The notes under the pieces were generated by a model, which did not search any database, was not told the DNA's origin, and worked only from the letters and a program-made list of their open reading frames with translations. A stretch of 64,000 nt of DNA from an uncultured Desulfatitalea sp. (lineage in GTDB: Bacteria > Desulfobacterota > Desulfobacteria > Desulfobacterales > Desulfosarcinaceae): positions 372,001-436,000 of the forward strand of contig CALMNL010000006.1 of NCBI GenBank assembly GCA_937868765.1, written 5' to 3'. Below are positions 1 through 64,000 of the stretch, piece by piece. The first letter of the stretch is position 1, and each line of letters begins with the position of its first letter. The translations under genes were made by a program, and so were the position numbers.

Positions 1-847
1 TGAAATGGGCGTGCAACAGGCCCAGAACCGTGTAGCACTCGGGCACGGATGCCACGATCACTCGCAAGCCCACGCGGTCCATGATCTCTTGAAGGGACCT
101 GCCGGTTCGCGTCATCTTGCGGTGAATGCCATACAGGCTCTTGGTTCGGCCCTGAACCCGGCCGGCAATGCCGTTATTTTCCAGCAGGCGTTGAACCCCG
201 TCCAAGAGGATTTTCAGGCATTTGTCGTCCTCGGCCTGGATCGGAGCGACACGCTCCTTGAGGTATGCGTATTGCTCCGGGTCAAGGATGCGAAGACAGG
301 CGTCCTCCAGCCTGCGCCGCAGGTCGCCCAGACTGAGACGGTTGGCGATGGGCACCAACAGGTCGAGGGTCTCTTGGGCCATGCTTCGGGCCGCGCCTGA
401 ACAGGGGGGCGTGGCACATTCCAGGGCCAACAGGCGAAAGGAGATGAATAACAACACCTTGCGGGGGGTCCCGCCTATGGCGTCCAATATCTCTTGTATT
501 TCTTTATGCCGGTAAGGCCGGCCGCCGTCATGGCAGGTGAAAGGGGGATGCAGGTTTTCGAGGGTGGCGGCCACGACCGGCCCGAAGTGGTCCCGAATCT
601 CATCGGGTGAGGCGAGATTATGCCACAAAAGAGGGGCTAAAAAGGAAGCGGCGATGGAGACCGCGTCCGCTTCCTGTTCAAAAAGCAGGTCGGCCGCATG
701 GTAACCCGCTGAATTGTCGGCGCATTTATTTTCAATAAAAAAGGCGTGCGCCCGACCCACCAGGTCCGCTTCCGCCGCCGTGAATGTTTGATTTATCTTT
801 TCAATAAATAGGCTGTCATCAGCCAATTCCAGAGTATCTCGACACAT
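1..847 (-). CDS. RelA/SpoT-family (p)ppGpp synthetase, N-terminal part (gene runs off the left edge)
   Basis: The minus-strand frame is open from an ATG at 847 to the window edge (282 codons). RSH proteins make or break the alarmone (p)ppGpp in the cytoplasm. Residues 163-200 match the helical linker of RSH proteins (LVPIANRLSLGDLRRRLED). Residues 230-282 match the start of the synthetase domain (GRTKSLYGIHRKM, then DRVGLRVIV and CYTVLGLLHAHF). The N-terminal region, where an HD hydrolase should lie (about residues 45-90), has no HD dyad or HDxxED motif and reads LAPLLWHNLAS instead, so the hydrolase looks inactive, as in RelA. The synthetase active site and the TGS/ACT domains lie outside the window. 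A short CATTT-CGGG-AAATG hairpin overlaps the start codon. Confidence 0.85.
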   Translation of the reverse strand, partial: MCRDTLELADDSLFIEKINQTFTAAEADLVGRAHAFFIENKCADNSAGYHAADLLFEQEADAVSIAASFLAPLLWHNLASPDEIRDHFGPVVAATLENLHPPFTCHDGGRPYRHKEIQEILDAIGGTPRKVLLFISFRLLALECATPPCSGAARSMAQETLDLLVPIANRLSLGDLRRRLEDACLRILDPEQYAYLKERVAPIQAEDDKCLKILLDGVQRLLENNGIAGRVQGRTKSLYGIHRKMTRTGRSLQEIMDRVGLRVIVASVPECYTVLGLLHAHF

Positions 848-916
848 TTCCCGAAATGTCCGAAATCAACAATATGTCAACGTATCTATTGGGGTTTTGG
901 GCTTAGAAAGCCTCCT

Positions 917-1159
917 TTACAGGTCGTCGGGCAACAGCAGCCGTCCCAGTTCGATCATGTGGTCGCAATACGTCTCGATCTGCCTCAATGCCATCTTGGA
1001 TGGCAAAAAACGCCCGTTTTCCCACCGGTTGACGGTGGCGTAACTCACCCCGATCTCCCTTGCAAAATCCTCCTGGCTAAGGTCGAGCTGAACCCGGACC
1101 TCCTTGATAAGAATCACGAAATCATACCGTTTGACCCACAAGGCCGATCCTCCAGTCAC
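917..1159 (-). CDS. XRE-family helix-turn-helix regulator
   Basis: A small cytoplasmic DNA-binding protein with an HTH_3 (Cro/C1) fold. The core reads LDLSQEDFAREIGVSYATV, followed by NRWENGRFLP, the usual recognition-helix signature. The listed start is GTG. A GGAGG seven bases before a TTG at about 1141 suggests the real protein may begin at LWVKRYDF, giving about 74 residues. It lies 147 bp downstream of the HNH gene of the type I restriction operon on the same strand, so it could control that island or act on its own. No target operator was identified. Length and motif are normal for stand-alone XRE regulators. Confidence 0.75.
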   Translation of the reverse strand: MTGGSALWVKRYDFVILIKEVRVQLDLSQEDFAREIGVSYATVNRWENGRFLPSKMALRQIETYCDHMIELGRLLLPDDL

Positions 1160-1305
1160 CCGGCAGCCCCGTCGCCAGGTAATAGTTTAATAAGAACATA
1201 ACACATGATACGACAGGTGCAAGGGGAAGGAGAAAAATTTTTTAACCGGCTAAAATATCGACTCTTTCCCGCGCGTTCAGTCGAAACGCGGACATATATC
1301 CCTGA

Positions 1306-2055
1306 TCACCGGCCATTTCCCAGTTGCTCCGCCTCGTAGCTTTCAAATGCATCGTAGTTCGAAACGCCGCGTGAGCGGTTGTTTCTGCCTTGAATGGTCT
1401 GGTCCACCCGGCTTTTGATGTACTCGCAGAGTTCCTCAAAGCGCGAAACATGGATAAAAAACGTCTTTGCCTTGAACTTGCGCTGAATGGTGGAATGAAT
1501 TTCGGCATGGCTGAAGGGACGGAAGCTACCGTAGCTGGCGTCGGCTTGACGATAATCGTAGTAGCGCTTGATCAGATAGTCGATGTAGCCCTTCTTGATG
1601 GTGTCCGCGCCGATGGAATCCACCGGGTATTGCATCCGGGGCGACCGTTTGCGGCCGAAGGTCACGGTGTTGGCGATAATGCTGTCGCTGACACTCGCGG
1701 CGTTCACGCTCACCGACTGCTTGGGGCTTTTTTCGGCCCGCCGGGGTGACGCCTTGTGCGTCCAGAACAGTTCCATCTTCTTCGCATGGACATCCGCTGG
1801 TGAAATTTCCCCGCGCGTGATCTTGGTGTGGCAGTTCCCGCATACGACGATCAAGTTTTCGATCTTGTTGTTCGAGGGGTCTCCGTCGATATGATGAATC
1901 TCCAGCACCGCTACGTCCGCGACGCTGCAGAACGGGCAGCGATTGTCGGCTTCCTGATAGAGTTTCTTGCTCGTCAAGGCTGAAACTGACTTGCGCTGTT
2001 TTGGGCGCTTGGGCTTCTGCCTCTCGGGTTGGGGCCTATCTCCGCTTCCTTTCAT
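1306..2055 (-). CDS. HNH endonuclease-domain protein in the restriction operon
   Basis: 249 residues. Residues 37-80 hold a textbook HNH nuclease core: C40-x2-C43, then LEIHHIDGDPSNNKIENLI with His54/His55, then C72-x2-C75 followed by HTKI. The cysteine pairs should bind a structural zinc, and the HH/N residues form the beta-beta-alpha metal active site. The first 30 residues are very basic (K/R/P-rich), consistent with DNA contact. The C-terminal 150 residues were not recognised. The ATG overlaps the stop of the specificity gene by four bases (ATGA), so the two genes are translationally coupled. It may be an accessory nuclease of the R-M system or a separate defence gene in the same transcript. 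Confidence 0.8.
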   Translation of the reverse strand: MKGSGDRPQPERQKPKRPKQRKSVSALTSKKLYQEADNRCPFCSVADVAVLEIHHIDGDPSNNKIENLIVVCGNCHTKITRGEISPADVHAKKMELFWTHKASPRRAEKSPKQSVSVNAASVSDSIIANTVTFGRKRSPRMQYPVDSIGADTIKKGYIDYLIKRYYDYRQADASYGSFRPFSHAEIHSTIQRKFKAKTFFIHVSRFEELCEYIKSRVDQTIQGRNNRSRGVSNYDAFESYEAEQLGNGR

Positions 2056-2627
2056 AGATTCCCCAATTGGTTTTTTAAGAATACCTCCCGACGCATTGCG
2101 TCAAGAGCATGTTCGGTGTTTATCGCGATACTGCCGGACCGCTTCTTGATGTTTTCAAGCTTACGGCAGAGCGCTGCAAACCTTGCTTGGAGTTGGAGAT
2201 CATTAGGGACAGGGATTGGTATTTCAGAAAGCTGTTTGTAGTAAAGCCGAAATCTAACACTGCCCTTGGTTTTCAAATTGATTTCATGACGACCGGCCTC
2301 GCTGCGTAAAAAGTGGTATACATACTCGGGCAGCACAGCCCCATTGCATCGAAAGACAACGTAATCCGGGCTTGTAATTCCCACATCAGCTTCATCTACC
2401 GCAACTCCTATCGAACCGATGTTGATTCGCATTGGGTTATAGGCGAGGTATCCTTCGCGGACAATTTTGTATTTTTCTGGATGCTTCCCGATATTTCCCT
2501 TGGGATCGCAGAATCCATCGACATTTGAAACACCTAGAAGGCGGACCTCTTCAGAGTATGCCTCACCGATTCGTTCATCACATTCTTCCGTCAAATCACC
2601 AAGAATCCTTATACCTGAATTTTGCAC
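2052..2627 (-). pseudogene. hsdS: Type I restriction specificity (target-recognition) domain, cut off from HsdM by the IS
   Basis: 191 residues resembling one target-recognition domain plus a C-terminal helix of HsdS: ILGDLTEECDERIG at the start, then EGYLAYNPMRINIGSIGVA and VGITSPDYVVFR, then a dimerisation-type helix. Such domains choose the DNA sequence methylated or cut by the complex. Its present GTG start and first codons come from the inverted repeat of the inserted element. Deleting 2614-4392 plus one TTATA copy joins residue 7 onward in frame to HsdM residue 516. The ancestral protein was therefore a single HsdM-TRD polypeptide, and this is its detached C-terminal part. It may still be translated, but coupling to HsdM is lost. 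Confidence 0.75.
2609..2613. repeat. Target-site duplication, left copy (TTATA)
   Basis: TTATA lies directly left of the IS left end and is repeated at 4393-4397 directly right of the right end. A 4-5 bp duplication is normal for IS1380-family insertions. Confidence 0.8.
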
Positions 2628-4392
2628 ACGAGGTTAAATCAAGCAGTGAATACCATCTGGGAACCCTGCTATAATGGGGATTTGCGAAAACCACACCATT
2701 ATGCAGGAGGTCCCCAGATGGTAAAAAAGCAAAATCAGCATACACGGCTAACGCGCTCCAGTAAAGGTTTTGTTGGCAAACCGGCAAGGGCCAGGAAAAT
2801 CGACGCTTCAACGCCATATGACACCTGTAGCGAGCAGTTGAGCCCATTTGGTGGGCTTTTGGCGCTGGTCAAATTCCTGGATCTGGTCGATTTCAAGCAG
2901 ATTTTTCACTTCGCCTTCCAGGCCCCGCTCCGCCAGCCCAAGCTGGGCCACTGTCAAATGGTCGTAGGGGTGCTGATGCTGCTATTTATCGGCTTTAACC
3001 GGATCTGGCACTTTGCCTACGTGCGTCTGGACGCCATGCTGTGCGGCTTTTTGCGCTTACCGTGCCTGCCGGTGGCCAGCACCTTCTGGCGCTATGTGGA
3101 CAGCCTGGGCATCAATCAGGGGCGCTGCTTGCTCAAAATCATGAGCATCTTGCGCGAGAGGGTCTGGCAGCAGCTCGGCCTGAACTATTATCGAGTCGAT
3201 GTGAGCATCGACACCACCGTTGAAACGCTCTACGGCCAGCAGCAGGGCGGGCGCAAAGGACACAACCCCCAACACCGGGGCAAGAAGGGATACCGGCCGG
3301 TACTGGGCTTTATCGATCAGACCCGCGAGTACCTGGTCGGCAAGTTGCGCAAGGGCGAAACGATCAGCGGAGAGCAGAGCGCGGCCTTTATTGTGCAAAT
3401 CAAAGCGCATTTGCCGGGCTGTGTCCGTCAGGTTCTATTGCGCGCCGATGGCGAGTTTTGCAGTTGGCAAAGTGTGCAGGCCGCCCTTGGCGCCGGCTTT
3501 CGGTTCATCATCGCCAACAAGGTCTGCCATCCGCCCTTTGATCCCACCAGTTGGTATCGCCCCTACAAGAACAAAGAAGTCGCTTTTAACAGCTGTGTCT
3601 ATCAACCTCTCGGCTGGGGAATGCCGTGTCGCTTTGTGGCCATGCGCATCGCCAAAGGGACAAAACCGACCAGTTCAGATCAACCGGTGCAGTGCGTGCT
3701 CTTCGAGGACGACAGCTATACGTACCGGATATTTTGTACCAACCTGCGAGGCCGCGCCCATGCTGTGGTCGGCCTGTATGACAAACGCGCCGATGTCGAG
3801 AACCTGGTCGGTGAAGCCAAACGCGAGGGCCTCAGCGCCATTCCTTCGGCCAAGTTCAAGAGCAACTATGCTTTCTTTCAGATAGTGATGCTGGCCTACA
3901 ATATCTGGCGCTATATGAAGCTGATGGCCGCCTCCGATAAGGCGGAGCAGCATAAAGCATCCAAAATGGCGGGACTGAAAACGCTCGCATCCAATACCAT
4001 TCGCATAGCGCGGCTCAAGCTGCTGTTTATCGCCGCCAAAGTTGTCAAAGATCAGAACCGTGACAAGGTCAAGTACTCTATCCATGATGCGCGCACACCG
4101 GCCATGCTGGGCTTCCTGCAACTGCTGGACGCAGCGCGCTTAAAACAGCGGCCATGGGCGCCGGGCGGCACCTGGCCGCAGCGTTTTGCTATAGCTCCTT
4201 GAGGGCAAGAAATTTTTTGCACCGATAAGACTTTCAAAACAAAGGGTTGCCTGTGCACCACATTCACCAAACGCGAACAGCTCGGCAGTCGGAAGACAGT
4301 GGCATGTGATCCAGAAGAAAAGCACCATCGAATGCGAAATTAGTTTTTTGGGCGTATGGCCCATAGATGGCCATTTGCGTGCAAAATTCAGG
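2614..4392 (+). mobile_element. IS1380-family insertion sequence, complete, 1779 bp
   Basis: The element is bounded by perfect 14-bp terminal inverted repeats, CCTGAATTTTGCAC at 2614-2627 and its complement at 4379-4392, and flanked by direct TTATA repeats. It carries one transposase gene read left to right. It is inserted in the hsdM reading frame in opposite orientation to the operon. The intact ends and identical target duplications indicate a recent insertion. The ends supply the stop codon of the truncated hsdM and the GTG start now used by the downstream domain. Confidence 0.88.
2718..4202 (+). CDS. IS1380-family transposase
   Basis: 494 residues from the ATG at 2718, seven bases after a strong AGGAGG; an upstream in-frame extension to 2622 falls in the terminal repeat and is unlikely. 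It catalyses cut-and-paste transposition with a DDE active site. Visible motifs include the first aspartate in VSIDTTVETLYG, followed by a Y/G/K-rich stretch typical of IS1380 (GHNPQHRGKKGYRPVLGF), the second aspartate in LLRADGEF, and a late acidic segment in DKRADVENLVGEAKREG. Length is normal for the family and the frame is uninterrupted, so the element is probably active. Confidence 0.9.
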   Translation: MVKKQNQHTRLTRSSKGFVGKPARARKIDASTPYDTCSEQLSPFGGLLALVKFLDLVDFKQIFHFAFQAPLRQPKLGHCQMVVGVLMLLFIGFNRIWHFAYVRLDAMLCGFLRLPCLPVASTFWRYVDSLGINQGRCLLKIMSILRERVWQQLGLNYYRVDVSIDTTVETLYGQQQGGRKGHNPQHRGKKGYRPVLGFIDQTREYLVGKLRKGETISGEQSAAFIVQIKAHLPGCVRQVLLRADGEFCSWQSVQAALGAGFRFIIANKVCHPPFDPTSWYRPYKNKEVAFNSCVYQPLGWGMPCRFVAMRIAKGTKPTSSDQPVQCVLFEDDSYTYRIFCTNLRGRAHAVVGLYDKRADVENLVGEAKREGLSAIPSAKFKSNYAFFQIVMLAYNIWRYMKLMAASDKAEQHKASKMAGLKTLASNTIRIARLKLLFIAAKVVKDQNRDKVKYSIHDARTPAMLGFLQLLDAARLKQRPWAPGGTWPQRFAIAP

Positions 4393-5941
4393 TTATAGGT
4401 GATTCATGTAGAACTGCCGCCAACTCCATTAACTGAGTACGCACCTCCCGAGCTTCATTTGCGAGATGTGTGCATTTCTCTGCCAAGCCTTGAAGCGTGG
4501 CATCGGCCGAAGCAATTTCTCCGAGGTTAATCTGTGGGTTTTTGAGATCGAAATTTAAACTGTCATCCAGATCGTCAACTTTGACGGTCCAGCAATGTTC
4601 CCCTGTTTTCCCCAAACGTACAACATCAAGAAAAGGCTCAACAATATCGTAGCGTAGAGGTTTGGTCTTGCTGAGACTGTATCCATCAGGCAACGGCGGT
4701 TCGCAATAAACAATAGTTTCGGTCGGTCCGGAACGGTCAAAGAATAGCAGATTGGTTCGAATATCAGTATATGGTGCAAATACGTTGTGTGGCAGCCGCA
4801 CGATTGCAAGAATTCGAAACTCACGTAGTAGTTCGGACCGGATTCGAGCTGCAACACCGGGAGCTGATAAGGTTCCGTTAGGAACTACAACTCCTGCACG
4901 ACCTGGATTTGGCGCACGCTTGAGTTTCCGCATTATGAGTTGAAGAAATAGCAAAGCGGTTTCAGATGTTTGCTTGTCCTCAGGAAAGTTGTTCAGAATG
5001 CCGCGCTCCTCCTCGCCGCCAAAGGGCGGATTGGTGAGGATCACGTCTACCCGGTCGCGGTCGCCGATCTCGTTGAGCGGAAAACGCAGGCTGTTTTCCG
5101 GATCGATTTGAGGGGCTTCGAGACCGTGCAGGAGCAGGTTCATTTGGCAGAGGAGGTAGGGAAGCGGTTTGGCCTCGCCGCCGAATATAGATTGCTCCTG
5201 AAGCACCCGCCTGTCCTCCACGGTCTTGACCTGTTTACCCAGGTGGTTGAAGGACTCCACCAGGAAGCCGCCGGTGCCGCAGGCCGGGTCGAGGATCATC
5301 TCGCCGAGGCGCGGGTCGAGGGCCTCGACCATGAAGCGCACCACAGGACGCGGGGTGTAGAACTCGCCCGAATCGCCGGCCGCGTCACGCATCTCCCGCA
5401 GCATGGATTCATAGAGGTGGCCGAGGGTGAAGAGTTCATCCTGGGCCTCGAAATGGATCGCATCGACCTGATTGATTACGTCGCGCAGGATGTAGCCGGA
5501 CTGGATTCGGTTGGTCAGGCGGCTGAAAACGCTGGCGATGACGCGCTTGCGGCTGGTGGGGCCGTTGTGCAGGCCGCTCAGGTAGGCGAACAACCCCGGC
5601 CCTTTGGTCCCGTCGGGCCGGACGGCCTCTTCCTGGTTGATGAAGGCGATCAGCTCCGGGCCGGTAACACCGTTGTCTTGGGCGGCCCAGTCGCGCCAGC
5701 GGTAAGGCGGTTCGATGGTCGGGCGGTATTTCGTCCCCCTCATCTTGGCGCGCGACGCTTCGATCTGCTCCAGGTCATCGAGAAACTTGAGAAACATGAC
5801 CCACGTCAGAAGCGGCAGCCGGTCCAGGTCGCCGGACAACCCCTTGTCTTTGCGCATGATCTGCCGGCAGGACTTGATGACGCTGCCCAGACGCTCGGCC
5901 GTGGTTTTGGGTGGGTTCGCTTTCTTGGTTCGTTTGGCCAT
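4388..5941 (-). CDS. hsdM: Type I DNA methyltransferase subunit HsdM, truncated by the IS
   Basis: 517 residues. It is an N6-adenine methyltransferase that modifies host DNA using S-adenosylmethionine. An N-terminal HsdM_N helical region (about 10-150) precedes the Rossmann catalytic domain, with motif I DPACGTGGF at 218-226 and catalytic NPPF at 304-307. The C-terminus is a long helix (about 480-510). The last native codons read H-E-S-P-I; the final threonine and the TGA stop come from the IS inverted repeat. Without the IS, the frame continues into the target-recognition domain at 2052-2627. It starts 10 bp after hsdR. Methylation may fail if the domain must be in cis. Confidence 0.9.
   Translation of the reverse strand: MAKRTKKANPPKTTAERLGSVIKSCRQIMRKDKGLSGDLDRLPLLTWVMFLKFLDDLEQIEASRAKMRGTKYRPTIEPPYRWRDWAAQDNGVTGPELIAFINQEEAVRPDGTKGPGLFAYLSGLHNGPTSRKRVIASVFSRLTNRIQSGYILRDVINQVDAIHFEAQDELFTLGHLYESMLREMRDAAGDSGEFYTPRPVVRFMVEALDPRLGEMILDPACGTGGFLVESFNHLGKQVKTVEDRRVLQEQSIFGGEAKPLPYLLCQMNLLLHGLEAPQIDPENSLRFPLNEIGDRDRVDVILTNPPFGGEEERGILNNFPEDKQTSETALLFLQLIMRKLKRAPNPGRAGVVVPNGTLSAPGVAARIRSELLREFRILAIVRLPHNVFAPYTDIRTNLLFFDRSGPTETIVYCEPPLPDGYSLSKTKPLRYDIVEPFLDVVRLGKTGEHCWTVKVDDLDDSLNFDLKNPQINLGEIASADATLQGLAEKCTHLANEAREVRTQLMELAAVLHESPIT
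4393..4397. repeat. Target-site duplication, right copy (TTATA)
   Basis: Identical to 2609-2613 and immediately adjacent to the right inverted repeat of the IS. Confidence 0.8.
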
Positions 5942-5950
5942 TATCTTCCC

Positions 5951-8323
5951 TTAAGCCGCGTAGAGCAGCGTTTGCAGTTCTCGAATCGCTTCGACCAGCC
6001 TGTCTTCTCCGCCGAAATAACGGGCGATCTGGATCACATTGCCGCGTTTGCTGATGGGCGGGACCTCCAGCACTTCGGGGATGACGAATTGGGCGGTGCC
6101 ATGCTCGGTGTACTTGTCGAGAAGTTCACCGAGTATCTCCCGCGCCTCGGTGCTATATTGATCGAAGAAATCCTTCTTCTCGGAGCGCAGGCGCTGGGCG
6201 CGCTCGCGCCGTGTCCGCAGCGGCGCGTTAAAGGCGATATGACACAGGAGGTCGAGGGGGTCGGAATCGGGTTGATCCGCCAGGGAGGCCAACGCGTCGA
6301 AATCGATGCCCCGTTCGCCCAATTGGTCGATAATCTCTTTTCGATGATCGGGGTCCGCCCAATCGTTACGAAGTTCGGCCGCGTTCCGATAAAGGGTCCG
6401 CACCTTTTCCGCGGTATAGTCTATAAAGCCGACAACCCTGAGTTGATTGCCGTCGGCGTCGAGCTCATAGACGAGGTGAGCGGCAATGGCGACCTGGCCG
6501 CCGTCGAAGTAAAATTTGCGCCTCTCGGCGGGAGCGCCGTCATCCGGGAGCAGTGGATCGACGATCACCTCGTCGCCCGCCTCGGGTTCTTCCTCGGGCG
6601 TCACGACCGTTTCCGAATCCGTCGGCCGGCCTTCCTCGTCGACATACTGCTCCGTTTCAATGGACGGGTCACCGTCGAAGTCCGGGTCGGCGAACATGCG
6701 GGTGGCCGACCCGGTGTAATCAAGAATGCTGAAAAAGAACTTGCCGTAATCGTCCCGGACGCGGGTTCCTCGCCCGATGATTTGTTTGAAATCGGTCATC
6801 GAGTTGATGACCCGGACGAGCACGACGTTCTGCACCGTCGGCGCGTCTATGCCCGTGGTCAGCATCTGCGATGTGGTCAAAATGACCGGTGTCCGGCGTT
6901 CAACATCCTGGAAATTGCTCAGATGGCCTCGGCCGATGCCGCCCTCGTCGGAGGTGACGCGGCACACATAATCGGAATGTTGGCGGGCCAGGTCGGCGTT
7001 CAGGTTGTTCAGCGCGCGGCGCATCTCGTCGGCGTGCTCCTGATCGACACAAAAGACGATGGTCTTGTCGAACCGCCCTGTCTTGTTCAAAAATTCGGTC
7101 AAATGCCTGGCAACAGCCTCGGTCCTGGCCTTCAAAGACACGATTCGCTCGAAATCATTGGTGCGGTATTCCTCGTCCGGGATTTCCCGGCCGTAGCGGT
7201 CAAGGTCTCCTTGGCTCGGACGCCAACCCGCCGCGTCCCAAGTGGTGATGACGCGGTGAACCCGGTAGGGGGCCAGGAACCCGTCGTCGATCCCCTGGCG
7301 AAGGCTGTATTGGTAAATGGGGTCTCCGAAGTAGCGGTATGTATCGGCGTTATCCTGCCGCCGGGGGGTGGCTGTCATCCCAACCTGGAATGCCGGCTCG
7401 AAATACTCGAGGATGGCCCGCCAGTTGCTGTCGTCCTTGGCGCTTCCGCGGTGGCACTCGTCCACGATGATCAAATCAAAAAAATCCGGCGAATATTCGC
7501 GGTAGAGTCCGGGTCTGCGTTCGTCTCGGGCGATGGCTTGATAAATTGCGAAGTACATTTCCCGGCTCTTGTTGGCCACGCCCCCCTCTATTTTCCAGCG
7601 CGCATCGCCGAAGGGCGCGTATATCTTGGCCATTGGGTCATCGACCAGCACATTGCGATCCGCCAGATACAGGACTCGGGGTCGCCGGTAGTCCCCGGTT
7701 CGGTTCCAGCGCGATGACCAAAGCTTCCAGCAGATCTGAAACGCCACGACGGTTTTACCCGTCCCGGTCGCCATTGTCAGCAAGATGCGCCGGCGTCCCT
7801 GAAGAACCGCTTGAACGGTTCTGTTGATGGCGATCTCCTGGTAGTAGCGCGGCGATTTGCCGCTCAAATGATAGGCCGGGGCAAGAAGCCGATCCGCCGA
7901 CCGGGAGTCGATAGACTCCGAGTTGATCAAACGCGTCCACAGGTTTTCCGGCATGGGAAAGTCCGCTATCTCGCGTTCGAGGCCGGTAATGTAATCAAAC
8001 TCGACGATCCCTTGGCCGTTGGTGGCGTAAGCGAATTTTAGGCCCAGGATTTCCGCATATTCCTTGGCCTGTTGAAGACCCTGGCCCGGCGTGGCGTATG
8101 AGGGTTTCGCCTCGACCACGGCCATGGGCATGTCGGGGCGGTAGCGAAGAATGTAGTCGGCACGCTTTCCGGGTCTTCTGCGTCCCTGGCGGCCGGACAC
8201 GATGATGCGGCCATCGGTGAACGTAACCTGTTCGTTGATGCGGTGCGGTTCGTCATCCCAGCCTGCTGCCTGGAGCTTGGGAACGATATAGCGGCGGCAG
8301 GTATCGGCTTCGTTCAAGGCCAT
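5951..8323 (-). CDS. hsdR: Type I restriction subunit HsdR (EcoEI-like)
   Basis: 790 residues. The motor and nuclease subunit of a type I restriction enzyme, which translocates and cuts unmodified DNA. The N-terminal PD-(D/E)xK nuclease shows D56 in RADYIL and E71-x-K73 in VVEAK. The SF2 helicase shows Walker A MATGTGKT (about 184-191), DECH (288-291), GMTATPRR (motif III) and IGRGTRVRDD (motif VI). The C-terminal third is the EcoEI-type domain that contacts the methylase. It lies 10 bp upstream of hsdM and 2 bp downstream of a small HTH gene, in one operon. All core motifs are intact. Confidence 0.92.
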   Translation of the reverse strand: MALNEADTCRRYIVPKLQAAGWDDEPHRINEQVTFTDGRIIVSGRQGRRRPGKRADYILRYRPDMPMAVVEAKPSYATPGQGLQQAKEYAEILGLKFAYATNGQGIVEFDYITGLEREIADFPMPENLWTRLINSESIDSRSADRLLAPAYHLSGKSPRYYQEIAINRTVQAVLQGRRRILLTMATGTGKTVVAFQICWKLWSSRWNRTGDYRRPRVLYLADRNVLVDDPMAKIYAPFGDARWKIEGGVANKSREMYFAIYQAIARDERRPGLYREYSPDFFDLIIVDECHRGSAKDDSNWRAILEYFEPAFQVGMTATPRRQDNADTYRYFGDPIYQYSLRQGIDDGFLAPYRVHRVITTWDAAGWRPSQGDLDRYGREIPDEEYRTNDFERIVSLKARTEAVARHLTEFLNKTGRFDKTIVFCVDQEHADEMRRALNNLNADLARQHSDYVCRVTSDEGGIGRGHLSNFQDVERRTPVILTTSQMLTTGIDAPTVQNVVLVRVINSMTDFKQIIGRGTRVRDDYGKFFFSILDYTGSATRMFADPDFDGDPSIETEQYVDEEGRPTDSETVVTPEEEPEAGDEVIVDPLLPDDGAPAERRKFYFDGGQVAIAAHLVYELDADGNQLRVVGFIDYTAEKVRTLYRNAAELRNDWADPDHRKEIIDQLGERGIDFDALASLADQPDSDPLDLLCHIAFNAPLRTRRERAQRLRSEKKDFFDQYSTEAREILGELLDKYTEHGTAQFVIPEVLEVPPISKRGNVIQIARYFGGEDRLVEAIRELQTLLYAA

Positions 8324-8325
8324 AG

Positions 8326-8529
8326 CTACCCCCGCCTCCCAGGTTCATTTTCCCGCTTCAACCATTCGTCGATGGACTCCCGATGAAAACGCAGGTGGCG
8401 CCCCACCTTTTGCGAAGGGATCTTTCCCTCCCGGACGAGCTTGTAAAGCGTCGATTTCGGGATTTTTAAATAAACGGATAACTCCTCTATGGTCAGGACG
8501 TTGTCCGATTTGTTTTCCATCAGAAGCAC
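8326..8529 (-). CDS. Excisionase/MerR-like small HTH protein (HTH_17)
   Basis: 67 residues with the compact winged-helix signature of helix-turn-helix family 17: LTIEELSVYLKIPKSTLYKL followed by VREGKIPSQKVGRHLRF and DEWL. These proteins bind DNA as excisionases or operon regulators. It is the first gene of the type I restriction operon and lies 2 bp before hsdR, so autoregulation of the operon is the simplest role. ATG codons at 8529 and 8520 are both possible starts. A promoter with a direct repeat lies just upstream. Confidence 0.8.
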   Translation of the reverse strand: MLLMENKSDNVLTIEELSVYLKIPKSTLYKLVREGKIPSQKVGRHLRFHRESIDEWLKRENEPGRRG

Positions 8530-8581
8530 CTCTGCGGTTTCCAGGCGAATTTACCCTTATTATACCTCATCACAGAAATGT

Positions 8582-8610
8582 ATTTAACAGTTCGTGTCAG
8601 TACGTGTCAA
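8582..8610 (-). promoter_or_regulatory. Probable promoter of the restriction operon with a direct-repeat operator
   Basis: On the minus strand TTGACA (8605-8610) is followed after 17 bp by TTAAAT (8582-8587). A second -10-like TATAAT lies at 8559-8564. Overlapping the -35 is the direct repeat TGACACG-tac-TGACACG, a possible site for the small HTH protein. Confidence 0.5.
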
Positions 8611-8655
8611 TTATTTTTGGTGGGATATCCAGGCTGCTGCCAGTCAAGGGCCTAT

Positions 8656-9234
8656 TTACCGCCAAGTGCCGTTTGGCAACGATTTAAAACGATCTGTTGA
8701 ATTGCCTCCGGCAATATAGACCCAGACAGCCAGCGTCTTTCTTCGATTCATACATACTGGGACAAGGACTCGTCTGTAGAGACTCGGGCCGCCAGGGTGA
8801 AACCCCTCCAGCCGGTCGATGGCCGGAAGGCGGTTTTCGGGGTCGTCGAAGGTCAGAAGCTCACCGTACACGGGGCCCCATGGCCCGCCCGTGGCGTTTT
8901 TTTGGTGCCGGTCGGGGGTTGGCTCGGGATTGGACATGAGGACCGTCACGTGCGCTTGTGTGGCCGCATCGGTGCGCGGATCGATGGTCCCGACGGTGAG
9001 GATGTCCTCTTCCGGGACCTGAAGGACGGGGATTCCGGAGGATGTCTCGAAGAGGCGGCCGCGGACCAGAGCGTCCTCCACGGTCAGGACGCCCCGGCAG
9101 AAGCGGTCGTGGTTCCAGAAACCGCGCTTCAGTGTGCCGTAGACGAAAAGCCTCAGCATTCCGTTTGTGTTCGGCTTCAAGGGTTCTGTTGGGTTCATTG
9201 CCTTGTTCATGGGGTTCATTGGAGTGTCTGTCAT
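8656..9234 (-). CDS. Gamma-glutamylcyclotransferase-fold protein (GGCT/AIG2/BtrG-like)
   Basis: 192 residues. The fold is shown by LRLFVYGTLKRGFWNH near residue 28, the hallmark VYGTL nucleotide-loop-like motif of GGCT proteins, plus VYGELLTFDDP and IDRLEGFHPGG, which match the family core. The enzymes release 5-oxoproline from gamma-glutamyl amides; BtrG removes a gamma-glutamyl protecting group. The first 25 residues are a Met/Asn/Pro-rich low-complexity tail built on a repeated nonamer. The start ATG overlaps the amidotransferase stop by four bases. As the last gene of the amidoligase operon it is predicted to hydrolyse or edit the gamma-glutamyl-type bond formed upstream. No natural substrate is evident. 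Confidence 0.82.
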   Translation of the reverse strand: MTDTPMNPMNKAMNPTEPLKPNTNGMLRLFVYGTLKRGFWNHDRFCRGVLTVEDALVRGRLFETSSGIPVLQVPEEDILTVGTIDPRTDAATQAHVTVLMSNPEPTPDRHQKNATGGPWGPVYGELLTFDDPENRLPAIDRLEGFHPGGPSLYRRVLVPVCMNRRKTLAVWVYIAGGNSTDRFKSLPNGTWR

Positions 9235-10013
9235 GGCTCCGCGCCCTTTCTCTCTTGGGCGACGAACTCGAACGGTTCCACCGAGTACCCGGACAGGTTC
9301 TCGCGCCGGAACACCACCAGGCTCATGGGCGGGACAGCAATCTCACGCCAGCCTTTTTCCTCCTCCAGCACTGCGTCGAGGTATGCGGGGTCCGAAGCAT
9401 AGAGGATCGCCTTGCGGCGGGGATGCCAGCGCAGTTCCAACGGCCTGTTCCCCTTGAGTACAAAGACGGTGCCCGGGTCGGTCCGGCAGGCGATGACGGC
9501 GGTGATCTGACCCCGACAGCGTCGGAGTCGGGCTTTGAACCGCTCGATATCCATGGCCCCGTCCCGGGCGGCGTTCGCGGCCAGGCGGAACAGAATCTCG
9601 CTGTCCACCTCGGCAAAGCGCCGCATTTTCCAGCGCCGGAACAGGTAATCGGCGTTGTAGATGGTGCCGTTGTGGGTGCCGATCACCTCCCCGGCGCGGA
9701 TCGGGTGGTTGTTGCTGTTGACCCGCTCGTCCCCTCGGGTGCGCCACCGGGTATGGCCGAGCAGAAGCGTGGCGCGGTTGTTTATGCCGGCGAGGAGTTC
9801 GGCGAAGGCCTTGTCCATCACAAACCGCTCGGCCGTCACCGGGCGTTTGAAGAGACGGTGGCCGTCGTCGATATCGAGCCAAGCCGCGCCGGTGGCATGG
9901 GGCCCCCGCTCCTCGCTCAATATCAACAGGCGGGTGAAGAGCCAAGCGAGGTGGTCCCGCTCCTCGGCGCGCCGCCGCTTTCTCCCGAAGATGACTCCCG
10001 CGAGCCCGCACAT
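9231..10013 (-). CDS. Class II glutamine amidotransferase (GATase II)
   Basis: 260 residues beginning [10 protein letters not shown], so Cys2 becomes the N-terminal nucleophile after Met removal, as in all Ntn-type amidotransferases. Further family motifs are GHTRWRTRGD (glutamine-site arginine), NNHPIRAGEVIGTHNGTIYN and EVDSEILFRL. It should release ammonia from glutamine. There is no synthetase domain, so ammonia is presumably handed to the amidoligase made from the same transcript. The longer in-frame extension upstream is out of register with the preceding gene and has no family similarity; the ATG at 10013 overlaps the preceding stop by one base. Confidence 0.85.
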   Translation of the reverse strand: MCGLAGVIFGRKRRRAEERDHLAWLFTRLLILSEERGPHATGAAWLDIDDGHRLFKRPVTAERFVMDKAFAELLAGINNRATLLLGHTRWRTRGDERVNSNNHPIRAGEVIGTHNGTIYNADYLFRRWKMRRFAEVDSEILFRLAANAARDGAMDIERFKARLRRCRGQITAVIACRTDPGTVFVLKGNRPLELRWHPRRKAILYASDPAYLDAVLEEEKGWREIAVPPMSLVVFRRENLSGYSVEPFEFVAQERKGAEP

Positions 10014-10513
10014 CAGGATTTCCCTCCCTGCGGATCGACGATGAACCCGCGGAAGACGCCCTCGGCGTATTCCTTCGGGTGCTCCTCGATCCAGCTCGCG
10101 GCGTCGGGATATCCGAGCTCCCCGGCCAGCCGGGCGACGACCGGCCGGTCGAGCATGTTGGTCAACCCCGAGAGCCGGACCGCGTCGATGCCCTGCCAAA
10201 CCAGGGAGGGAATCGGTATCCGGGCCGATTTGTCGTCCTGCACCTCGGCAAGACCGTGTTTGATCAATGCGTCTAAAAAGGATGCGGCCTTTTCCTCCGG
10301 CGTGTCGCCCCGGACCGCCAACTCGACACCTGCGAGCATCTTGGCGTTGCGCAGGACCATGTCGATGTAGTCCTCGAGGTCCCTCTGGTCGGAAAAGAGC
10401 GTGGCTCCTTTCATGGCCAGGACCACGTCGGTCACCGTCGCCCCGGTGAAGATTTCGCCGTCGCCTTCCAGCGGCCGCCCGTCGAGGGCGGTGTTTCGGA
10501 TCAGTACTCTCAT
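10013..10513 (-). CDS. Small protein with a DUF5049-like C-terminus, amidoligase partner
   Basis: 166 residues from the ATG at 10513, which overlaps the amidoligase stop (ATGA) and follows AAGGAGG. The N-terminal half begins [12 protein letters not shown] and has no clear family. The C-terminal 60 residues ([15 protein letters not shown], then [15 protein letters not shown], then [15 protein letters not shown]) resemble DUF5049, a small helical domain met beside amidoligases in phages. It has no catalytic motif. By position it could be a substrate carrier or scaffold joining the amidoligase and the amidotransferase. Family assignment is from memory of the pattern and is moderate. Confidence 0.65.
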
Positions 10514-11580
10514 GACGCGCCTCCTTGCGTCCCGCCGGTCTGGTCCCCTGAAAACGCCGGAGGCCGGGTTTGACTCGGGCCATCCATGGCCCTCGCCCTT
10601 CGGGCGCGCCCTTGGCGCGTCCAATCCGGCTGTCCTGCCGGATTGTCGGGACCGGCCTCCGTGAGGGGTTCCGCCTTTGGGGCGGGTTGTTCGTCTGGTT
10701 TCACTCTGCCCCGTTTGAAGGCCGAGTTCCCCGGCAGGGCGGCGATCAGATGCTTGCGCGCAGTCTTGAACTCGTCGCCGATGAGGCCCAGGTGGAGCAG
10801 GAAGACACGGAAGTCGTACCGGGCGCTCTGCGGATCGAAGGACCGCTTGCGGCTCGATGCAGCCCGGCCGTTCAGCGCCTTGGCTGCCACGGCCAGGACC
10901 AGTTGGACGTAGGCTTTCACCTTCCCCGCGTGGAGAGTTCCCTCGAACCAGCGGAACTCGACCGTGCCCCGGTACCAGACGTTGTGCAGGTTCACTCCGT
11001 GGTAGCGGGTGCTGTCATAGTGCTGGGGCTGCCGGTTGTGGTAGCCGTACCAGATGTGGTTGAGCTGGTCCCTGGTTCTGGGACGGCGGCGCTCGATCTG
11101 TGCGATGAGGTCGTCGCTCACCGGCTTGCTGTAGTTGCGGCGGCGTGTCTCGTTCACGCCCAGGGCGGTGAGAATGAGCGCTTCCTGTTTGTAGACGATC
11201 TTGGCGAGGTTCGCGAGGGTCCGACCGTCAAAGGCTGTGGCGTCGACGTGGACGTGGATGCCGCAACGGTCGTCCACCTTGGCTCCGCAGGCCCGCAGCG
11301 CCCGGACGACCTCCTGGAGGACGGGGATGTCCTCGTAGGACAGGACGGGGCTCACCACCTCGGCCCGCAGGTGGACCGGCACATTGATGAGCGAGCCGTC
11401 GGATACCACTTTCCAGACCCGTCCATGGTCGTCGGTGACTTCCCAGGGGTCGAAGCTCCCCGGGCTGCCGATGTGGCGGACCTGGCCGCCCACCACCGAC
11501 TGGATCGCCCGGGCGATCCGCTCGCGCGTCCGTTTGACCGTCTCGATCTCGATTCCAAAGTTGATCCGGCGTAAGTCCAT
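10510..11580 (-). CDS. Amidoligase (glutamine-synthetase-like COOH-NH2 ligase)
   Basis: 356 residues, amidoligase family 2. The GS-like fold is marked by [13 protein letters not shown] (acidic metal/ATP residues), [12 protein letters not shown] (His-x-His) and [13 protein letters not shown] (Glu/Arg of the active site). Such enzymes use ATP to join a carboxyl to an amine, making peptide tags or small gamma-glutamyl-like products. About 60 C-terminal residues are Pro/Gly/Gln-rich and probably disordered. It opens the four-gene operon with the DUF5049-like, GATase II and GGCT-like genes, a grouping already noted by comparative genomics in phages and bacteria. Its ATG is at 11580 and an AT-rich 260-bp region precedes it. 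Confidence 0.85.
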
Positions 11581-11840
11581 GGTCTCTCCTTGCGTTCTGT
11601 AAGCCCTTTCCCGGCAAGGGATTGGCTCTTGTGTTCACACACATACAGGCTTCTTTCCGAACAGAAAGCAAGGCGATTTTGATAAAAAAATTGTTCATTT
11701 CCAATATGTTATATACACAAATGAGCAGGCAGAATAAACACTCGGGATTGTTGACGGTGGACTATTGTTCCTCTCTTGGGTTATGTTACCTGGGAAAGAA
11801 AACCTTTATTTTATTAAGTCGATCCGGGCGAATAAATCAT

Positions 11841-12083
11841 ATGGATAAGCAAATGGAAGACCTGATCTGTTATTGCTTCAATTACACCGTTTCCGACATC
11901 GAGAACGATGTCCAGCGGAACGGCAAATCTACTATCATGGAAAGAATTCTCTCCGAAAAAAAAGCAGGAGGATGCCGATGCGCGGAGAAGAACCCCAAAG
12001 GCCGCTGATGCCTCTCCGACGTCCGCCAGGTGGTGGACAAGGTCATGGGTCGAGGCGGGAGTATTCTCCCGAGATTAGTTTAG
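11841..12083 (+). CDS. CopZ/BFD-like [2Fe-2S] protein, candidate selenoprotein (in-frame UGA at codon 56)
   Basis: 80 residues if UGA is read through. The sequence has the CYC...CRC...CC ligand pattern of CopZ N-terminal/BFD [2Fe-2S] domains: C10-x-C12 in LICYCFNYT, C45-x-C47 in AGGCRCAEK, then NPKGR-U56-C57-LSDVRQVV. Homologues have Cys at the UGA position, and the reading frame keeps family similarity for 24 codons after UGA, ending at TAG 12081-12083. A stem-loop suited to be a bacterial SECIS follows. Such proteins move iron, copper or electrons. No clear Shine-Dalgarno precedes ATG 11841; the open frame extends to 11622 but the extension is not family-like. The alternative is a recent nonsense mutation. 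Confidence 0.6.
12021..12038 (+). promoter_or_regulatory. Candidate bacterial SECIS stem-loop
   Basis: Seven base pairs (GTCCGCC with GGTGGAC, one G-U) close an AGGU loop. The loop starts at the 20th base after UGA 12006-12008. E. coli fdhF also has AGGU in its apical loop at about this distance. Confidence 0.5.
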
Positions 12084-12099
12084 GTGCCTGTCTCAATTC

Positions 12100-13413
12100 T
12101 TAGCTCCGCTTCCAGTCGGTCCCGGTGTGTTTCTCCCACTTCCCACCACCCGCAAGGTCGGTGTTGAACCACTCGTCGCCCATGGAGGGATTGGGGATGG
12201 TCGCGTCACGTTCGGCCTCGGTGCCGATGCCCCGATGGATGGCCTCCCGCGAGGTGAGCCCCTGGCTGAGCCGGTCCGGCCCGAGCAGGTCACGCCATCC
12301 GAGGGCCGGTGCCCGCAGACGGGAAACGAAGGTCCGGTAGGCGGTCGCGTCCTTGGCCGCGCGGTAAAGGAGCAGCGAGCCGTCGGCGTCCCGGACCAGG
12401 CTCGGCGTGTAGCAGCGCTCGAGGTATGGCCCGCTGCCGTTTTTGAATACCGGGTTGATCTCCGCCTTGCGCCAGTGGACACGGTCCCAGGACCATGCAT
12501 AGCCGATTCCGGCGTTTCCCGCGGAGCCCCCGGAGTAGAGCATCCACCATCTCCCGTCGGGAAGCCGCTCGACGTGGGCGGCGGAGACGTAGCCGTTCGC
12601 GCCTTCCCAAGACTGCGGGTCGATCAGGCCGGAGAGGATCGGGCCGTTCCCGAACAGCTTCCATACGACCGCGTCATTGGAGCAGGCCAGACCGAGGCTG
12701 TCGTTGCCGCCGGTCGAGGCGATGAAATACATGGCGTAGCGCCAGGTGAACGGTCTTCCTTCGACCGAGGTGGGCAGCGGGTTGTACCAGAGAAATGATG
12801 GCCCGTAATGACCGCGGTTCCATACCTGGACGCTTCTCTCGGTCACCAGGTCACCGGAACACGGGGTGTCGCCCGTGAACGCGGCGGGGTCGACCGACGG
12901 ATCGCAGACCGCGCTTCGCAGACCGGCCATGGCATAGGGCTGATTGGGAACGTCCGGGTTCCAATAGAGGATGCGCAGCCGGTTCGCGGTCTCCAGGGCG
13001 CAGACCACGTGATAGCCGTTGGCCGCGATGCCGGTGATTTTTTTCTCCGTGTCCCAGGCCAGCCCGTTGTCGGAGAAGGCGCAGCTCATGCCCGCTCCGT
13101 CGCCGTAGTAGGCGATGAAGTTCCGGGGTCGAGTCCCGTCGTGGAAAGCGCCCGGGGACCGGAGGACGCGGACATAGTAAGCACGAGCGGCCGTCAGAGG
13201 CAGAACGTGCGGGTAGCGGTGGTCGAACACCACCGGCGGCAGCCCCTCGGGCGGTTCCGCTCCCGAGGGGACCAGCAGCAGGCCGAGGTCAACGGCGCGG
13301 AGCAGGTCCGGGGTCATCGCTTGAACGACGGCGGTCTTTCCGGGCCCGAGCGTACCCGTAAGCCCTGGCAGTTCCAGAATCGTATCGGTGTTGCTCTCGA
13401 TGGTGATGTTCAT
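12100..13413 (-). CDS. Tail-fibre / receptor-binding protein with a glycosidase-like beta-propeller
   Basis: 437 residues, last gene of the tail operon, a usual place for host-recognition proteins. The middle (about 90-370) has propeller-like strands with repeats such as AFSDNGLAWD, ACSNDAVVWK and AWSWDRVHWRK, the SxDxxxW pattern of GH43/GH32-like five-bladed propellers and Asp-box folds. The end (GDEWFNTDLAGGGKWE) resembles the short C-terminal module of many tail fibres. Function by inference is sugar binding or cleavage on the host surface. It overlaps the upstream small gene by four bases. Confidence 0.65.
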   Translation of the reverse strand: MNITIESNTDTILELPGLTGTLGPGKTAVVQAMTPDLLRAVDLGLLLVPSGAEPPEGLPPVVFDHRYPHVLPLTAARAYYVRVLRSPGAFHDGTRPRNFIAYYGDGAGMSCAFSDNGLAWDTEKKITGIAANGYHVVCALETANRLRILYWNPDVPNQPYAMAGLRSAVCDPSVDPAAFTGDTPCSGDLVTERSVQVWNRGHYGPSFLWYNPLPTSVEGRPFTWRYAMYFIASTGGNDSLGLACSNDAVVWKLFGNGPILSGLIDPQSWEGANGYVSAAHVERLPDGRWWMLYSGGSAGNAGIGYAWSWDRVHWRKAEINPVFKNGSGPYLERCYTPSLVRDADGSLLLYRAAKDATAYRTFVSRLRAPALGWRDLLGPDRLSQGLTSREAIHRGIGTEAERDATIPNPSMGDEWFNTDLAGGGKWEKHTGTDWKRS

Positions 13414-13715
13414 GGTTGGTTCCTCCCGGCCTGCGCCGCAAGCGCCGCGGCGGACAGGTCTTCATGCAGGTATCCGGCGTCCATCAGTTCCCGGTTGATC
13501 CGACCGGCATCGATCTCCTCCCGCTTGATACGGGCCATGAGTCCGGCGAACGCCTCCGCGGCGTCCGGCTCAATGCCCTGCCGCTCCTCGATGCGCCGTA
13601 TGCGGGCGTCCAGGTTGGCGAGCAGATCGAGGGTGTGGTCCCGGAGGATTCCGTCACGCTTCTCCTGTGGTGATGGAATGAACTCGGTCAATCCGCCTTG
13701 TCTGCGAACGATCAT
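13410..13715 (-). CDS. Small phage protein of unknown function, helical
   Basis: 101 residues, almost wholly charged helix (LLANLDARIRRIEERQG, then FAGLMARIKREE), so likely a coiled coil. It lies between the DUF4815 protein and the propeller fibre gene with a 4-bp overlap and may be a fibre chaperone or connector. No family recognised. Confidence 0.6.
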   Translation of the reverse strand: MIVRRQGGLTEFIPSPQEKRDGILRDHTLDLLANLDARIRRIEERQGIEPDAAEAFAGLMARIKREEIDAGRINRELMDAGYLHEDLSAAALAAQAGRNQP

Positions 13716-13728
13716 GACGTCCCTCCGA

Positions 13729-16700
13729 TCAGCTCAGCGTCGCGCCGAGGGTGTGAATCCTCGGGTACACCAGGTTGTTGCCGGTCATCTCCGCCTTGTA
13801 GCGGACCCTGTTTCCGTTCGGGTCGGAGAAGGTCCTGGTGAGCGTGTACTCCGTCCACTCCTGGTCGATTTTGCGCGTCGTCAGGATCGACATGGCTTCC
13901 CAGGTCGCGCCGCCGTTATTGGAGGCGAACCAGTTGACGGTCGTCCCGCTCGGGATGTTCATCTGGGTGTATATTTTGGTGGATGAGACGCCCTGGGTGA
14001 GCTCGTTTTCCCGATTAAGGTACTTTCCCGTGGTATTGTTGAGATAACCGATGAGGTTCACGTCCTTGTAAATCAACGCCGGAGAGTTGTTGACGGCGTT
14101 GCTGGAGAACAGGGCCCGGACAAGCACCTGACTTGCCAGATTGGGCAGCCGCTCCTCCTCCGCGGGCACGATGGCGTCCCAGAGGACGCCGCCGTCGGTC
14201 GAATACTCCCATGCGATGCCGGTGCCTTCAGGAGCGGATGAATATTCATCCAGGTTCAGATCGCTGAACTGTACGCCGGTGATGGGCTGGAAGCGCACCT
14301 CTCCGCTGGGCTGAAAGTCGTAACCATAGATTTTCATGGTGAGATCGGAGCCGTTGAGCGGGGTCCAGGTTTCGGCGTTGGAGCTTTCGAGGAGCACGCC
14401 GGCCGCATAGGTCTGCCGGGTGATCACGCCGTTTTGACCCAGTTGCCCCAGGGTGGCGACGCGCATGCGGTAGTTGCTGCTGTTGGTGAGCAACACGACG
14501 GCATAGCTGGTTCCCGCCTGCGCGTAAAACGGGTTGGCGAAGACGACCTTGGTCTCGACGTTCGGACTTACGTCGCCAGGGGCCAGGACCTTTTCAGCGA
14601 AAATAACGCCGTTGGGCAGACCCGTGGTGACGCCGCGGATTTGAACCGTGACCGGGATGGAAGGGTCTTTGGCTGTGAAGTACAATCCCACACCGGAGAC
14701 CACCTTGTCCTCGGTGAAGCTGAAGGTCTGGGCCAGAGGATCGTTGCGCACGGTGACGATCTGTGTGCGCCAGACCACTTGAACCACGGGCACGCGGATG
14801 ATGCGCTCCTCGACGATGCGTTCGATGCGGGTGATGACCATCGGATCGTTGATCTGAATGCCGGCTCGGGCGGAATAGAGCCCGTCGGTCATTTCCACGA
14901 TGCGGTTGCCGTTGCGCACGTTCTCGGGGATGACGAAGGACGCGCTCACGCGGCCCGCGGTGTCTGCATGGACACCCGACGCCACCACCTGGCCGTCGCA
15001 GCGGATGGTCACGTTGTTCGCGTTGGACTGAAAGTTGGACCCGACCACGGCGATTCCGGTCTGGCCGCGCCTGCCGATGTTCGGCGTGATCTCCACTGAG
15101 GCATCGGGTTTCTCGAACACGGCGTAGGGGTTGATGTTCTTGACCTCGGACCAGTCGGTCTGCTCGACGAGCACACGTTCCGTGGCCGGGAGCAACGCGA
15201 GGCTGCCCTTGAACAAGGCGTTGCTCGCCGAGGGATTTATCGTGAGCACGGTGGCCGAGGCTGTCCTGGCCGGTGCGGCGAAACGCCGGACCCGGTCGAT
15301 GCGGGCGCTCCACTCGCTGTGATAGATGTCGGACTGGGCGTCGTTCGAAAAGTCGTCGGAATAGACGCCCTTCTTGGTCTGGGCGTCCCGGTTCTGCAGC
15401 TCGTTGTTCATCTGGAACTGGGCGTCGTTGTATTTGAGGTCCTCGACGTCCTTGATGATCTCGTGGATCTGGTCCATGGTGACGCGGGTCAGTCCGAAGT
15501 TCTGGACCGTCAGGTCCACCGAATTCGGCGGACAATCGACGCTGCAGAGTCCGAGCGTGCCTTCCGGAACGATGGGCAGCTTCGGCCAGTCCGCCGGAGC
15601 GCCTTCCAGCCGCTTGATCTCGCGGGTGGTGGCGTAGATGATGTCCCTGCGTCCGACGTAGTAGTCGTAGTCGATGCTGCAGTTGGAGCCTGCCACCGGC
15701 TCGTCGCCGATATTGGCGCGGCCGAAATTGATGATGGAAAGGTTGCCGGGCTCGACCTGCACCGGGGACATGGTCAGGCCGCTCGTGTTGGAGGCGGGCG
15801 GGTTGCCGCCGACGATCACGTCCACGCCGTCGTCCGTGTACGACGTGACCCCGGCTGCCACGTCCTTGAGCCGCTGAAAGTCCGCGCGGACCGTGTTTTG
15901 CGTGCCGCGATAGATACGGTAACCGGTCGCGCCGCTGACCGGCAGCCAGGAGAGACGGTTGATTTCACCGGCCGGGGTGTCGCGGGAGACGACCTTGGCG
16001 GAATCGTACTGGGTTTCGCCGATGGCGCTCTGAACGGTGACCAGATAGAAATACTCGTCCGCCGCCGGATGGCCCGAGCGTCCGAACCATCCTCCGTCCA
16101 CGTAGTCCGTCCCCTCGATCATCTGTTTGGTATAGGTCCAGCGGACGGTGTAAGTCGTGCCGATGGCCGGTTCGTTGCCGGAGCCCAGCCAGTCCACGTA
16201 GTTGCCGGACTGCTGCCAGTCCGTTCCTTCCTGAAAGACGGTCGCGCCCTGGCTCACCTCGATGATGTCCACCACCGGGTTGGGAACGAGCAGGTCCTCG
16301 CCGCCCCCGACGGAGCCGCGGGTGATGTTGGAGACGATCTCCACGATGGCCTCGACCTGAGTGGTTTCCTTGAGAGGCGTGTTGTTGAGGGCATAGCGCC
16401 GGGTGCCGACCACGTAGGTCTTCTGTTCACCCCGGACCGATTTGACCGCGGTGGACTTGGGCACCAGGGTCGTGGTGGGCAGGTCTTTCTGCAGGCGGAA
16501 CCCTTGGATATAGGCTCGGCCCGCGTTGGTGATCACCTCGACGTTTTGGCCGTCGTTGTCGCCGATGAAGCTGTCGAGTCCCTTGACCAGATAACTGCCG
16601 GCCTGGTCGTAGGTCCGCTCAGCCAGGTTCTGGAGCAGCGAGTTCAGCCCCTCGGCGGCCGCGAAGGCGAGTTGATCCTCGGTGATCGACGCCACGGTGA

Positions 16701-17277
16701 TGCGGCTTCCGGGCAGTGTCCCGAGCAGGTCCTGCAGGTAGAGGTTCGATTTTTCGCGGACGGTCGCGGTCACGTCGCCGGTTTCGCGGTCGAATTTGTG
16801 GACAGCGACCACCTTGCGCTGGGTCACGTTGTTGGGCAACGCCTCGCCGCTCGTGTCGTGATTCTTGAGGGATAAGACCCACTTCTCACGCTCGGCGGTG
16901 GGTTCGCCGGTGGCGGGGTTGATGAGCACGGCGTCCTGGTTGTAGCCGTAGTTGTACTTGAGCAGTTCGACATAGACGTAATCCGCGCCGCTCGTCTTGG
17001 CCGGGTCATAGGTGAGCACCGCGCCGGGCACGCGCTCCAGGCAGCCGTCGATGTAGACCAGCCCCTCGGCCACGGCGAGCACGTTGGCCGCGACCGTCAC
17101 GCCGAAGCCGCTTACGATGGCCCCCTCCTTGAAGAGGATGTCCGCGAGCTTCCTGCGCTCGTTATTGATGATGTCCTGCTGCTCATTGAGCTCCGAGTCG
17201 AGCAGGTCCCGGTCCTGGTGGTAGCGGACCCGCTTGTAGTTTTTCGCCGGGTCGAACGTATCGCGCGAGATGGACAT
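13729..17277 (-). CDS. Large DUF4815-type tail/baseplate fibre protein
   Basis: 1182 residues. The N-terminus (DTFDPAKNYKRVRYHQDRDL, then DSELNEQQDIINNERRKLAD) is characteristic of DUF4815 phage proteins that attach to the baseplate. Fibronectin-like and Ig-like segments follow, including a threaded YRIYRGTQN repeat near residue 450 and an IPT/TIG-like region near 740-820 (ITPNIGRRGQTGIAVVGSNF). The C-terminal third is beta-rich. It is extracellular on the virion and presumably links the baseplate wedge to the distal fibre. It is the largest tail-tip protein here, 11 bp downstream of the gene at 17289-17822. Confidence 0.7.
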   Translation of the reverse strand: MSISRDTFDPAKNYKRVRYHQDRDLLDSELNEQQDIINNERRKLADILFKEGAIVSGFGVTVAANVLAVAEGLVYIDGCLERVPGAVLTYDPAKTSGADYVYVELLKYNYGYNQDAVLINPATGEPTAEREKWVLSLKNHDTSGEALPNNVTQRKVVAVHKFDRETGDVTATVREKSNLYLQDLLGTLPGSRITVASITEDQLAFAAAEGLNSLLQNLAERTYDQAGSYLVKGLDSFIGDNDGQNVEVITNAGRAYIQGFRLQKDLPTTTLVPKSTAVKSVRGEQKTYVVGTRRYALNNTPLKETTQVEAIVEIVSNITRGSVGGGEDLLVPNPVVDIIEVSQGATVFQEGTDWQQSGNYVDWLGSGNEPAIGTTYTVRWTYTKQMIEGTDYVDGGWFGRSGHPAADEYFYLVTVQSAIGETQYDSAKVVSRDTPAGEINRLSWLPVSGATGYRIYRGTQNTVRADFQRLKDVAAGVTSYTDDGVDVIVGGNPPASNTSGLTMSPVQVEPGNLSIINFGRANIGDEPVAGSNCSIDYDYYVGRRDIIYATTREIKRLEGAPADWPKLPIVPEGTLGLCSVDCPPNSVDLTVQNFGLTRVTMDQIHEIIKDVEDLKYNDAQFQMNNELQNRDAQTKKGVYSDDFSNDAQSDIYHSEWSARIDRVRRFAAPARTASATVLTINPSASNALFKGSLALLPATERVLVEQTDWSEVKNINPYAVFEKPDASVEITPNIGRRGQTGIAVVGSNFQSNANNVTIRCDGQVVASGVHADTAGRVSASFVIPENVRNGNRIVEMTDGLYSARAGIQINDPMVITRIERIVEERIIRVPVVQVVWRTQIVTVRNDPLAQTFSFTEDKVVSGVGLYFTAKDPSIPVTVQIRGVTTGLPNGVIFAEKVLAPGDVSPNVETKVVFANPFYAQAGTSYAVVLLTNSSNYRMRVATLGQLGQNGVITRQTYAAGVLLESSNAETWTPLNGSDLTMKIYGYDFQPSGEVRFQPITGVQFSDLNLDEYSSAPEGTGIAWEYSTDGGVLWDAIVPAEEERLPNLASQVLVRALFSSNAVNNSPALIYKDVNLIGYLNNTTGKYLNRENELTQGVSSTKIYTQMNIPSGTTVNWFASNNGGATWEAMSILTTRKIDQEWTEYTLTRTFSDPNGNRVRYKAEMTGNNLVYPRIHTLGATLS

Positions 17278-17288
17278 GGTCTTTCCTC

Positions 17289-17822
17289 CTAAATCTTGAT
17301 GACCCCGACCAGCTCCACGCGCGTGTCCGAGGTCTTGTTGAAGTCGGGGATGTTCTTCACTTCGTACAGGTAGCCGGGATCGAGCACCTCGCCGGTCGGG
17401 TTGGTGTCCGGGTGGTAAACGCCGTTCGCCGCATAGTCGGACTGGAGTCCGGCGATATAGGCCACGTCGCCGCCGAAGAATCCGTATTCCCGGATGGTGA
17501 TGCCGTTGGCCTCGTTCTCCTCGAAGCGAAAGAAGACGCCGATGGTCTGGGTCTCCTCGCCGGTTTCGATGTAATGAATGCCGTTGACGATGAGCGTCCC
17601 TTCCGGGTCCTCCTTGAGAAAGGTGCGCTTGTACTGCTTTTTGCGGGCCCGTTCGTTCTTGAGCGCTGTCTGGTCGATATCCGGCGCGGGCGGATTGACG
17701 GGATCGGTGAACGTGGCGTCCCCGTCACCGATGGCGCAGTGGGTGATGCCCTCGATGGGATCGCCCATGAGCAGCCGCGCGGTGAGGATGCGGCCCGTTT
17801 TGACGATGAGTCCAAGTGACAT
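17289..17822 (-). CDS. Phage tail protein, fibre-attachment type
   Basis: 177 residues. The start MSLGLIVKTGRILTARLLMG and the IGDGDATFTDPVNPP segment resemble N-terminal attachment regions of P2-like tail-fibre proteins. TIREYGFFGGDVAY near the middle is also typical. It lies between two other fibre/baseplate genes. It probably forms part of the distal baseplate. Exact family not certain. Confidence 0.55.
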   Translation of the reverse strand: MSLGLIVKTGRILTARLLMGDPIEGITHCAIGDGDATFTDPVNPPAPDIDQTALKNERARKKQYKRTFLKEDPEGTLIVNGIHYIETGEETQTIGVFFRFEENEANGITIREYGFFGGDVAYIAGLQSDYAANGVYHPDTNPTGEVLDPGYLYEVKNIPDFNKTSDTRVELVGVIKI

Positions 17823-17837
17823 TGTGCTATTCCTCCT

Positions 17838-18299
17838 TCAGGTCTGGATCGTGTGGCCTTCGCGGATCAGCACTGCGAAGACGGTCTGGCGCGCTTCCGC
17901 TTGACGGGCTGTCTCGCGCACCACAAGTTGTCTCAAGTCCGCCGTCCGCTCGATCTCGGCGAACACCGCAAAACGGGTATCGCTCAGCCGTTCGAGCGGC
18001 CGGTGAATCCGGAGGGCTGCGTCGGAAAGGGTTGTCGGGAAACGGACCACCCATCCCAGCAGGTCGAAGCTCCGCACGACCGGCTGCACAATCACGGCCT
18101 GGATGTCGGCGGGGGCGTCCACCTCCGCCGTGATCCTCAAGGCCGCGTCCGTGTCGCGCCGGATTGTCCGCGTTTCGGACGCCGCGCCGACGGCCTCGAA
18201 AACGACCGCCGGGAAGGCCGGCATCTGGGCGCGGTTCATCGGAATCACGAGCCCGGCGGATGGCTGGACGGAGAATCGGTTCCCATTACGGATTGCCAC
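17838..18299 (-). CDS. Phage protein of unknown function
   Basis: 153 residues starting at GTG 18299 and overlapping the tiny upstream gene by 14 bp. It is beta-rich with repeats of the form RTIRRDTDAALRITAEVD and PTTLSDAALRIHRPLE, suggesting a small repetitive virion domain. No family recognised. Confidence 0.55.
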   Translation of the reverse strand: MAIRNGNRFSVQPSAGLVIPMNRAQMPAFPAVVFEAVGAASETRTIRRDTDAALRITAEVDAPADIQAVIVQPVVRSFDLLGWVVRFPTTLSDAALRIHRPLERLSDTRFAVFAEIERTADLRQLVVRETARQAEARQTVFAVLIREGHTIQT

Positions 18300-18417
18300 G
18301 TCTCAACCTCCCGGTGATTCTGTTCGCCTTGCCGACGTTGCGGACCACCCGGAACATCGGGGTCAGGCGTCCGGTGTTCGCCTCGATCTCCTTTTTGTTG
18401 CCTTGCCTCATCGCCAT
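18286..18417 (-). CDS. Tiny basic phage protein, 43 residues
   Basis: ATG at 18417 follows AAGGAG with 8-base spacing, three bases after the upstream stop. The product is 43 residues and strongly basic (MAMRQGNKKEIE at the start, RVVRNVGKANRITGRLRRG at the end). It fits exactly in the gap of the operon and overlaps the next start, so it is probably translated. Function unknown; tail-tip cement or DNA contact are both possible. Confidence 0.55.
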   Translation of the reverse strand: MAMRQGNKKEIEANTGRLTPMFRVVRNVGKANRITGRLRRGNP

Positions 18418-18421
18418 GGAA

Positions 18422-19408
18422 TCACTCCTTCACCGCGCACCAGCCCGGACCGGACAGGTTGAAGATCTTGTAGGTGACTCCTCCGAGATCGAGGACATCT
18501 TCGGAGTCCGTGATCCCGCCGCCGTGGGCGTAGACCTCGATCAGTTCGCCCCGCAGTTCCTTGTAGGCCGCCGTCGTATGGGCCGCGAGCCACGGAAACA
18601 ACGTGATGAGCCCTTGGCGCTGATCGGGATTGCTGGCGGTTTGGGAACCGCCGTGGGCCGCGCCGCAGGTGCCGGTCTGGCCGGTCGCGCTCGCCCAGCC
18701 GTCGAACTTGTTGATGGCGTAGAAGCTGCCCGGGGACTGGTAGTGGCCGACGACGACCGGTTGCGGGTCCTCGCCGATCTTCGCTCCCGACGCATAGGCT
18801 GCGACGAGGCTCGCCAAGGTGACGGTATTGGGAGATGAGACCGTATCCAGCGCCGTCACCTGGACGCGCTCGATCCCCGCGTTGTCCTTGATCAGGTAAT
18901 AGCCCCCGACCCTGAAGATGGAGGCGTCGTTGACCTGCAGTGTGACGCCTGAACCCGGAGATGCGGCTGCCTGCGTGACGGCGACGGCTCCGGACCAAAA
19001 GCGTTTCAGAAGGCCGCAATAGTGGCCGTAGTAGACGGCTGCGATCTTGGTCACGATGAAGACGTGATCCCTGTCCGCGTAAAACCAATACAGGAATGCG
19101 GAAGCGTCCACGGTCTTGATGTAGGTGTAGCTGGTGTTGAACGCCTCCTTCACCCCCGCGTGCGTCGCCGCGTCCCAGTACAAGTAGGCGCGGACCGCGA
19201 TTCGGTCGGCTGCGGCGTCGTTGACGAACCGGAGGAAGATGTCTTCGGCTCCGCTCTCTCCCGCGGAGGCCAGCACGTAGCTGGGCTCGGCGTCGCCGGA
19301 GCGGTCGTCCCGAAGCGTCCAGCCGACCGTTCCCACGAGGAAATCTTTCAGGCGGACGAGGAAATCCGCGGTGTTTGAAGCGGTCCCGGATGTGCTGTGA
19401 TAGGCCAT
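18422..19408 (-). CDS. Virion-associated phage protein of unknown function
   Basis: 328 residues. The N-terminal half is alpha/beta with aromatic clusters (AFLYWFYADRDHVFIVTKI). A middle beta segment (GVTLQVNDASIFRVGGYYLI, then ERVQVTALD) resembles small carbohydrate- or baseplate-binding inserts also present in the next gene upstream. It lies between the P2 gpI-like gene and the fibre genes. No enzyme motif seen. Confidence 0.55.
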   Translation of the reverse strand: MAYHSTSGTASNTADFLVRLKDFLVGTVGWTLRDDRSGDAEPSYVLASAGESGAEDIFLRFVNDAAADRIAVRAYLYWDAATHAGVKEAFNTSYTYIKTVDASAFLYWFYADRDHVFIVTKIAAVYYGHYCGLLKRFWSGAVAVTQAAASPGSGVTLQVNDASIFRVGGYYLIKDNAGIERVQVTALDTVSSPNTVTLASLVAAYASGAKIGEDPQPVVVGHYQSPGSFYAINKFDGWASATGQTGTCGAAHGGSQTASNPDQRQGLITLFPWLAAHTTAAYKELRGELIEVYAHGGGITDSEDVLDLGGVTYKIFNLSGPGWCAVKE

Positions 19409-19417
19409 ACGTTCCTC

Positions 19418-20011
19418 CTACAGGATCGGGTTTTCCGTACCGGTGAGCCGGAGTTTGATGTCGGTTTTGTTTTGCACCGGCGTTCCGGACGGCACCGTGC
19501 AGCGACGCCAGAACGAAAGAGTCACGTCGTGGGCCTTGTCTCCCAGGTTGAGCGGCGCGCCTCCTACGGCGGTGTCGAGTCCCGCCTGCGTCAGGGCCAA
19601 CGCGTACCAATCCGACTCGTCGCCGCCGGCGACATCCACCGGTTCGATCACCAGTCCGGTATAGTCGTACCCGGAATAGACCGCGGCACCCGGATCATGG
19701 GTGGCCGGGGTTGTGCCGCCATAGCCGCGTTCCACGGCGAGGACGGTCGTCCCGCTGCCGCTCAGGATGCGCATCTGTTCGTCGTCGACGATGATGATTT
19801 CGCCGTCGGTGAAGCGAGGCGCGGAAAGCTGCAGTGAGGTCGCCCCCGATGCCAGGGCCGCGGCGAGAATCGTCTGTTCGTTGGCTACGAACAGTTCCTT
19901 GTCTTTCGTTTCCCCGTCCGTGCCGTTGTAGGTGTCGTCATCGGGATTCGCGAGGTCGCCCTCGGATATCCTCTGGGTCACTGTGATGCCTTCGTACAGA
20001 TGTATCGCCAT
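19418..20011 (-). CDS. Virion-associated phage protein of unknown function
   Basis: 197 residues, acidic and beta-rich. The segment SLQLSAPRFTDGEIIIVDDE followed by MRILSGSGTTVLAVERGYGG is a small-domain signature shared by many baseplate-appended proteins and similar to a part of the next gene. It starts 9 bp after gpI. Probably a structural component of the tail tip. Confidence 0.55.
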   Translation of the reverse strand: MAIHLYEGITVTQRISEGDLANPDDDTYNGTDGETKDKELFVANEQTILAAALASGATSLQLSAPRFTDGEIIIVDDEQMRILSGSGTTVLAVERGYGGTTPATHDPGAAVYSGYDYTGLVIEPVDVAGGDESDWYALALTQAGLDTAVGGAPLNLGDKAHDVTLSFWRRCTVPSGTPVQNKTDIKLRLTGTENPIL

Positions 20012-20020
20012 CGATCTCTC

Positions 20021-21592
20021 CTATGCCGGCGGCCATTGCGTGACTGTGTACTGGTTCGCCGCCGCCTCGAAACCGGCGGTCGCCTCGACGTGATCGTCCC
20101 GCTGCCGGTAGCGCCATCGGAGGCAGGGCTTCGATCTGCGGAAGCCCGATCCGTTGAGCGGCATCGAGCCGAGCCGCATGGGCCGGGTCCGGTCTACCGA
20201 CAACAGCAAGCCGGTGTGGTTCAGCCTGCGGCGGTTGAGCAGGAGCGTCTCCACGCGTCTTCGGCGCGGAATGCCCGTGTCCACGTCCATCTCGAAGGAT
20301 GCGCGGGCCTCGGTCACATAGGCGTCGGTCAGTTCGGCGAGGTTGAGCGCCTTGTTGTTCAGGGAGAAACCGGGCCTGCGGGCGCGCCAGCGGTCTACGA
20401 CGTCCCATGCGCCGGATACCTCCGACCACTGAGCGTCGGCGTAAGCGGTGATGAAGAGGTGACGGCCCACGGCCGCGCCGGAGACCTTGTCGTCCCTTCC
20501 GAGCCTCGAATGCCCGACGCGGAACCAATGGGAGAGCCGTGACCGCTTCCCATACCGGTGCGTGCGGCGGTCTCCCGCGAGGTCGGGCGCATCCTGGACG
20601 GCTTCCGAGAGCATGTCTTTCTGCCGGAACTTGACCCGGCAAGGCTGCGCGGAACGGTTCAGGCGCGAACGATTCAGGTCCTGGCCCGCCAGCCGGATGA
20701 ACGAGACGCCCGGTTCCACTACGGGCTTGGTTTCGATCTCGCAGCAAAACGCCGCACGCCGTTCGCTGATCCACAGGTTCGGCAGACGCTCGGCGTTGAG
20801 GTCGCCGGTGTTCAGACGGAACCGGGGCGAGCGGCCATGCCAGCGGGAGACGCACACCGCGGCGCGCTCGATGTCCTGTATGAGCGTGGTGCCGTCGGTG
20901 ATCCGCCACCAACCCCAGGTCTTGTTCTTGCGGGTGAGATGGAAATCCATGTTCAGTGCATTGTGGTTGACCACGAACGTTTCGTGCAGATGCCCGAGAC
21001 ACACCCGCTCGACGACCTTCTTGATGACCGCCTCGAAATCCGACTCCATGGACAGGAGCGTGTAGAGCCACTGCAGGAAAAACACCCGCGTACCGGCGGG
21101 ATGATGGAAGGGCAGCGCGTCCCGGACTCCCTGGACGAGGTTGTCGCTGTCGATGCGGTAGACGCCCAGGCTGTAGATCAGCCCCGGCAGTTTGGCCCGT
21201 CCGACAACCGAACGGCGGTTCAGGCGCAGCGCCTTGTGGAAAGTCTCCTCGATGCGCCCTTCCCACCCGATGTCAACGAGCGAGCGGCCGATGGCGGGGA
21301 TGGTGCTCTTGCGCCGGTAAATCTCTATGGCCTCGCATATGAGACGCCGCTGGGCCGACGCGTTTACGGTAGGATCGAAGCGGTGGCCGACGATCCCGCC
21401 GAGAAACGGCAGGAACCTCTCCTCGCAACGCCCGATGTCGAAGATCTCGGGGAAACGCTCGGCCAGCACCTTGATTTCGTCGAGGCTCGCGGCCGGGACC
21501 TTGAGAAAGGCATCCAGATCGCCGGACTCATCCCGTTCGCGGTAGAGCGGCGGAAGCAGGTCGATGAGTTTCTTTTCGAAGTAGGAGGACAT
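20021..21592 (-). CDS. P2 gpI-like baseplate tail protein, with a long C-terminal extension
   Basis: 523 residues. The first 180 match phage tail protein I (LLPPLYRERDESGDLDAFLK, then FPEIFDIGRCEERFLPFLGG and YRRKSTIPAIGRSLVDIGWEG). gpI caps the baseplate wedge next to gpJ. The remaining 340 residues are a repetitive beta region with recurring LNRR and W-x-R units, probably a surface-exposed adhesin-like extension, unusual compared with P2 gpI (about 180 residues). The ATG overlaps the baseplate J stop by one base. Confidence 0.75.
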   Translation of the reverse strand: MSSYFEKKLIDLLPPLYRERDESGDLDAFLKVPAASLDEIKVLAERFPEIFDIGRCEERFLPFLGGIVGHRFDPTVNASAQRRLICEAIEIYRRKSTIPAIGRSLVDIGWEGRIEETFHKALRLNRRSVVGRAKLPGLIYSLGVYRIDSDNLVQGVRDALPFHHPAGTRVFFLQWLYTLLSMESDFEAVIKKVVERVCLGHLHETFVVNHNALNMDFHLTRKNKTWGWWRITDGTTLIQDIERAAVCVSRWHGRSPRFRLNTGDLNAERLPNLWISERRAAFCCEIETKPVVEPGVSFIRLAGQDLNRSRLNRSAQPCRVKFRQKDMLSEAVQDAPDLAGDRRTHRYGKRSRLSHWFRVGHSRLGRDDKVSGAAVGRHLFITAYADAQWSEVSGAWDVVDRWRARRPGFSLNNKALNLAELTDAYVTEARASFEMDVDTGIPRRRRVETLLLNRRRLNHTGLLLSVDRTRPMRLGSMPLNGSGFRRSKPCLRWRYRQRDDHVEATAGFEAAANQYTVTQWPPA

Positions 21593-23001
21593 CAGGACGC
21601 CCTCCGCACGTCGAGGTTGACCTGACCGAGCGCCGCGATCTGACCGGCGCGGATGTCGACGTCCTGGGTCGGCGTGTACATGCGCACATGGCTCACGCCC
21701 CGCACGCCGTCCAGAAGCGCTACCAGATCCGAGAAATGGATCGGTGTGCCGAAGCTCATGCGGTCGAAGGCGAAATAGTCCGCCAATGCCTGTTCGACGC
21801 GGCTCCGGACCAGGTCGAGGTCCTCGCCGGCATAGGCGAACACCTCCGCGTCAATCGAGACCGGCCGGTAGACGGGATCGAAGAGGTTGATCTCGACGGT
21901 GATGACCTTGCGCGATTCCAGATATTCGGCGAGGTCCTGCTTGAGAAGCGCTGACGGCGGACCGCCGCCGTCCGGGGCCACGGCCAGGTTGACCTGGTAG
22001 TAGCGGATGTTCTTGCAGTCGTTGACGTCGAGGACCTGGGCTTTGGCCACGCCGGGAAACCCTTCGGCCAGGGCGAGGTAGTCCTCCTTGGTGACCGCCT
22101 TCCAGAGCGAGCGCACCTCGGCCGGGGCCTGTCGGCGGGCGTGTTCCAGCGTCTCGCGGTCCGCTCCGCCGGTCGCCGGGACGGGGTTGGTCACCGCGAG
22201 GGGAACCAGACCGCCGTCGAGGTAGATGGGGCTGAGAAGCTCGGTGACGAGGTTGGGGCCCAGGTTGCCTTCGGCTCCGAGGGTTTCGAGGTACTCGACG
22301 CGGATTTCCGAGCCGGAGTCGGGAACCGCTCCGCGCAATCCGTCGCCGAAGACGATCCGGGTGATGTCAAGCGCATCGGTCTCGGCCATGAAGTGGCGCG
22401 AGTCGGAGCCGCTTTCCTGAAAGTGGGATACCTCGGGCCATTCCTGGTCCTGCACCCACACACGGATCGACCCGTGGGCGATTTCCTTCCCGGCCAGGAT
22501 GATCGGATCGCCCGTTTCCCCGTCTGCCGTAAAGGCCTCGGTCTTGCGTTTTCCCTGGCGCGCGCCTGCATCGACGCTCGTCCGGCTCCGAGGGATCGTC
22601 GCGTCTTCGGCCGTCTCGAACACGATGTCGTTTTCTTCCAGACGGGCCCTGCACGTCGTTCCCGCCGGAATCACCAGATCCGCGTCGAGGGGCGCTGCCA
22701 GGGAGAAACGCAAAGCGGTCGTCGCAGCCACCGGCCCGTCGAGCCGGTAGCTGATGAGCTTGCAGAGGTTGATGACGTTCTGCCGCTGGCGGGCGGTGGG
22801 CAGAAAGGCTTCCGCCGCGTGGGCGTCGAGGTAGTAGGCCAGCATGTCGCCGATGCCGCAGAAGAGTTCCAGCAACACCACACCCAGGTCGGACGCGTTG
22901 AAATCCGTCCAGCGGTCGGTGAGCTGCGGCACCCGCGCCAGCAGTTCCCGGCGCAGGGAGTCGTAGTCCTTGTTCGTGTAAGCGATGCTCGCTCTGCCCA
23001 T
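21592..23001 (-). CDS. Baseplate J-like wedge protein
   Basis: 469 residues, baseplate J / Mu gp47 family. Key features are IAYTNKDYDSLRRELLARVP, WTDFNASDLGVVLLELFCGIGDMLAYYLD and ITYRL-type segments near the N-terminus, and DRETLEHARRQAPAEVRSLW, a strong baseplate J signature. It forms the wedge between gp25 and gpI. Length agrees with the family. One of the six conserved 30-bp motifs lies 69 bp upstream. Confidence 0.88.
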   Translation of the reverse strand: MGRASIAYTNKDYDSLRRELLARVPQLTDRWTDFNASDLGVVLLELFCGIGDMLAYYLDAHAAEAFLPTARQRQNVINLCKLISYRLDGPVAATTALRFSLAAPLDADLVIPAGTTCRARLEENDIVFETAEDATIPRSRTSVDAGARQGKRKTEAFTADGETGDPIILAGKEIAHGSIRVWVQDQEWPEVSHFQESGSDSRHFMAETDALDITRIVFGDGLRGAVPDSGSEIRVEYLETLGAEGNLGPNLVTELLSPIYLDGGLVPLAVTNPVPATGGADRETLEHARRQAPAEVRSLWKAVTKEDYLALAEGFPGVAKAQVLDVNDCKNIRYYQVNLAVAPDGGGPPSALLKQDLAEYLESRKVITVEINLFDPVYRPVSIDAEVFAYAGEDLDLVRSRVEQALADYFAFDRMSFGTPIHFSDLVALLDGVRGVSHVRMYTPTQDVDIRAGQIAALGQVNLDVRRAS

Positions 23002-23068
23002 TTCCGTTCGTCCGTTGCGGTTCGGTCACAAGTGGTCCCTCCGGACGAGCCGGACGAGGACCCGCTTG

Positions 23069-23527
23069 TTACTTACCGGCGACGGAGCGGAACTGTCGGG
23101 GCGGAGCGGATTGGCGCGGTTCGCGGTAAAAGGGATAGACCAGGTTGCCCTCCACCTGGCTCTGGATGACGCGATAGGCGATGCGGACCGGAAGAAGATT
23201 GCGATCCTTGTTCGCGGGGGAATCGTCGAAGGAGACGCCGGTGATGACGATCCGTTTCTCCCAGCGCTTCACGGCGTCGATCACGTAATGGCGGATCAGG
23301 CCCTTCAGCACCTCGTCGTTCGGTTCGAACACCAGGTCCTTGAGTTTCGAGCCGAATTCCGGGCGCATGAACCGTTCGCCCGGCCGGGTGCCGAGAATCT
23401 GGATGATGCTCTCGTGGATGTGTTCGTGCTCGGTGGAGGTGGCCGAGGAAACCTGCGCGCCACCGGACCGCCGCTGAAAGCGGAAAGGGAACTTAAGCCC
23501 GCGTCCGAGAAAATCCAAGGCCATCAA
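23069..23527 (-). CDS. Baseplate wedge protein gpW/gp25
   Basis: 152 residues, T4 gp25 / P2 gpW family. HIHESIIQILGTRPGERFMR followed by PEFGSKLKDLVFEPND is diagnostic. gp25 links sheath to baseplate and contains a lysozyme-like fold remnant. The stop TAA lies within the conserved motif at 23070-23099. It overlaps the upstream gene by four bases. Confidence 0.88.
   Translation of the reverse strand: MMALDFLGRGLKFPFRFQRRSGGAQVSSATSTEHEHIHESIIQILGTRPGERFMRPEFGSKLKDLVFEPNDEVLKGLIRHYVIDAVKRWEKRIVITGVSFDDSPANKDRNLLPVRIAYRVIQSQVEGNLVYPFYREPRQSAPPRQFRSVAGK
23070..23099 (-). promoter_or_regulatory. Conserved phage motif, copy 6 (CCGAC-N15-CCGGTAAGTA)
   Basis: Minus-strand CCGAC and CCGGTAAGTA separated by exactly 15 bp, 69 bp upstream of the baseplate J gene. 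Same spacing in five other copies in the window. Confidence 0.6.
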
Positions 23528-24495
23528 TCACGCTCCTCGCAGATGCAGGCGGGCGGGTCACCCGAACCCGTGTCTCCATTGGAGACATCGTCGTCCGGGA
23601 AATGAATGACCAAGTCCAACCCGTTCGCCATGGCGACATGGATCGTGCCGTCGGCTTCGATGACGCCCTTGTGACCGCTTTCCATGGCCGTAAAGCCCTT
23701 GGCCCCGCCGGGTACCAGACGAACCTCGATATCCTCTCCCACGCCCTCGATCCGGGAAATGCCGAGCACCACCGAGGTGCCCGCGGGGTTGCCGATCATG
23801 GCGGTGCGCTCTGACTGAAATACATCCAGCCGGTAACCGCCCGGCAGCTCCACACGGCAGCGCCCCTGCGCGGTCTGTGTCGGATCGATGTCCAGGGGCA
23901 GCCCTTCGATCCCGGCCGCTTCGTGGGTCACACGCACCGCCTCGGGCTTGAGCATCAGCTCCCGGCCGTCGGGAAGCATCACCACGCCGCCGCGCGCGGG
24001 TTCGAGAGGGGTCACAGAGCCATCCATGCCGATGGCCGTCAGTCTTCCATCCGGTCCCACCCGAACCATGCCACCGTCGGCGAGGGTGAAAATGCGTCCT
24101 CCGTCGGGAAGATCTCTCACGGCGGTACCCGCCGGCATGGCGGCGAAGGGGTCAAAGTCCTGCGGCATCGGTTGATCCACGACCTGCATGTATTGCTGCG
24201 CGCTCTCGGCATGCGCCTCCAATACCGTTTGAGCTTCCGCCCGAAGGACTTCGGATGCGTCGTGACTCTGCTGCAGAATGCCTTTGATCTCGGCCAGGCT
24301 GTCTCGAATCTGTCGGAGATAGGGCTCATCACCCTCGCAGTCCGTCACGCCGAGACCGGCCGCAAGCAGACGCACTAGTGCCATGATCTCGTAATGGGAC
24401 GGCGACGAACTCGTCTGCTCGATGATCGGCCCGCCTTCTTCGCCGTAGCCATATCCGTACCCGTATCCAAAACCTTCTTCGTCCAACATCACCAT
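23524..24495 (-). CDS. Virion-associated protein with a beta-repeat domain
   Basis: 323 residues. The N-terminus has a GYGYGYGYGEEGG low-complexity run, then a helical segment (about 30-110), then short beta hairpin repeats of the form LPDGGRIFTLADGGMVRVGP and DGRLTAIGMDGSVTPLEP, like small RHS/NHL-type strands. The C-terminus ends in a CxC pair (CICEERD). It lies between gp25 and the PAAR tip and may sit at the hub or spike. No family recognised. Confidence 0.55.
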   Translation of the reverse strand: MVMLDEEGFGYGYGYGYGEEGGPIIEQTSSSPSHYEIMALVRLLAAGLGVTDCEGDEPYLRQIRDSLAEIKGILQQSHDASEVLRAEAQTVLEAHAESAQQYMQVVDQPMPQDFDPFAAMPAGTAVRDLPDGGRIFTLADGGMVRVGPDGRLTAIGMDGSVTPLEPARGGVVMLPDGRELMLKPEAVRVTHEAAGIEGLPLDIDPTQTAQGRCRVELPGGYRLDVFQSERTAMIGNPAGTSVVLGISRIEGVGEDIEVRLVPGGAKGFTAMESGHKGVIEADGTIHVAMANGLDLVIHFPDDDVSNGDTGSGDPPACICEERD

Positions 24496-24507
24496 AACGA
24501 ATAACTC

Positions 24508-24795
24508 CTATGACGGAATGCCATAGCCGCCTCCGCTTTGCTCGATTACTTCAACTTGGATGTAGCGGACACTATCCCGCGAAGGAGAATCGTAGACCAT
24601 GATGACCGTCGCTCCGACACTCCAACCGAGTTGCACTCGTCCTTCCCAGTCGACCCAGGCAATGTCCGAATTGACGGATTCGTACTGCAATTCGCCCTGG
24701 GGGTTTCCACGGATCGAAAGGGGGATCGACATGGACCACCAACTGCGGGTGACCCTGATCGATTTTGGAAATACATCCCAGTAACGGAAATCCAT
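24508..24795 (-). CDS. Small phage protein of unknown function
   Basis: 95 residues, tryptophan-rich and beta-predicted (RSWWSMSIPLSIRG, AWVDWEGRVQLGWSVGA). It follows the PAAR gene by 9 bp in the baseplate operon. Probably a tip or baseplate component; no family recognised. Confidence 0.5.
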   Translation of the reverse strand: MDFRYWDVFPKSIRVTRSWWSMSIPLSIRGNPQGELQYESVNSDIAWVDWEGRVQLGWSVGATVIMVYDSPSRDSVRYIQVEVIEQSGGGYGIPS

Positions 24796-24804
24796 CCTCG
24801 GTCC

Positions 24805-25068
24805 TCAGTCGTTGGTGTTCAGGCTGCCGGTCACGATGATCGCGCCGCAGGCCGTGATGTCGCCGATGCGTGCGTTGGGCAGCCCTTCGGTCGCGGTGTC
24901 GAGGCTGCCCGTCACTATGGGGGTCACGCCGTGGCCCGGTATCGGGCAGACGTGCAGATCGCCCAGCCGCGCCGCAGGTCTTCCGTTGACGACGGTGCGA
25001 AGCGCGCCGGTGACGATCACGCCGCCGTGACTGGAGATATCGCCGAGTCTCGCCTGGGGTCTTGCCAT
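24805..25068 (-). CDS. PAAR-motif spike-tip protein
   Basis: 87 residues from MARPQARLGD at 25068; a longer frame upstream is not supported. Three PAAR-like repeats are visible: ARLGDISSHGGVIVTGA, VNGRPAARLGDLHVCPIPGH and NARIGDITACGAIIVTGS. PAAR proteins cap the trimeric spike of contractile tails with a zinc-stabilised cone. It lies with the spike gene in the same operon. Confidence 0.88.
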   Translation of the reverse strand: MARPQARLGDISSHGGVIVTGALRTVVNGRPAARLGDLHVCPIPGHGVTPIVTGSLDTATEGLPNARIGDITACGAIIVTGSLNTND

Positions 25069-25070
25069 GG

Positions 25071-25445
25071 TTATTTTCCCGTCAGGACGTGGACCAGAAA
25101 GCCGACCACGCCGCCCACGGCTCCGCCGACAGTGAGCACAAGACCGACCACTTTCCACATAGTCTCGACGCCCATCTTCTCGTTCATCCCCGACTGCAGG
25201 TTCTTGATGTCATCAGCGTGGCGACGAAGGTCGTCCTGAATGTTCCGCACCAGGAGGTCCACATTCTCCTTGTCGGATTTCTTCTCGATCTCGCGTTCGA
25301 TTTTCTCGAGTCGCGCCTGGATTTCCCTTCGGTGGTCTTCAAGGATGGTACGGAACTCAGCCCGCCACGATTCAAAGGTGCGCGCCAGGAGCCGTTCACT
25401 TTGGTCCCAATTACACGGTGTGTGGCCGAGTTCACGTTCATCCAT
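25071..25445 (-). CDS. Coiled-coil protein with one C-terminal membrane segment (XhlA/holin-like)
   Basis: 124 residues. A charged coiled coil (EIQARLEKIEREIEKKSD) is followed by a C-terminal hydrophobic helix (VVGLVLTVGGAVGGVVGFLV). This layout matches XhlA-like lysis proteins and small membrane accessory proteins of phages. It overlaps the glycosyltransferase stop by eight bases. It could serve in lysis together with the second membrane protein and the peptidase nearby, or be a baseplate chaperone. Confidence 0.6.
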   Translation of the reverse strand: MDERELGHTPCNWDQSERLLARTFESWRAEFRTILEDHRREIQARLEKIEREIEKKSDKENVDLLVRNIQDDLRRHADDIKNLQSGMNEKMGVETMWKVVGLVLTVGGAVGGVVGFLVHVLTGK

Positions 25446-26205
25446 CGGGGTTTCTCCTTTTCAATGAGAATCGCTCGTGAATCTGAAGATCGACTTCGAA
25501 GCGCTCGGACAGGCCACGACGTTTCAAAGCCCTTGAAATGGCCTCCCGAGACCAGTTGACCTGCTCCAATCTCATCTCGTGGGAAACGGATTTGGGATGG
25601 ATACGGTAATGGTAAAGAGGTTTTTGGATGCGACGGATCTCTGTGATTTCCGACAGACGCAAGCAAAGGTCGTAATCCTCGGCGCATCTGAACTCGTCGT
25701 CGATGCCGCCTGCCTGCTCGAAAACCGAGCGTCGGATGAGGCGAAAATGGAAGGTCATGAAGTCGAGAAGCAGTCGATCTTTGGAATATGGAATTCGGCA
25801 ACGCCTGCCGTAACTCTTGACCTGGTCGGATGTGTCGATGACCTGGTAGTCTGTGTAAACCATTCCGACCGACGGGTTGCCATCCAAGACTGCGGCGGTT
25901 TCCTCCAAAGCCGTGGGAGCGAGCGTATCGTCGCTGTCCACCCAGCACAGGTATGGTCCGAAGGTATCCGCCAAGGCGGACTTCAAAGACTTGACGGCTC
26001 CTCTGTGGTCATAGGCGGCGAGGCGAACCCGGCTGTCCTTTTTGGCGCATTCGATGGCCACTTTCGCAGTCCCATCACTTGAGCCATCGTCCCAAACGAG
26101 CAGATCGAAATCCTGGTAGGTTTGGGCAAGAACGCTTTCGATGGCTCTCCCGATGTAGCGCTCGCGGTTATATCCCCTGATGATTATTGAAACGGTTGGA
26201 TACAT
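25438..26205 (-). CDS. Glycosyltransferase family 2 in the baseplate operon
   Basis: 255 residues from ATG 26205, preceded by GAGGAAG. GT-A fold motifs are clear: VSIIIRGYNRERYIGRAIES, VWDDGSSDGTA (nucleotide binding), CWVDSDDTLAPTAL (DxD metal site) and EDYDLCLRLSE. It transfers a sugar from a nucleotide donor in the cytoplasm. Its place inside a baseplate operon, 11 bp after the spike gene, points to glycosylation of a phage tail protein or of host surface sugars rather than host metabolism. GC content matches the phage neighbours. Confidence 0.88.
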   Translation of the reverse strand: MYPTVSIIIRGYNRERYIGRAIESVLAQTYQDFDLLVWDDGSSDGTAKVAIECAKKDSRVRLAAYDHRGAVKSLKSALADTFGPYLCWVDSDDTLAPTALEETAAVLDGNPSVGMVYTDYQVIDTSDQVKSYGRRCRIPYSKDRLLLDFMTFHFRLIRRSVFEQAGGIDDEFRCAEDYDLCLRLSEITEIRRIQKPLYHYRIHPKSVSHEMRLEQVNWSREAISRALKRRGLSERFEVDLQIHERFSLKRRNPDG

Positions 26206-26216
26206 ATGTTCTTCCT

Positions 26217-27266
26217 CTACGGGTTGATCAACACCTTGTTCGTCGAGCGGATGACGATGTTCCCCATGACAGCGTCCATGAGGATCATGCTTCCGGACTT
26301 GTCCGTGGCTTGGATGCGCTCCTGACCGGCTGCCGCGTTCATCACGACGACTTGGCCGGCCTTGTCCGTAAGACGGATCATCTCGGTCCCGGCGGTGGAA
26401 TCGATAAGGATTTCCTGTGTGCCGCAGAGGCCCCAGATGTGGACCTTCTCCTTGCCATTGGTGGTGTCGATGAGAATCTTCTGCCACCGGGCACGGGACT
26501 TGTCGCAGGACTGGATGTGGATTTTTTCCTTGTCCTTCCAGGCCTCCCAGCGCACGAACTGGCGGCACAGATCGGTGATCTCGATCCGGGCCTTCTGGTC
26601 TTTGATGTCCGAGTCGATGTCGAGCTGGTCGCCCTGCTCGGCGTCCCTGGTTCCCCGGCGGCGCGCATTGCCGGTCTGAACGTCGCGCTTCACGCGGCAT
26701 TCCATGTGAAGAATCTGTCCGGCCCGGTCGATGACCTTGAGGAACTCCTCCTCGTCCCGGTCGTCGAGAACGATGGTGTGACCGGTCTCGGTCTTGAGAA
26801 GAACCTTGCGGCGCGGGCAGTAGTACGGCGGGTGGCCGTGGTGTTTCTTGTGCTCCAGGTCGTCCCGCCGGTCGGGCTTGTGTTCGAGCTTGTCCTCACA
26901 GTCGGTGCAGGTCGGATCGGAGCACAGGCGTTTGGATTCCTCCGGTTGTTCTCCGGGGTTCGTCTTGGCCAGCCAGACGCCGGACCAGATCGGGTATTGG
27001 ACGTTGCCGCCCTCGAACTCGGCCCAGACGGAAGCCCCTTCCTCGGGGATGAGAAACACGCCGATGTCCTCGTTTCCGCCGTAGGCAAAGCAGGGCCACG
27101 CCCATTCAGACCAGTTCTCCTTGCCGGTTCCGAGCACCGCAGGAATTTCGAGCCGGCAGCGGCCGAGCCGCTCCGGATCGTTGTTGTCCCTCAAGAACGC
27201 TCTATACTTTCCGTACCAGCGGTTTTTGTAGCGTTCCTCGTGCTGGCGGTCCTGTGTCTCGATCAC
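26217..27266 (-). CDS. Baseplate spike protein (gpV/gp5/VgrG-like)
   Basis: 349 residues. The N-terminal OB-fold is shown by YGKYRAFLRDNNDPERLGRC followed by RLEIPAVLG and GVFLIPEEGASVWAEFEGGN and YPIWSGVW. The C-terminal half has beta-helix repeats (KILIDTTNGKEKVHIWG, then EILIDSTAGTEMIRLTD, then QERIQATDKSGSMILMD), forming the needle. It carries the PAAR tip and punctures the outer membrane. A cysteine-rich insert (CSDPTCTDCEDK) near 112-122 is unusual and may bind metal. Confidence 0.88.
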   Translation of the reverse strand: MIETQDRQHEERYKNRWYGKYRAFLRDNNDPERLGRCRLEIPAVLGTGKENWSEWAWPCFAYGGNEDIGVFLIPEEGASVWAEFEGGNVQYPIWSGVWLAKTNPGEQPEESKRLCSDPTCTDCEDKLEHKPDRRDDLEHKKHHGHPPYYCPRRKVLLKTETGHTIVLDDRDEEEFLKVIDRAGQILHMECRVKRDVQTGNARRRGTRDAEQGDQLDIDSDIKDQKARIEITDLCRQFVRWEAWKDKEKIHIQSCDKSRARWQKILIDTTNGKEKVHIWGLCGTQEILIDSTAGTEMIRLTDKAGQVVVMNAAAGQERIQATDKSGSMILMDAVMGNIVIRSTNKVLINP

Positions 27267-27281
27267 GATTCGTCCCTCGCA

Positions 27282-27608
27282 TTACTTCAGCGGCAGGAAG
27301 CCCCGAAGCACCTCGCGCACTATGCGGGTGACGGTTCCGTCCGGCGTCTTCTTCGGATCGGCCTTGGCCACGGCATGACGAAGGGCGTCCTGCGCCGCGG
27401 TTTCGAGCTTGAGTTCCTGGCCGGCGACGCCGGTTTTGACCTCTTTCGCTCCGAGCCGCTCGATGACGCCGATCACCGCGTCAAGTGCCGAGGCCTTGGC
27501 CCGGCCCCAGGCCGTGAGCTTGATGACGGTAACGAGCGTCACAAACAAGGTCGCGATGAGTTCCTTGTGGTCCAGGACGAAAGTCAGAATCTGTTCAAGC
27601 TGTTGCAT
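27282..27608 (-). CDS. Holin-like small membrane protein
   Basis: 108 residues from ATG 27608 (GGAGG eight bases upstream; a GTG at 27617 is an alternative). One membrane helix is visible early (LIATLFVTLVTVIKL), followed by a soluble C-terminal domain of about 70 residues. It overlaps the peptidase gene upstream. Position beside the endolysin suggests a holin or lysis accessory role, but the long soluble tail is not typical. Confidence 0.55.
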   Translation of the reverse strand: MQQLEQILTFVLDHKELIATLFVTLVTVIKLTAWGRAKASALDAVIGVIERLGAKEVKTGVAGQELKLETAAQDALRHAVAKADPKKTPDGTVTRIVREVLRGFLPLK

Positions 27609-28026
27609 TGCGTTCACCTCCGTTGGTTTTCATGGCTTCTTCGAACGAAACGTATTGGCCGTCGAGGTGTCCCCATCGGGTCCGCACCTCGCGGATGTCC
27701 ACGTGGACAAATCCTTGCTCCGGGTAGACGCCGATTCCGCCGTTACGGAAGGCGGCCACCTGCTCGGCGAGTTCGTACATCCCGGTGACGGATAAGCTCT
27801 TGATCACGATGTCCGCGGCGTGTCCGCGCAGATGCCGACTCTGTTTTGCACCGCCTACCACCCGGTTGTGCTCGGGGCAGCGGTAGCCGCTGGTGACGCG
27901 GATTGGAGCGTTTGCGAGGTCTCGCAACTCCTGGAGCGCATCCACCAGGCGTGGATCGATGTCGGCCTTGCCGCAGCAACGGCAGGCGAACTCGCTTCTG
28001 GAGAAATTCCGGCTCAGATCTCCCAT
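27595..28026 (-). CDS. Peptidase M15 family endolysin (D-Ala-D-Ala carboxypeptidase-like)
   Basis: 143 residues, M15_3 family. The zinc and catalytic motifs are intact: TSGYRCPEHNRVVGG, KQSRHLRGHAADIVI (first His and Asp ligands) and QGFVHVDIREVR (third ligand). Such enzymes cut peptidoglycan cross-links and serve as phage endolysins. No signal peptide is present, so a holin would be needed. It starts 15 bp after the hub gene. Confidence 0.85.
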   Translation of the reverse strand: MGDLSRNFSRSEFACRCCGKADIDPRLVDALQELRDLANAPIRVTSGYRCPEHNRVVGGAKQSRHLRGHAADIVIKSLSVTGMYELAEQVAAFRNGGIGVYPEQGFVHVDIREVRTRWGHLDGQYVSFEEAMKTNGGERNATA

Positions 28027-28040
28027 ATGTTCTTTCCTCC

Positions 28041-29306
28041 TTACAGCCTCCGCCCGCTATCCGCGTCGATGGTCACCATCGGCGGCGGCTCTTCCTTCGG
28101 CGTTGGCGGAGCTTCCTGGTCGTTCTGCTTGCCCTTGGCCTCGTCCGACTTGTCGCCGGCCCCTTTGCCCAGAGCGTTTTTCTTGAGTTTCAGTTCGCAG
28201 TGATATCCGCCCTCGCCGAAAGCGTGGCGGACCGAATGGCAGTAGTAGACGCCCGAGAATTTGCGGCCCACGCCCTTGACCTCCACGTTCTGCTTGGCGC
28301 GCAGCGCGGGGATACCGATGGTCACCGCGTCGGCTTCCACCTGACGGAGTTCCGCCTCGCGAAATTTCCCCTCGGAAAGGTCCTGTGCCGGTTCCTGCCG
28401 GGGCTCCTCGTGAAAGCCCTCGGAACGGTCAAAGGTGGGGACCACCTGCCCGGACTCCTGCTCCTTGTAAGCCCCTTCGCCGGTGTTCCCATCCACCAGA
28501 TAGGTCCGTTTCCCCAGCGAGGTCCGCTCCGGGGTGGTATCGTTGTTGGCCTTGTGCTCGACCGGCTCCTTCTTGCGCGGGTCCACGCCCACGGCCTTGG
28601 TCTCGACGCCCGCTCCCTTGGCCCCCTGCGATTGCGTCGAGGGGCGGAATGAACGTAGAACGCCTTTGCGGTCGGTGAAGTACTCGAGGATCGCGGCGGG
28701 CTTCTTGTCCAGATCGCGGGGATGGAAATGCAGCTCGTCGTCCTGGATGTAGAAGACGTATCCGGTGACGCCGTCGCCGTCCTTGTCCCGCGCCTTTCCG
28801 GCCAGTTCCTTGAGAAACTGGGCGTCGGAAACGTTACTCTGCGTTACGCGCAGATGGCGGGCTTTCGTGGGCGTAACCACCGGACTGAGGCCGTTGGCCC
28901 CTGCGATCTCCTCGGCGATCTCGGAATAGAGAATGCCGGGAGCGGGCTTCTGCCAGACCTTCTGGTTCTCCTTCCCGGCCAGCTTGAAGCCTTTGTCATA
29001 GGCCTTGATGCGAATGGTCGGGTCACCGTCCTCCGGGAAGTCGTAATCGATATCCTTGATGACGGCTTTCTTTCGCGGCGAGAGATTGCCGACATACCCG
29101 AAGCGTGCGACGATCTCGTTGCCCTCTTGGAACAGGGGATCGTCGACGAACTGGAGGTTCCGGTCGGTGACCGCCAGCTCCAGGACGTCGAGTTCCTCCT
29201 CGTTGTCCTCGAAGACGAACGAAGTGATCTCTTGCGTGATATCCGCCGAGAGGGTCTGCCCCTCGATCTGGATCAGAAAGGTCGGTTTGAAGGTGTCGAT
29301 ATCCAT
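28041..29306 (-). CDS. Late control D / hub protein (gpD)
   Basis: 421 residues, phage late control D family, a baseplate hub related to T4 gp27 and the VgrG base. Typical segments are LELAVTDRNLQFVDDPLFQ, FGYVGNLSPRKKAVIKDI, DKGFKLAGKENQKVWQKP and YSEIAEEIAGANGLSP. The C-terminal 100 residues are charged and low in complexity. One conserved 30-bp motif lies 46 bp upstream. Confidence 0.85.
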   Translation of the reverse strand: MDIDTFKPTFLIQIEGQTLSADITQEITSFVFEDNEEELDVLELAVTDRNLQFVDDPLFQEGNEIVARFGYVGNLSPRKKAVIKDIDYDFPEDGDPTIRIKAYDKGFKLAGKENQKVWQKPAPGILYSEIAEEIAGANGLSPVVTPTKARHLRVTQSNVSDAQFLKELAGKARDKDGDGVTGYVFYIQDDELHFHPRDLDKKPAAILEYFTDRKGVLRSFRPSTQSQGAKGAGVETKAVGVDPRKKEPVEHKANNDTTPERTSLGKRTYLVDGNTGEGAYKEQESGQVVPTFDRSEGFHEEPRQEPAQDLSEGKFREAELRQVEADAVTIGIPALRAKQNVEVKGVGRKFSGVYYCHSVRHAFGEGGYHCELKLKKNALGKGAGDKSDEAKGKQNDQEAPPTPKEEPPPMVTIDADSGRRL

Positions 29307-29351
29307 GCGCCGGTCTCCAGTCGGTCCGCCTGAAGGACGGACTCCACCGGA

Positions 29352-29381
29352 TACTTACCGGCGCGCGGCGCGAGGTGTCGG
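29352..29381 (-). promoter_or_regulatory. Conserved phage motif, copy 5 (CCGAC-N15-CCGGTAAGTA)
   Basis: Minus-strand CCGAC and CCGGTAAGTA with a 15-bp spacer, in the 98-bp gap between the LysM gene and the gpD gene. Confidence 0.6.
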
Positions 29382-29404
29382 GATGGATGGATGCGTCCGG
29401 GGGC

Positions 29405-29695
29405 TCAGTCCAGAAGCCGCATGCTGACGTGTTCCGCCGAGGGGATGCGTAGGATGGTTCCCGGCGTCAGTTCCAGAGGGAAGAAAAGGTCGTTGTAGTC
29501 GCAGATGATCCACCAGAGATCGGCCTGTCCCAGATAGCGATGGGCCAGCAAATCGACCCGGTCCCCCTCGATCACCGTGTGAAACCGGTCGTCGTGGCGT
29601 GGCTTGCCTGCTGTCGGAAGACGCGTGCCCAGGAAATCCCCTTCTCCCGACGTGTAGAGAATGGATGCCGCGTATCTGGATCGACGTCCGATCAT
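29405..29695 (-). CDS. LysM/tail protein X-like baseplate protein
   Basis: 96 residues. The C-terminal 50 residues are a LysM-like motif (DRFHTVIEGDRVDLLAHRYL, then WWIICDYNDLFFPLE and LTPGTILRIPS), as in P2 gpX and T4 gp53. These clamp the tail tube to the baseplate hub or bind peptidoglycan. The ATG overlaps the upstream stop by four bases (ATGA). Confidence 0.8.
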   Translation of the reverse strand: MIGRRSRYAASILYTSGEGDFLGTRLPTAGKPRHDDRFHTVIEGDRVDLLAHRYLGQADLWWIICDYNDLFFPLELTPGTILRIPSAEHVSMRLLD

Positions 29696-30162
29696 CCGCG
29701 CACCTCCGAATAGTCCACGGACTGGTCGATGTACTCCTCGAGCAACACGTCCACCTCCGCATGCTGAGGCAGCAGGTTGTCCCGGTCGAACATGTGGAAG
29801 AACCGGGCCTTCACCTGGCGGACGACGCAAAGCACGCCCGGATAGAGGTCTCCGAACATGAAGATCACCCGGTGCGGAGCGTTCTTGAGCATGGTTCCGG
29901 CGTGTTCGGGATAGAGCAGAGAGCGCAGCCAGTCCACCGACTCCTTCACGGACCCTTTGAAGAAGACCAGCTTGAAGCCGATCTTGCGCGGCTCGCCGGC
30001 CACGTACTGGTAGCGGGGATGGCTCATGCCCGGAATCTTGATGGCCGCATAGGCCGTGCTCTTCTCGTCGACGATGTCGTTCGGGTTGTACTGGAAATCG
30101 AGGTAGTCGCCCGTATCCACGTCCACCAAGTACGCGGTGATCTCTTTCTGGTCCCAAGCCAC
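29692..30162 (-). CDS. CIS-type tube-initiator / hub-connecting protein
   Basis: 156 residues. QYNPNDIVDEKSTAYAAIKI and GEPRKIGFKLVFFKGSVKES match the N-terminal domain of the contractile-injection-system tube protein family (Afp/PVC-like, CIS_tube). It joins the tail tube to the hub together with the LysM protein encoded next. Co-occurrence with a complete head module marks the system as a phage, not a free injection machine. Confidence 0.75.
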   Translation of the reverse strand: MAWDQKEITAYLVDVDTGDYLDFQYNPNDIVDEKSTAYAAIKIPGMSHPRYQYVAGEPRKIGFKLVFFKGSVKESVDWLRSLLYPEHAGTMLKNAPHRVIFMFGDLYPGVLCVVRQVKARFFHMFDRDNLLPQHAEVDVLLEEYIDQSVDYSEVRG

Positions 30163-30164
30163 GG

Positions 30165-30476
30165 CTACAGCACCTCCAGTTCGACCACGGGCTTGCCCAG
30201 ACGCCTGGCATGATCGACTTCCCGGCGCATGCCGTCGGAAAGACCGTCGCCGGTGAACACCCAGACCTCGTCGCAGATCTCCATGAACGTCAGGCCGCAG
30301 GCGATACCTGCCTCGCGTTCGGACGCCTTTTCGTCATCCAGGAAGCGTGTGTAGAGAAGGTGCGGCGCGAAGGGCGCGCAACCGCGTGCCACCGCCTTCC
30401 GGCAGAGCCGTTCGGCGGTCGCCGTGTTCCGGGGAACGTCCCCGGCGTACCGGCTGCAAATGAATACTCGTTTCAT
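30165..30476 (-). CDS. DUF4406/nucleoside-2-deoxyribosyltransferase-like protein
   Basis: 103 residues. KRVFICSRYAGDVPRNTATAE at the start, and EICDEVWVFTGDGLSDGM with REVDHARRLGKPVV at the end, are typical of the small Rossmann-like DUF4406 family, related to nucleoside 2-deoxyribosyltransferases and MTH538-type phosphate binders. It lies between the tape measure and CIS-type tube genes. It could act on nucleotides or NAD; no structural tail role is apparent. Confidence 0.75.
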   Translation of the reverse strand: MKRVFICSRYAGDVPRNTATAERLCRKAVARGCAPFAPHLLYTRFLDDEKASEREAGIACGLTFMEICDEVWVFTGDGLSDGMRREVDHARRLGKPVVELEVL

Positions 30477-30483
30477 GCGTTCC

Positions 30484-33400
30484 TCACAGCGTCTCGTAGT
30501 TTTTGATCTTGCGCTCGCGCAGGTCCCGGTACACTGAACGGGCCACCTGCCGTCCGTCGAGCAGCGTGGTCACCGACACCTCGATGGGCCGCTCGCCGAG
30601 CTGATCCAGTTTCGCCAGCAAGGAATCGAGCGCCGGACCAAGCGTCTCTCCCGGAGGTACGGCCGGCATCCCGGACTCCGTACCGAGCGATCCTTTGGTT
30701 TCGCCGAGAAGACGGGCTTGGCCGCTGGGAAGAGAAGCGGCCGGTTGCTGCATCTGCGCGGTCGATATGGTGCTTTCCATATCGGAGGCGACCGGTGGAG
30801 TCTCTCCTGCCATGACCGGGGTGAGCGCCAGAGTTCCCGCCAACATTGCCGGAGCGGCGATCTTTCCGGTCAGCCCGGTCATGAAGCCGAATGCGCGGGT
30901 CATGGCCTCGGCGGGCGCGGACGCCGCCTTGGTGATGCCTCCGGCCAGGGCCTGAATCAGCGCCGCACCGCTTCGGGTCAGGTCCGCGAGCGGGCCTTCC
31001 TTGGCATCGGAGAAGGGCAGCAGATTCCGCACGAACGAAAGGGCCGACTTCGCCGCCTGATACGGCGCGCTCACGGCGGACTTGATACCCTCTCCCACCG
31101 CGGTCATGAACGCCTTGCCGCTCTCGAACGCCGATCCCGCCAGTGCGGACACGCTGGACGCCAGAGATCCGAAGGCACTCGATGCGGAGGTTTTGATTTG
31201 TTCCCATGCGGACGATGCGACCGATGTCAAACCCTCGAACGGGGCCTTGATCCACTCCCAAGCGCTCTGCGCCATGGTCTTGATGTTGTTCCATGCCGTC
31301 GACGCCGTGCCGGTGATCAGGCTCCAGGCGGAGGCAGCGCTCCCGGCGATCCAGTCGAAGGGCGCGGAAAATAATGACCAGGACGACTGGAACAGCGAAC
31401 CGATCCGGCTCCATCCACCCTGCAGAAGGTTGGCGATTCCATCCCAGGCCGCGCCGGCAGAAGTTTGAACCCGGTCCCAGGCCGCTCCCGCGGAATCAGC
31501 GATCCACGAAAAGGGCGTGCTGACGAGCGACCAAGCCGTGCGCCCGATGCTCCCGATGCTCCGCCAGAATCCGATTGCGGCGCTCGCGATGCCGTTCCAT
31601 GCGGTCCCGGCTGCGGACTGCATCCAACCGAAGGGCGCGGACAACACGCCCGCAGCTCCTCGCCCGAGCGTTATGAGCCCGTTCCAAGCGCTCGATGCCG
31701 CAGTACTGACGCTACGCCAGACGGCGGATGCGGCTTCCGCCCCTATCCTGAACGGCCAGGTGACCGCGGAGAGAATGCCGCTTCCCAGGCTTTTCAAGCC
31801 GTTCCCTACCCAGCGGACCGCGTCCAGCATCCCTTGCAGCGCCAGACCCAGCACCTTGCCCGGCAGGGAGAGGACGCCGAGCATTCCCTTGGCCAGTGTT
31901 TTGAGGATGGCCGCTCCGGAGCCCGTGAGGTCCGACAAGGGACCGGTCTGCGCGTCTGAAAAAGGCAGCAGTCTGCGGAGCCAACCGAGAGCCTTCTTGA
32001 GCATTTCGAACGGATAGGTGACCGCCGACCAGATGCCTTTGCCGAAGGCCACGAGAATCGCCTTGCCCGCCTCGAAGAAAGTCGTGTCGCCGGAAAGAAA
32101 CCCCCAAACCGCGCCGAAGATCTCGGCCAACGTCTTGACCAGCGGTAGGTCCATAAAAGCGGCCGCCAAAGCCGATGCCGCGGAAACGAAGAAACTCCCA
32201 ACGGCGGAAAAGAGTCCCTTGATGAAATCCCAGACACCGACGATCACGTCCCGGGCCCAGCGGAACGGCGTGGCCAGAAAATCGAAGACCGCGCCGCCGA
32301 CGGCTTTGAGCCCGTCGAGCACGGAGAGGTCACCGGTGAGTACCTGCCAAACCGCGTAAACGACGCGGGCTGCCATGCGGAGCGCCTCGACCAAAAGCCG
32401 GACCGGCAGAAAGAACTTGTAGATGAACTTCCCCGCCTCGATGAAAGCGGTGACGATGGTCTTGCCGAGCCAGACGACCGCGCGCACCACCCAAGCCACC
32501 ACCGTGATGACGGCCGCCAGGTTGTAGATGACGAATTTGAGGAGATACGCGCCGACCTTGGCGATCACACCGAGAACCGTGCCGAGGGTCTCTCCGAGAC
32601 TCCGGTAGGAGGAGGCGTCGGCGGAAGATGCCGCCAAGCCGAAGATTTCAAGGACCGAGAAGATCGCCTTATAAAGCGTGCCGTAAGCCTGCATGAGCGC
32701 CCGGACCGCGGGTTCGAGAATCGCTCTGATCTTTCCGAACGCATCGGAGAATGCCTGCCACAAGCCGGTAAGAAATTGGCGCACCCGGTAGTAGATGCGA
32801 AAAACCGTGACCACCAGTCCCATCAGTCCGGCCTGTTCGAGCTTCTGGGCCAGGTCGGCCGACATGGTCCCGGCTCCGCCGGAAAGCGATGTAACGAGCG
32901 CCCGGATTCCCTGGAATACGAGTTGCACTTTTTCCCACGCGCCGAGGATGGTGTCCCTGATGCCGGCGAAGTTGGTCTCCCAGGCTCGTTTGAGGAGATA
33001 GACGGCGAGTACCACACCACCGATGATCGCTATCACCGGAAGGAAATATGCGGCGAACGCGCTACCTACACCGGCGATTGTCGCGCCCATGGCGGCAAGC
33101 CCTGCCTTGATGGCGGGGAGCATCAAACCGATGGTCCCGGCCGCGGCGATCACTCCACCGACGACGACCAGCACGGCACCCAGGGCCATGGACAAGGTCA
33201 GAAGGACCCTGGTCAAGCCCGGCATCGAACGTGCGAGCTTCTGAAAAAACAGGACGGCCTTCGATATTCCCTGGATGATAGGGGTGACCACCGGCAGAAG
33301 CGTGCGGCCGAGAATTTCAGCGAGGTTTCCGACCTGCTGGCGCAATAGCTGAAACTGACTCCCGATGTCCATGTTCATGGCCCGCGCCATTTCCTCGGTG

Positions 33401-34389
33401 ACGGCGGTGCCGCTTTTCATCGCCTGCTCGATGGTGCGGATGTTGCCCTCCAGAGATTCCATCCCCTGGGACATTTGGAGCAGAAACTTCACCGCCTCAT
33501 CGGAGCCGAAGGCCTTCTTGATCTGGACCTGCGCGGCAGCCTGGGTAAGGTCCGGAAAGCGCGACTTGATCTCTTGAAGAATGGGGATGACCCCTTTGAG
33601 CCTTCCTGCGGAATCCACGAAGGACAATCCCAATTGTTCACCGGCCTCGGCCGCCTTCATGATGAACGCCTTGTAAAGTGTTCCGGCTTCCGAACCGGGC
33701 ATGGTGGTCTGCAATTGCCCGAGAATAGCCAGTTGTTCCTGAAGCGGGATGTTGGAAGCGGCGGCGACCGCGCCGATGTTCTTGACGGCTTCCGCCATCT
33801 GCGCCCCGGTGGTCTTGAAAGACGCTACGGTCTGAGCCATGGCCCCGGAGAAAGCCTTGGCCCATTCCATGTCGGTCATATCCGCCATGATCGGCTTGAA
33901 GATGCCGTACCCGGTGGTGAAGGTGCCGACCATCTCCTGGATGCTGGCCTTGGTGGCCTTGGCGGTAAGCGCGGCCATGGCGGAGAAGGTGCCCACGGCT
34001 TCGTCGGAGAGGCTCGACAACGCCGACTTGACGTCATAGGCCGCGCCGATGAACTCGGCCTTGCTGTAACCGGCCCAGGTGTTGGTGAAGCTCTCGGAGG
34101 CGTCCTCGAGGGCGCGAAGGTCCTTGATTCCGAGCGACGCCATTTCGCCCAGGGCCTTCTGGGTCGCGGCGGTAGAGGCGATGAGTCCGACGGGCACGGC
34201 CATGAGCGCCAGCCCCGCGCCGATCATCATGGTGCCCTTTTGGATGCGGTCGAGGTTGCGCGTCATGCGCTCGCTGGAAGCCGCCACTGTCGCGTCCAGC
34301 GACTGCATGGACGACTGGACCCGGGCCGCGTTCTGCGAGAACGCGTCCTTCATCGAGACGATGATGCCGAGTCCGAGATCTCCGTTCAT
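30484..34389 (-). CDS. Tail tape measure protein
   Basis: 1301 residues, TP901-type tape measure. The N-terminal TP901 core includes GTMMIGAGLALMAVPVG and a conserved block near residues 70-330. Hydrophobic helices occupy about 380-480. Residues about 880-1080 are tandem W-rich repeats of roughly 40 residues (units like APFGWMQSAAGTAWNGI and TPFSWIADSAGAAWDRV), and two LLPFSDA-x2-GPL modules (near 790 and 1125) frame them. It sets tail length and lines the tube lumen; predicted tail length is about 190 nm at 1.5 angstrom per residue. The ATG overlaps the frameshift stop (ATGA). Confidence 0.9.
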   Translation of the reverse strand: MNGDLGLGIIVSMKDAFSQNAARVQSSMQSLDATVAASSERMTRNLDRIQKGTMMIGAGLALMAVPVGLIASTAATQKALGEMASLGIKDLRALEDASESFTNTWAGYSKAEFIGAAYDVKSALSSLSDEAVGTFSAMAALTAKATKASIQEMVGTFTTGYGIFKPIMADMTDMEWAKAFSGAMAQTVASFKTTGAQMAEAVKNIGAVAAASNIPLQEQLAILGQLQTTMPGSEAGTLYKAFIMKAAEAGEQLGLSFVDSAGRLKGVIPILQEIKSRFPDLTQAAAQVQIKKAFGSDEAVKFLLQMSQGMESLEGNIRTIEQAMKSGTAVTEEMARAMNMDIGSQFQLLRQQVGNLAEILGRTLLPVVTPIIQGISKAVLFFQKLARSMPGLTRVLLTLSMALGAVLVVVGGVIAAAGTIGLMLPAIKAGLAAMGATIAGVGSAFAAYFLPVIAIIGGVVLAVYLLKRAWETNFAGIRDTILGAWEKVQLVFQGIRALVTSLSGGAGTMSADLAQKLEQAGLMGLVVTVFRIYYRVRQFLTGLWQAFSDAFGKIRAILEPAVRALMQAYGTLYKAIFSVLEIFGLAASSADASSYRSLGETLGTVLGVIAKVGAYLLKFVIYNLAAVITVVAWVVRAVVWLGKTIVTAFIEAGKFIYKFFLPVRLLVEALRMAARVVYAVWQVLTGDLSVLDGLKAVGGAVFDFLATPFRWARDVIVGVWDFIKGLFSAVGSFFVSAASALAAAFMDLPLVKTLAEIFGAVWGFLSGDTTFFEAGKAILVAFGKGIWSAVTYPFEMLKKALGWLRRLLPFSDAQTGPLSDLTGSGAAILKTLAKGMLGVLSLPGKVLGLALQGMLDAVRWVGNGLKSLGSGILSAVTWPFRIGAEAASAVWRSVSTAASSAWNGLITLGRGAAGVLSAPFGWMQSAAGTAWNGIASAAIGFWRSIGSIGRTAWSLVSTPFSWIADSAGAAWDRVQTSAGAAWDGIANLLQGGWSRIGSLFQSSWSLFSAPFDWIAGSAASAWSLITGTASTAWNNIKTMAQSAWEWIKAPFEGLTSVASSAWEQIKTSASSAFGSLASSVSALAGSAFESGKAFMTAVGEGIKSAVSAPYQAAKSALSFVRNLLPFSDAKEGPLADLTRSGAALIQALAGGITKAASAPAEAMTRAFGFMTGLTGKIAAPAMLAGTLALTPVMAGETPPVASDMESTISTAQMQQPAASLPSGQARLLGETKGSLGTESGMPAVPPGETLGPALDSLLAKLDQLGERPIEVSVTTLLDGRQVARSVYRDLRERKIKNYETL

Positions 34390-35212
34390 GTGCGCCTGCG
34401 CTCCATTTCTTCACGCTCGAAAGCAAGCTGCCGCTCCAGTGCCTCCACGAATTCGCGGCGGACAGAGAGCGGCAGCACCCGTGTTTCCGAGAAACCCCAG
34501 TGGAGCCCGCCGTAGGCGAGGAAAAACGCGTCCCTTACAAGCGAACTCCGGGGAATAAAAAACCCGGCTCCGCCTCCAAGCGGGTGCGGATGCGTATGCC
34601 GCAGGAGTCGCAGTCGGTCTCCACGGTAGTGTCGATGCCCGCGTCCACCCTCAGCATTTCCTGCCGGAGGGCGCTGCGATCACGCATCGACATGTCGTTC
34701 ATGAGCTTTTTGCTCGGCGACGCTCCGTCCACGTCGATGATTCGGATCAACATGGCGGAGGAGATGGAAGGTTCTTTGAGTGCGGCCAGGCGTTTCTCCT
34801 TGTGGCCGTCCAAATATCCGAACCGGACCTTGCCCCCGGAACCGGGCAGCGTGAACGCGAACTCCCGTTCCTCTCCGTAAGGCGTGACCTCCAGCTCCTC
34901 GAGGTTGACCGTGACGGCGTTCGCCGCTCGGCAGGCGGTGTTCGGGCAGGTCAGTTCCAGCTCGACCTCATCGCCGAGGGAGATCTGACGCAGCCGGACA
35001 AGAACAAACAACCGGTCTCCGGAGAGGAGGTCGAGCACATCCTTCACCGCCGGTTCGTCATTGTCCCCCAGCCGCACGATGCAGTTCTTGAGCACCTGAT
35101 TCACGGCGTCGCCGGTGCGGATGAGACGCTGGTTGGTGAGCAATTCCTCCTCGGCCCCGGTCATCTCCCGAAGCTCGATCTCGAGGCCGCTCGGCAATTC
35201 AAAGGTGTGCAT
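34386..35212 (-). CDS. Tail-assembly chaperone, long form made by -1 frameshift
   Basis: Translation of the chaperone gene shifts to the -1 frame at codons 218-219 (ggT-TTT-TTA). It then reads 56 more codons (IPRSSLVRDAFFLAYGGLHW and a basic, helical end) to a TGA that overlaps the tape measure ATG. This gives a 275-residue product in the gpG/gpGT arrangement known to be conserved just before tape measure genes. The -1 frame has no good start codon of its own in this stretch, which favours frameshifting. An independent start at a poor codon is the alternative. Confidence 0.6.
34535..35212 (-). CDS. Tail-assembly chaperone, short form (T4 gp26-like baseplate-hub fold)
   Basis: 225 residues between tube and tape measure genes. 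The sequence begins MHTFELPSGLEIELREMTGA. It has four cysteines in two pairs (C89-x4-C94 in ELTCPNTACRA; C201-x2-C204 in ETDCDSCGIR), likely one zinc site, a layout seen in T4 gp26/gp51-like phage proteins and tail chaperones. It probably coats the tape measure while the tube polymerises. The gene ends just past the UUUUUUA heptamer. Confidence 0.75.
   Translation of the reverse strand: MHTFELPSGLEIELREMTGAEEELLTNQRLIRTGDAVNQVLKNCIVRLGDNDEPAVKDVLDLLSGDRLFVLVRLRQISLGDEVELELTCPNTACRAANAVTVNLEELEVTPYGEEREFAFTLPGSGGKVRFGYLDGHKEKRLAALKEPSISSAMLIRIIDVDGASPSKKLMNDMSMRDRSALRQEMLRVDAGIDTTVETDCDSCGIRIRTRLEAEPGFLFPGVRL
34556..34562 (-). promoter_or_regulatory. Programmed -1 ribosomal frameshift site (T TTT TTA)
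   Basis: On the minus strand T-TTT-TTA lies in register with the zero frame (codons GGT TTT TTA), 18 bases before the zero-frame stop. It fits the X-XXY-YYZ rule. Confidence 0.6.
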
Positions 35213-35228
35213 GATCTACCTCCTCGGA

Positions 35229-35690
35229 TCAGGTCCAATACTGGAAGCAAATGCTGAGCTTCTCGATGGTGTTGTCGGTGTTCGCGCCCTCGAGTTCGTC
35301 GTACTCCAGGACCTTGATCCACGCGCCGTGCAGGGTCCATCGTCGCGTTTCGTTGCCGGTTCGGTCGTAGCGGACGAGGTCGATGTCGCGCATGTAGTCG
35401 TTCGGCAGGCCGCCGACCACGGCGTTGACGTCCACCTGTTTCTTGATCCACTCCCTGGCGGCCTCGTCGGAACCGTCCTGGAGAATCCCCTTCTCGAGGG
35501 TGATGTCTTCGAACTTGACCCGACCGGCCACCTTCTGGTCGAACATGGAACCGGCGGGCGCGAAGGCCACCTCCTCGAACTCGGTCTTGGGTTCCTGGCC
35601 CTTCTTGAAGAGCGCCACGTCGAAGCCGTTCACCTCGACGGCGAATTGCCAGTTTTGATACAAACTTTTGGGCATGTTGCCGCTGCGCAT
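35229..35690 (-). CDS. Tail tube protein
   Basis: 153 residues, T4 gp19-like tube family. Typical features are WQFAVEVNGFDVALFKKG, EFEEVAFAPAGSM and the C-terminal WTLHGAWIKVLEYDELEG. It stacks as hexamers inside the sheath. ATG follows AAGGAGG. It lies 11 bp after the sheath gene, the standard order. Confidence 0.85.
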   Translation of the reverse strand: MRSGNMPKSLYQNWQFAVEVNGFDVALFKKGQEPKTEFEEVAFAPAGSMFDQKVAGRVKFEDITLEKGILQDGSDEAAREWIKKQVDVNAVVGGLPNDYMRDIDLVRYDRTGNETRRWTLHGAWIKVLEYDELEGANTDNTIEKLSICFQYWT

Positions 35691-35701
35691 GGTTTACCTC
35701 C

Positions 35702-37558
35702 TTACCCGGTCTTGAATATCTCTTTGAAATCAGCCCCCGTGGCGGTGAGCACGAAGTTGAGCTCGATGAATTCCGCCGTCTTGGTCGGCTTGACGAAGAC
35801 GCGCGCCACGAGTTCGTTGCGGTCGATCACGGCCGGGGTGTTGGTCTCCTCGTCGCACTGGACGGCGAAGTCGTAGAGCCCGCCCTTGTCCTTTATGTCC
35901 TGCATGAAGGGGTTGATCAGCCGGATCAGCGCCCGCCAAGTCTGCGGGTTGTTGGGTTCGAAGACCACGAAGCGCGAGGACTCGGCGATGGCCTCCTCGA
36001 TGAACATCATCAGCCGCCGCACGTTCACGCGGTCGAGGGCCGAGGGCTGGCTTTGCAGGGTCTTCTGCCCCCAGATGTTGATGCCGCTGTCGGGGAAGGA
36101 GGCGATCACGTTGACGCCTTCGGGATAGAGGACGTCCCGTTCGCCCCGGCTGGTCTTGTAGCCCAGGGACAAGGCGTTGAAGACCCGGCCGCGGTCGATA
36201 CCAGCGGGCGCGTACCAGACATGGGTCTTCTTGTCGCTGCGGGCGTAGCACCCGGCCACGGCTCCGCTGGGCGGAACGAGCTTGCGCTTGCCGGTCACCG
36301 GGTCGTTGATCTCGATCCAGGGATAGTAGAGCGCGGCATAAGACGAGTTGAACGCCCCGTGGGAGTACATCCCCTGGCCCTTGCGGAAATCCACCGCTTC
36401 CAGGGGTTCGAGGTGAATGGGCGCTTCGGCCAGAAGCATGAGGTCCTGGCGGTTTTCCGCATAGGTGATGCCGGCGTGGATCACCTCGGCGGTCGTGACG
36501 CCGGGAACCATGATCAGATTCAGCGCGTCGATCTCGTCGAAGGCGTAGAACCCGGTGTGCTGGGAGGGATCGCCGGAGTAGTCGGCGTCGTCCAGCCCCG
36601 TAAGACCGTCGTCTCCTCTCGAAAGATCGAACACACCGATCACCGGCCGGTCCGACGGAAGGCCGGATGCCGTTCCAAGGTCCTCGACGGTGATGAAGTC
36701 CGACCGTTCGTTGACAGCCAACTCCACATGATTCGGAGCCGCTTCGTCCATGGAGAGGTCCTTGAAGACCTCAACGACCTCACCCTTGTGGCGGACCACC
36801 AGGTTGAACGCGCCGCTCGGATCGAGAGAACCGTCTTCTACCTGAACGGAGAGCCGTGCGCCCCAGGTTCCTTCATCGGCCGCGCGTACCTTGAGTGTGT
36901 CCATCGCGTCCATGCCTCCGGACAGATTCGCCGAGGCCGCGGCTTGGACAATGCCCGCATCCTGCGTTTCCGCCGTGACCAGCGCGGAGGCCTCCGGAGA
37001 CCCGAAGACCGCGGCGACCACCTGGTCCGCTGTGGATACAGGATCGCCCGCCCCGTCGGTGGCCAGGTTGACGGTGACGGCCTGTCCGAGGACGCCGATA
37101 GACAAAGGGGTGTCATTTCCCGCAGCGACGAGTTCGACGGAGACGGCGTTTCCCGCGGCACCAAGCTGAATCGCCCGCCACGCGATGCGATCCGTGCCGA
37201 CGGTGCCGGTTGCGAGTGACGCCGTCGCGGCGCGCCGGTCCTTGAGGACGGCTTGCGCCTTCACGGCGGTCAGGGTGTTCCGGTCCGTGGGATCGGTCAG
37301 ATGGGCGATGCGGTTCACGAAAAGGACGGAGCCGCCGTTATCGAAAAAAGCCCTTGCGGCGTAGGCGAGGTATCCGGCCTGCATGTAGGAGCCGAATTTG
37401 TTGATGAACTGCTCCCAGCTCGTGACCAGCACGGGCTTATTGATCGGGCCGCGTTCGGCCACGCCCACCATGCCGCAGGAGGAGGTGGATATCTGCTTGA
37501 CGTAGAAACTGAAGTCGACTTCGCGGGTATAGATGCCCGGTGATAGATATGTGCCCAT
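35702..37558 (-). CDS. Contractile tail sheath protein
   Basis: 618 residues, tail sheath family. The N-terminus (YLSPGIYTREVDFSFYVKQI) and FVNRIAH are typical, and the C-terminal domain carries GVNVIASFPDSGINIWGQKT, NVRRLMMFIEEAIAESSRF and VFEPNNPQTWRALIRLIN, all sheath signatures. A large internal insert (about 100-290) forms the surface domain. Contraction drives the tube through the cell envelope. Confidence 0.93.
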   Translation of the reverse strand: MGTYLSPGIYTREVDFSFYVKQISTSSCGMVGVAERGPINKPVLVTSWEQFINKFGSYMQAGYLAYAARAFFDNGGSVLFVNRIAHLTDPTDRNTLTAVKAQAVLKDRRAATASLATGTVGTDRIAWRAIQLGAAGNAVSVELVAAGNDTPLSIGVLGQAVTVNLATDGAGDPVSTADQVVAAVFGSPEASALVTAETQDAGIVQAAASANLSGGMDAMDTLKVRAADEGTWGARLSVQVEDGSLDPSGAFNLVVRHKGEVVEVFKDLSMDEAAPNHVELAVNERSDFITVEDLGTASGLPSDRPVIGVFDLSRGDDGLTGLDDADYSGDPSQHTGFYAFDEIDALNLIMVPGVTTAEVIHAGITYAENRQDLMLLAEAPIHLEPLEAVDFRKGQGMYSHGAFNSSYAALYYPWIEINDPVTGKRKLVPPSGAVAGCYARSDKKTHVWYAPAGIDRGRVFNALSLGYKTSRGERDVLYPEGVNVIASFPDSGINIWGQKTLQSQPSALDRVNVRRLMMFIEEAIAESSRFVVFEPNNPQTWRALIRLINPFMQDIKDKGGLYDFAVQCDEETNTPAVIDRNELVARVFVKPTKTAEFIELNFVLTATGADFKEIFKTG

Positions 37559-37561
37559 GGG

Positions 37562-37852
37562 TTACCTCCGTTTCCGACGTTTGCCGCCGTTTGCGCCGGT
37601 GCTTTCCGTCTCGGTCTCGACCGGCTCTTCCCGCGGCGTCTCGGGTTCGGGAACGGTCGGCGTCGCCGGCGTCAGCGACACGAAGCCCCGCTTTGCCGCG
37701 GCATCGATCTCGGGGGAAATGTCGTCCTCTCCCAGCGTTCTGCGCTCGCGGGGATTCAGATGAAGTCCCCGGCCGCTTCCCGAGATGTGGAACGTGAGCG
37801 GTTGGAACAGAAGATTCTTGATTTCGATCACAGTGGTTCCTCCTTGTTTCAT
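37562..37852 (-). CDS. Small phage protein of unknown function
   Basis: 96 residues. A compact N-terminal beta part (IEIKNLLFQPLTFHISGSGR) is followed by a Pro/Glu/Thr-rich tail that ends in a basic cluster (GGKRRKRR). It sits between tail terminator and sheath genes. A similar short N-terminal module is found in the gene at 46034-46396, suggesting related decoration-like domains. Confidence 0.55.
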   Translation of the reverse strand: MKQGGTTVIEIKNLLFQPLTFHISGSGRGLHLNPRERRTLGEDDISPEIDAAAKRGFVSLTPATPTVPEPETPREEPVETETESTGANGGKRRKRR

Positions 37853-38418
37853 GGGGTATGGAGCCGATCCTCCTCGACGCCGTCCCGGAACTCGAACCGC
37901 CGGTCTTTGATGAGCGGGCCCGTTTCGACGAGGCCGTCGTAAACCGGACAGTCCTCGATCCGGCAGCGGCCGCTGCTCTGGCGCAGGTTCGACAGGTTCA
38001 CCCGTCGCAATCCGCCCAAGGGAACGATCTCCGTCAGGTTGAGGAAGCCTCGGTCTTCCACGGCCAGGATCGGGTTGAGCTGATAAAAACGGGCCACTCT
38101 TTCCTGGAGGTCCAGCAGTTCACCTTCGTGGCCGGCGGTGACGATGACGTCGAAGTCGAGGTGGTAGAGCCGGGGATACCGGCACTCCTCATAAACGAGG
38201 TTCGGGATGTCCTTTTCCTGCATACGGGCCATGGTGCGTCGGTCTCCGTTTTCCGCCAGCGTCGGTCCCTGCAGAATCAAGCTCGGGACGTTGGGCACCT
38301 CGAAGACGTCGTCAGCGGCGACGAGCAGCGCGTCCGGGACGATCTCCGCCTTGACCAGGCGGATCAGATTTTCAACGACTGTGCGAACGGTTTCCAAAGT
38401 CAGGTTCCTCCGGTTCAA
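37849..38418 (-). CDS. Tail terminator / neck-type protein
   Basis: 189 residues from TTG 38418; a TTG at 38397 with GGAGG upstream is an alternative start. IPNLVYEECRYPRLYHLDFDVIV and a helical N-terminus (ETVRTVVENLIRLVKAEI) fit tail-completion proteins. It follows the gp10-like protein and precedes the sheath in gene order. The conserved 30-bp motif (copy 4) lies 19 bp before the start. Confidence 0.55.
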   Translation of the reverse strand: MNRRNLTLETVRTVVENLIRLVKAEIVPDALLVAADDVFEVPNVPSLILQGPTLAENGDRRTMARMQEKDIPNLVYEECRYPRLYHLDFDVIVTAGHEGELLDLQERVARFYQLNPILAVEDRGFLNLTEIVPLGGLRRVNLSNLRQSSGRCRIEDCPVYDGLVETGPLIKDRRFEFRDGVEEDRLHTP

Positions 38419-38436
38419 GCGAATGTTTCCGCTGGA

Positions 38437-38466
38437 TACCTACCGGAGGCGGCCGGGAAGTGTCGG
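38437..38466 (-). promoter_or_regulatory. Conserved phage motif, copy 4 (CCGAC-N15-CCGGTAGGTA)
   Basis: Minus-strand CCGAC and CCGGTAGGTA separated by 15 bp, directly before the tail operon. It lies back to back with the promoter of the XRE-ImmA gene. Confidence 0.65.
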
Positions 38467-38486
38467 AGCCGCTTTTTCGTATAAAA

Positions 38487-38518
38487 ATACCACTTGACAA
38501 AATTTTGTTGAGTGGTAT
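38487..38518. promoter_or_regulatory. 32-bp near-perfect palindromic operator
   Basis: ATACCACT-TG-ACAAAATTTTGT-TG-AGTGGTAT is a palindrome mismatched only at positions 9-10 and their partners. It covers the -35 and most of the spacer of the plus-strand promoter, so it is a probable site for the XRE domain encoded just downstream. Confidence 0.65.
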
Positions 38519-38521
38519 ATT
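38494..38521 (+). promoter_or_regulatory. Promoter of the XRE-ImmA/PIN operon
   Basis: TTGACA (38494-38499), 16 bp, then TATATT (38516-38521). Both lie within or beside the palindrome. Transcription leads into AAAGGAGG and ATG 38549. Confidence 0.65.
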
Positions 38522-38548
38522 TAAGAAAAACACAGAAAGGAGGCGACC

Positions 38549-39661
38549 ATGAATCTGCAGATACTCGCCAAAAATGTGAGGCGGTTGAGAACTGCGAATC
38601 GCTTGAGCCAAAGCGCTCTGGCGGATAACGCGGGTCTCTCCTTGCCGGCGATAAAGAGTCTCGAACTCGCAAAGAGCGAGCCGCGGATGAGGACCATGCA
38701 GGCTATCGCCAAGGCCCTCGATGTGAAGATTCAGGAGCTTTTCCAGCCGGTTCGGGAATTGCGCACCGTCCGGTTCCGTTCGGCGAAGCGGATGCAGAAT
38801 CGCGAGAATGTTCTGGCCGAGGTGGCGAGGTGGCTCGATGATTTCAATTTCCTCGAGGAGAGTCTGAAAAAAAAGATGCCGTTCAGCCTTGGCGCTGTCC
38901 GGAGACAATGCTCCAGAAGCCGCCTTGCCGAGGCGGCCGGACTCTGCCGGAAAAAACTGGGGCTGAAGGTCACCGAACCCATCCACGACATCTGCGGTCT
39001 GCTCGAACACGCGGGCGTGAAGGTTTTCCCCGTCCCCATGGCTTCCGATAGTTTCTTCGGCCTCTCCGTGGGCGAGGAGGACGGCGGGCCGGCGGTGGTG
39101 GTGAACGTATGGGAACGGATTTCGGTGGAAAGGCGTATTTTCAGCGCCGCCCATGAACTCGGTCACCTTATGTTGCATCCCGACGCCTACGACGTCACCA
39201 AGGTCGATGAGAGCAAGGAGGAAGAACAGGAAGCCGACCGTTTTGCCGGGCATTTTCTGATGCCGAACGAGGGGTTCCGCAAGGAATGGAATGAAGCGGC
39301 CGGATTGCACTTCGTCGACAGGGTCTTCAAGGTCAAGCGCATTTTCCGGGTCAGCTATAAAACCGTTCTCTCGCGTCTCCTGGAAGAAGGGGCCGTGGAC
39401 AAGTCCATCTGGATGAAGTTCAACATGGCCTATCAGCAACACTTCAACCGGAAGCTTTCCTTCAAGGAAGAACCGATGGGCATCGATCCGGCGGAGCCGT
39501 TCGGGATGCAAAGGTTCGATTTCTACGAAGACCGATTCAAACGCCTGACCAGGGAAGCGGTGGAAAAAGACAAAATATCGCTCAGCCGCGGCGCGGAGAT
39601 GCTTCGGATCGGTATTGAGGAGATGCAGGACCTGCTCCAGAATTGGGAGGTCATTCTGTGA
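38549..39661 (+). CDS. XRE-ImmA/IrrE fusion regulator-peptidase (antitoxin-type)
   Basis: 370 residues. An N-terminal XRE helix-turn-helix (about 8-62, SQSALADNAGLSLPAIKSLE) is fused to an ImmA/IrrE metallopeptidase domain with HELGH at 202-206 and a downstream EEEQEADRFAGHFLMP segment (third ligand). ImmA cleaves phage repressors; XRE-ImmA fusions also act as antitoxins, often next to PIN-type toxins. Strong promoter, palindromic operator and AAAGGAGG precede it. Its GTGA overlap with the PIN gene indicates coupled translation. Confidence 0.85.
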   Translation: MNLQILAKNVRRLRTANRLSQSALADNAGLSLPAIKSLELAKSEPRMRTMQAIAKALDVKIQELFQPVRELRTVRFRSAKRMQNRENVLAEVARWLDDFNFLEESLKKKMPFSLGAVRRQCSRSRLAEAAGLCRKKLGLKVTEPIHDICGLLEHAGVKVFPVPMASDSFFGLSVGEEDGGPAVVVNVWERISVERRIFSAAHELGHLMLHPDAYDVTKVDESKEEEQEADRFAGHFLMPNEGFRKEWNEAAGLHFVDRVFKVKRIFRVSYKTVLSRLLEEGAVDKSIWMKFNMAYQQHFNRKLSFKEEPMGIDPAEPFGMQRFDFYEDRFKRLTREAVEKDKISLSRGAEMLRIGIEEMQDLLQNWEVIL

Positions 39662-40191
39662 CACGCCGCCCGGCTCCCCGCAAGTTGATGATCATGGACG
39701 CATGCGTGCTGATCGATTTCATCAAGGCGGAGCGGGCCGTGCTGGAACTCGTGGTGAAACATATCGGTCCGCTGCACGTGACCAGCCCGGTCGTGGACGA
39801 GGTTAACGAAATCGATGATGAAAACGAGCTGGTAGCCCTCGGACTGATCATCATCGAGCCGGAAATCGAAGATGCATATGCCGCCGGCGGCCGATCCGGA
39901 CCGTTATCGTTCGAGGACTGGCTGTGTCTGCTTACGGCCAAACGGCATGGTTTAACCTGCGTGACCAACGACAAGAATTTACGGAAGTTGTGCAAACAGG
40001 AAGGGGTTTCGTTGCTGTGGGGGCTTGAGCTTGTGGCCGAACTGCATAAGGTCGGCGGAATCACCGGCAAAGAGGCGGAGGCTTTTGCTCAAACCGTGAG
40101 GCGGTCGAATCCCAAGCACATCACCGAGAAGATCGTCTCGCGTTTTGCGGATCTCATTCGGCGGCAGGAAGGTCACAGGTCCCGGACATGA
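39658..40191 (+). CDS. PIN-domain protein, probable toxin partner
   Basis: 177 residues from GTG 39658, which overlaps the upstream stop (GTGA). It has a PIN-like nuclease core: first acidic residue in MIMDACVLIDF (Asp14), PVVDEVNEID, and the conserved DWLCLLTAKRHGLTCVTNDK segment with further acidic residues. PIN nucleases cut RNA. Pairing with an XRE-ImmA protein is a described toxin-antitoxin arrangement. It lies inside a phage morphogenesis module on the opposite strand, suggesting a cargo (stability or defence) unit. Confidence 0.75.
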   Translation: MTRRPAPRKLMIMDACVLIDFIKAERAVLELVVKHIGPLHVTSPVVDEVNEIDDENELVALGLIIIEPEIEDAYAAGGRSGPLSFEDWLCLLTAKRHGLTCVTNDKNLRKLCKQEGVSLLWGLELVAELHKVGGITGKEAEAFAQTVRRSNPKHITEKIVSRFADLIRRQEGHRSRT

Positions 40192-40294
40192 TGATCCGGG
40201 CATTTGAGCATTATGGGAATTCCGTCACTCAAACCTGGTGACGATACAGTGCGACAATGATCGCACCAATAACCCAAGAAGAGGTATATATCCA

Positions 40295-40516
40295 ATGGCA
40301 AAAGATGATCCTTCAATGCGCGGTAACAGATCGCGAAATCAAACGAATGGCCGTCTCAGAGACACTCGCGACGACAAGCACGTGGGCACGCTGGAAGAAC
40401 AGTACGATAGGGATTTCGGGGTGCGCTCGGACATGCATGTGGACACTCTGCTCAAACAGACCGGTCATTCATCGGTGAACAAGCTTATCAAGAGCGGAAT
40501 CGGTAAGAAGGAATAA
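40295..40516 (+). CDS. Small hypothetical protein, GTLEEQYDRDFGVRSDMHVDTLL type
   Basis: 73 residues from ATG 40295, with AAGAAGAGG upstream. It contains a conserved short pattern (DKHVGTLEEQYDRDFGVRSD followed by MHVDTLLKQTG) seen in many small proteins of mobile elements, including phage regions. It lies downstream of the PIN gene on the same strand. Function unknown. Confidence 0.55.
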   Translation: MAKDDPSMRGNRSRNQTNGRLRDTRDDKHVGTLEEQYDRDFGVRSDMHVDTLLKQTGHSSVNKLIKSGIGKKE

Positions 40517-40526
40517 AGACCGCCTA

Positions 40527-41012
40527 TCAGATTACCGAGCGGATGGCCTGGCGGTAGTCCTCGATGATCTGCTCGCGGTACTTTTCCATGGTGGGATGCA
40601 GGAAGGGACGGGGCGGGATGACGATCACCGCGCCGTTGGGATGCTGGATGGTGGCTCCGTATTCCATCACCGCGCCGATGTTCACCAGGTCGTCGCCGTC
40701 CTTGTTGACCGTGCCGCGCAGTAGCCCCACGAAAGCCCGGTCCGAAAGGATGCGCTGAGTGATCGAATTGACGAGGAAGCCGGTGTCGATCAGGGCCTTG
40801 CTGGAGCCCTTGCGCGCGATGGTGCTCTCGGCCAGCTTGACGAACGCCTTGCCGCCTGGTGCCTGGGAGCGGATACCGCGCTTGATCTCGCGGACGAGGA
40901 GAAGGGCGTTCTTGATGGTCGCCTGCCGGATCGCCAGAGCGAGCCGGGCTCCCGGATTGGCGGCCAGTTTCGCTTTCGCTTTGTCCCAATCTCCGAAGCG
41001 CTTAACTCCCAT
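40527..41012 (-). CDS. HK97 gp10-like / virion morphogenesis protein
   Basis: 161 residues. The N-terminal helices and the TGFLVNSITQRILSD and GAVMEYGATIQHPNGAVIVI segments, ending IPPRPFLHPTMEKY, are the standard pattern of gp10-like minor tail-completion proteins. It joins connector to tail tube. It is separated from the other head-completion genes by the 4-kb redox cassette. Confidence 0.8.
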   Translation of the reverse strand: MGVKRFGDWDKAKAKLAANPGARLALAIRQATIKNALLLVREIKRGIRSQAPGGKAFVKLAESTIARKGSSKALIDTGFLVNSITQRILSDRAFVGLLRGTVNKDGDDLVNIGAVMEYGATIQHPNGAVIVIPPRPFLHPTMEKYREQIIEDYRQAIRSVI

Positions 41013-41083
41013 AAATCTTTCTCATTTTCAAAAGTATTTCTTTTAGATTTAAGCCAAGGCAAAAACGATTGCGGGCATGAACA

Positions 41084-41788
41084 TCATGTCATAGCTTCCA
41101 GTGGCAGTACAAGTTTTCGACCCATTTGGAGGATCTTCCCAGAGTCTTTTAGCCGTTTCATAACACGTGTAATACTGACGCGATGCGCTCCGATCAAAAA
41201 ACCCAAATCTTCATGCGTTAACGGAAATTGAATGACATAGCCTTCTTCCTTTTTTTCACCATGTTCCCGAGCTACATTGAGGAGGACACGGTAAAGTCTT
41301 TCTTCTAGGTGAGTTTGGGACATGGCCCCAACTCGATCAGTTAACTGAGCGATACGACCACTTAAGTTCTTGATGACCTGGAGACCGATATTGGGATATT
41401 CAAGAACCAATTTTTCAAACCGATCTTTTGTAAAGCTGCACACCAACGTCTCCTCCATACTCCACGCACTCACAGGATAGTTGAAATCGTCGTTAAATAT
41501 ATACTCCCCCAAAAAATCGCCAGGCTTCCTTATATCCAGAGTTAGTTCCGTACCATCCTCTAAGAGTTTGCTCAATTTTACGCGACCGGCTTTGATCAAC
41601 GAAATCTGTTTCGCTGTATCGCCTTGCATAAAAACTGATTGGCCCACTTGATATCTTTGACGCAACGCCCCTTTGACGACCGCTTCCACTTCCGCCTGAC
41701 GCAGGCCTTCAAAAACCCACAGCTGCCCGATGCATATTTGAGACCACTCACTATCCTTCGGTTTTAGCTTTTCACATAAGCAACTCAT
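41084..41788 (-). CDS. Crp/Fnr-family transcription regulator
   Basis: 234 residues from ATG 41788 with AAGGAGG upstream; a longer frame to 41872 is less likely. An N-terminal cNMP-binding-type barrel (VGQSVFMQGDTAKQISLIKA) and a C-terminal Crp-type HTH (FPLTHEDLGFLIGAHRVSIT, then RVMKRLKDSGKI) are clear. There is a CLCEK N-terminal pair but no four-Cys [4Fe-4S] Fnr pattern. It is the last gene of the redox cassette and likely controls it. Confidence 0.85.
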   Translation of the reverse strand: MSCLCEKLKPKDSEWSQICIGQLWVFEGLRQAEVEAVVKGALRQRYQVGQSVFMQGDTAKQISLIKAGRVKLSKLLEDGTELTLDIRKPGDFLGEYIFNDDFNYPVSAWSMEETLVCSFTKDRFEKLVLEYPNIGLQVIKNLSGRIAQLTDRVGAMSQTHLEERLYRVLLNVAREHGEKKEEGYVIQFPLTHEDLGFLIGAHRVSITRVMKRLKDSGKILQMGRKLVLPLEAMT

Positions 41789-41890
41789 CGGACCTGCCTC
41801 CTTCCTGCAATTTTCCAATTCACTGGACTGTCGTGGCAAAAATAGCCCATTGCAGATAGCCAAAGGGACCACACCACTTTTGGATCAGAT

Positions 41891-42472
41891 TCACCTCAGC
41901 AACAAATTTAATATATTATGAAAATGATCCAAGTTCAAGCTCGTGGTCTCGATGGGTACCTGTACCAAGTCGAAAAATTCGAGTATTTCATCCTCCGTCA
42001 AAGAATTAATTCCGGAATCCAGCACAAGAATTCGTTCATACCTTCCAAGATTCATACGGAAATCCACCTCATTCCATCCGAAGAATCGTCTCATATTTGC
42101 AGGCCAAACTCTCACCCATGTAGGTGTCATAAGCATCGTGTTGTTTTGTTCTAATTCTATTGATTTCTCTTCTCCGAGGAAGGCAGACAAACAGTTTTTT
42201 GTAGATATAATATGCACGCCCTTTCTGTCAGCCATGGACCTAATCTGTGGAAGGCATCCATTACCGTACAATATCTTGACATCACCGTTTACAATAGTTT
42301 TAGCATTATCGATAGTGGACGATAACTCATTTTCCAGCAATTTAAGATCGGAATGAAGTCCAGCGTCAAGCCATATCACTTCAATGTCTATTAAGCCACG
42401 CTTTCTTTCCAGTAGGAAATTGATCTCATCCTTGAAAATCCCACATGCTATTAAAACCTTGTCCACTTTCAT
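41891..42472 (-). CDS. DUF1638 protein
   Basis: 193 residues. VLIACGIFKDEINFLLERKR, IDIEVIWLDAGLHSDLKLLE and KILYGNGCLPQI match DUF1638, a family found in methanogens and sulfate reducers near corrinoid methyltransferases and sulfur genes. It has no known activity; conserved cysteines (CGIF, NGCLP, NCLSAF) suggest cofactor or metal binding. It lies within the low-GC cassette, 103 bp upstream of the Crp-like gene. Confidence 0.75.
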   Translation of the reverse strand: MKVDKVLIACGIFKDEINFLLERKRGLIDIEVIWLDAGLHSDLKLLENELSSTIDNAKTIVNGDVKILYGNGCLPQIRSMADRKGVHIISTKNCLSAFLGEEKSIELEQNNTMLMTPTWVRVWPANMRRFFGWNEVDFRMNLGRYERILVLDSGINSLTEDEILEFFDLVQVPIETTSLNLDHFHNILNLLLR

Positions 42473-42563
42473 GGACCACCTCCTCCAAGTCGATACTGTT
42501 GGTACTTCTCTTTGTTGCTCTGCTACCTTCTCTGTACAATTATCGGTCGCGGCGGTTTAGAAA

Positions 42564-42914
42564 TTAAAAAGTCAAAACCATGCATCCTTCCTTGAGATAT
42601 CGTGTTAAAGGTTCTCCCATATAAATAACCTGGCAACCGAGTTCTTCGAGTTTTTCAGATACGCCATACCTATCAGCGCAAGCCTTGCACGCCAACGTTT
42701 CAACACCAACTTTCTTCATTTCGGCTAGTTCGGCCTGCAGTTTTAGGTCCTCTGAAAGTAGCTTCGCAGATGGTCCCCAAACTACCATTCTGACAGTACC
42801 CCACCACCCTTTGAGCATAGAATTTTTGCAATACATAAATACCATGTTCAGGGCGACGTCTGGGTCTTGTGAACTCCATACGATCACGAGGGAATCGTGA
42901 AAATCGCTTTTCAT
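42564..42914 (-). CDS. DsrE-family sulfur-relay-like protein
   Basis: 116 residues. SLVIVWSSQDPDVALNMVFM at the N-terminus and VGVETLACKACADRYGVSEK with LEELGCQVIYMG match DsrE/DsrEFH-like folds; two cysteines in CKAC may carry sulfane sulfur. Proteins of this type pass persulfide in sulfur oxidation or tRNA thiolation. It supports a link of the cassette to sulfur redox chemistry. Confidence 0.75.
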   Translation of the reverse strand: MKSDFHDSLVIVWSSQDPDVALNMVFMYCKNSMLKGWWGTVRMVVWGPSAKLLSEDLKLQAELAEMKKVGVETLACKACADRYGVSEKLEELGCQVIYMGEPLTRYLKEGCMVLTF

Positions 42915-43007
42915 GGGAATCGACTCCTTCCGCGTTTATAGACTCCAGAAAATGGCGGTGGACCCGGAGACAGAAGATATACCGCCCCCAGGCCACCTTC
43001 CGGACTC

Positions 43008-43033
43008 GGAAAGCATGTCACATAATGCTTTCC
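43008..43033. repeat. Perfect 9-bp inverted repeat (GGAAAGCAT...ATGCTTTCC)
   Basis: Two 9-bp arms with an 8-bp spacer, in the 150-bp gap between the split-barrel and DsrE genes. No T-run follows on either strand, so an operator or attenuator is as likely as a terminator. Confidence 0.45.
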
Positions 43034-43064
43034 ACATGAACAATTGGTGACTATGATCAGGGCA

Positions 43065-43472
43065 TTATCCTATTTTCTTTCCTGCGTTGGGACCAGGAGA
43101 CTGATCATAAATCTCTTCAACTGTGATCTTTGCCACGTATTTGGGCTCGGGGAGCGGTTTTGGCGCCTTCTTCAGTTCCTCTCTTACCTTCTCGTAAATT
43201 GGACCGCTGTCGATAAGCTCCGCTTTTCCCTTGAATTGATACCCAATGAATTTTTCATGGTCTACAAGGGTTACTGCGACCTTTGGGTTGTTCTGGAGAT
43301 TGTCCCTGGTTTTGAGAGAAAAGAGGTCGGCAAAGATAATCGTGTTTTCGTCCAGCACCTGAATAGTGCCTTTGGGAGTGACATTGGGCATGCCCTCCTG
43401 ATTAGCTGTGGCCACCCAACCCAGCTTACCCTTTACAAATTCCTGCAATTCTTTGGAAATACTTGACGCCAT
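43065..43472 (-). CDS. Pyridoxamine 5'-phosphate oxidase-like FMN-binding split-barrel protein
   Basis: 135 residues. KLGWVATANQEGMPNVTPKG and ENTIIFADLFSLKTRDNLQN, then PKVAVTLVDHEKFIGYQFKG are the usual strands of the flavin split-barrel. These bind FMN or F420 and reduce small substrates. An AGGAGG stands close before ATG 43472. Part of the redox cassette. Confidence 0.85.
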   Translation of the reverse strand: MASSISKELQEFVKGKLGWVATANQEGMPNVTPKGTIQVLDENTIIFADLFSLKTRDNLQNNPKVAVTLVDHEKFIGYQFKGKAELIDSGPIYEKVREELKKAPKPLPEPKYVAKITVEEIYDQSPGPNAGKKIG

Positions 43473-43597
43473 GATTACCTCCTATGTGTCATAACATGTC
43501 TTTAAAACACGAAAACGCCTATAATTCGGCCAGCAATAAAGTCCTTTGTCTTTATCGTGTTTCACCTCCTTTCCGTTGGTGTGGTCACACTCCACTG

Positions 43598-44251
43598 TTA
43601 CATTGCCAGTTGTCCACGCAGACGGGCAGCGATTACAAGTCCGAGATCATGTGCCTGCTGCCATGTTTCTTTTTGGTTTTCAATAGTGCTGAATTTCTCG
43701 GATGTCACGGTCGTGTCCTCACCGAATATCCAAGGGAGAGCGCTCATGGGGCATGTCTCGCCATAACCGCATACCATGCATTCGGGATTGCCAACTGCTT
43801 TCAATTGGCCCAATACCTCCATCCCTTCAAGTTTAAGCGCATGAGAGATTTGATCGGTAGCCTCATTAAGACCGGGCGTTCCACGTCCTATCCCCGTAGC
43901 GACAACAACAGCCAGTTTTCCTCTGTTAAGGCCATTTTGATGACGAAGGGAGAAGAGACGTTCCAGAAAAGCTTTCGTAAAACCATCCACGCCGCCATAG
44001 GGGCTGTATCCGCCGACTACGAGCGCTCCCGCGTTACGCACCTTCTCTGCAATTGCTGGGAAATCGTCGTCCACTTTGCAGATATTGTCCTTTTTACAAC
44101 CCAAACAAGCTATGCATGGGCTGATACGTGTCTTACTTAATTTTATGAATTCTGCACTGAGACCACTTGCCTTCAATACCGCTTGGATCAATCGATCCGT
44201 ATTGCTATTTTGGATCGGGCTTCCAGATACACCTATAATTTGTGTTCTCAT
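43598..44251 (-). CDS. NAD(P)H-dependent FMN reductase / iron-sulfur flavoprotein-like
   Basis: 217 residues from ATG 44251 with AAGGAG upstream. Flavodoxin-fold signature QIIGVSGSPIQNSNTDRLIQ is followed by a cysteine cluster (ISPCIACLGCKKDNICKVDD) typical of ISF-type flavoproteins, then GGYSPYGGVDGFTKAFLERL. A further C-terminal pair lies in PECMVCGYGETCPMS. It likely moves electrons between NAD(P)H, FMN and an Fe-S centre in anaerobic redox defence, and pairs well with the peroxiredoxin-like gene upstream. Confidence 0.85.
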   Translation of the reverse strand: MRTQIIGVSGSPIQNSNTDRLIQAVLKASGLSAEFIKLSKTRISPCIACLGCKKDNICKVDDDFPAIAEKVRNAGALVVGGYSPYGGVDGFTKAFLERLFSLRHQNGLNRGKLAVVVATGIGRGTPGLNEATDQISHALKLEGMEVLGQLKAVGNPECMVCGYGETCPMSALPWIFGEDTTVTSEKFSTIENQKETWQQAHDLGLVIAARLRGQLAM

Positions 44252-44307
44252 AATCGGCACTCCTTTATTAAATGGAACCATTTAATGAAATCATCTTCAG
44301 TAATCGA

Positions 44308-44976
44308 TTAAACCTGTCGATTACGAATTATAATCAACTCAAGCTTTTTGATTGTTTCTGACGGCTCAGGCCGTATTGTGTAGTCCACATTCACCTCGGC
44401 ATCGAGAATACGCCGACTTCGATCCACAATCAGCCGTGCCGGCATGGGAAGCCGCCATCGTCCGTCAGCATTGGCTCGTTGAAGGTCCACTCCCAAAGCG
44501 ACGTAGACTTTTTGCAGACGATGAGGTAACTCAAAAACCAAACCGAGAGATTCGGAGAGGGTAAGCCCGACATCACTGAACACTTCGTACTTAAGCCCTA
44601 ATTTACGTTTTACCGCATGATTGATTGACGGCTTTTGGGGAGAAATTGCAATTAAGCCAGCTCTTATCCTATTGATTTCGTCGAAAAAATCATTTAGAGC
44701 CTCCAGCTCCAAATTACAGTAAGGTCACCAAATTCCCCGGTAGAAGGTGACAACCGTATATTCTCGATATAGGTAACTTGCTGGTTTGACTGGCAAACTG
44801 CGGCTATTCATAAGCATCGCATCGGGAAACGTGTCCCCCTTTTGTACAGCTTGCTCTAGAATGCCCGATTTACTCAAATCCTCGGTAGAGGATTGCATGA
44901 TCAATCTGAAATCCTTGGGAATTCTTGCAACTGAGTTCAGCTTGAGGTCGTTTATCCTGTCTTTGAGAGTCTGCAT
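44308..44976 (-). CDS. Peroxiredoxin-like selenoprotein, UxxC type (in-frame UGA at codon 84)
   Basis: 222 residues when the UGA at 44725-44727 is read as selenocysteine. The site is FYRGIW-U84-PYC87-NLELEAL, where the family has RGxWCPYC. The thioredoxin-fold frame continues for 138 codons with family similarity (GLIAISPQKPS, KLGLKYEVFSDVGL, PMPARLIVDRSRRILDAEV). The AhpC/TSA-like enzymes reduce peroxides with the U/C pair. An 8-bp stem-loop with a UGGAG loop follows at the right distance. Automatic callers split it into two short ORFs. First gene of the redox cassette, 27 bp before the spacer to the FMN reductase. Confidence 0.85.
44693..44713 (-). promoter_or_regulatory. Candidate bacterial SECIS stem-loop
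   Basis: TTTGGAGC pairs with GCTCTAAA (8 bp, one G-U) around a UGGAG loop. The loop begins at the 20th base after UGA, the same distance as in the candidate at 12021-12038. Confidence 0.6.
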
Positions 44977-45023
44977 ATCGCCTTCCTAATCAATAACTAT
45001 GTGTTGGGGTTACCTTCTGATTT

Positions 45024-45065
45024 AGTATAACAAAGGAAATCGGGGAGTGCCGTAGCAATCGCTAC
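45024..45065 (-). promoter_or_regulatory. Possible promoter and operator of the redox cassette
   Basis: Minus-strand TATACT (45024-45029) with a weak -35 overlapped by GTAGC-N4-GCTAC (45052-45065), about 75 bp before the operon edge. A poor -35 plus a palindrome suggests an activated promoter, perhaps by the Crp-like protein. The rest of 44977-45229 shows no gene. Confidence 0.35.
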
Positions 45066-45229
45066 AATGGAAAACTTTTCAGACGCTGAAGGACTTAGTG
45101 TAGGCACGGTTTAGGAAAAAGGCTGGCATGGGGGTCGGCATACAGGGAAATCTAAATGATTGCTCAAACCAGTGCAAGCAACTAAATTGTTTAAAAGTAG
45201 ATCGAGGATAGTCGCAAGTCCCCGAAAGG

Positions 45230-45592
45230 CTAAATCCCATGCAGCCGTACCAGCTTCAGCACCTTGTGGGTCACGACGCCGAAAAGGCGCTCTTCCACTA
45301 CGGTCTGAACCCGGAAAACGTCCGCCCCGCTGCGCACCCGGTCTTCCGGTCTCACATCCAGGGCGGGGAGCACGCAGGCCGTGGCGTCGATCTTGTTGGC
45401 GAGGTCCTCCGGCGGCGTTTCGATGAACTCGAGCGGAAAGGTCTCCACTTCAGTGAACGATGCGTCGTCCGATCCATACAATCGCTCGCCCGGAACGGCG
45501 CGCAGCAACGCCGCTTCCTGCCCGCATGCCAGGATCAGTTCCTTTACGTCCCCGGCGGCCGCCGCTTTCTCGGGATCGCTCAAGAGGGTCAC
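45230..45592 (-). CDS. Head-closure / connector protein
   Basis: 120 residues, next in order after the connector at 45589-46047 with a 4-bp overlap. The sequence shows the beta-barrel-like pattern of head-tail joining proteins (VRPEDRVRSGADVFRVQTVV). No precise family recognised; position is the main evidence. Confidence 0.55.
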   Translation of the reverse strand: MTLLSDPEKAAAAGDVKELILACGQEAALLRAVPGERLYGSDDASFTEVETFPLEFIETPPEDLANKIDATACVLPALDVRPEDRVRSGADVFRVQTVVEERLFGVVTHKVLKLVRLHGI

Positions 45593-46047
45593 AGCTCAAG
45601 CTCGCTTCCTTGATCGTAGATGACCGGCGCGAGTCCTCCGGGGGTGATGATGTAGTCCTCGGGGGATGCGGCGGCTCCCGGTTTGATTTCACTCAGCCGC
45701 TGCTTGTACACGGCCTTGAGGTCTTCCTCGATCCCGGCCCAATGCTCGGGTTGCTTGGTTTTATCCACCCGCTTGTCGCCGCTGGAAAAGGAAAACGCAT
45801 TGGCGGTCTGGGCCCGCATGACTTGGCAGGCATGTATTTGGCCAAGCAAAAGCAGCAGTTCACGAGTCTCGCCTTCCGGCTCCGGAACCACCTCTCCGTT
45901 CACGACGGACATGGAAAGCTCCAGGTCGCGCGCCAAACGATACACGCCCTTCAGGATGCATCGGGAAAGGACGTCATCGGTAAACAGCTCGCCCTGGGGG
46001 TCGGACAGGTCGGTCCGGAGAACGGCGACGAGATCAGCCAGCGCCAC
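45589..46047 (-). CDS. Head-tail connector protein (gp6-like)
   Basis: 152 residues, helical (LVAVLRTDLSDPQGELFTDD, then SRCILKGVYRLARDLEL), as expected for HK97 gp6-type adaptors that attach below the portal. It lies in the normal position after the capsid genes. Length normal. Confidence 0.6.
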   Translation of the reverse strand: MALADLVAVLRTDLSDPQGELFTDDVLSRCILKGVYRLARDLELSMSVVNGEVVPEPEGETRELLLLLGQIHACQVMRAQTANAFSFSSGDKRVDKTKQPEHWAGIEEDLKAVYKQRLSEIKPGAAASPEDYIITPGGLAPVIYDQGSELEL

Positions 46048-46396
46048 CTTCCACCTCCGTCAGCCGCTTCTTGAGGGCGTCGATCACCGTTCGTCGTTTC
46101 TCGCCCGCCAAGTGGGCTTTAAGTTTGTCAGGGTCCTTTTCGACGCCGATCCGGGAAATAGCCTCGGCTGCGGTAAGATCGGTGATGTCCTCTCGCCGCG
46201 GCTCGGCCGACGAGGTTGATTCCTCTCTCGGCTTATCATCTCCGCCGTCCATCCGCGCGAGCCTTCCCGCGGACAACGCCGATTCCATTTGGGGGGAAAG
46301 CGCGTCCGTTTCAAAGGTCTCGCCTGGATCGAGACGCAGCTTGGCGTCGGCGATGATCAGGACTCCCGGTCGGATGTTCTTCAGTTTCACCGTCAC
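46034..46396 (-). CDS. Small phage head-region protein
   Basis: 120 residues. A short beta domain (KLKNIRPGVLIIADAKLRLD, then PGETFETDAL) is followed by a charged linker and a helical C-terminus. The N-terminal part resembles that of 37562-37852. Possible head-decoration or connector accessory. Confidence 0.5.
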   Translation of the reverse strand: MTVKLKNIRPGVLIIADAKLRLDPGETFETDALSPQMESALSAGRLARMDGGDDKPREESTSSAEPRREDITDLTAAEAISRIGVEKDPDKLKAHLAGEKRRTVIDALKKRLTEVEGGAG

Positions 46397-46408
46397 GGTT
46401 CACCTCCG

Positions 46409-47272
46409 TCAGCCGAGAATCTTGATCTTGGTGAGAATGTCCGGGCGGGTGATGCCTTGCCCCAGTTCCGACCAGACGAGCCAGCCCGTCTTGAAGCGGG
46501 TCTTCTGCTCGATGGCTTCGGTCTTGAGGTTTTCGCGCACCGGCAACTTGCCCACTTCCTCGTCGGGGATGAGCAGCACCTCGTCGATGGCCTGCGCAGC
46601 GGTCAACAGAATGCCGCCGGTCCCGTAGTTCTTGATGACGCCCTTGGCCCGCAGTTCGGCTTTGGTTTCCGGGTCGAGGTTCCAGCCCCGCAGGTCATTG
46701 AAACGCCGGCCCCTCATGACGATGTACTTCACCGTCAACTCGAGGTCTTCGATGATGGAGATCGCCTCGTTGAGCGCCTCCTCGGTGAGGGTCGCGCCGG
46801 TCACCTCCACGGTGTTGGCCGCGGGAACCGCCGCCGAAAGCACCGTAATGGTCCGCTTGTCGATCTCCTTGCGGATTTCGTCCGCGGCCGAGGTCTGGAT
46901 GTCCATCAGGGTGCCGATGTTGCCGTTCTTGAGCACCGAGACGTCGACCATAGGCGCGGAGTGGATGCGGTTGGTGGGAAACTCCACTTCGTCCTTGCCG
47001 ACTTCCTGCTCCTGAGCCTCGCCCTCGGTGGAAATCCAGTAGGCCTTCACTTTGGGCTTCTTCTGGTAAAGAGGGCGCTCTCCCTTGGGCAGAGTGTGCT
47101 TCGTGAGCAGGAGCGAAGAGATCTCCTTGCGCTTGATTTCCTGTTCGATGGGCTCGGCGATGGCTGCGGCCAGCGCGCGCATCCCTTCCGGGGACTCAAG
47201 CGCCTCGGACATCAGGCGCGCCATCGTCTCCATGTATTCCTGGCTGTGCACGTTCATGCGGATCGTCTCCAT
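46409..47272 (-). CDS. Major capsid protein
   Basis: 287 residues. Gene order (protease-scaffold, decoration, this protein, connectors) and a sequence with HK97-fold features support this: an N-terminal arm helix (MARLMSEALESPEGMRALAA), an E-loop region (TLPKGERPLYQKKPKVKAYW), P-domain helices and the AQAIDEVLLIPDEEVGKLPV stretch like encapsulin/HK97 A-domains. It is short for the fold and may need no large delta domain because scaffold is encoded upstream. Confidence 0.8.
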   Translation of the reverse strand: METIRMNVHSQEYMETMARLMSEALESPEGMRALAAAIAEPIEQEIKRKEISSLLLTKHTLPKGERPLYQKKPKVKAYWISTEGEAQEQEVGKDEVEFPTNRIHSAPMVDVSVLKNGNIGTLMDIQTSAADEIRKEIDKRTITVLSAAVPAANTVEVTGATLTEEALNEAISIIEDLELTVKYIVMRGRRFNDLRGWNLDPETKAELRAKGVIKNYGTGGILLTAAQAIDEVLLIPDEEVGKLPVRENLKTEAIEQKTRFKTGWLVWSELGQGITRPDILTKIKILG

Positions 47273-47290
47273 ATCGTTTTCCTCCTGTAA

Positions 47291-47659
47291 TCAGATGAGC
47301 ATCCGGAACTTGATCGTTCCGCCGGAGACGGAGACGGCCCGGGCGATGACTTCCTCGCCCGCCTGCACGCCCGCGGTGAGTTTGCCGTTGGCCGAAACCT
47401 TCAGGTCGTCGCCGGGATTCACGGTCCCTTCGAAGACGTCGGTCTCGTAGACGCCGCCCATGCAGTAGATGCCGGGCATCTCTCCGTTCTTGTAGTCCTT
47501 GATCAGAATGCCGAAGGACTTGGCCGTCGGCGTGGTGTTTACGGCGAAGAGGTCGTTGCCGACGATCCTCACCACCTGGCCGAGTTGGCCGTCGCCCTGC
47601 AGGTAGCCGTCGCCGTATGCGAGGCCCCGGTGATTGGGATTGATGAAAGCCATGGTCAT
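47291..47659 (-). CDS. Head decoration / stabilisation protein
   Basis: 122 residues, all beta, starting FINPNHRGLAYGDGYLQGD. It has the GTVNPGDDLKVSANGKLTAG-like ending typical of small capsid-decorating proteins (DUF2190-type). It lies between scaffold and capsid genes, the usual place. Confidence 0.65.
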   Translation of the reverse strand: MTMAFINPNHRGLAYGDGYLQGDGQLGQVVRIVGNDLFAVNTTPTAKSFGILIKDYKNGEMPGIYCMGGVYETDVFEGTVNPGDDLKVSANGKLTAGVQAGEEVIARAVSVSGGTIKFRMLI

Positions 47660-47669
47660 TCCTCCTTTG

Positions 47670-50600
47670 TCAGTTGGTCGAAACCGGTTCGCCGGTCGCC
47701 GTCGCCACTCGTTGCCGGTAGGCGGCCATGAAGCCGCTCTTCAGCCGGTCCTCGAGGCTCGTCTTTTTGTCTTCCACATCCTTCGGACGGACGCCCGCGT
47801 CGCTGCGCAGGGGCGGGTCGTCGCAACCGCATGACGCCTTCGCGGTTTCCGCGCCCGCTCCTCGGTCCTTCGCGTCCTTGTCCTCGGAGTGACCGCGGGA
47901 ACCGGCCTTCATCATCCGCTCGAAAGCGGCTTCACTGGCGGCGAAGGCCTCGTCGGAAAGACCGGCCAGACGGCTCAGCTCCTGTTCGCGATCCTCGTCG
48001 CTCTCGAATGCCAGCCCGCTCTTTTCGATCTTGCGCAGGAGCTTCTGGGCCCGGCTCCTGTTCGCGGCGGCCTTTTTCTCCGCCTCCAGTTCCTCGAGCT
48101 GCTTCTGCAGCGCGAGAACCTGCTGTTTGAGTTCCTTGTTCTCCCGCTCCAGTTCCTTGAGCCGGGTCTTGTCATCGGGCGCGGTCCCACCGCCGCCGTC
48201 GTCCTTCTTCTTGGCGGCTTCCGCCGCCCGTTCCTCGGTATCCTTTTGTTTCTCGTCCATTGTCGGACCTCCTTCAGAGTGGGTTGTCGAACCATCGTTT
48301 TCCGCCGCAGCGACTTTCAGGATGCGGGCGTTTTCATCCGCGCCTTTGCGGTCGAGGAGCCCGAGCCCGGTGAAAGTGACGCCGTGGAGGATTTCGTAGA
48401 CGGGCTGCCCCTGGAGCTCGCCGCCTTTGTTCTTGCGCAGGTGGACGCAGTAATCGCTCTTCGAAACGACGCGTTTGCCGCAGATCGAGCACTCGCCTTC
48501 CTCGTAGTCGCATTCCATGGAGACCTGGGAGATGATCCCTTTGCGGATGAGCTTGTAGGCCAACTGCGCGTGCGGGCTGTCGGAGACATAGAGTTCCCCC
48601 GCGCACTCGATCCGGCCGCCGCTTTCGTCCTCCACGTAATCCGCCCCCACGATGCCGCCGACGATGTCGGTGAAATCCTGGGAATGCTTCAGGTCGATCT
48701 TCTTGTTGACCGCCGTCATGTAACGGGCGGCCAGTTCGTCTGGGGTGAAGTGGTCGCCGTTTTTGTTCGTGCCGGCCCGGCAGAGAATGAAGGTGAACTG
48801 AGGATCGCCCGCGGCCTGGTCCAATGCCGCCGCCTCGGTCTGGAGCCCGGCGAACGTATCAAGCGACAGCTCCACGGGGAACGAGGTGTGACATGCCGCC
48901 GGTGCCCGCGAATCCGCTTTGGACCGCGCCGCGCCGCGTGATTTGGAGGCGACGAAGAGCAGCTCCCGGGCGTGTTTGCCTTCCCGGCCGATGTCCTTGG
49001 CGATGTTGTAGTCCACTTCCATGCCGCGGACTCGGACCAGACCATAGTGTTGGGCGAAGATTTCCTTGATTTCCTCCTCCCGCGGGTAAGCCCGGTCGCG
49101 GTATGACAGGAGCACCGTGCCGTACTTGCCGCGGGCGTCGGCTGCCATCGTTTCCATCAGGGAACGGATCGATTCCTTGGTGTAGCGTGTCCGGGACGGG
49201 TAATTGCGGCGGGGGTTGTCCTGGAGTTCCTTGTCCGCCCAGCGGGTCATGAGCCCTTCGATGAAATGCAGGGAATCCTCGTAGTCGTTGCTGCCGAACT
49301 CGGTGACGTATGGCGGGTCCAGATACAGAACGTCCGCGCCGAATCGACGGACAGTTTCGGCCGCGTCCAGGTTGAACGCCTTGCACTCCTTGCCGTTGTC
49401 GAAGACCAGCCGATTGAGTTGGCCCACCGAGCGTCGGAACGACTCGATGAACTTGGACAGCGGCGGATTGGAGAGCTGGGATTGCTCCAGGCTGGCATCC
49501 GTGTCGAGATCGGCCCGGCGGTGCATCTTGGACCGCGAGAACTGACCGAAGGCGCTCTTGGCCTTCACGGTGGTACCGAGCGCGGCCAGCGCCAGATCTT
49601 TCTTGTAGCCGTGAAGCTTCTGGATGTTCGCCCAGACCTGGTCGAGCCAACGGAGCACCGGCTTGGTGTAGTAGTAGCCGTAGAAGTGATCGACGATAAA
49701 CATGCCCGCGTCCGCATTGGGGGCGAGGATTCGATCCACGTCCTCGTCGCTCAGAGTCTCGCTGGAGTTCTCCACCACGGCCCGCGCCAGATGGTGGGGA
49801 TACCGCAGGAGATCGTTGGCGATGACTTTCAGACCTTTGCGTTTGAAGTGATAGGCGACGTTGGCCCCGCCTGAAAAAGCATCGAGGATGCTCTCCGCGT
49901 CCTTGGGGACATGGCTTTCGATCCAACCGAGCATCAAGTATTTGCTGCCCATGAAACCGGTGACGCGGACTGATTCCGCTTTCCCGGCCTGGCAGCTCAG
50001 GAGGTCCAGCGATTCGCCCAGCGGAGCGTCCGCCAGAGCGATCAGATTCTCCTCCACTCGCAGGGCGGCATCCACGGCCCGTCCGGCCTCGTGCTTGTCG
50101 ATCCACTCCTTGGCTTTTTCCATGGTCCAGCCGTCCGGGTTCTTCTCCGTCTTGCGGACGAACCGGTAGGCCTGCAGCACCATGGAACGCGGATTTCCGC
50201 CATCGGGCACGAACTCCTTTTTCAAGCGTCCGATGATGATCGCAACGCCGTCGACGCCATCCAGGGGCTTGCGGCGGAAGCTGTCGGGTTCGAACTCGTC
50301 CGGGTTACGGACGCGGTAGCGGACCTCGTTCTCGGTTTCCTCCCAGACGGCCACGGCGCTCAGTTCGTCCTGTGTGGACGCCTTGGCGGACCGCTCCGCG
50401 CCCTCGGCCCTGCGGCAGATGAACAGACGTTCCTTGGCGTGGGACGCCTCGCCGTGCCGGGATGTGATGGCGTAATGGTGATCGTGGGAGCGCATGGACG
50501 AATCCCGTCCCATGGAGGCGATGATCCGCCGCATCTCCGATTCGTTCGGATAGGCGTGGTCCCGGTAGGAAATGAGCCAGTGCGGGAAGTGTTTGGAGTT

Positions 50601-51533
50601 GCCGAGGAAGGACTCGAAGAACTCCGCGGCATTGGCGCGGGTCACAGTCTTGTGGTCGGTCTCGTAGTGCTTGGTCTTGGAGTCTTCGACAAGGGTCAGC
50701 CCTTCCCAATAGGTCATCAGCCCTTCCACGAAGTGGTAGGATTTTTCGTAGTTGGTGGTCGAGAACTCCGTAGCATAGGGCGGATCGAAATAGGCCAGGT
50801 CGGCCTTGGCCTCCGGCAAGAAATCGTTGATGTCCTTGCGGGACGCCTTGCACTCCTTGCCGTTGTCGAAAACGAGGGCGTTGATGCGGGCAACGTTCTT
50901 GCGCAGGCGCTCCTTGAATTCCTCCGGGGTGTCCTCGCGCTTGCCGTAGCGGGTCGACGACGAGAAATGTCCGAAGCCGCCCTTGCCGGACATGCAGGTC
51001 TTGCCCAGGGCGAAGAGAGCGATGTCTTTCTTGAAACCCGAGAGTTTGTCGATGTTCGACCGGATCGTGTCGATCAGGCCGTGGACGCCCTTGGCGAAGA
51101 AGATGCCCTTGAAGTTGTCCCGGACGAAGGTTCCGGCCTTCGCGTTGTCCGCGAGCAGCGCCTCCAGGTCCTCATCGGAGAGACGCACCTTGTCGTTCTC
51201 GATGATCGCCCGGGCCGCGTGGTGGCAGTAGCGCAGCCGGTCGTTGGCCAGGACCCGCAGGCCCTTGGTCTTGTACATGTAGGCCACGACAGCCGAGCCG
51301 GAAAACGCGTCGACGACGGATTCCACGCCGTCCGGGGTGTGCTTCCAAATCCAATCCACCAGCTTCTGCTTCGAGCCGATGTAGTTGGTGATGTACTTGG
51401 GCCGCTGTTCCGGCGACGGCTCCTCGGCAGCGGCCTCGGCCTGGGCCTCGAGCGCTTCGAAGTCCAGGTCAAGGGCGGCGTCCGTTTCGAGTAGGAACGC
51501 CAGCCGGTCACGGTCGGTTGCGAAAAGTTCCAT
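47670..51533 (-). CDS. Fusion: two D12 DNA adenine methyltransferases + prohead protease + scaffold
   Basis: 1287 residues. Domain 1 (about 46-375): D12-class N6-adenine MTase with YIGSKQKL (51-58), motif I DAFSGSAVVAY (from 75) and catalytic DPPY (250-253). Residues about 390-490 are a spacer of unknown fold (RYRVRNPDEFEPDSFRRKPL, then DGWTMEKAKEWIDKHEAGRA). Domain 2 (about 520-865): second MTase with FMGSKYLMLG, DAFSGGANVAY (from 551) and DPPY (739-742). Domain 3 (about 910-1075): prohead-protease-like, with His950 in DLKHSQDF and Ser1005 in ISQVSMEC, plus a CSICGK-CVH zinc-ribbon insert. Domain 4 (about 1120-1287): coiled-coil scaffold. Each catalytic site looks intact. The MTases may be packaged in the head. 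Confidence 0.85.
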   Translation of the reverse strand: MELFATDRDRLAFLLETDAALDLDFEALEAQAEAAAEEPSPEQRPKYITNYIGSKQKLVDWIWKHTPDGVESVVDAFSGSAVVAYMYKTKGLRVLANDRLRYCHHAARAIIENDKVRLSDEDLEALLADNAKAGTFVRDNFKGIFFAKGVHGLIDTIRSNIDKLSGFKKDIALFALGKTCMSGKGGFGHFSSSTRYGKREDTPEEFKERLRKNVARINALVFDNGKECKASRKDINDFLPEAKADLAYFDPPYATEFSTTNYEKSYHFVEGLMTYWEGLTLVEDSKTKHYETDHKTVTRANAAEFFESFLGNSKHFPHWLISYRDHAYPNESEMRRIIASMGRDSSMRSHDHHYAITSRHGEASHAKERLFICRRAEGAERSAKASTQDELSAVAVWEETENEVRYRVRNPDEFEPDSFRRKPLDGVDGVAIIIGRLKKEFVPDGGNPRSMVLQAYRFVRKTEKNPDGWTMEKAKEWIDKHEAGRAVDAALRVEENLIALADAPLGESLDLLSCQAGKAESVRVTGFMGSKYLMLGWIESHVPKDAESILDAFSGGANVAYHFKRKGLKVIANDLLRYPHHLARAVVENSSETLSDEDVDRILAPNADAGMFIVDHFYGYYYTKPVLRWLDQVWANIQKLHGYKKDLALAALGTTVKAKSAFGQFSRSKMHRRADLDTDASLEQSQLSNPPLSKFIESFRRSVGQLNRLVFDNGKECKAFNLDAAETVRRFGADVLYLDPPYVTEFGSNDYEDSLHFIEGLMTRWADKELQDNPRRNYPSRTRYTKESIRSLMETMAADARGKYGTVLLSYRDRAYPREEEIKEIFAQHYGLVRVRGMEVDYNIAKDIGREGKHARELLFVASKSRGAARSKADSRAPAACHTSFPVELSLDTFAGLQTEAAALDQAAGDPQFTFILCRAGTNKNGDHFTPDELAARYMTAVNKKIDLKHSQDFTDIVGGIVGADYVEDESGGRIECAGELYVSDSPHAQLAYKLIRKGIISQVSMECDYEEGECSICGKRVVSKSDYCVHLRKNKGGELQGQPVYEILHGVTFTGLGLLDRKGADENARILKVAAAENDGSTTHSEGGPTMDEKQKDTEERAAEAAKKKDDGGGGTAPDDKTRLKELERENKELKQQVLALQKQLEELEAEKKAAANRSRAQKLLRKIEKSGLAFESDEDREQELSRLAGLSDEAFAASEAAFERMMKAGSRGHSEDKDAKDRGAGAETAKASCGCDDPPLRSDAGVRPKDVEDKKTSLEDRLKSGFMAAYRQRVATATGEPVSTN

Positions 51534-51637
51534 TCGGTTCTCCGGTCATGTCGCGACAAATCCGGTTGATGCCGGTGAGCGGTCGGCCCGTGCCCGGGAC
51601 GAACCCCGAACTCAGGCCGAGAGCCCTGTCGCTTGGA

Positions 51638-51667
51638 TACCTACCGGAGACCGTTGAAAAGTGTCGG
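51638..51667 (-). promoter_or_regulatory. Conserved phage motif, copy 3 (CCGAC-N15-CCGGTAGGTA)
   Basis: Minus-strand CCGAC and CCGGTAGGTA with a 15-bp spacer, 105 bp upstream of the methyltransferase-protease-scaffold gene. Confidence 0.65.
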
Positions 51668-51675
51668 AGGGGGAA

Positions 51676-52026
51676 TCAGGAGATGCGGCCCGACTTGATC
51701 CGGTCGATAACTGACCGGGCGCAAGATTCGGTGGACGGGTATTCGTCGGTTTGGATAAAGGGACCGCGCATGCCGCGGTATTGGGAAAGGGTGCCCTGGT
51801 GGTGAGCCAGAAAATCGTCGGGCAGGCTGCGAACACCTTGTTCCACCAGCCGGTTGACCACCCACTGAGCATCTTCCTCGGCGTCGGAATTCCCTGGCAG
51901 GAACTCGATCACCAGATCCAAACCCGGTCCCGGGCCCTGGACCCAGACGCCAATGGGTTCGTAGCGCGGGTTACGGATCTGGTCGCGGAGCACGTATTCG
52001 ATCATATACCTGAGCTTCATTCCCAT
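51676..52026 (-). CDS. Phage protein of unknown function
   Basis: 116 residues, alpha/beta, beginning MGMKLRYMIEYVLRDQIRNP. It overlaps the upstream gene by ten bases and ends just before motif copy 3, so it closes the packaging-side operon. No family recognised. Confidence 0.55.
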   Translation of the reverse strand: MGMKLRYMIEYVLRDQIRNPRYEPIGVWVQGPGPGLDLVIEFLPGNSDAEEDAQWVVNRLVEQGVRSLPDDFLAHHQGTLSQYRGMRGPFIQTDEYPSTESCARSVIDRIKSGRIS

Positions 52027-52487
52027 TCCTCCGCAATGCGGGTGTGCTCGTTCAGAAGCTCCGCGTCGATCCGTTCGAATCGGTCCTGGTTTCCGGCCTT
52101 ATAGTCTCGCCAGTGCTTCCAGTCCGCCGCCTGGTTGGGTTCCTGGTCAGGGAAGATGAGCTCGATGTGGAACCTGCGATCCCGATCATCGAGCAGATCG
52201 AGCAGGTAGGTGTCGTCCTGCGACCAGGAGACGACCTTGATGGTGTGGGCGTGCTGGAAGCCCTCGTCGTATCCGGAGAGCCGGATGAGAAGCCAGAAAT
52301 CGACACGCGTCACATTCCCGCCGGCGTCGAATTGCGGGGCCACGCGGGTCACGGTGAAGCCGTCCACGATGCCGACCCGGACCGGCGTCCGGCCTTTCTC
52401 CGCCAGCGTCATCCAGGAGCCTCTGGTGTTGAACGGCTCGAAGAGCGCCTGCAGACGGGCTTTTTCTTTTTCGATGAACTCTTTCAT
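52017..52487 (-). CDS. Phage protein of unknown function
   Basis: 156 residues from ATG 52487; the longer frame upstream lies within the MuF gene and is unlikely. It has an alternating strand pattern (RVDFWLLIRLSGYDEGFQHA, then HTIKVVSWSQDDTYLLDLL) and an acidic helical end. It starts 2 bp after the MuF stop. Possibly a partner of that polyvalent protein; no family recognised. Confidence 0.55.
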   Translation of the reverse strand: MKEFIEKEKARLQALFEPFNTRGSWMTLAEKGRTPVRVGIVDGFTVTRVAPQFDAGGNVTRVDFWLLIRLSGYDEGFQHAHTIKVVSWSQDDTYLLDLLDDRDRRFHIELIFPDQEPNQAADWKHWRDYKAGNQDRFERIDAELLNEHTRIAEEWE

Positions 52488-52489
52488 GC

Positions 52490-55400
52490 TCACCTCACCA
52501 GCACGATGTCCTCGACCTTGCGGCCGTCGGGCAGCTTCATGATTTTGCGGTTGTGGAAGACCTCTATCAGTCGTTGTTTTTCCCGCTCGCTTCCGACCAC
52601 GATCACGTCGATGTTGTCCAGCAGGGTCACCGAGTACTTGAAGATCGTCTCGTTGCCGCCTCGTCGGGCGAACTGTTTCCACTCCTCTGGCGTGCTCCCC
52701 CGGTGGTTCGAGACGTATTCGTCCCTCACTCGTCCGAAGGCGTCGTGGTCGTAGCTGATGGCGTCCATGCGCCGGAGCATTCGCTTCTTGAAGTAGAGCC
52801 CCGTGTCGGACGATCCTCCGGCCGTCGGGAGCTTCTTGATCCGGGTGAAGAAATAGCTCGCGCCGCCGGTGTCCATGTCCGCTTCCGGCGACATCCCGCC
52901 TACCGGCACACCGGCGCGCAGCTTCTCGACCGTGCTTACCATGGCTCCGTTGTTTCCCAGCGCCGCGTCGATGAACGACGCCACGTCTTCGCCGTTGGTC
53001 AAACGGTGGTGAAGGCCGTATCCCTTCATCTGCTTCTCGATGTCCGCGTCGGAAATGTCAAAGCGGTATTGATGCCTGTAACCGGCGCGCTTGGCGGGGT
53101 CCTTGAAGGCAGCCTGGTATTCGCCCATTGGGTCGTAGCCCGGCATGCGGGTGATATCTTTCACTCCGAGCCGTTTTTCCCAGAAGCCGCGTATCTCCCG
53201 GACCCGTTCCTCCTTGCCCGCAGCCCGGCGGTCCAGCTCCTCGACCAGCCGCTTGTAGTCCGGCTCGCGGTCCACCTTGGCGAGGTATGCTTGCTTGTGT
53301 AGATAGAGAAGTTCGGCGTCCTGCGGCGTTGCCGCACCCGCTTTGATGCCCAGCGATTCCATACGTTCCATGGCCCGCTCGAGGCTCTTGGCGTCAGGTC
53401 TGTCCGGAAGGACCAGCTCGAACTCGCCCTGCTGGGCATAGAGGTTCTTGTCCGACCACGGGCGGTAGACTGCGCGCGTGCCGTCGCCGAAGTCGATTTC
53501 GTATTGCTCGCCGGCCTTCATGCCGCGGCCGCGAAAGAGCGCGGAATTGTCCGCCGCCTCGTTCACGACAACGAGTTCGCCGTTTTTGATCTCCCGTTTG
53601 GCCTGAAGCACCTTCGTCCGGCGCACGGTGAAGGGAGCCTCCTTGGGTTTCTTTTCCATCGCGGCGTGTTTCTTGAGATACGCATCGAACCGTCCGGCGA
53701 CCGGTTTGTGTTCACGGGCGGCTTCCTGGACCTTCTCGATCCAGTCGATGTAGCTTCGGGCCATGGCCCGTTCGTCCGGGTCGGTCGAGTCAGCCAGACG
53801 TCTCAGCGCCTTCAGGTGGTCTGTAGCCTTCTTGAGTGTCCCCTGGTTGTACTGTTGGTCCGTGGCATGGTGGTTGACCGTTTTCACCGCGGACAATATG
53901 TCCTGCGCGAAAACGTCCTGCGGCAGCGCCTCACCCACCCGGACGGCGGTGGTGTCGACACCGGCCTTGCGCAGCGCGTCCAGGAGCTTTCCCTCCGCTT
54001 CGGGTCGAACCTTCATCTTGACCACGGTCCGCTGCTTTCCCTTCAATGTCTCGACAAAGATTAGGGCGTTCTGGTCCTCGATGTCGTCCTCATCGAAGGG
54101 CAGGACCTTCCCCTGCCAACCGAGCGAACGGACCTCCTCAAGAAGCGCCTCTTCGGTCGGACCCAGACGTGTCTTCGGCAGCGCATCCAACACATCCTCG
54201 AAACGGAAGTCCCGACGGCCCAACACATCCGCATAGAAACCTTCGAAATCGCGCCGAAGGTTCCGCTTCCGCGCCAGGGCGGTGTCGTAGAAAGCCTGCT
54301 TCCGGGACTCGTCCCCTCCGAATCGTCCTTCGGCATAGGGACGCAGAACAGCCAGATAATCCTCATCAGCGACCTTCTCCACTTCGCGGATGTAGCGCAG
54401 GGTCGCCGCGGGATCGATCTTGACCTTGCCTTCCTTGGCGGTGCGGAAAACGGTATTGTAAAAAGGCTCTTGTTCGCCGTACTTGGCGTTGGGGTGATAG
54501 TCGACGGCCAGGCGGTCCTCACCCAGGTATTTGAAGATCTGCCCCTTGTCGATGCCGTAGACCTTCCCGTCACGACCCCGCAGGAATTGCTTGGCATGGC
54601 CGTCGTGATTGGAAATCAGCCAGTCGACGACGTGCTCCCGCTGAATCTGCTCGATGTCGAGGGTGGTGAGGTCTGCGAGGTCCAATCCGGCGAAGTCGAA
54701 GCGATCCTTCAGGTCGGTCCGCCACTTCTGGATAGAGCCGAGTCGTCCGTTCAGACGGATAGTGCGGACCTCCACGGCGTCCGGATCGATGAGGCGTCCG
54801 ATCTTGTAAGCGGCTTCCTCTCCATAGGCGATGAACTCATCGCCACCACGTTCCACCGGCTTGAAGAGCCAGCGGTCTCCCGCTTCATCGGTCCAGAACT
54901 CCTTGCTGTGCGCGCCGCCGACCTGGGCCTTGCCCGCGGGCTTGAAGTTCCCCGGCTTGCCCTTGGCGATCCACGCCGCGTCCGTCTCCTCGAACTGAGC
55001 GCCTTTCTTGGTGAAAACCGGCGGGGACGGCTGCGTCGGTTTCGGAGTCGGCGCGGGTTTCGCAGGTTCAGGCGCGGCGACTTTCTTTTTGCCGCCATGC
55101 TTTTCCAGCCAGGCTGCGTGCTTTGTTTCGATGCCGGCCTTGGCGGCCTCGATCTTGGCGGGATCGGTCTCCGTGAACAACGAGACCAGTTCATCCTTGT
55201 TCGCCCACTGCCAATGCTTGACCTTGCTGTCCTTGGCCAGCGTCTTGAGGTCGCCGACCTTCATGGACGCGACTTGGTCCTGGAAAAGTTTCTTCTTGAA
55301 AGCGAGCTCTTTGGCGTGGCCCTCGAGCGTCTCCTTCGGCAGACCGGGCGAAGCAGCGAGCGCCGATTCCGCATCTTTCACCGCCGAAAGAAAATCGGCG

Positions 55401-57055
55401 TATCCTGCGGGGGACTCCGGCACGACCACTTTCGCCGCGGTCTGTTCAACCGCCAGCTTCGCCTTGTTGATTGCGGCCTTCTCGGCTGCTTCGAGGGCTT
55501 CCTTCTTGGCCTTTTCCGCCATCTCCTCACCGGCAGCCTTTTCCAGCGCCTTGACGAGCTGCTGCTTGTTCTTGAGCGGGCCGATGTGGTGCTTTTTCTT
55601 GGCGTCGATCAGGGACCCGCCCTTGAGCCCCGCATGATCCGCTCCAGGCTCCAACTCATCGAGAACGTCGATGACGTCCTGCTTAGTCATGTTCAGCGAG
55701 ATGCCCTTGGCCTTGGCCATCTCCTGCAGCTCGACCACGGTAAGGTCGTGCAGCCCTCCGGTCGGTTGGATTTTCTTGAGCTGCTCGGCGAGTTGCTGCG
55801 CCTGTTTGAGAGATGCCTGCTTCTGGGCGAGAAGCTGAACCAGGTCGTCCTTGGTGCGGAGCAGGCCGATCTTGTGTTGTTTGAGCTTGGCGTCGAGCGT
55901 GGCTCCCGCGAGAGTGGAGTGGTCCACGCCGGGCTCGGCCGCATCGAGCAGCTTGATGAAGTCGGCCTTGGTCCTGGCGATGGAGACGCCGTTCTGCTTG
56001 GCCAGGGTCTGGAGTTGCTTCACGCTCAAAGTGTTCAGGTCGGCGATCTGTCCGCCCTCGAAGGCTGCCTTGAGCTTCGCGTCTTCCGCCGCCTTGGTCT
56101 TCGCCTGCTCTTCGATGGTCTGGGGCGGGATGATGCACGCGGCGGGTTCAGCCGCCGCTTTCGCCCCCAGCTCTCCTCCGCAGATCACCAGGGGCCACGC
56201 GACCACGCTCGTGCAGCGGCAGTTGGGATGGGCCGGTTGCTGGGGAAAGCGGTTCGTGTCGAACACCTTGCCGTCCAGCGGTCCGCAGACCGGGCAAACC
56301 CGCTCGTCCTCCATGGTCATCCATTCGAGCTTCCGGACTCCGACCTGGTCGTGGAACTTGAGTCGCCCCTGGTTATGGGCGCGCAGGACCTCCGTGCGGG
56401 CGATCACCTCCATGCGGTACTGGGCCTTGGTGAACACCTTGGAACCGGCATAACGGAAGGATTCCGGGTCTTTCACCACGCGCCCGAGGTCGCGGACGAT
56501 GTCCTCGACGCCCTTACCGGTGGCGATGCCGCCCATCACGACGCGTTTGATGCCGTCGGCCAGCTCGCGGTGGACGTCGCCGGCCAAGACCAGGTTGTAA
56601 TTGGTCATGAAATCGAGGGCATCCGTGTCCACCAGGGTGAACACTCGGGTGGCGAGCTTGTCGATACCCTCCGGGGTCAAGTCACGGTAGAAGGGAAGCT
56701 GGGCCGCGGCGAACTCGTCGATGCCGCGGTAGACGCCTTGGCGGAAGGATGTCTTGGCCGTCTGCCGGAAAAGCAGCGTCTGCTCACGGTGCAGGCGGCT
56801 CGTGGTCTCCTGGATGTCGGTTTGCAGTTTCTTGAGGCCTTCGAGGGCGGCGAGCTTGTTGTCAGGGAGGGAGCCGAGGCTCTTGTAGCGGAGGATGGCG
56901 CGGCGCACCTCCTCTTCGGCGGCGGCAAGCATCGCGGTCAGTTCGGCGACCGTTTGCTCCGTATAGAGATTGCGGCCGCGGACGCTCTTCTCCGTGGCCA
57001 GACGAATGGCTTCGGCTTGAGAAAGAGGCTGTTTGGCCGCGAGCGCACCGATCAT
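52490..57055 (-). CDS. Giant MuF-type polyvalent head protein with kinase-like and further effector-like domains
   Basis: About 1521 residues from ATG 57055, whose ATGA overlaps the portal stop (a GTG at 57073 is possible). Numbering below is from that GTG. The MuF/SPP1 gp7 domain is residues 1-290, with ARTEVLRAHNQGRL, C260-x2-C263 in RVCPVCGPLDGKVF and HPNCRCTSV (C285, C287). SAP-like helical repeats follow near 345-420, 443-510 and 605-636 (LNTLSVKQLQTLAKQNGVS type). Residues about 700-945 look like a PI3/4-kinase/HipA fold, with RWLFKP, WLISNHDGHAKQF (819-830) and IDKGQIF (DxG, 841-847). The C-terminal 250 residues (DTGGASYFFTRIKK, GSSDTGLYFK, LPDGRKVEDIVL) resemble toxin-type enzymes but are unassigned. 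Likely packaged and injected. Confidence 0.75.
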   Translation of the reverse strand: MIGALAAKQPLSQAEAIRLATEKSVRGRNLYTEQTVAELTAMLAAAEEEVRRAILRYKSLGSLPDNKLAALEGLKKLQTDIQETTSRLHREQTLLFRQTAKTSFRQGVYRGIDEFAAAQLPFYRDLTPEGIDKLATRVFTLVDTDALDFMTNYNLVLAGDVHRELADGIKRVVMGGIATGKGVEDIVRDLGRVVKDPESFRYAGSKVFTKAQYRMEVIARTEVLRAHNQGRLKFHDQVGVRKLEWMTMEDERVCPVCGPLDGKVFDTNRFPQQPAHPNCRCTSVVAWPLVICGGELGAKAAAEPAACIIPPQTIEEQAKTKAAEDAKLKAAFEGGQIADLNTLSVKQLQTLAKQNGVSIARTKADFIKLLDAAEPGVDHSTLAGATLDAKLKQHKIGLLRTKDDLVQLLAQKQASLKQAQQLAEQLKKIQPTGGLHDLTVVELQEMAKAKGISLNMTKQDVIDVLDELEPGADHAGLKGGSLIDAKKKHHIGPLKNKQQLVKALEKAAGEEMAEKAKKEALEAAEKAAINKAKLAVEQTAAKVVVPESPAGYADFLSAVKDAESALAASPGLPKETLEGHAKELAFKKKLFQDQVASMKVGDLKTLAKDSKVKHWQWANKDELVSLFTETDPAKIEAAKAGIETKHAAWLEKHGGKKKVAAPEPAKPAPTPKPTQPSPPVFTKKGAQFEETDAAWIAKGKPGNFKPAGKAQVGGAHSKEFWTDEAGDRWLFKPVERGGDEFIAYGEEAAYKIGRLIDPDAVEVRTIRLNGRLGSIQKWRTDLKDRFDFAGLDLADLTTLDIEQIQREHVVDWLISNHDGHAKQFLRGRDGKVYGIDKGQIFKYLGEDRLAVDYHPNAKYGEQEPFYNTVFRTAKEGKVKIDPAATLRYIREVEKVADEDYLAVLRPYAEGRFGGDESRKQAFYDTALARKRNLRRDFEGFYADVLGRRDFRFEDVLDALPKTRLGPTEEALLEEVRSLGWQGKVLPFDEDDIEDQNALIFVETLKGKQRTVVKMKVRPEAEGKLLDALRKAGVDTTAVRVGEALPQDVFAQDILSAVKTVNHHATDQQYNQGTLKKATDHLKALRRLADSTDPDERAMARSYIDWIEKVQEAAREHKPVAGRFDAYLKKHAAMEKKPKEAPFTVRRTKVLQAKREIKNGELVVVNEAADNSALFRGRGMKAGEQYEIDFGDGTRAVYRPWSDKNLYAQQGEFELVLPDRPDAKSLERAMERMESLGIKAGAATPQDAELLYLHKQAYLAKVDREPDYKRLVEELDRRAAGKEERVREIRGFWEKRLGVKDITRMPGYDPMGEYQAAFKDPAKRAGYRHQYRFDISDADIEKQMKGYGLHHRLTNGEDVASFIDAALGNNGAMVSTVEKLRAGVPVGGMSPEADMDTGGASYFFTRIKKLPTAGGSSDTGLYFKKRMLRRMDAISYDHDAFGRVRDEYVSNHRGSTPEEWKQFARRGGNETIFKYSVTLLDNIDVIVVGSEREKQRLIEVFHNRKIMKLPDGRKVEDIVLVR

Positions 57056-58695
57056 CCCGCGCACTCCCGGCACGCCGGCTGCCGGGACGTCGGTTCCTTT
57101 TCCCGGTCGGAGCCTCGTTCCATCGCAGCGGTCTTCGGGTCGAAGAAACGGCAGACCGGGGTATCGAAGGTGGTTTCGTTTCGCTGGACCCGGCAGTGGT
57201 TGAGGTTGCCGTCGAAATGCGCACAGTCGTCACAGACGGCGGCGATGCTTGCGCGGGCGAACGGTCCGGCCCACGATGCTTCGGCGCGGCTCCCAGCCGG
57301 GTTCTTCGCCGGGTCGAGGCCGAGCATCTCCTGCGCCGTCTCGATGCCCATGATCCCGGCCGTCACCATATCGACGATGGGCTTGATCTGCTTTTCGTCG
57401 AGCATGTCCACCGAGCGCTTCTCGGTCTCCCGGTTGGCGGCCTCGATGTCAGGGTCGAGGTCCATCTTCAGTTGCAGGCTCGAACGGCTGATGAGCTTGC
57501 GGTCGTAGAGCTCGATGAGCAGGCGCTTGAAATCGACCGCGTCCGAGGGATCGAGGTCGTTGAACAGGAACTGGAGCGTCTTGTCTTCCCAGCCTTTGAG
57601 CTCCAACCAGTCGTTGAATATCCAGTTCAGGATGATCCGGGCGGCCTGCTTGATCTCCCGGATCATCACCAGCATCTTCTGGAGGCTCACCGAGGCCGTG
57701 GCGAAGTTAGGGCCGTCCCCGGTCACCAGCGACCGCGAGAGGCCAAGCGCCACGACGATGTCCTCCTTCACTTCCTTGACCTTGTCCTCGACGTTGAGGA
57801 CCTGCCCCTCGGTGCCATGGGTCTCGACCGTGACGTAGAAGGGGACGACCAAGCCGCTCTTGAGGTCCATCTTGTTGACCATGTCCCGGACCTGTTCGAG
57901 CATCTTCTGGTCGGGCATGACCATCTTCTGGCCGAACGCGCCTCCGACTTTGAGAAGCCTGAAAGGCGTGGCCCAGCGCTTGGCGATGGCCTGTTCGGCC
58001 CGGCGGTAATCGCGGAGGAGTTCGATGGACTGGAACGCGGGAAGGACGAGCGAGTTGCCCCGTGGCGAGAAGGCCGGCGCGTCCCACTTGAGGTGGAGCA
58101 CCTGCTCCACCGGTAGGTCCAGCCCCTCGTCCGCGGCGGGATTGTCTTCCGGCGTCTGCCGGGCTTCGACGAGCCGACCTTGAGCGTACTTGACCTTGAC
58201 CGAAACCGGGTTGACGCAGACCAGCTCCTCCAGGTCCTTGCCGTCCTTGGTGTACCGTTTGAATCCGACGGCGTCGCCCTTGACCAGGAGCTGGAGAATC
58301 ATGTCCTTGACGAACTCGGAGACGCCCAGGCGGTCGGCGACATCCACGGCATCCCACTTCACCTTCTCGTCATCGCCCGCGATCTTGATCTCGTCACCCA
58401 CAGCGAAAGTGCGCCAGGAGTTGACGCAGTTTTTCACCAGCGGCTCTTCGAGGTAATACTCCCAGGCCTTGCGCGCCCGATCCTCCCAGGAGGCCGGGAT
58501 CGCTTCGGAGGCGTTAATCTTGCTGAACACGGACGGGTCCAACGCCGCGGCCGCTGCCAGAGGAACGAGTACCAAACCGTCCGTCTGCAACTGCGACGGC
58601 TCAGCGCCCGATCCGGATGCCGGGCTGTCGGGTTTCGGGTTGCTTTGCGTTTCCACCGGAGTCCTCTCGGTTTTATGCCCTTGTGGGCGCGACAT
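57052..58695 (-). CDS. Portal protein
   Basis: 547 residues. The portal fold is indicated by WEYYLEEPLVKNCVNSWRTF, DMILQLLVKGDAVGFKRYTK, GLSRSLVTGDGPNFATASVS and EQVLHLKWDAPAFSPRGNS, together with the TerL-portal-MuF order. It forms the dodecameric DNA gate of the head. The C-terminus is odd: after about residue 480 it has a cysteine cluster (VCDDCAHFDGNLNHCRVQ, then TPVCRFFDP, and a final CRECAG), a probable zinc-ribbon-like tail. One conserved motif lies 37 bp upstream. Confidence 0.85.
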   Translation of the reverse strand: MSRPQGHKTERTPVETQSNPKPDSPASGSGAEPSQLQTDGLVLVPLAAAAALDPSVFSKINASEAIPASWEDRARKAWEYYLEEPLVKNCVNSWRTFAVGDEIKIAGDDEKVKWDAVDVADRLGVSEFVKDMILQLLVKGDAVGFKRYTKDGKDLEELVCVNPVSVKVKYAQGRLVEARQTPEDNPAADEGLDLPVEQVLHLKWDAPAFSPRGNSLVLPAFQSIELLRDYRRAEQAIAKRWATPFRLLKVGGAFGQKMVMPDQKMLEQVRDMVNKMDLKSGLVVPFYVTVETHGTEGQVLNVEDKVKEVKEDIVVALGLSRSLVTGDGPNFATASVSLQKMLVMIREIKQAARIILNWIFNDWLELKGWEDKTLQFLFNDLDPSDAVDFKRLLIELYDRKLISRSSLQLKMDLDPDIEAANRETEKRSVDMLDEKQIKPIVDMVTAGIMGIETAQEMLGLDPAKNPAGSRAEASWAGPFARASIAAVCDDCAHFDGNLNHCRVQRNETTFDTPVCRFFDPKTAAMERGSDREKEPTSRQPACRECAG

Positions 58696-58731
58696 TCGCG
58701 CCGTGTGGCGGGGAAAGCCCGCCCCTGGGGT

Positions 58732-58761
58732 TATCTACCGGAGGCGGGGAAGGAACGTCGG
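58732..58761 (-). promoter_or_regulatory. Conserved phage motif, copy 2 (CCGAC-N15-CCGGTAGATA)
   Basis: Minus-strand CCGAC and CCGGTAGATA with a 15-bp spacer, in the 208-bp gap between the terminase and portal genes. The gap also holds an AACCCAG/CTGGGTT hairpin at about 58818-58842. Confidence 0.65.
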
Positions 58762-58903
58762 TGGGCGGGCTGTTCGGTAGTGGCAGCGGGAGTCGGCAAC
58801 ACTTGACCTTGACACGGTGAACCCAGAGGAAAACCTGGGTTTTGCACATTATCGTCAAGTCGAACACCTCCACGAAGAACCGCGGGGGCTTCGTTCATGT
58901 ACT

Positions 58904-60430
58904 TCAGATAAAGACCGGGTCGGTCGTCAGCGGCACCAAGGAAACCGTCTCCTCGCCCACCTGGTTGAGGGTGGACTGCTCCCGGGCCAGCATGGCGCAG
59001 CGCACGGCGTCGATGACGTGGTCATTGCCCTTTGAGTAGACGATGCGCCCGTCGTGCAACGTGTAGGTGTGGGTGGTGAACTGGTCTTCGATCTCCAGGT
59101 CCTCGATGGGGAACACGAGCTGACGTCGCTGGAGCGCCCCGGCGATAAGGCTGGTCATGAATTCCTTGGTCCGCTTCCTGACCTCGTGGCCGTCGCGCAC
59201 GGCCAGGGTGGTCATGCCCCCGAAGTCGTAACCGCGCAGCCGCCCCTGAAGTGCCAGGTCCTTGTACTTGTCCAGGGTCAGCAGTTCCTGAACGACGGCC
59301 ATCCCGTTGCCGCCGTTGTCCACGCCGATGCCCGCGGCTGTGTAATACCGGTCCAGAAGAGCGACGGTCTGGGCGATGTGGGGATAGGCCACGTGCTCCA
59401 TACGGACCCGCAGGACCAGTTTGACGATCCTGCGCTCGGGCAGTTCGATCTCCTGGAACACGACGATCTCGGTCGGGTCGTTGGTGTACCCCAGGTCTCC
59501 GCCGATCCAGAAGACGCCGGTCCGCGGCATGAGATTGAGCAGCATCTCCAGGCGGTCGTGGGATTCTTCCTCGGTGGCGCAGCCGAGCAGTTCCTCGCCG
59601 GTGACGATGACCTTCTGGTACTCGACCACGTCCTGTCGACAGAGATTGAGGTGCTCGATGTTGAACGCGCCGTAGGAAGGCTTGCCGTGTTCGCCGGCCA
59701 CCTCGTGCTGCCAGCCCGCGCTGTCCCGCCCGCCGTAGAACTCCAGCAGCTCGGCCTCGCGCTCCTGGGTCCACGCCGGGTGCAGCCAGGAAGGCCAACG
59801 GAACACCCGGAACTGGGTCGAGCCGGTCAAGCGGTAATAGGTCGTATCGCGCAGCCCGTTGGGCGTCGAATAGATGCGCAGTCTGCCGCCCGACTTCAGG
59901 CACTGGCGTAGGGCCTTCCAGGCCCGCTCGGTGAGCCACGCCCCTTCGTCCACCCAGACCCGGTCCACATGCAGCGAGCGGAACGCGTCGCCGTATGCAC
60001 CGGCTGGGCGGAAGTAGAGGATCGCGCCGTTGGTGAATTCGAGCCGGAAGTATGGTTTGCGGTGAATCTTGGGCTTTCCGTATTTGGTGAGAGCCACACT
60101 GACCATGAGGTCCGGGTTGGCGTCGAGCTGGAACTCGATCTCCTCGATCAGCGTGTCGAGATGCCCTTGGTGGGGCGCGGCGACGAGTCCCTGGCAGCCG
60201 CGGTTGGTGAAGGCGAAATGCAGGGCATCGGTGGTGATGCAGACGCTCTTGCCCACGTCGCGCCCGTCGAGGTGGATGATATTCTTGTCCGCACAGAGCA
60301 GGTCTTCCGCCTGGTGCGGCCAGTAGACCCGTTGTCCCCCGTCGCGGTTGCGCAGGTATCCCTGTCCCCAGAGGACCGGGTCCGCCAGGGTCTCCGCCAG
60401 TTTGCGCTCCTTGGCGGATATCCGGGTCAT
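58904..60430 (-). CDS. Terminase large subunit
   Basis: 508 residues. ATPase Walker A GRDVGKS (56-62), Walker B VWVDEGAW (Asp161/Glu162), nuclease metal site IGGDLGYTNDP (Asp312) and a late acidic site in GNDHVIDAVRCAM. It cuts and pumps phage DNA into the head. Normal length and gene order. It overlaps the small upstream gene by one base. Confidence 0.9.
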   Translation of the reverse strand: MTRISAKERKLAETLADPVLWGQGYLRNRDGGQRVYWPHQAEDLLCADKNIIHLDGRDVGKSVCITTDALHFAFTNRGCQGLVAAPHQGHLDTLIEEIEFQLDANPDLMVSVALTKYGKPKIHRKPYFRLEFTNGAILYFRPAGAYGDAFRSLHVDRVWVDEGAWLTERAWKALRQCLKSGGRLRIYSTPNGLRDTTYYRLTGSTQFRVFRWPSWLHPAWTQEREAELLEFYGGRDSAGWQHEVAGEHGKPSYGAFNIEHLNLCRQDVVEYQKVIVTGEELLGCATEEESHDRLEMLLNLMPRTGVFWIGGDLGYTNDPTEIVVFQEIELPERRIVKLVLRVRMEHVAYPHIAQTVALLDRYYTAAGIGVDNGGNGMAVVQELLTLDKYKDLALQGRLRGYDFGGMTTLAVRDGHEVRKRTKEFMTSLIAGALQRRQLVFPIEDLEIEDQFTTHTYTLHDGRIVYSKGNDHVIDAVRCAMLAREQSTLNQVGEETVSLVPLTTDPVFI

Positions 60431-60708
60431 CAGGGCAGCCTCGACCTCAATGCCGACCCGAGGACCGTGCCGACGATCTCGGCCAGGATGTGCTGGACGG
60501 CGAGCATCCCTTCGCGGTCGCGGATCACCCCTTCGATATCAGCCGCGGCTTGATCGAGCTCCTCCCACTCGGGGTAAGCTTGCCGGGCGGTATCGAGCCG
60601 GGCCAGGGCATCGTCGATCTTCCCGGCAGCCAGCTCCACGCCGAGCTCGACCAGTTGCCGTCCCGCCTCGCGGACGGCCTCACTGTTCCGTTCCAGGATT
60701 TCCTTCAT
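60430..60708 (-). CDS. Small helical phage protein next to terminase
   Basis: 92 residues from ATG 60708, overlapping the upstream stop (ATGA) after GGAGG. It is helical (EAVREAGRQLVELGVELAAG, then LDQAAADIEGVIRDREGM). Position suggests a packaging or spanin accessory; no family recognised. Confidence 0.6.
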   Translation of the reverse strand: MKEILERNSEAVREAGRQLVELGVELAAGKIDDALARLDTARQAYPEWEELDQAAADIEGVIRDREGMLAVQHILAEIVGTVLGSALRSRLP

Positions 60709-60995
60709 CGCTTGTCCTCCTCCGGCGTTTTTTCCTGCCCGGACGCCCAGCGGTCCAGGGCTTCCATCACCACAGCCAGCCGGTCGCCCATACCCCTCAG
60801 TCGCTCCTGGTCCGGGTGTTCCGCGTCGGCCAGGGCCTTGTTGGCCTCGGCCACGTACTCGGGCATATAGCGGTTCGCCGTGTGAATGGCGTCCTGAATC
60901 CGCTGAGGCGGTCTGGCAGCGGCGCAACTCAACAGTGTCGCAGCCAGACTCGCTGCCAACAGCGCCTTCAGGATCGTTTCGACCTGTCTTCTCAT
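60705..60995 (-). CDS. Small lipoprotein (possible outer-membrane spanin)
   Basis: 96 residues from ATG 60995 with GGGAGG upstream; the longer frame is not supported. A type II signal peptide ends at a lipobox (ILKALLAASLAATLLSC), so it is a lipoprotein of the periplasmic face. The mature part is short, charged and helical. o-spanins (Rz1-like) and some host-interaction lipoproteins look like this; no i-spanin is recognised next to it. Confidence 0.6.
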   Translation of the reverse strand: MRRQVETILKALLAASLAATLLSCAAARPPQRIQDAIHTANRYMPEYVAEANKALADAEHPDQERLRGMGDRLAVVMEALDRWASGQEKTPEEDKR

Positions 60996-61142
60996 GATTC
61001 CCCTCCCGGCCCGCCCGGGGCCTGATTGTTTCTCTGGAATGTGCATGGAACGCCTTGACTTCCGGCGCACACGAAGCCTGTATGTGAATGTGCGCAGAGC
61101 CTTGAATTACAAGGACTTGAGCCGTTTGAAAGGAAGTGCCGA

Positions 61143-61217
61143 ATGCGCGTTTTCGAACCCGAGACCATCCGGATCGGGAAACCTGAACTCAGCGAACGAA
61201 AGGAGAACAAGTCATGA
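61143..61217 (+). CDS. Possible 24-codon leader peptide of the recombinase pair
   Basis: ATG 61143 follows AAGGAAG and the frame (MRVFEPETIRIGKPELSERK plus four residues) ends in a TGA that overlaps the next ATG (ATGA). It may serve translation coupling. Function unknown and only weakly supported. Confidence 0.3.
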   Translation: MRVFEPETIRIGKPELSERKENKS

Positions 61218-61615
61218 ACGAGACCCTGCATCAGGCCGCCCAGGCCTATCTGGAACACCTGCGGACTCAGGGAAAAAAGGAGCGGACGATCTACACCTAT
61301 GGCAAGGACTTCGAGCAGATCGAGGCCTTCTTCGGTGCGGAGCGCAAGCTGTCCAGCGTCCTCATCCCCCACGTGGGAAAATTCTTCAAGTCCGATGCGC
61401 TGCTCAAACTGCCCAACGGGCGGGAGCGCTCCGCGCCCACGGTCGAAAAGACCAAGCGGGTGCTCCGCATGTTTCTGATCTGGGCAAAGGAGACCGGCCG
61501 CATCGACAAGCTTCCTCTGCCCAAGGACACGCCCATGGGCCGGAGCGCCAAGAAAGGAGGAGAGCGCGATGACGAACACGACACCATCGAGGCTCCGGCT
61601 GCTGAGCAGTCCTGA
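61214..61615 (+). CDS. Tyrosine recombinase core-binding (SAM-like) domain protein
   Basis: 133 residues. YLEHLRTQGKKERTIYTYGK and VEKTKRVLRMFLIWAKETGR match the N-terminal SAM-like domain of phage integrases and XerC/D, but there is no catalytic domain. It overlaps the start of a full recombinase by 47 bases in another frame. It may be an accessory DNA-binding subunit or the remnant of a second recombinase. Starts after AAAGGAG. Confidence 0.7.
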   Translation: MNETLHQAAQAYLEHLRTQGKKERTIYTYGKDFEQIEAFFGAERKLSSVLIPHVGKFFKSDALLKLPNGRERSAPTVEKTKRVLRMFLIWAKETGRIDKLPLPKDTPMGRSAKKGGERDDEHDTIEAPAAEQS

Positions 61616-62528
61616 GCCTTCCAGCGCGCGGCCCGGTTTCACCGACGCCTTGGAAGCCTTCGGCAGGAGGCTCGCGGCCGAAGGGCGTTCGGAGAACACC
61701 ATCAGCGCATACCTGCGCGACCTCTCGTACTTGTCAGAGGCGCTCCTCCGGAGGCATCCGGGAGTCGTCCCGGACGAGGTGACCAACTCCATGGTCGACG
61801 AGGCGTTGACCTCACCGGAGGTGACGACCTCGGCTGGAGGCGGCGGCCGCTCGCCGGCGTCCATGCACCGTTTCAAGGCGGCTGTCCGGTCGTTCTTCAC
61901 CTGGGCCGAGCAGAACGGGATCGTCCGGGAGAATCCGGCCGGGTCGTTGACCCTTCGCAGGCTTCCCCGAACTCCGCCCAAGTTTCTGACCGAGGCCGAG
62001 AAACGCCGTTTGCTCAAGGAACTTCGCGGCAGGGCATCCTCGCTGGCAGTCCGTGACCGCGTCATCATCGAGGTCTTCCTCGGGACCGGCATCCGGCTGC
62101 AGGAACTCGTCGACCTGGACATCGAGGACGTGGACCTCGACGCCAAACATCTCCGCGTGCTCGCCAAGGGCTCCGTCCCGCAAGTGAAGTTTTTAAAGTC
62201 CACTCTGCGCTCCCTCCTGCGGAGTTACTTGGCCGAGCGCCGACGCCAGGGCGACGGCGAATGCCGGGCCATGTTCCTCTCCAACCGCGGGGAGCGACTC
62301 TGCGAGCGGCAAGTGGCCAGGCGGCTCCAGTATTGGCTCAAGGCCGCGGGCATCGACAAGAAGCTCAGCCCGCATGCGCTTCGGCACACCTTCGCCACCC
62401 ACCTCTACAGCCGGACCGGAGATATCCTGGTGGTCCAGCGGGCCCTCGGTCACCGGGACCTGTCGACCACCCAGGTCTACACCCACCTCGTGGACGGCGC
62501 GCTGGAGGACGCCCTCGAGCGCCTCTGA
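61569..62528 (+). CDS. Tyrosine recombinase (XerC/D-like)
   Basis: 319 residues. N-terminal SAM-like domain (GRSENTISAYLRDLSYLSEA) followed by the catalytic domain with Arg in LGTGIRLQELVDLDIE, His-x-x-Arg in LSPHALRHTFATHL, His in ALGHRDLST and the nucleophile Tyr in QVYTHL. All catalytic residues are present. It could drive integration or excision of the phage, or inversion of a nearby segment. Unusually it lies between packaging genes, on the opposite strand, with its own terminator. Confidence 0.88.
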   Translation: MTNTTPSRLRLLSSPEPSSARPGFTDALEAFGRRLAAEGRSENTISAYLRDLSYLSEALLRRHPGVVPDEVTNSMVDEALTSPEVTTSAGGGGRSPASMHRFKAAVRSFFTWAEQNGIVRENPAGSLTLRRLPRTPPKFLTEAEKRRLLKELRGRASSLAVRDRVIIEVFLGTGIRLQELVDLDIEDVDLDAKHLRVLAKGSVPQVKFLKSTLRSLLRSYLAERRRQGDGECRAMFLSNRGERLCERQVARRLQYWLKAAGIDKKLSPHALRHTFATHLYSRTGDILVVQRALGHRDLSTTQVYTHLVDGALEDALERL

Positions 62529-62549
62529 TCCGCCGCCGACCATGAAAGC

Positions 62550-62573
62550 CAAGCGGTCCACCCGGGCCGCTTT
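62550..62573 (+). terminator. Rho-independent terminator after the recombinase
   Basis: AAGCGGTCC-ACCC-GGGCCGCTT forms a 9-bp stem (one G-U) with TTTT at its 3' side, 22 bp after the recombinase stop. Confidence 0.75.
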
Positions 62574-62574
62574 T

Positions 62575-62599
62575 CCATTGCCTGCTTCGGACAGGCAAT
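62575..62599. repeat. Perfect 9-bp inverted repeat (CATTGCCTG...CAGGCAATG)
   Basis: Nine-bp arms with a CTTCGGA loop, immediately after the terminator. Could be a recombinase-related or second termination hairpin. Confidence 0.45.
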
Positions 62600-62839
62600 G
62601 ACAAAGGCAAGAGACAGTCAGCCTACAGTCGCATCCCCGAACACATCCGCAGGCAATGATACGGGCAGCATCGGAGCCTTCGGGAGCCGGGCGGAAGCAT
62701 TGATCAAGAGAACCTTCCGCCGACCGGCGGCTTCGGAATGTCAGAGAACACGTCTTATCCGACATTCCCATGCCGGGGGTGGCCGCAAGTCCGCGTGTTT
62801 CGCGGGTCGCTGCATGGCGGGCGGTGGTGTTATCCGACC
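62600..62839. other. Non-coding gap between recombinase and small-terminase genes
   Basis: No supported gene on either strand. Local hairpins such as TTCCGCC-GACC-GGCGGC are present. Given the neighbouring recombinase it could hold recombination sites, but none is identified. Confidence 0.3.
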
Positions 62840-63376
62840 TCATTTCCGTGTTTTCCCTCTCGGGGTCGTTTTCCGGGCCGGTTTCTTCTGCGACTCCGCC
62901 AGCTTCTCAAGCAGAGCCGTGGCCCACTCAGCCGGCGTCGTCTCCGGTCCTTGGGATGCCTCGCCCTCACGGGCGATCTTGGTGGCCTTAAGGTCCTTGA
63001 GGTGACAGCGGATCATCCGGTCCAGCCGCTCGGCGGCGTCCCAGTCGCCGGACTCCTGAGCGCGGCCCAGCTTGAGGAAGTAGACCGCCACCAGCTCGAC
63101 CTGCATGAAGTCCGAACTCTTGTTGAACACGAAGTCCTGGTAGAGCTGGCCGATGATGGCCTCGAAGAGAGGACGCTCCTCCGGAGAGAGGAAGCGGTCG
63201 GCGTAGATGCCGTGGCGCAGGCTGTTCTGGTTGCCAGGGACTGCGCCGCTGCCGGTCCGCGCCTTGGCGGTCTTGCGGACCTCCTGCTCGGGCGCGGCGT
63301 TTCGGTGCCAGCGTTTGAGCTGACCCGCGTCGTGTTTTCCGATCCTGTCTTGGGCCTTGTCGTCTGCCATGGTCAC
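62840..63376 (-). CDS. Terminase small subunit candidate
   Basis: 178 residues. GAVPGNQNSLRHGIYADRFL followed by SPEERPLFEAIIGQLYQDF is a pattern frequent in small terminase-like proteins. A charged, basic C-terminus (KKPARKTTPRGKTRK) follows. It lies upstream of the large terminase though the recombinases stand between. TerS recognises the packaging site. Motif copy 1 lies 76 bp upstream. Confidence 0.65.
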   Translation of the reverse strand: MTMADDKAQDRIGKHDAGQLKRWHRNAAPEQEVRKTAKARTGSGAVPGNQNSLRHGIYADRFLSPEERPLFEAIIGQLYQDFVFNKSSDFMQVELVAVYFLKLGRAQESGDWDAAERLDRMIRCHLKDLKATKIAREGEASQGPETTPAEWATALLEKLAESQKKPARKTTPRGKTRK

Positions 63377-63451
63377 CGCATTTTTCGTTTCGGCATCTCG
63401 GGGTTCGGGGCGGAAGGCGAATTTCGCCCTCTTCAGGGAAAACCCCTTCGA

Positions 63452-63481
63452 TATCTACCGGAGCGGATCGCGATGCGTCGG
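63452..63481 (-). promoter_or_regulatory. Conserved phage motif, copy 1 (CCGAC-N15-CCGGTAGATA)
   Basis: Minus-strand CCGAC and CCGGTAGATA with a 15-bp spacer. The TAG inside the motif is the stop codon of the Mor-like gene. Confidence 0.65.
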
Positions 63482-63748
63482 AATGGATTCCTCGCGGCTC
63501 TGAGCCACGATCTGGCGTACCCGGCGGGGTGTCACGCCGGACAACCTGGCGATCTCGCGGGTGGGAACCCCTTGTCCCTTGAGCGCCAGCACGAGTTTGC
63601 GGCGCTCCTCGTAGAAGCCCACGTCGCTCGGCACCCAGAGGAGACCGGTGAAATGCTGCCGGACGGTGTCGAGCACCTCGGACGGCAGAACGTCCCTGGC
63701 ATTGGCGTAGGGCCGTTTCATGTTTCTGGATTCGTTCTCTTGAGCCAT
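63455..63748 (-). CDS. Mor/C-like helix-turn-helix protein
   Basis: 97 residues. NARDVLPSEVLDTVRQHFTG, an EERRKLVLALKGQGVPTREI helix and ARLSGVTPRRVRQIVAQ form a layout like the Mor transcription activators of Mu-type phages (PF08765): N-terminal dimerisation part and C-terminal HTH. It precedes the packaging genes and overlaps the upstream gene by 31 bases. It is a candidate activator of the six-copy motif. A simple terminase-associated HTH is an alternative. Confidence 0.6.
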   Translation of the reverse strand: MAQENESRNMKRPYANARDVLPSEVLDTVRQHFTGLLWVPSDVGFYEERRKLVLALKGQGVPTREIARLSGVTPRRVRQIVAQSREESIPTHRDPLR

Positions 63749-64000
63749 GGTTGATCCACGTCCGGGTTGTGGAAACGAAGACGGTTCTCCCGCGGTGGCG
63801 GGCCGATGATCTCGATGTACTGCCGGGTCACTTGGCCGATGCGTTCGTTGGCATCGACGAAACAGACGAGTCCGTAATCCTCGCCGCAGGGGAAGCGGAA
63901 CCGTCCCCGGTTCTGATAGAGCCGCGCCTCGGACCAGCCGAGGGAGAGCGCCTGGTCGCGGATGGCATCGACCTTGTCGATGGCCGATTGCGGGACCTTC
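63718..64000 (-). CDS. Unknown phage protein, C-terminal part (runs off the right edge)
   Basis: 93 codons are visible on the minus strand to a TGA at 63718-63720. The sequence (QSAIDKVDAIRDQALSLGWS, then QNRGRFRFPCGEDYGLVCFV and RQYIEIIGPPPRENRLRFHN) has no recognised family. It overlaps the Mor-like start by 31 bases. Confidence 0.6.
   Translation of the reverse strand, partial: KVPQSAIDKVDAIRDQALSLGWSEARLYQNRGRFRFPCGEDYGLVCFVDANERIGQVTRQYIEIIGPPPRENRLRFHNPDVDQPWLKRTNPET

Follow-up and report, generated by a model that had tools for sequence, protein, structure and literature searches.

A repeated two-block motif in a Desulfatitalea prophage is probably a promoter recognised by an ECF-like sigma factor that the phage encodes

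What reads a two-block sequence that recurs, always in one orientation, ahead of the gene blocks of a prophage? The question is raised by a stretch of 64,000 nucleotides from an uncultured Desulfatitalea sp. (hereafter the window; contig CALMNL010000006.1, positions 372,001 to 436,000), in which six copies of CCGAC-N15-CCGGTARRTA had been noticed. All six were recovered on the minus strand exactly where the original prediction had placed them, each with a 15-bp spacer and with spacer sequences unlike one another. The copies, and the genes needed to follow the argument, are:

63452-63481, minus strand: copy 1, CCGACGCATCGCGATCCGCTCCGGTAGATA, before gene 62840-63370, whose product weakly matches a terminase small subunit, and before the terminase region; overlaps P0002 at that gene's 3' end
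58732-58761, minus strand: copy 2, CCGACGTTCCTTCCCCGCCTCCGGTAGATA, before the portal and minor head block, 57052-58656
51638-51667, minus strand: copy 3, CCGACACTTTTCAACGGTCTCCGGTAGGTA, before a 1287-aa methyltransferase-like gene and the major head block, 47670-51533
38437-38466, minus strand: copy 4, CCGACACTTCCCGGCCGCCTCCGGTAGGTA, before the sheath, tube and tape measure block, from 37849-38397 on
29352-29381, minus strand: copy 5, CCGACACCTCGCGCCGCGCGCCGGTAAGTA, before the tail protein and endolysin block, from 28041-29306 on
23070-23099, minus strand: copy 6, CCGACAGTTCCGCTCCGTCGCCGGTAAGTA, within the last codons of a gp25-like baseplate wedge gene, before baseplate wedge gene 21592-23001 and the fibre region
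63455-63748, minus strand: P0002, 97-aa helix-turn-helix gene with a weak match to phrog_836 ('late transcriptional activator'), a candidate second regulator
57052-58656, minus strand: portal protein, first gene after copy 2
46409-47272, minus strand: major head protein, in the block after copy 3
35702-37558, minus strand: tail sheath, in the block after copy 4
28041-29306, minus strand: tail protein (phrog_52), first gene after copy 5
21592-23001, minus strand: baseplate wedge subunit, first gene after copy 6

The exact motif averaged 0.00 matches in 100 dinucleotide shuffles of the window, none of which contained six; with up to three mismatches, 15 matches were found (the six exact copies and nine with three mismatches) against 4.42 expected. 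Across the whole genome (5,363,837 bases in 18 contigs) there were nine exact copies and no match to the backward control. All nine lie on the minus strand of a single myophage-like prophage of about 70 kb (C6:395070-454038), the three beyond the window at 64614-64643, 73768-73797 and 82009-82038 in extended window coordinates. The rest of the genome, which the original prediction had proposed to search, held none, and the looser pattern CCGAC-N17-GGTADRTA returned the same nine copies genome-wide and no others. A matrix built from 66 copies of other genomes, in which the conserved halves are fixed by the selection of copies while the spacer columns are free of it, scored the nine sites at 24.7-40.5 bits; in the 142 kb scanned with it nothing else exceeded 12 bits, and the best of 20 shuffles reached 11.9. 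A search of 142 kb for an attachment site, in the form of an exact direct repeat (≥ 13 bp) of the tRNA-Asn border, gave none, and the left prophage end was not found.

By our own gene calls, the distances from copy to next start are 68, 45, 39, 104, 75 and 81 bp for the copies at 23070, 29352, 38437, 51638, 58732 and 63452, respectively (18 bp for that at 38437 if an alternative TTG start is used), small corrections to the earlier range of 19-105 bp. Two copies (23070 and 63452) share bases with the 3' end of the preceding gene. We considered the motif as a coding feature of gene ends and rejected that reading, because the stop-codon frame differs among copies and most copies are intergenic. 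Seven of the nine precede the HTH-gene, terminase, portal, head, sheath, tail/lysis and baseplate blocks; another precedes the replication block (exonuclease, Sak4, SSB, nuclease, helicase, primase) and the last the recombinase block. The sites had been described as late promoters; a promoter remains the best description, but 'late' is too narrow, since replication and recombinase genes are also served.

A candidate reader is encoded in the same prophage, outside the window. P0001 (extended window coordinates 73802-74389, minus strand) is a 195-aa ECF-like sigma factor, and one copy of the motif starts 4 nt past its stop codon. The protein matches phrog_1740 and scores above the cut-off for Sigma70_r2 (28.4 against 24); its region 4 falls below the Pfam cut-off (Sigma70_r4_2, 13.9 against 25.7 bits) and is recognised in this family only through a family profile and the predicted fold. 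TIGR02937 (sigma70-ECF) was scored for a homologue 95% identical to P0001, in L024, and gave 44.2 against a cut-off of 42.9; 41 of 43 homologues matched this model at E up to 0.01, whether above the cut-off or not. The predicted fold of the L024 homologue has two helical parts (mean pLDDT 81.4), and ECF and other sigma chains make up most of its 50 best Foldseek hits, only one of the 50 having E ≤ 0.001. The best PDB sequence matches are of the ECF SigE type, and P0001 had no match among INPHARED phages at E ≤ 0.01. In size and in its region 2 plus region 4 architecture the protein resembles the ECF (group 4) sigmas of bacteria, from which it differs in being phage-borne and adjoining replication genes.

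We therefore favour, with a probability of about 0.86, the reading that the motif is a -35/-10 promoter recognised by P0001, which would recruit the host core RNA polymerase. The -35 element would be CCGACR, often with NTTY after it, and the -10 element (YT)CCGGTARRTA. An early promoter, presumably dependent on a host sigma factor, would lead to synthesis of P0001 after induction or infection; P0001 would then direct transcription immediately behind its own gene, into the replication block, and from the other sites into the recombinase, HTH regulator, terminase, portal, head, sheath and tape, lysis and baseplate blocks. Host polymerase would in this way be redirected to phage replication and particle-building genes. 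We infer the binding of the sigma to its sites, the transcript start positions and the order in time from what was computed: the sites, their orientation, their restriction to the element, the sigma gene, and the co-occurrence and covariation of element and sigma. Promoter prediction in silico is fallible; that made for phage 7-11 (PMC4331800) differs from the promoters later mapped (PMC8948821).

A scan of related prophages and viral records, also proposed originally, found the motif (≤ 1 mismatch) in 9/9 sigma-bearing viral records, with a backward control of 0, and in 13 of 14 genomes, although backward controls at ≤ 1 mismatch rise above zero in genome-sized records and total matches in two of them, G016 and G017, do not exceed controls (1 vs 2; 4 vs 6). 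In the complete genome of Desulfosarcina alkanivorans, all 14 exact copies fall within C1:289-414 kb, in two prophage regions that each carry a sigma gene. A two-block element with a 15-base spacer stands at the 3' end of 42 of 43 aligned homologous sigma genes, at identities down to about 25% (alignment A2: 33 rows taken from 80 loci and ten from earlier sets; loci L170-L208 entered only the tblastn search and no other count); 35 of these elements were found by pattern and seven by eye, and three are doubtful. The three of the 42 that belong to clade D have a -10 half without recognisable similarity. In both this clade and clade C the element is present as a single copy; whole records of clades C and D yielded no convincing further copies, only one 16/19 match in G087. 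A second copy of its clade's element was seen in G084 (18/19, opposite strand). No element was seen behind the sigma genes L303, L256/L239, L228 and L083, and the element nearest to L022 is 2.5 kb away. The IMG/VR survey covered 41 listed contigs of at least 20 kb, excluding records already counted as sigma-bearing. Among the multi-copy contigs 13 of 25 had no sigma match; four of these (G046, G052, G060, G064) look truncated by synteny, and in G051 the sigma gene is on the strand opposite to the motifs.

Judged from the sequences compared, variants of the element in both halves follow the sigma factor. The form CCGTC-N15-CGGGTA was found in exactly 3 of 26 records, two copies in each, and these are the three whose sigma gene carries the same form, G067 and G068 among them being near-copies. 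On the sigma tree, the -35 half changes between GAC and GTC three times, against 8.9 times with shuffled labels, a clustering that near-copies favour. The CCGTC/CGGGTA form is common to two sigma groups rather than confined to one clade, and the letter that follows GGTA in the -10 half is not confined to single clades. As to spacing, in IMG/VR the AAGTA form was found with N15 in at least 120 stretches, against 9 with N14, 15 with N16 and 32 with the reversed N15, and two copies occurred in 24 of the 80 N15 stretches listed but in 0 of 56 control stretches. As a separate observation, residue 176 of the sigma (Tyr versus Asn/His/Gln/Leu/Cys) was tried as the reader of -35 position 4 (counts 27/2/2/8); of 39 scored rows four break the rule, a number that L278 would raise to five, and with at most three independent pairs we treat it as a lead only. 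Fixed spacing, a single orientation, position at block starts, absence elsewhere in the chromosome, and co-occurrence and covariation with the sigma together give good sequence support to the earlier description of the motif as a modified -35/-10 pair and phage promoter.

That description had also allowed for an activator site. An activator of this phage, P0002 or a Mor/C- or Ogr-like protein, might bind the motif and aid the host sigma70 polymerase; we consider this unlikely, and less probable than a dedicated sigma. P0002, the only activator-like gene noticed in this phage, matches Mor (below cut-off) in addition to phrog_836, its gene ends at a motif copy, and it was found in 14 of the 18 genomes or records searched for it, a set to which the window's own genome belongs. 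The remaining four (G009, G022, G040, G051) all hold the sigma together with the motif or a variant, P0002 not being found in them, though G009, G040 and G051 are virus records and possibly fragments; and it is the sigma that element variants track. It is very improbable that the motif is an unusual promoter of host sigma70 or of a host alternative sigma: CCGACA and TARRTA, at a distance of 18 bp, bear a loose resemblance to a -35/-10 pair, but the 5.36-Mb genome holds no further copy, relaxed pattern included; a TTGACA-N16-18-TATAAT scan listed none of the six sites, which it excludes by definition because it demands T as the sixth -10 base. A structural or RNA element at module borders (a recombination, packaging or processing site) is just as improbable. 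It would fit the breaks in sister-prophage homology, which for four copies coincide with the 5' edge (window 38466, 29387, 51676-51696 and 58775) as at a module junction, other breaks lying elsewhere; the fixed two-block spacing, the strict orientation, the conserved place behind sigma genes and the covariation with sigma speak against it, and such breaks are compatible with insertions tolerated upstream of a promoter.

A phage sigma with its own promoter class, as proposed here for P0001, is of a known kind. According to the available text of PMC8948821, the sigma SaPh711_gp47 of Salmonella phage 7-11 uses the late promoter GTAAtg-(16)-aCTA, shown in vivo and in vitro; the likeness lies in a phage-encoded sigma with region 4 and a bipartite promoter upstream of phage gene blocks, whereas the consensus is different and phage 7-11 is lytic (gp47 and P0001 being compared by description). 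The same source describes phi32_gp36 of phiEco32, which serves middle and late genes but has no region 4 homology and uses a single-element promoter, tAATGTAtA. In the available parts of the literature, supplements aside (including PMC8948821, PMC4331800, PMC7397232, PMC12558409, PMC8248633, PMC3173496 and PMC9203015), we found no description of the motif or of promoters of this sigma family.

Related viruses seem to use altered versions of the signal, possibly including phage WO of Wolbachia. A sigma-70 subunit has been placed in the WO replication module (PMC3173496; the word promoter does not occur in the available part of that text). We found the WO 'sigma-70 domain protein' (HQ906662, KX522565 and others) to be a remote homologue, with 21-26% identity at ≥ 90% query coverage and E down to 4e-12. 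Five of six records fetched carry a repeated two-block element, GRACRWAWW-N9/10-YCKTRYATATA, both behind the sigma gene and at other places; it differs from the Desulfatitalea element in its sequence, its AT-richness and, by our reading, a spacing about 1-2 nt off. At roughly even odds, a large lineage of temperate phages, mostly uncultured and extending from the prophages of Desulfobacterota to WO, may share one ECF-like lytic-switch sigma, whose regulon would start from a promoter lying where the sigma gene ends and whose code would have drifted (CCGAC/CCGGTA, CCGTC/CGGGTA, GCGTC/GCAAAGG, GGACGAA/CGTRYATATA). If so, the WO sigma would be the regulator that switches on phage replication. Phage WO is not known to have been grown outside the cells of its hosts. 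Public Wolbachia Cappable-Seq data (PRJNA1145481; PMC12558409) make the extension to WO a checkable prediction; in the available text, their authors describe motifs resembling those of sigma70 together with a TAAAAT motif that is unplaced, saw no indication that the phage had entered lysis, and suggest that Wolbachia may encode unidentified ECF sigma factors.

For the Desulfatitalea prophage, a raw repeated motif would become a regulon, with one regulator and nine sites covering most of the phage genome. The sigma family as a whole would offer matched sigma-promoter pairs across wide sequence distances, which are needed to learn how the sequence of a sigma factor sets that of its promoter.

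All six copies of CCGAC-N15-CCGGTARRTA in the original prediction, on the minus strand of the window, were exact in a pattern search, and extending the search to the whole bacterial genome (5.36 Mb, in which the window is C6:372001-436000) brought the number to nine, all inside one prophage and on a single strand. A looser pattern added no copies to these nine genome-wide; a matrix built on 66 copies of other genomes retrieved precisely the nine in 142 kb. The spacers do vary in sequence, as first described, but are partly constrained, with positions 8-10 favouring T-T-Y and positions 19-20 favouring Y-T. The elements therefore extend beyond the halves first described, to about CCGACRNTTY and YTCCGGTARGTA. 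Eight of the nine copies lie 38-104 bp before the next gene; the ninth lies ~200 bp upstream of a 73-aa ORF that has a ribosome-binding site and precedes the recombinase genes. The copy at 73768-73797 (in extended coordinates, which continue the window numbering past its right end) begins 4 nt past the stop codon of the gene for the phage sigma factor, P0001, to which the main reading assigns the motif as a -35/-10 promoter.

The prophage is myophage-like, bordered on the right by a tRNA-Asn gene (extended 82303-82378) and reaching leftwards at least to ~8.8 kb, where its homology to a sister prophage stops. Prophages collinear with it occur in an uncultured Desulfobacterium assembly (G012) and in a Candidatus Ozemobacter MAG (G011), there too next to a tRNA-Asn gene in each case. 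In the direction of transcription, its genes are ordered as follows:

Start, minus strand: serine recombinase block, small genes, sigma factor (73802-74389)
After sigma, minus strand: exonuclease, Sak4, SSB, ERCC4-type nuclease, helicase, primase, then HTH gene, then terminase
Structural part, minus strand: portal and minor head, major head, neck, then sheath, tube and tape measure
End, minus strand: tail and endolysin, then baseplate and fibres

A single 1287-aa gene (window 47670-51533) matches DNA methyltransferase families, and its C-terminal part weakly matches a head maturation protease. The 97-aa HTH gene (P0002, window 63455-63748) shows weak similarity to a family annotated as 'late transcriptional activator'; it was found in 14 of the 18 genomes or records examined and is possibly a further regulator of the phage cascade.

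Profile, PDB sequence search and predicted fold agree that the P0001 family is one of ECF-like sigma factors with domains 2 and 4; the ECF superfamily model was matched by 41 of 43 homologues in the profile search. The fold was predicted for a homologue 95% identical to P0001 (L024). Single domains matched at up to 0.67 by target; whole-chain TM-scores were low (0.24-0.38 by query), in our reading because of a flexible interdomain link (pTM 0.43).

Relatives of P0001 were found at nine loci in IMG/VR and 14 in GTDB genomes, and the motif was present, with at most one mismatch, in 9/9 viral records and 13/14 genomes. At that tolerance chance matches do occur in genome-sized records (0-5 per strand in backward controls; in G016 and G017 total matches did not exceed the control), and the argument therefore rests on those exact copies that lie near the sigma gene. 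The 14 exact copies in the complete 7.3-Mb genome of Desulfosarcina alkanivorans share a strand and fall inside 125 kb, in two prophage regions with sigma factors 78% and 50% identical to P0001. These regions (L209-L215, C1:283001-423000) are related and close to one another, each with its own sigma factor and the same motif; cross-talk between them is possible.

A profile scan found 96 sigma loci, of which 80 were kept. Within or just after the 3' end of 42 of the 43 aligned sigma genes stands an element of two blocks separated by 15 bases, 35 recognized by pattern and seven by eye (four of clade C, L278, L279 and L306); L303 alone had none there. The assignment is doubtful for three of the 42, in clade D (L324, L326, L327), whose second half is little like the others. 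At L245, L243, L077, L263, L305, L309, L310, L313-L319, L322 and L323, the sigma reading frame terminates at the TAG or TAA within the -10 element, so that coding sequence and promoter overlap there.

The exact motif was also searched in 2.9 million viral contigs without the sigma gene as bait. The CCGGTAGGTA form occurred in 54 stretches and the CCGGTAAGTA form in at least 120 at spacer 15, as compared with nine at spacer 14, 15 at spacer 16 and 32 when reversed; these counts are not independent, as contigs recur and many are related. Two copies per stretch were seen in 24 of the 80 CCGGTAAGTA-form matches listed and in 0 of 56 control stretches. Among 41 contigs with a length of 20 kb or more, 25 held two or more copies (24 of them in a single orientation), and a P0001-family sigma factor was present in 12 of these 25 and in 4 of the 16 single-copy contigs. 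Four of the 13 multi-copy contigs lacking it (G046, G052, G060, G064) start downstream of its place in collinear contigs.

Comparison with G012 and G011 placed several homology breaks at the 5' edge of the motif: at 38466, the first base of copy 4, against both; at 29387 (copy 5) against G011; at 51676 and 51696 (copy 3); and at 58775 (copy 2) against G012. Other breaks lay away from motif copies, and none was seen between any of the window's six copies and the following gene. Extra genes seem to be tolerated upstream of the element and not between it and its block, which fits the expectation for a promoter. The 2-kb insertion at 38467-40536, absent in both relatives, encodes an HTH regulator on the plus strand, which has a match resembling a metallo-protease, and contains a second gene, possibly the repressor or a defence pair; a near-consensus sigma70 promoter (TTGACA-16-TATATT, 38494-38521) diverges from copy 4. 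Also absent in both is a stretch of 4.2 kb at 41013-45210, which separates the neck genes from the head genes; its GC content is low (down to 0.455), and most of it has no assignment.

That some phages encode sigma factors that use bipartite promoters is already known, as for phage 7-11 (PMC8948821); a computation-only prediction for that phage (PMC4331800) failed to match the mapped consensus, a warning on purely computational promoter prediction. Our literature search found no description of promoters for the P0001 family. Of five sigma queries against INPHARED, two had no match, and the only phage matched by the other three was Wolbachia phage WO. In WO, an element GRACRWAWW-N9/10-YCKTRYATATA is repeated in the coding direction:

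MN180251: following the sigma gene; 14 nt upstream of 20472-21173; 158 nt upstream of 28063-28404
HQ906662: following the sigma gene; 24 nt upstream of 27029-27712; 38 nt upstream of the Holliday-junction resolvase gene

In three more records, unannotated there, it lies behind the sigma gene and nearby on the opposite strand; in a sixth (MW788656), just a weaker form was seen, by eye. Across loci L403, L404, L406, L407 and L408 it appears behind the sigma gene and elsewhere. The patterns were composed after inspecting the sequences, the backward control of one gave 0 in all six records, and the records are mutually related and thus represent few independent cases. From sequence, the WO elements are a candidate sigma regulon.

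Across the sigma family the element halves take the forms GGTACGTA, GGTATGTA, TCGGTAAGTA, CCGGTARRTGA, CCGTC/CGGGTA and GCGTC/GCAAAGG; the letter after GGTA is not restricted to one clade. A whole-record search for CCGTC/CGGGTA found exactly the three records (two of them near-copies) whose sigma gene carries it, with two copies per record on one strand, and none in the other 23; this form is common to two sigma groups that do not form one clade. On the sigma tree, the alternation between A and T in the -35 half required three changes, versus about nine with shuffled labels, a clustering that near-copies favour. The sequence and distribution of the motif, its linkage to the sigma gene and its co-variation with it are what the sequence analysis shows. 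A border repeat does not predict that co-variation, nor does a promoter read by a host sigma factor; variation of the element with the sigma factor is what a sigma-promoter pair would predict. We infer that P0001 would bind the motif and initiate transcription there, and likewise the timing of that transcription and an early trigger.
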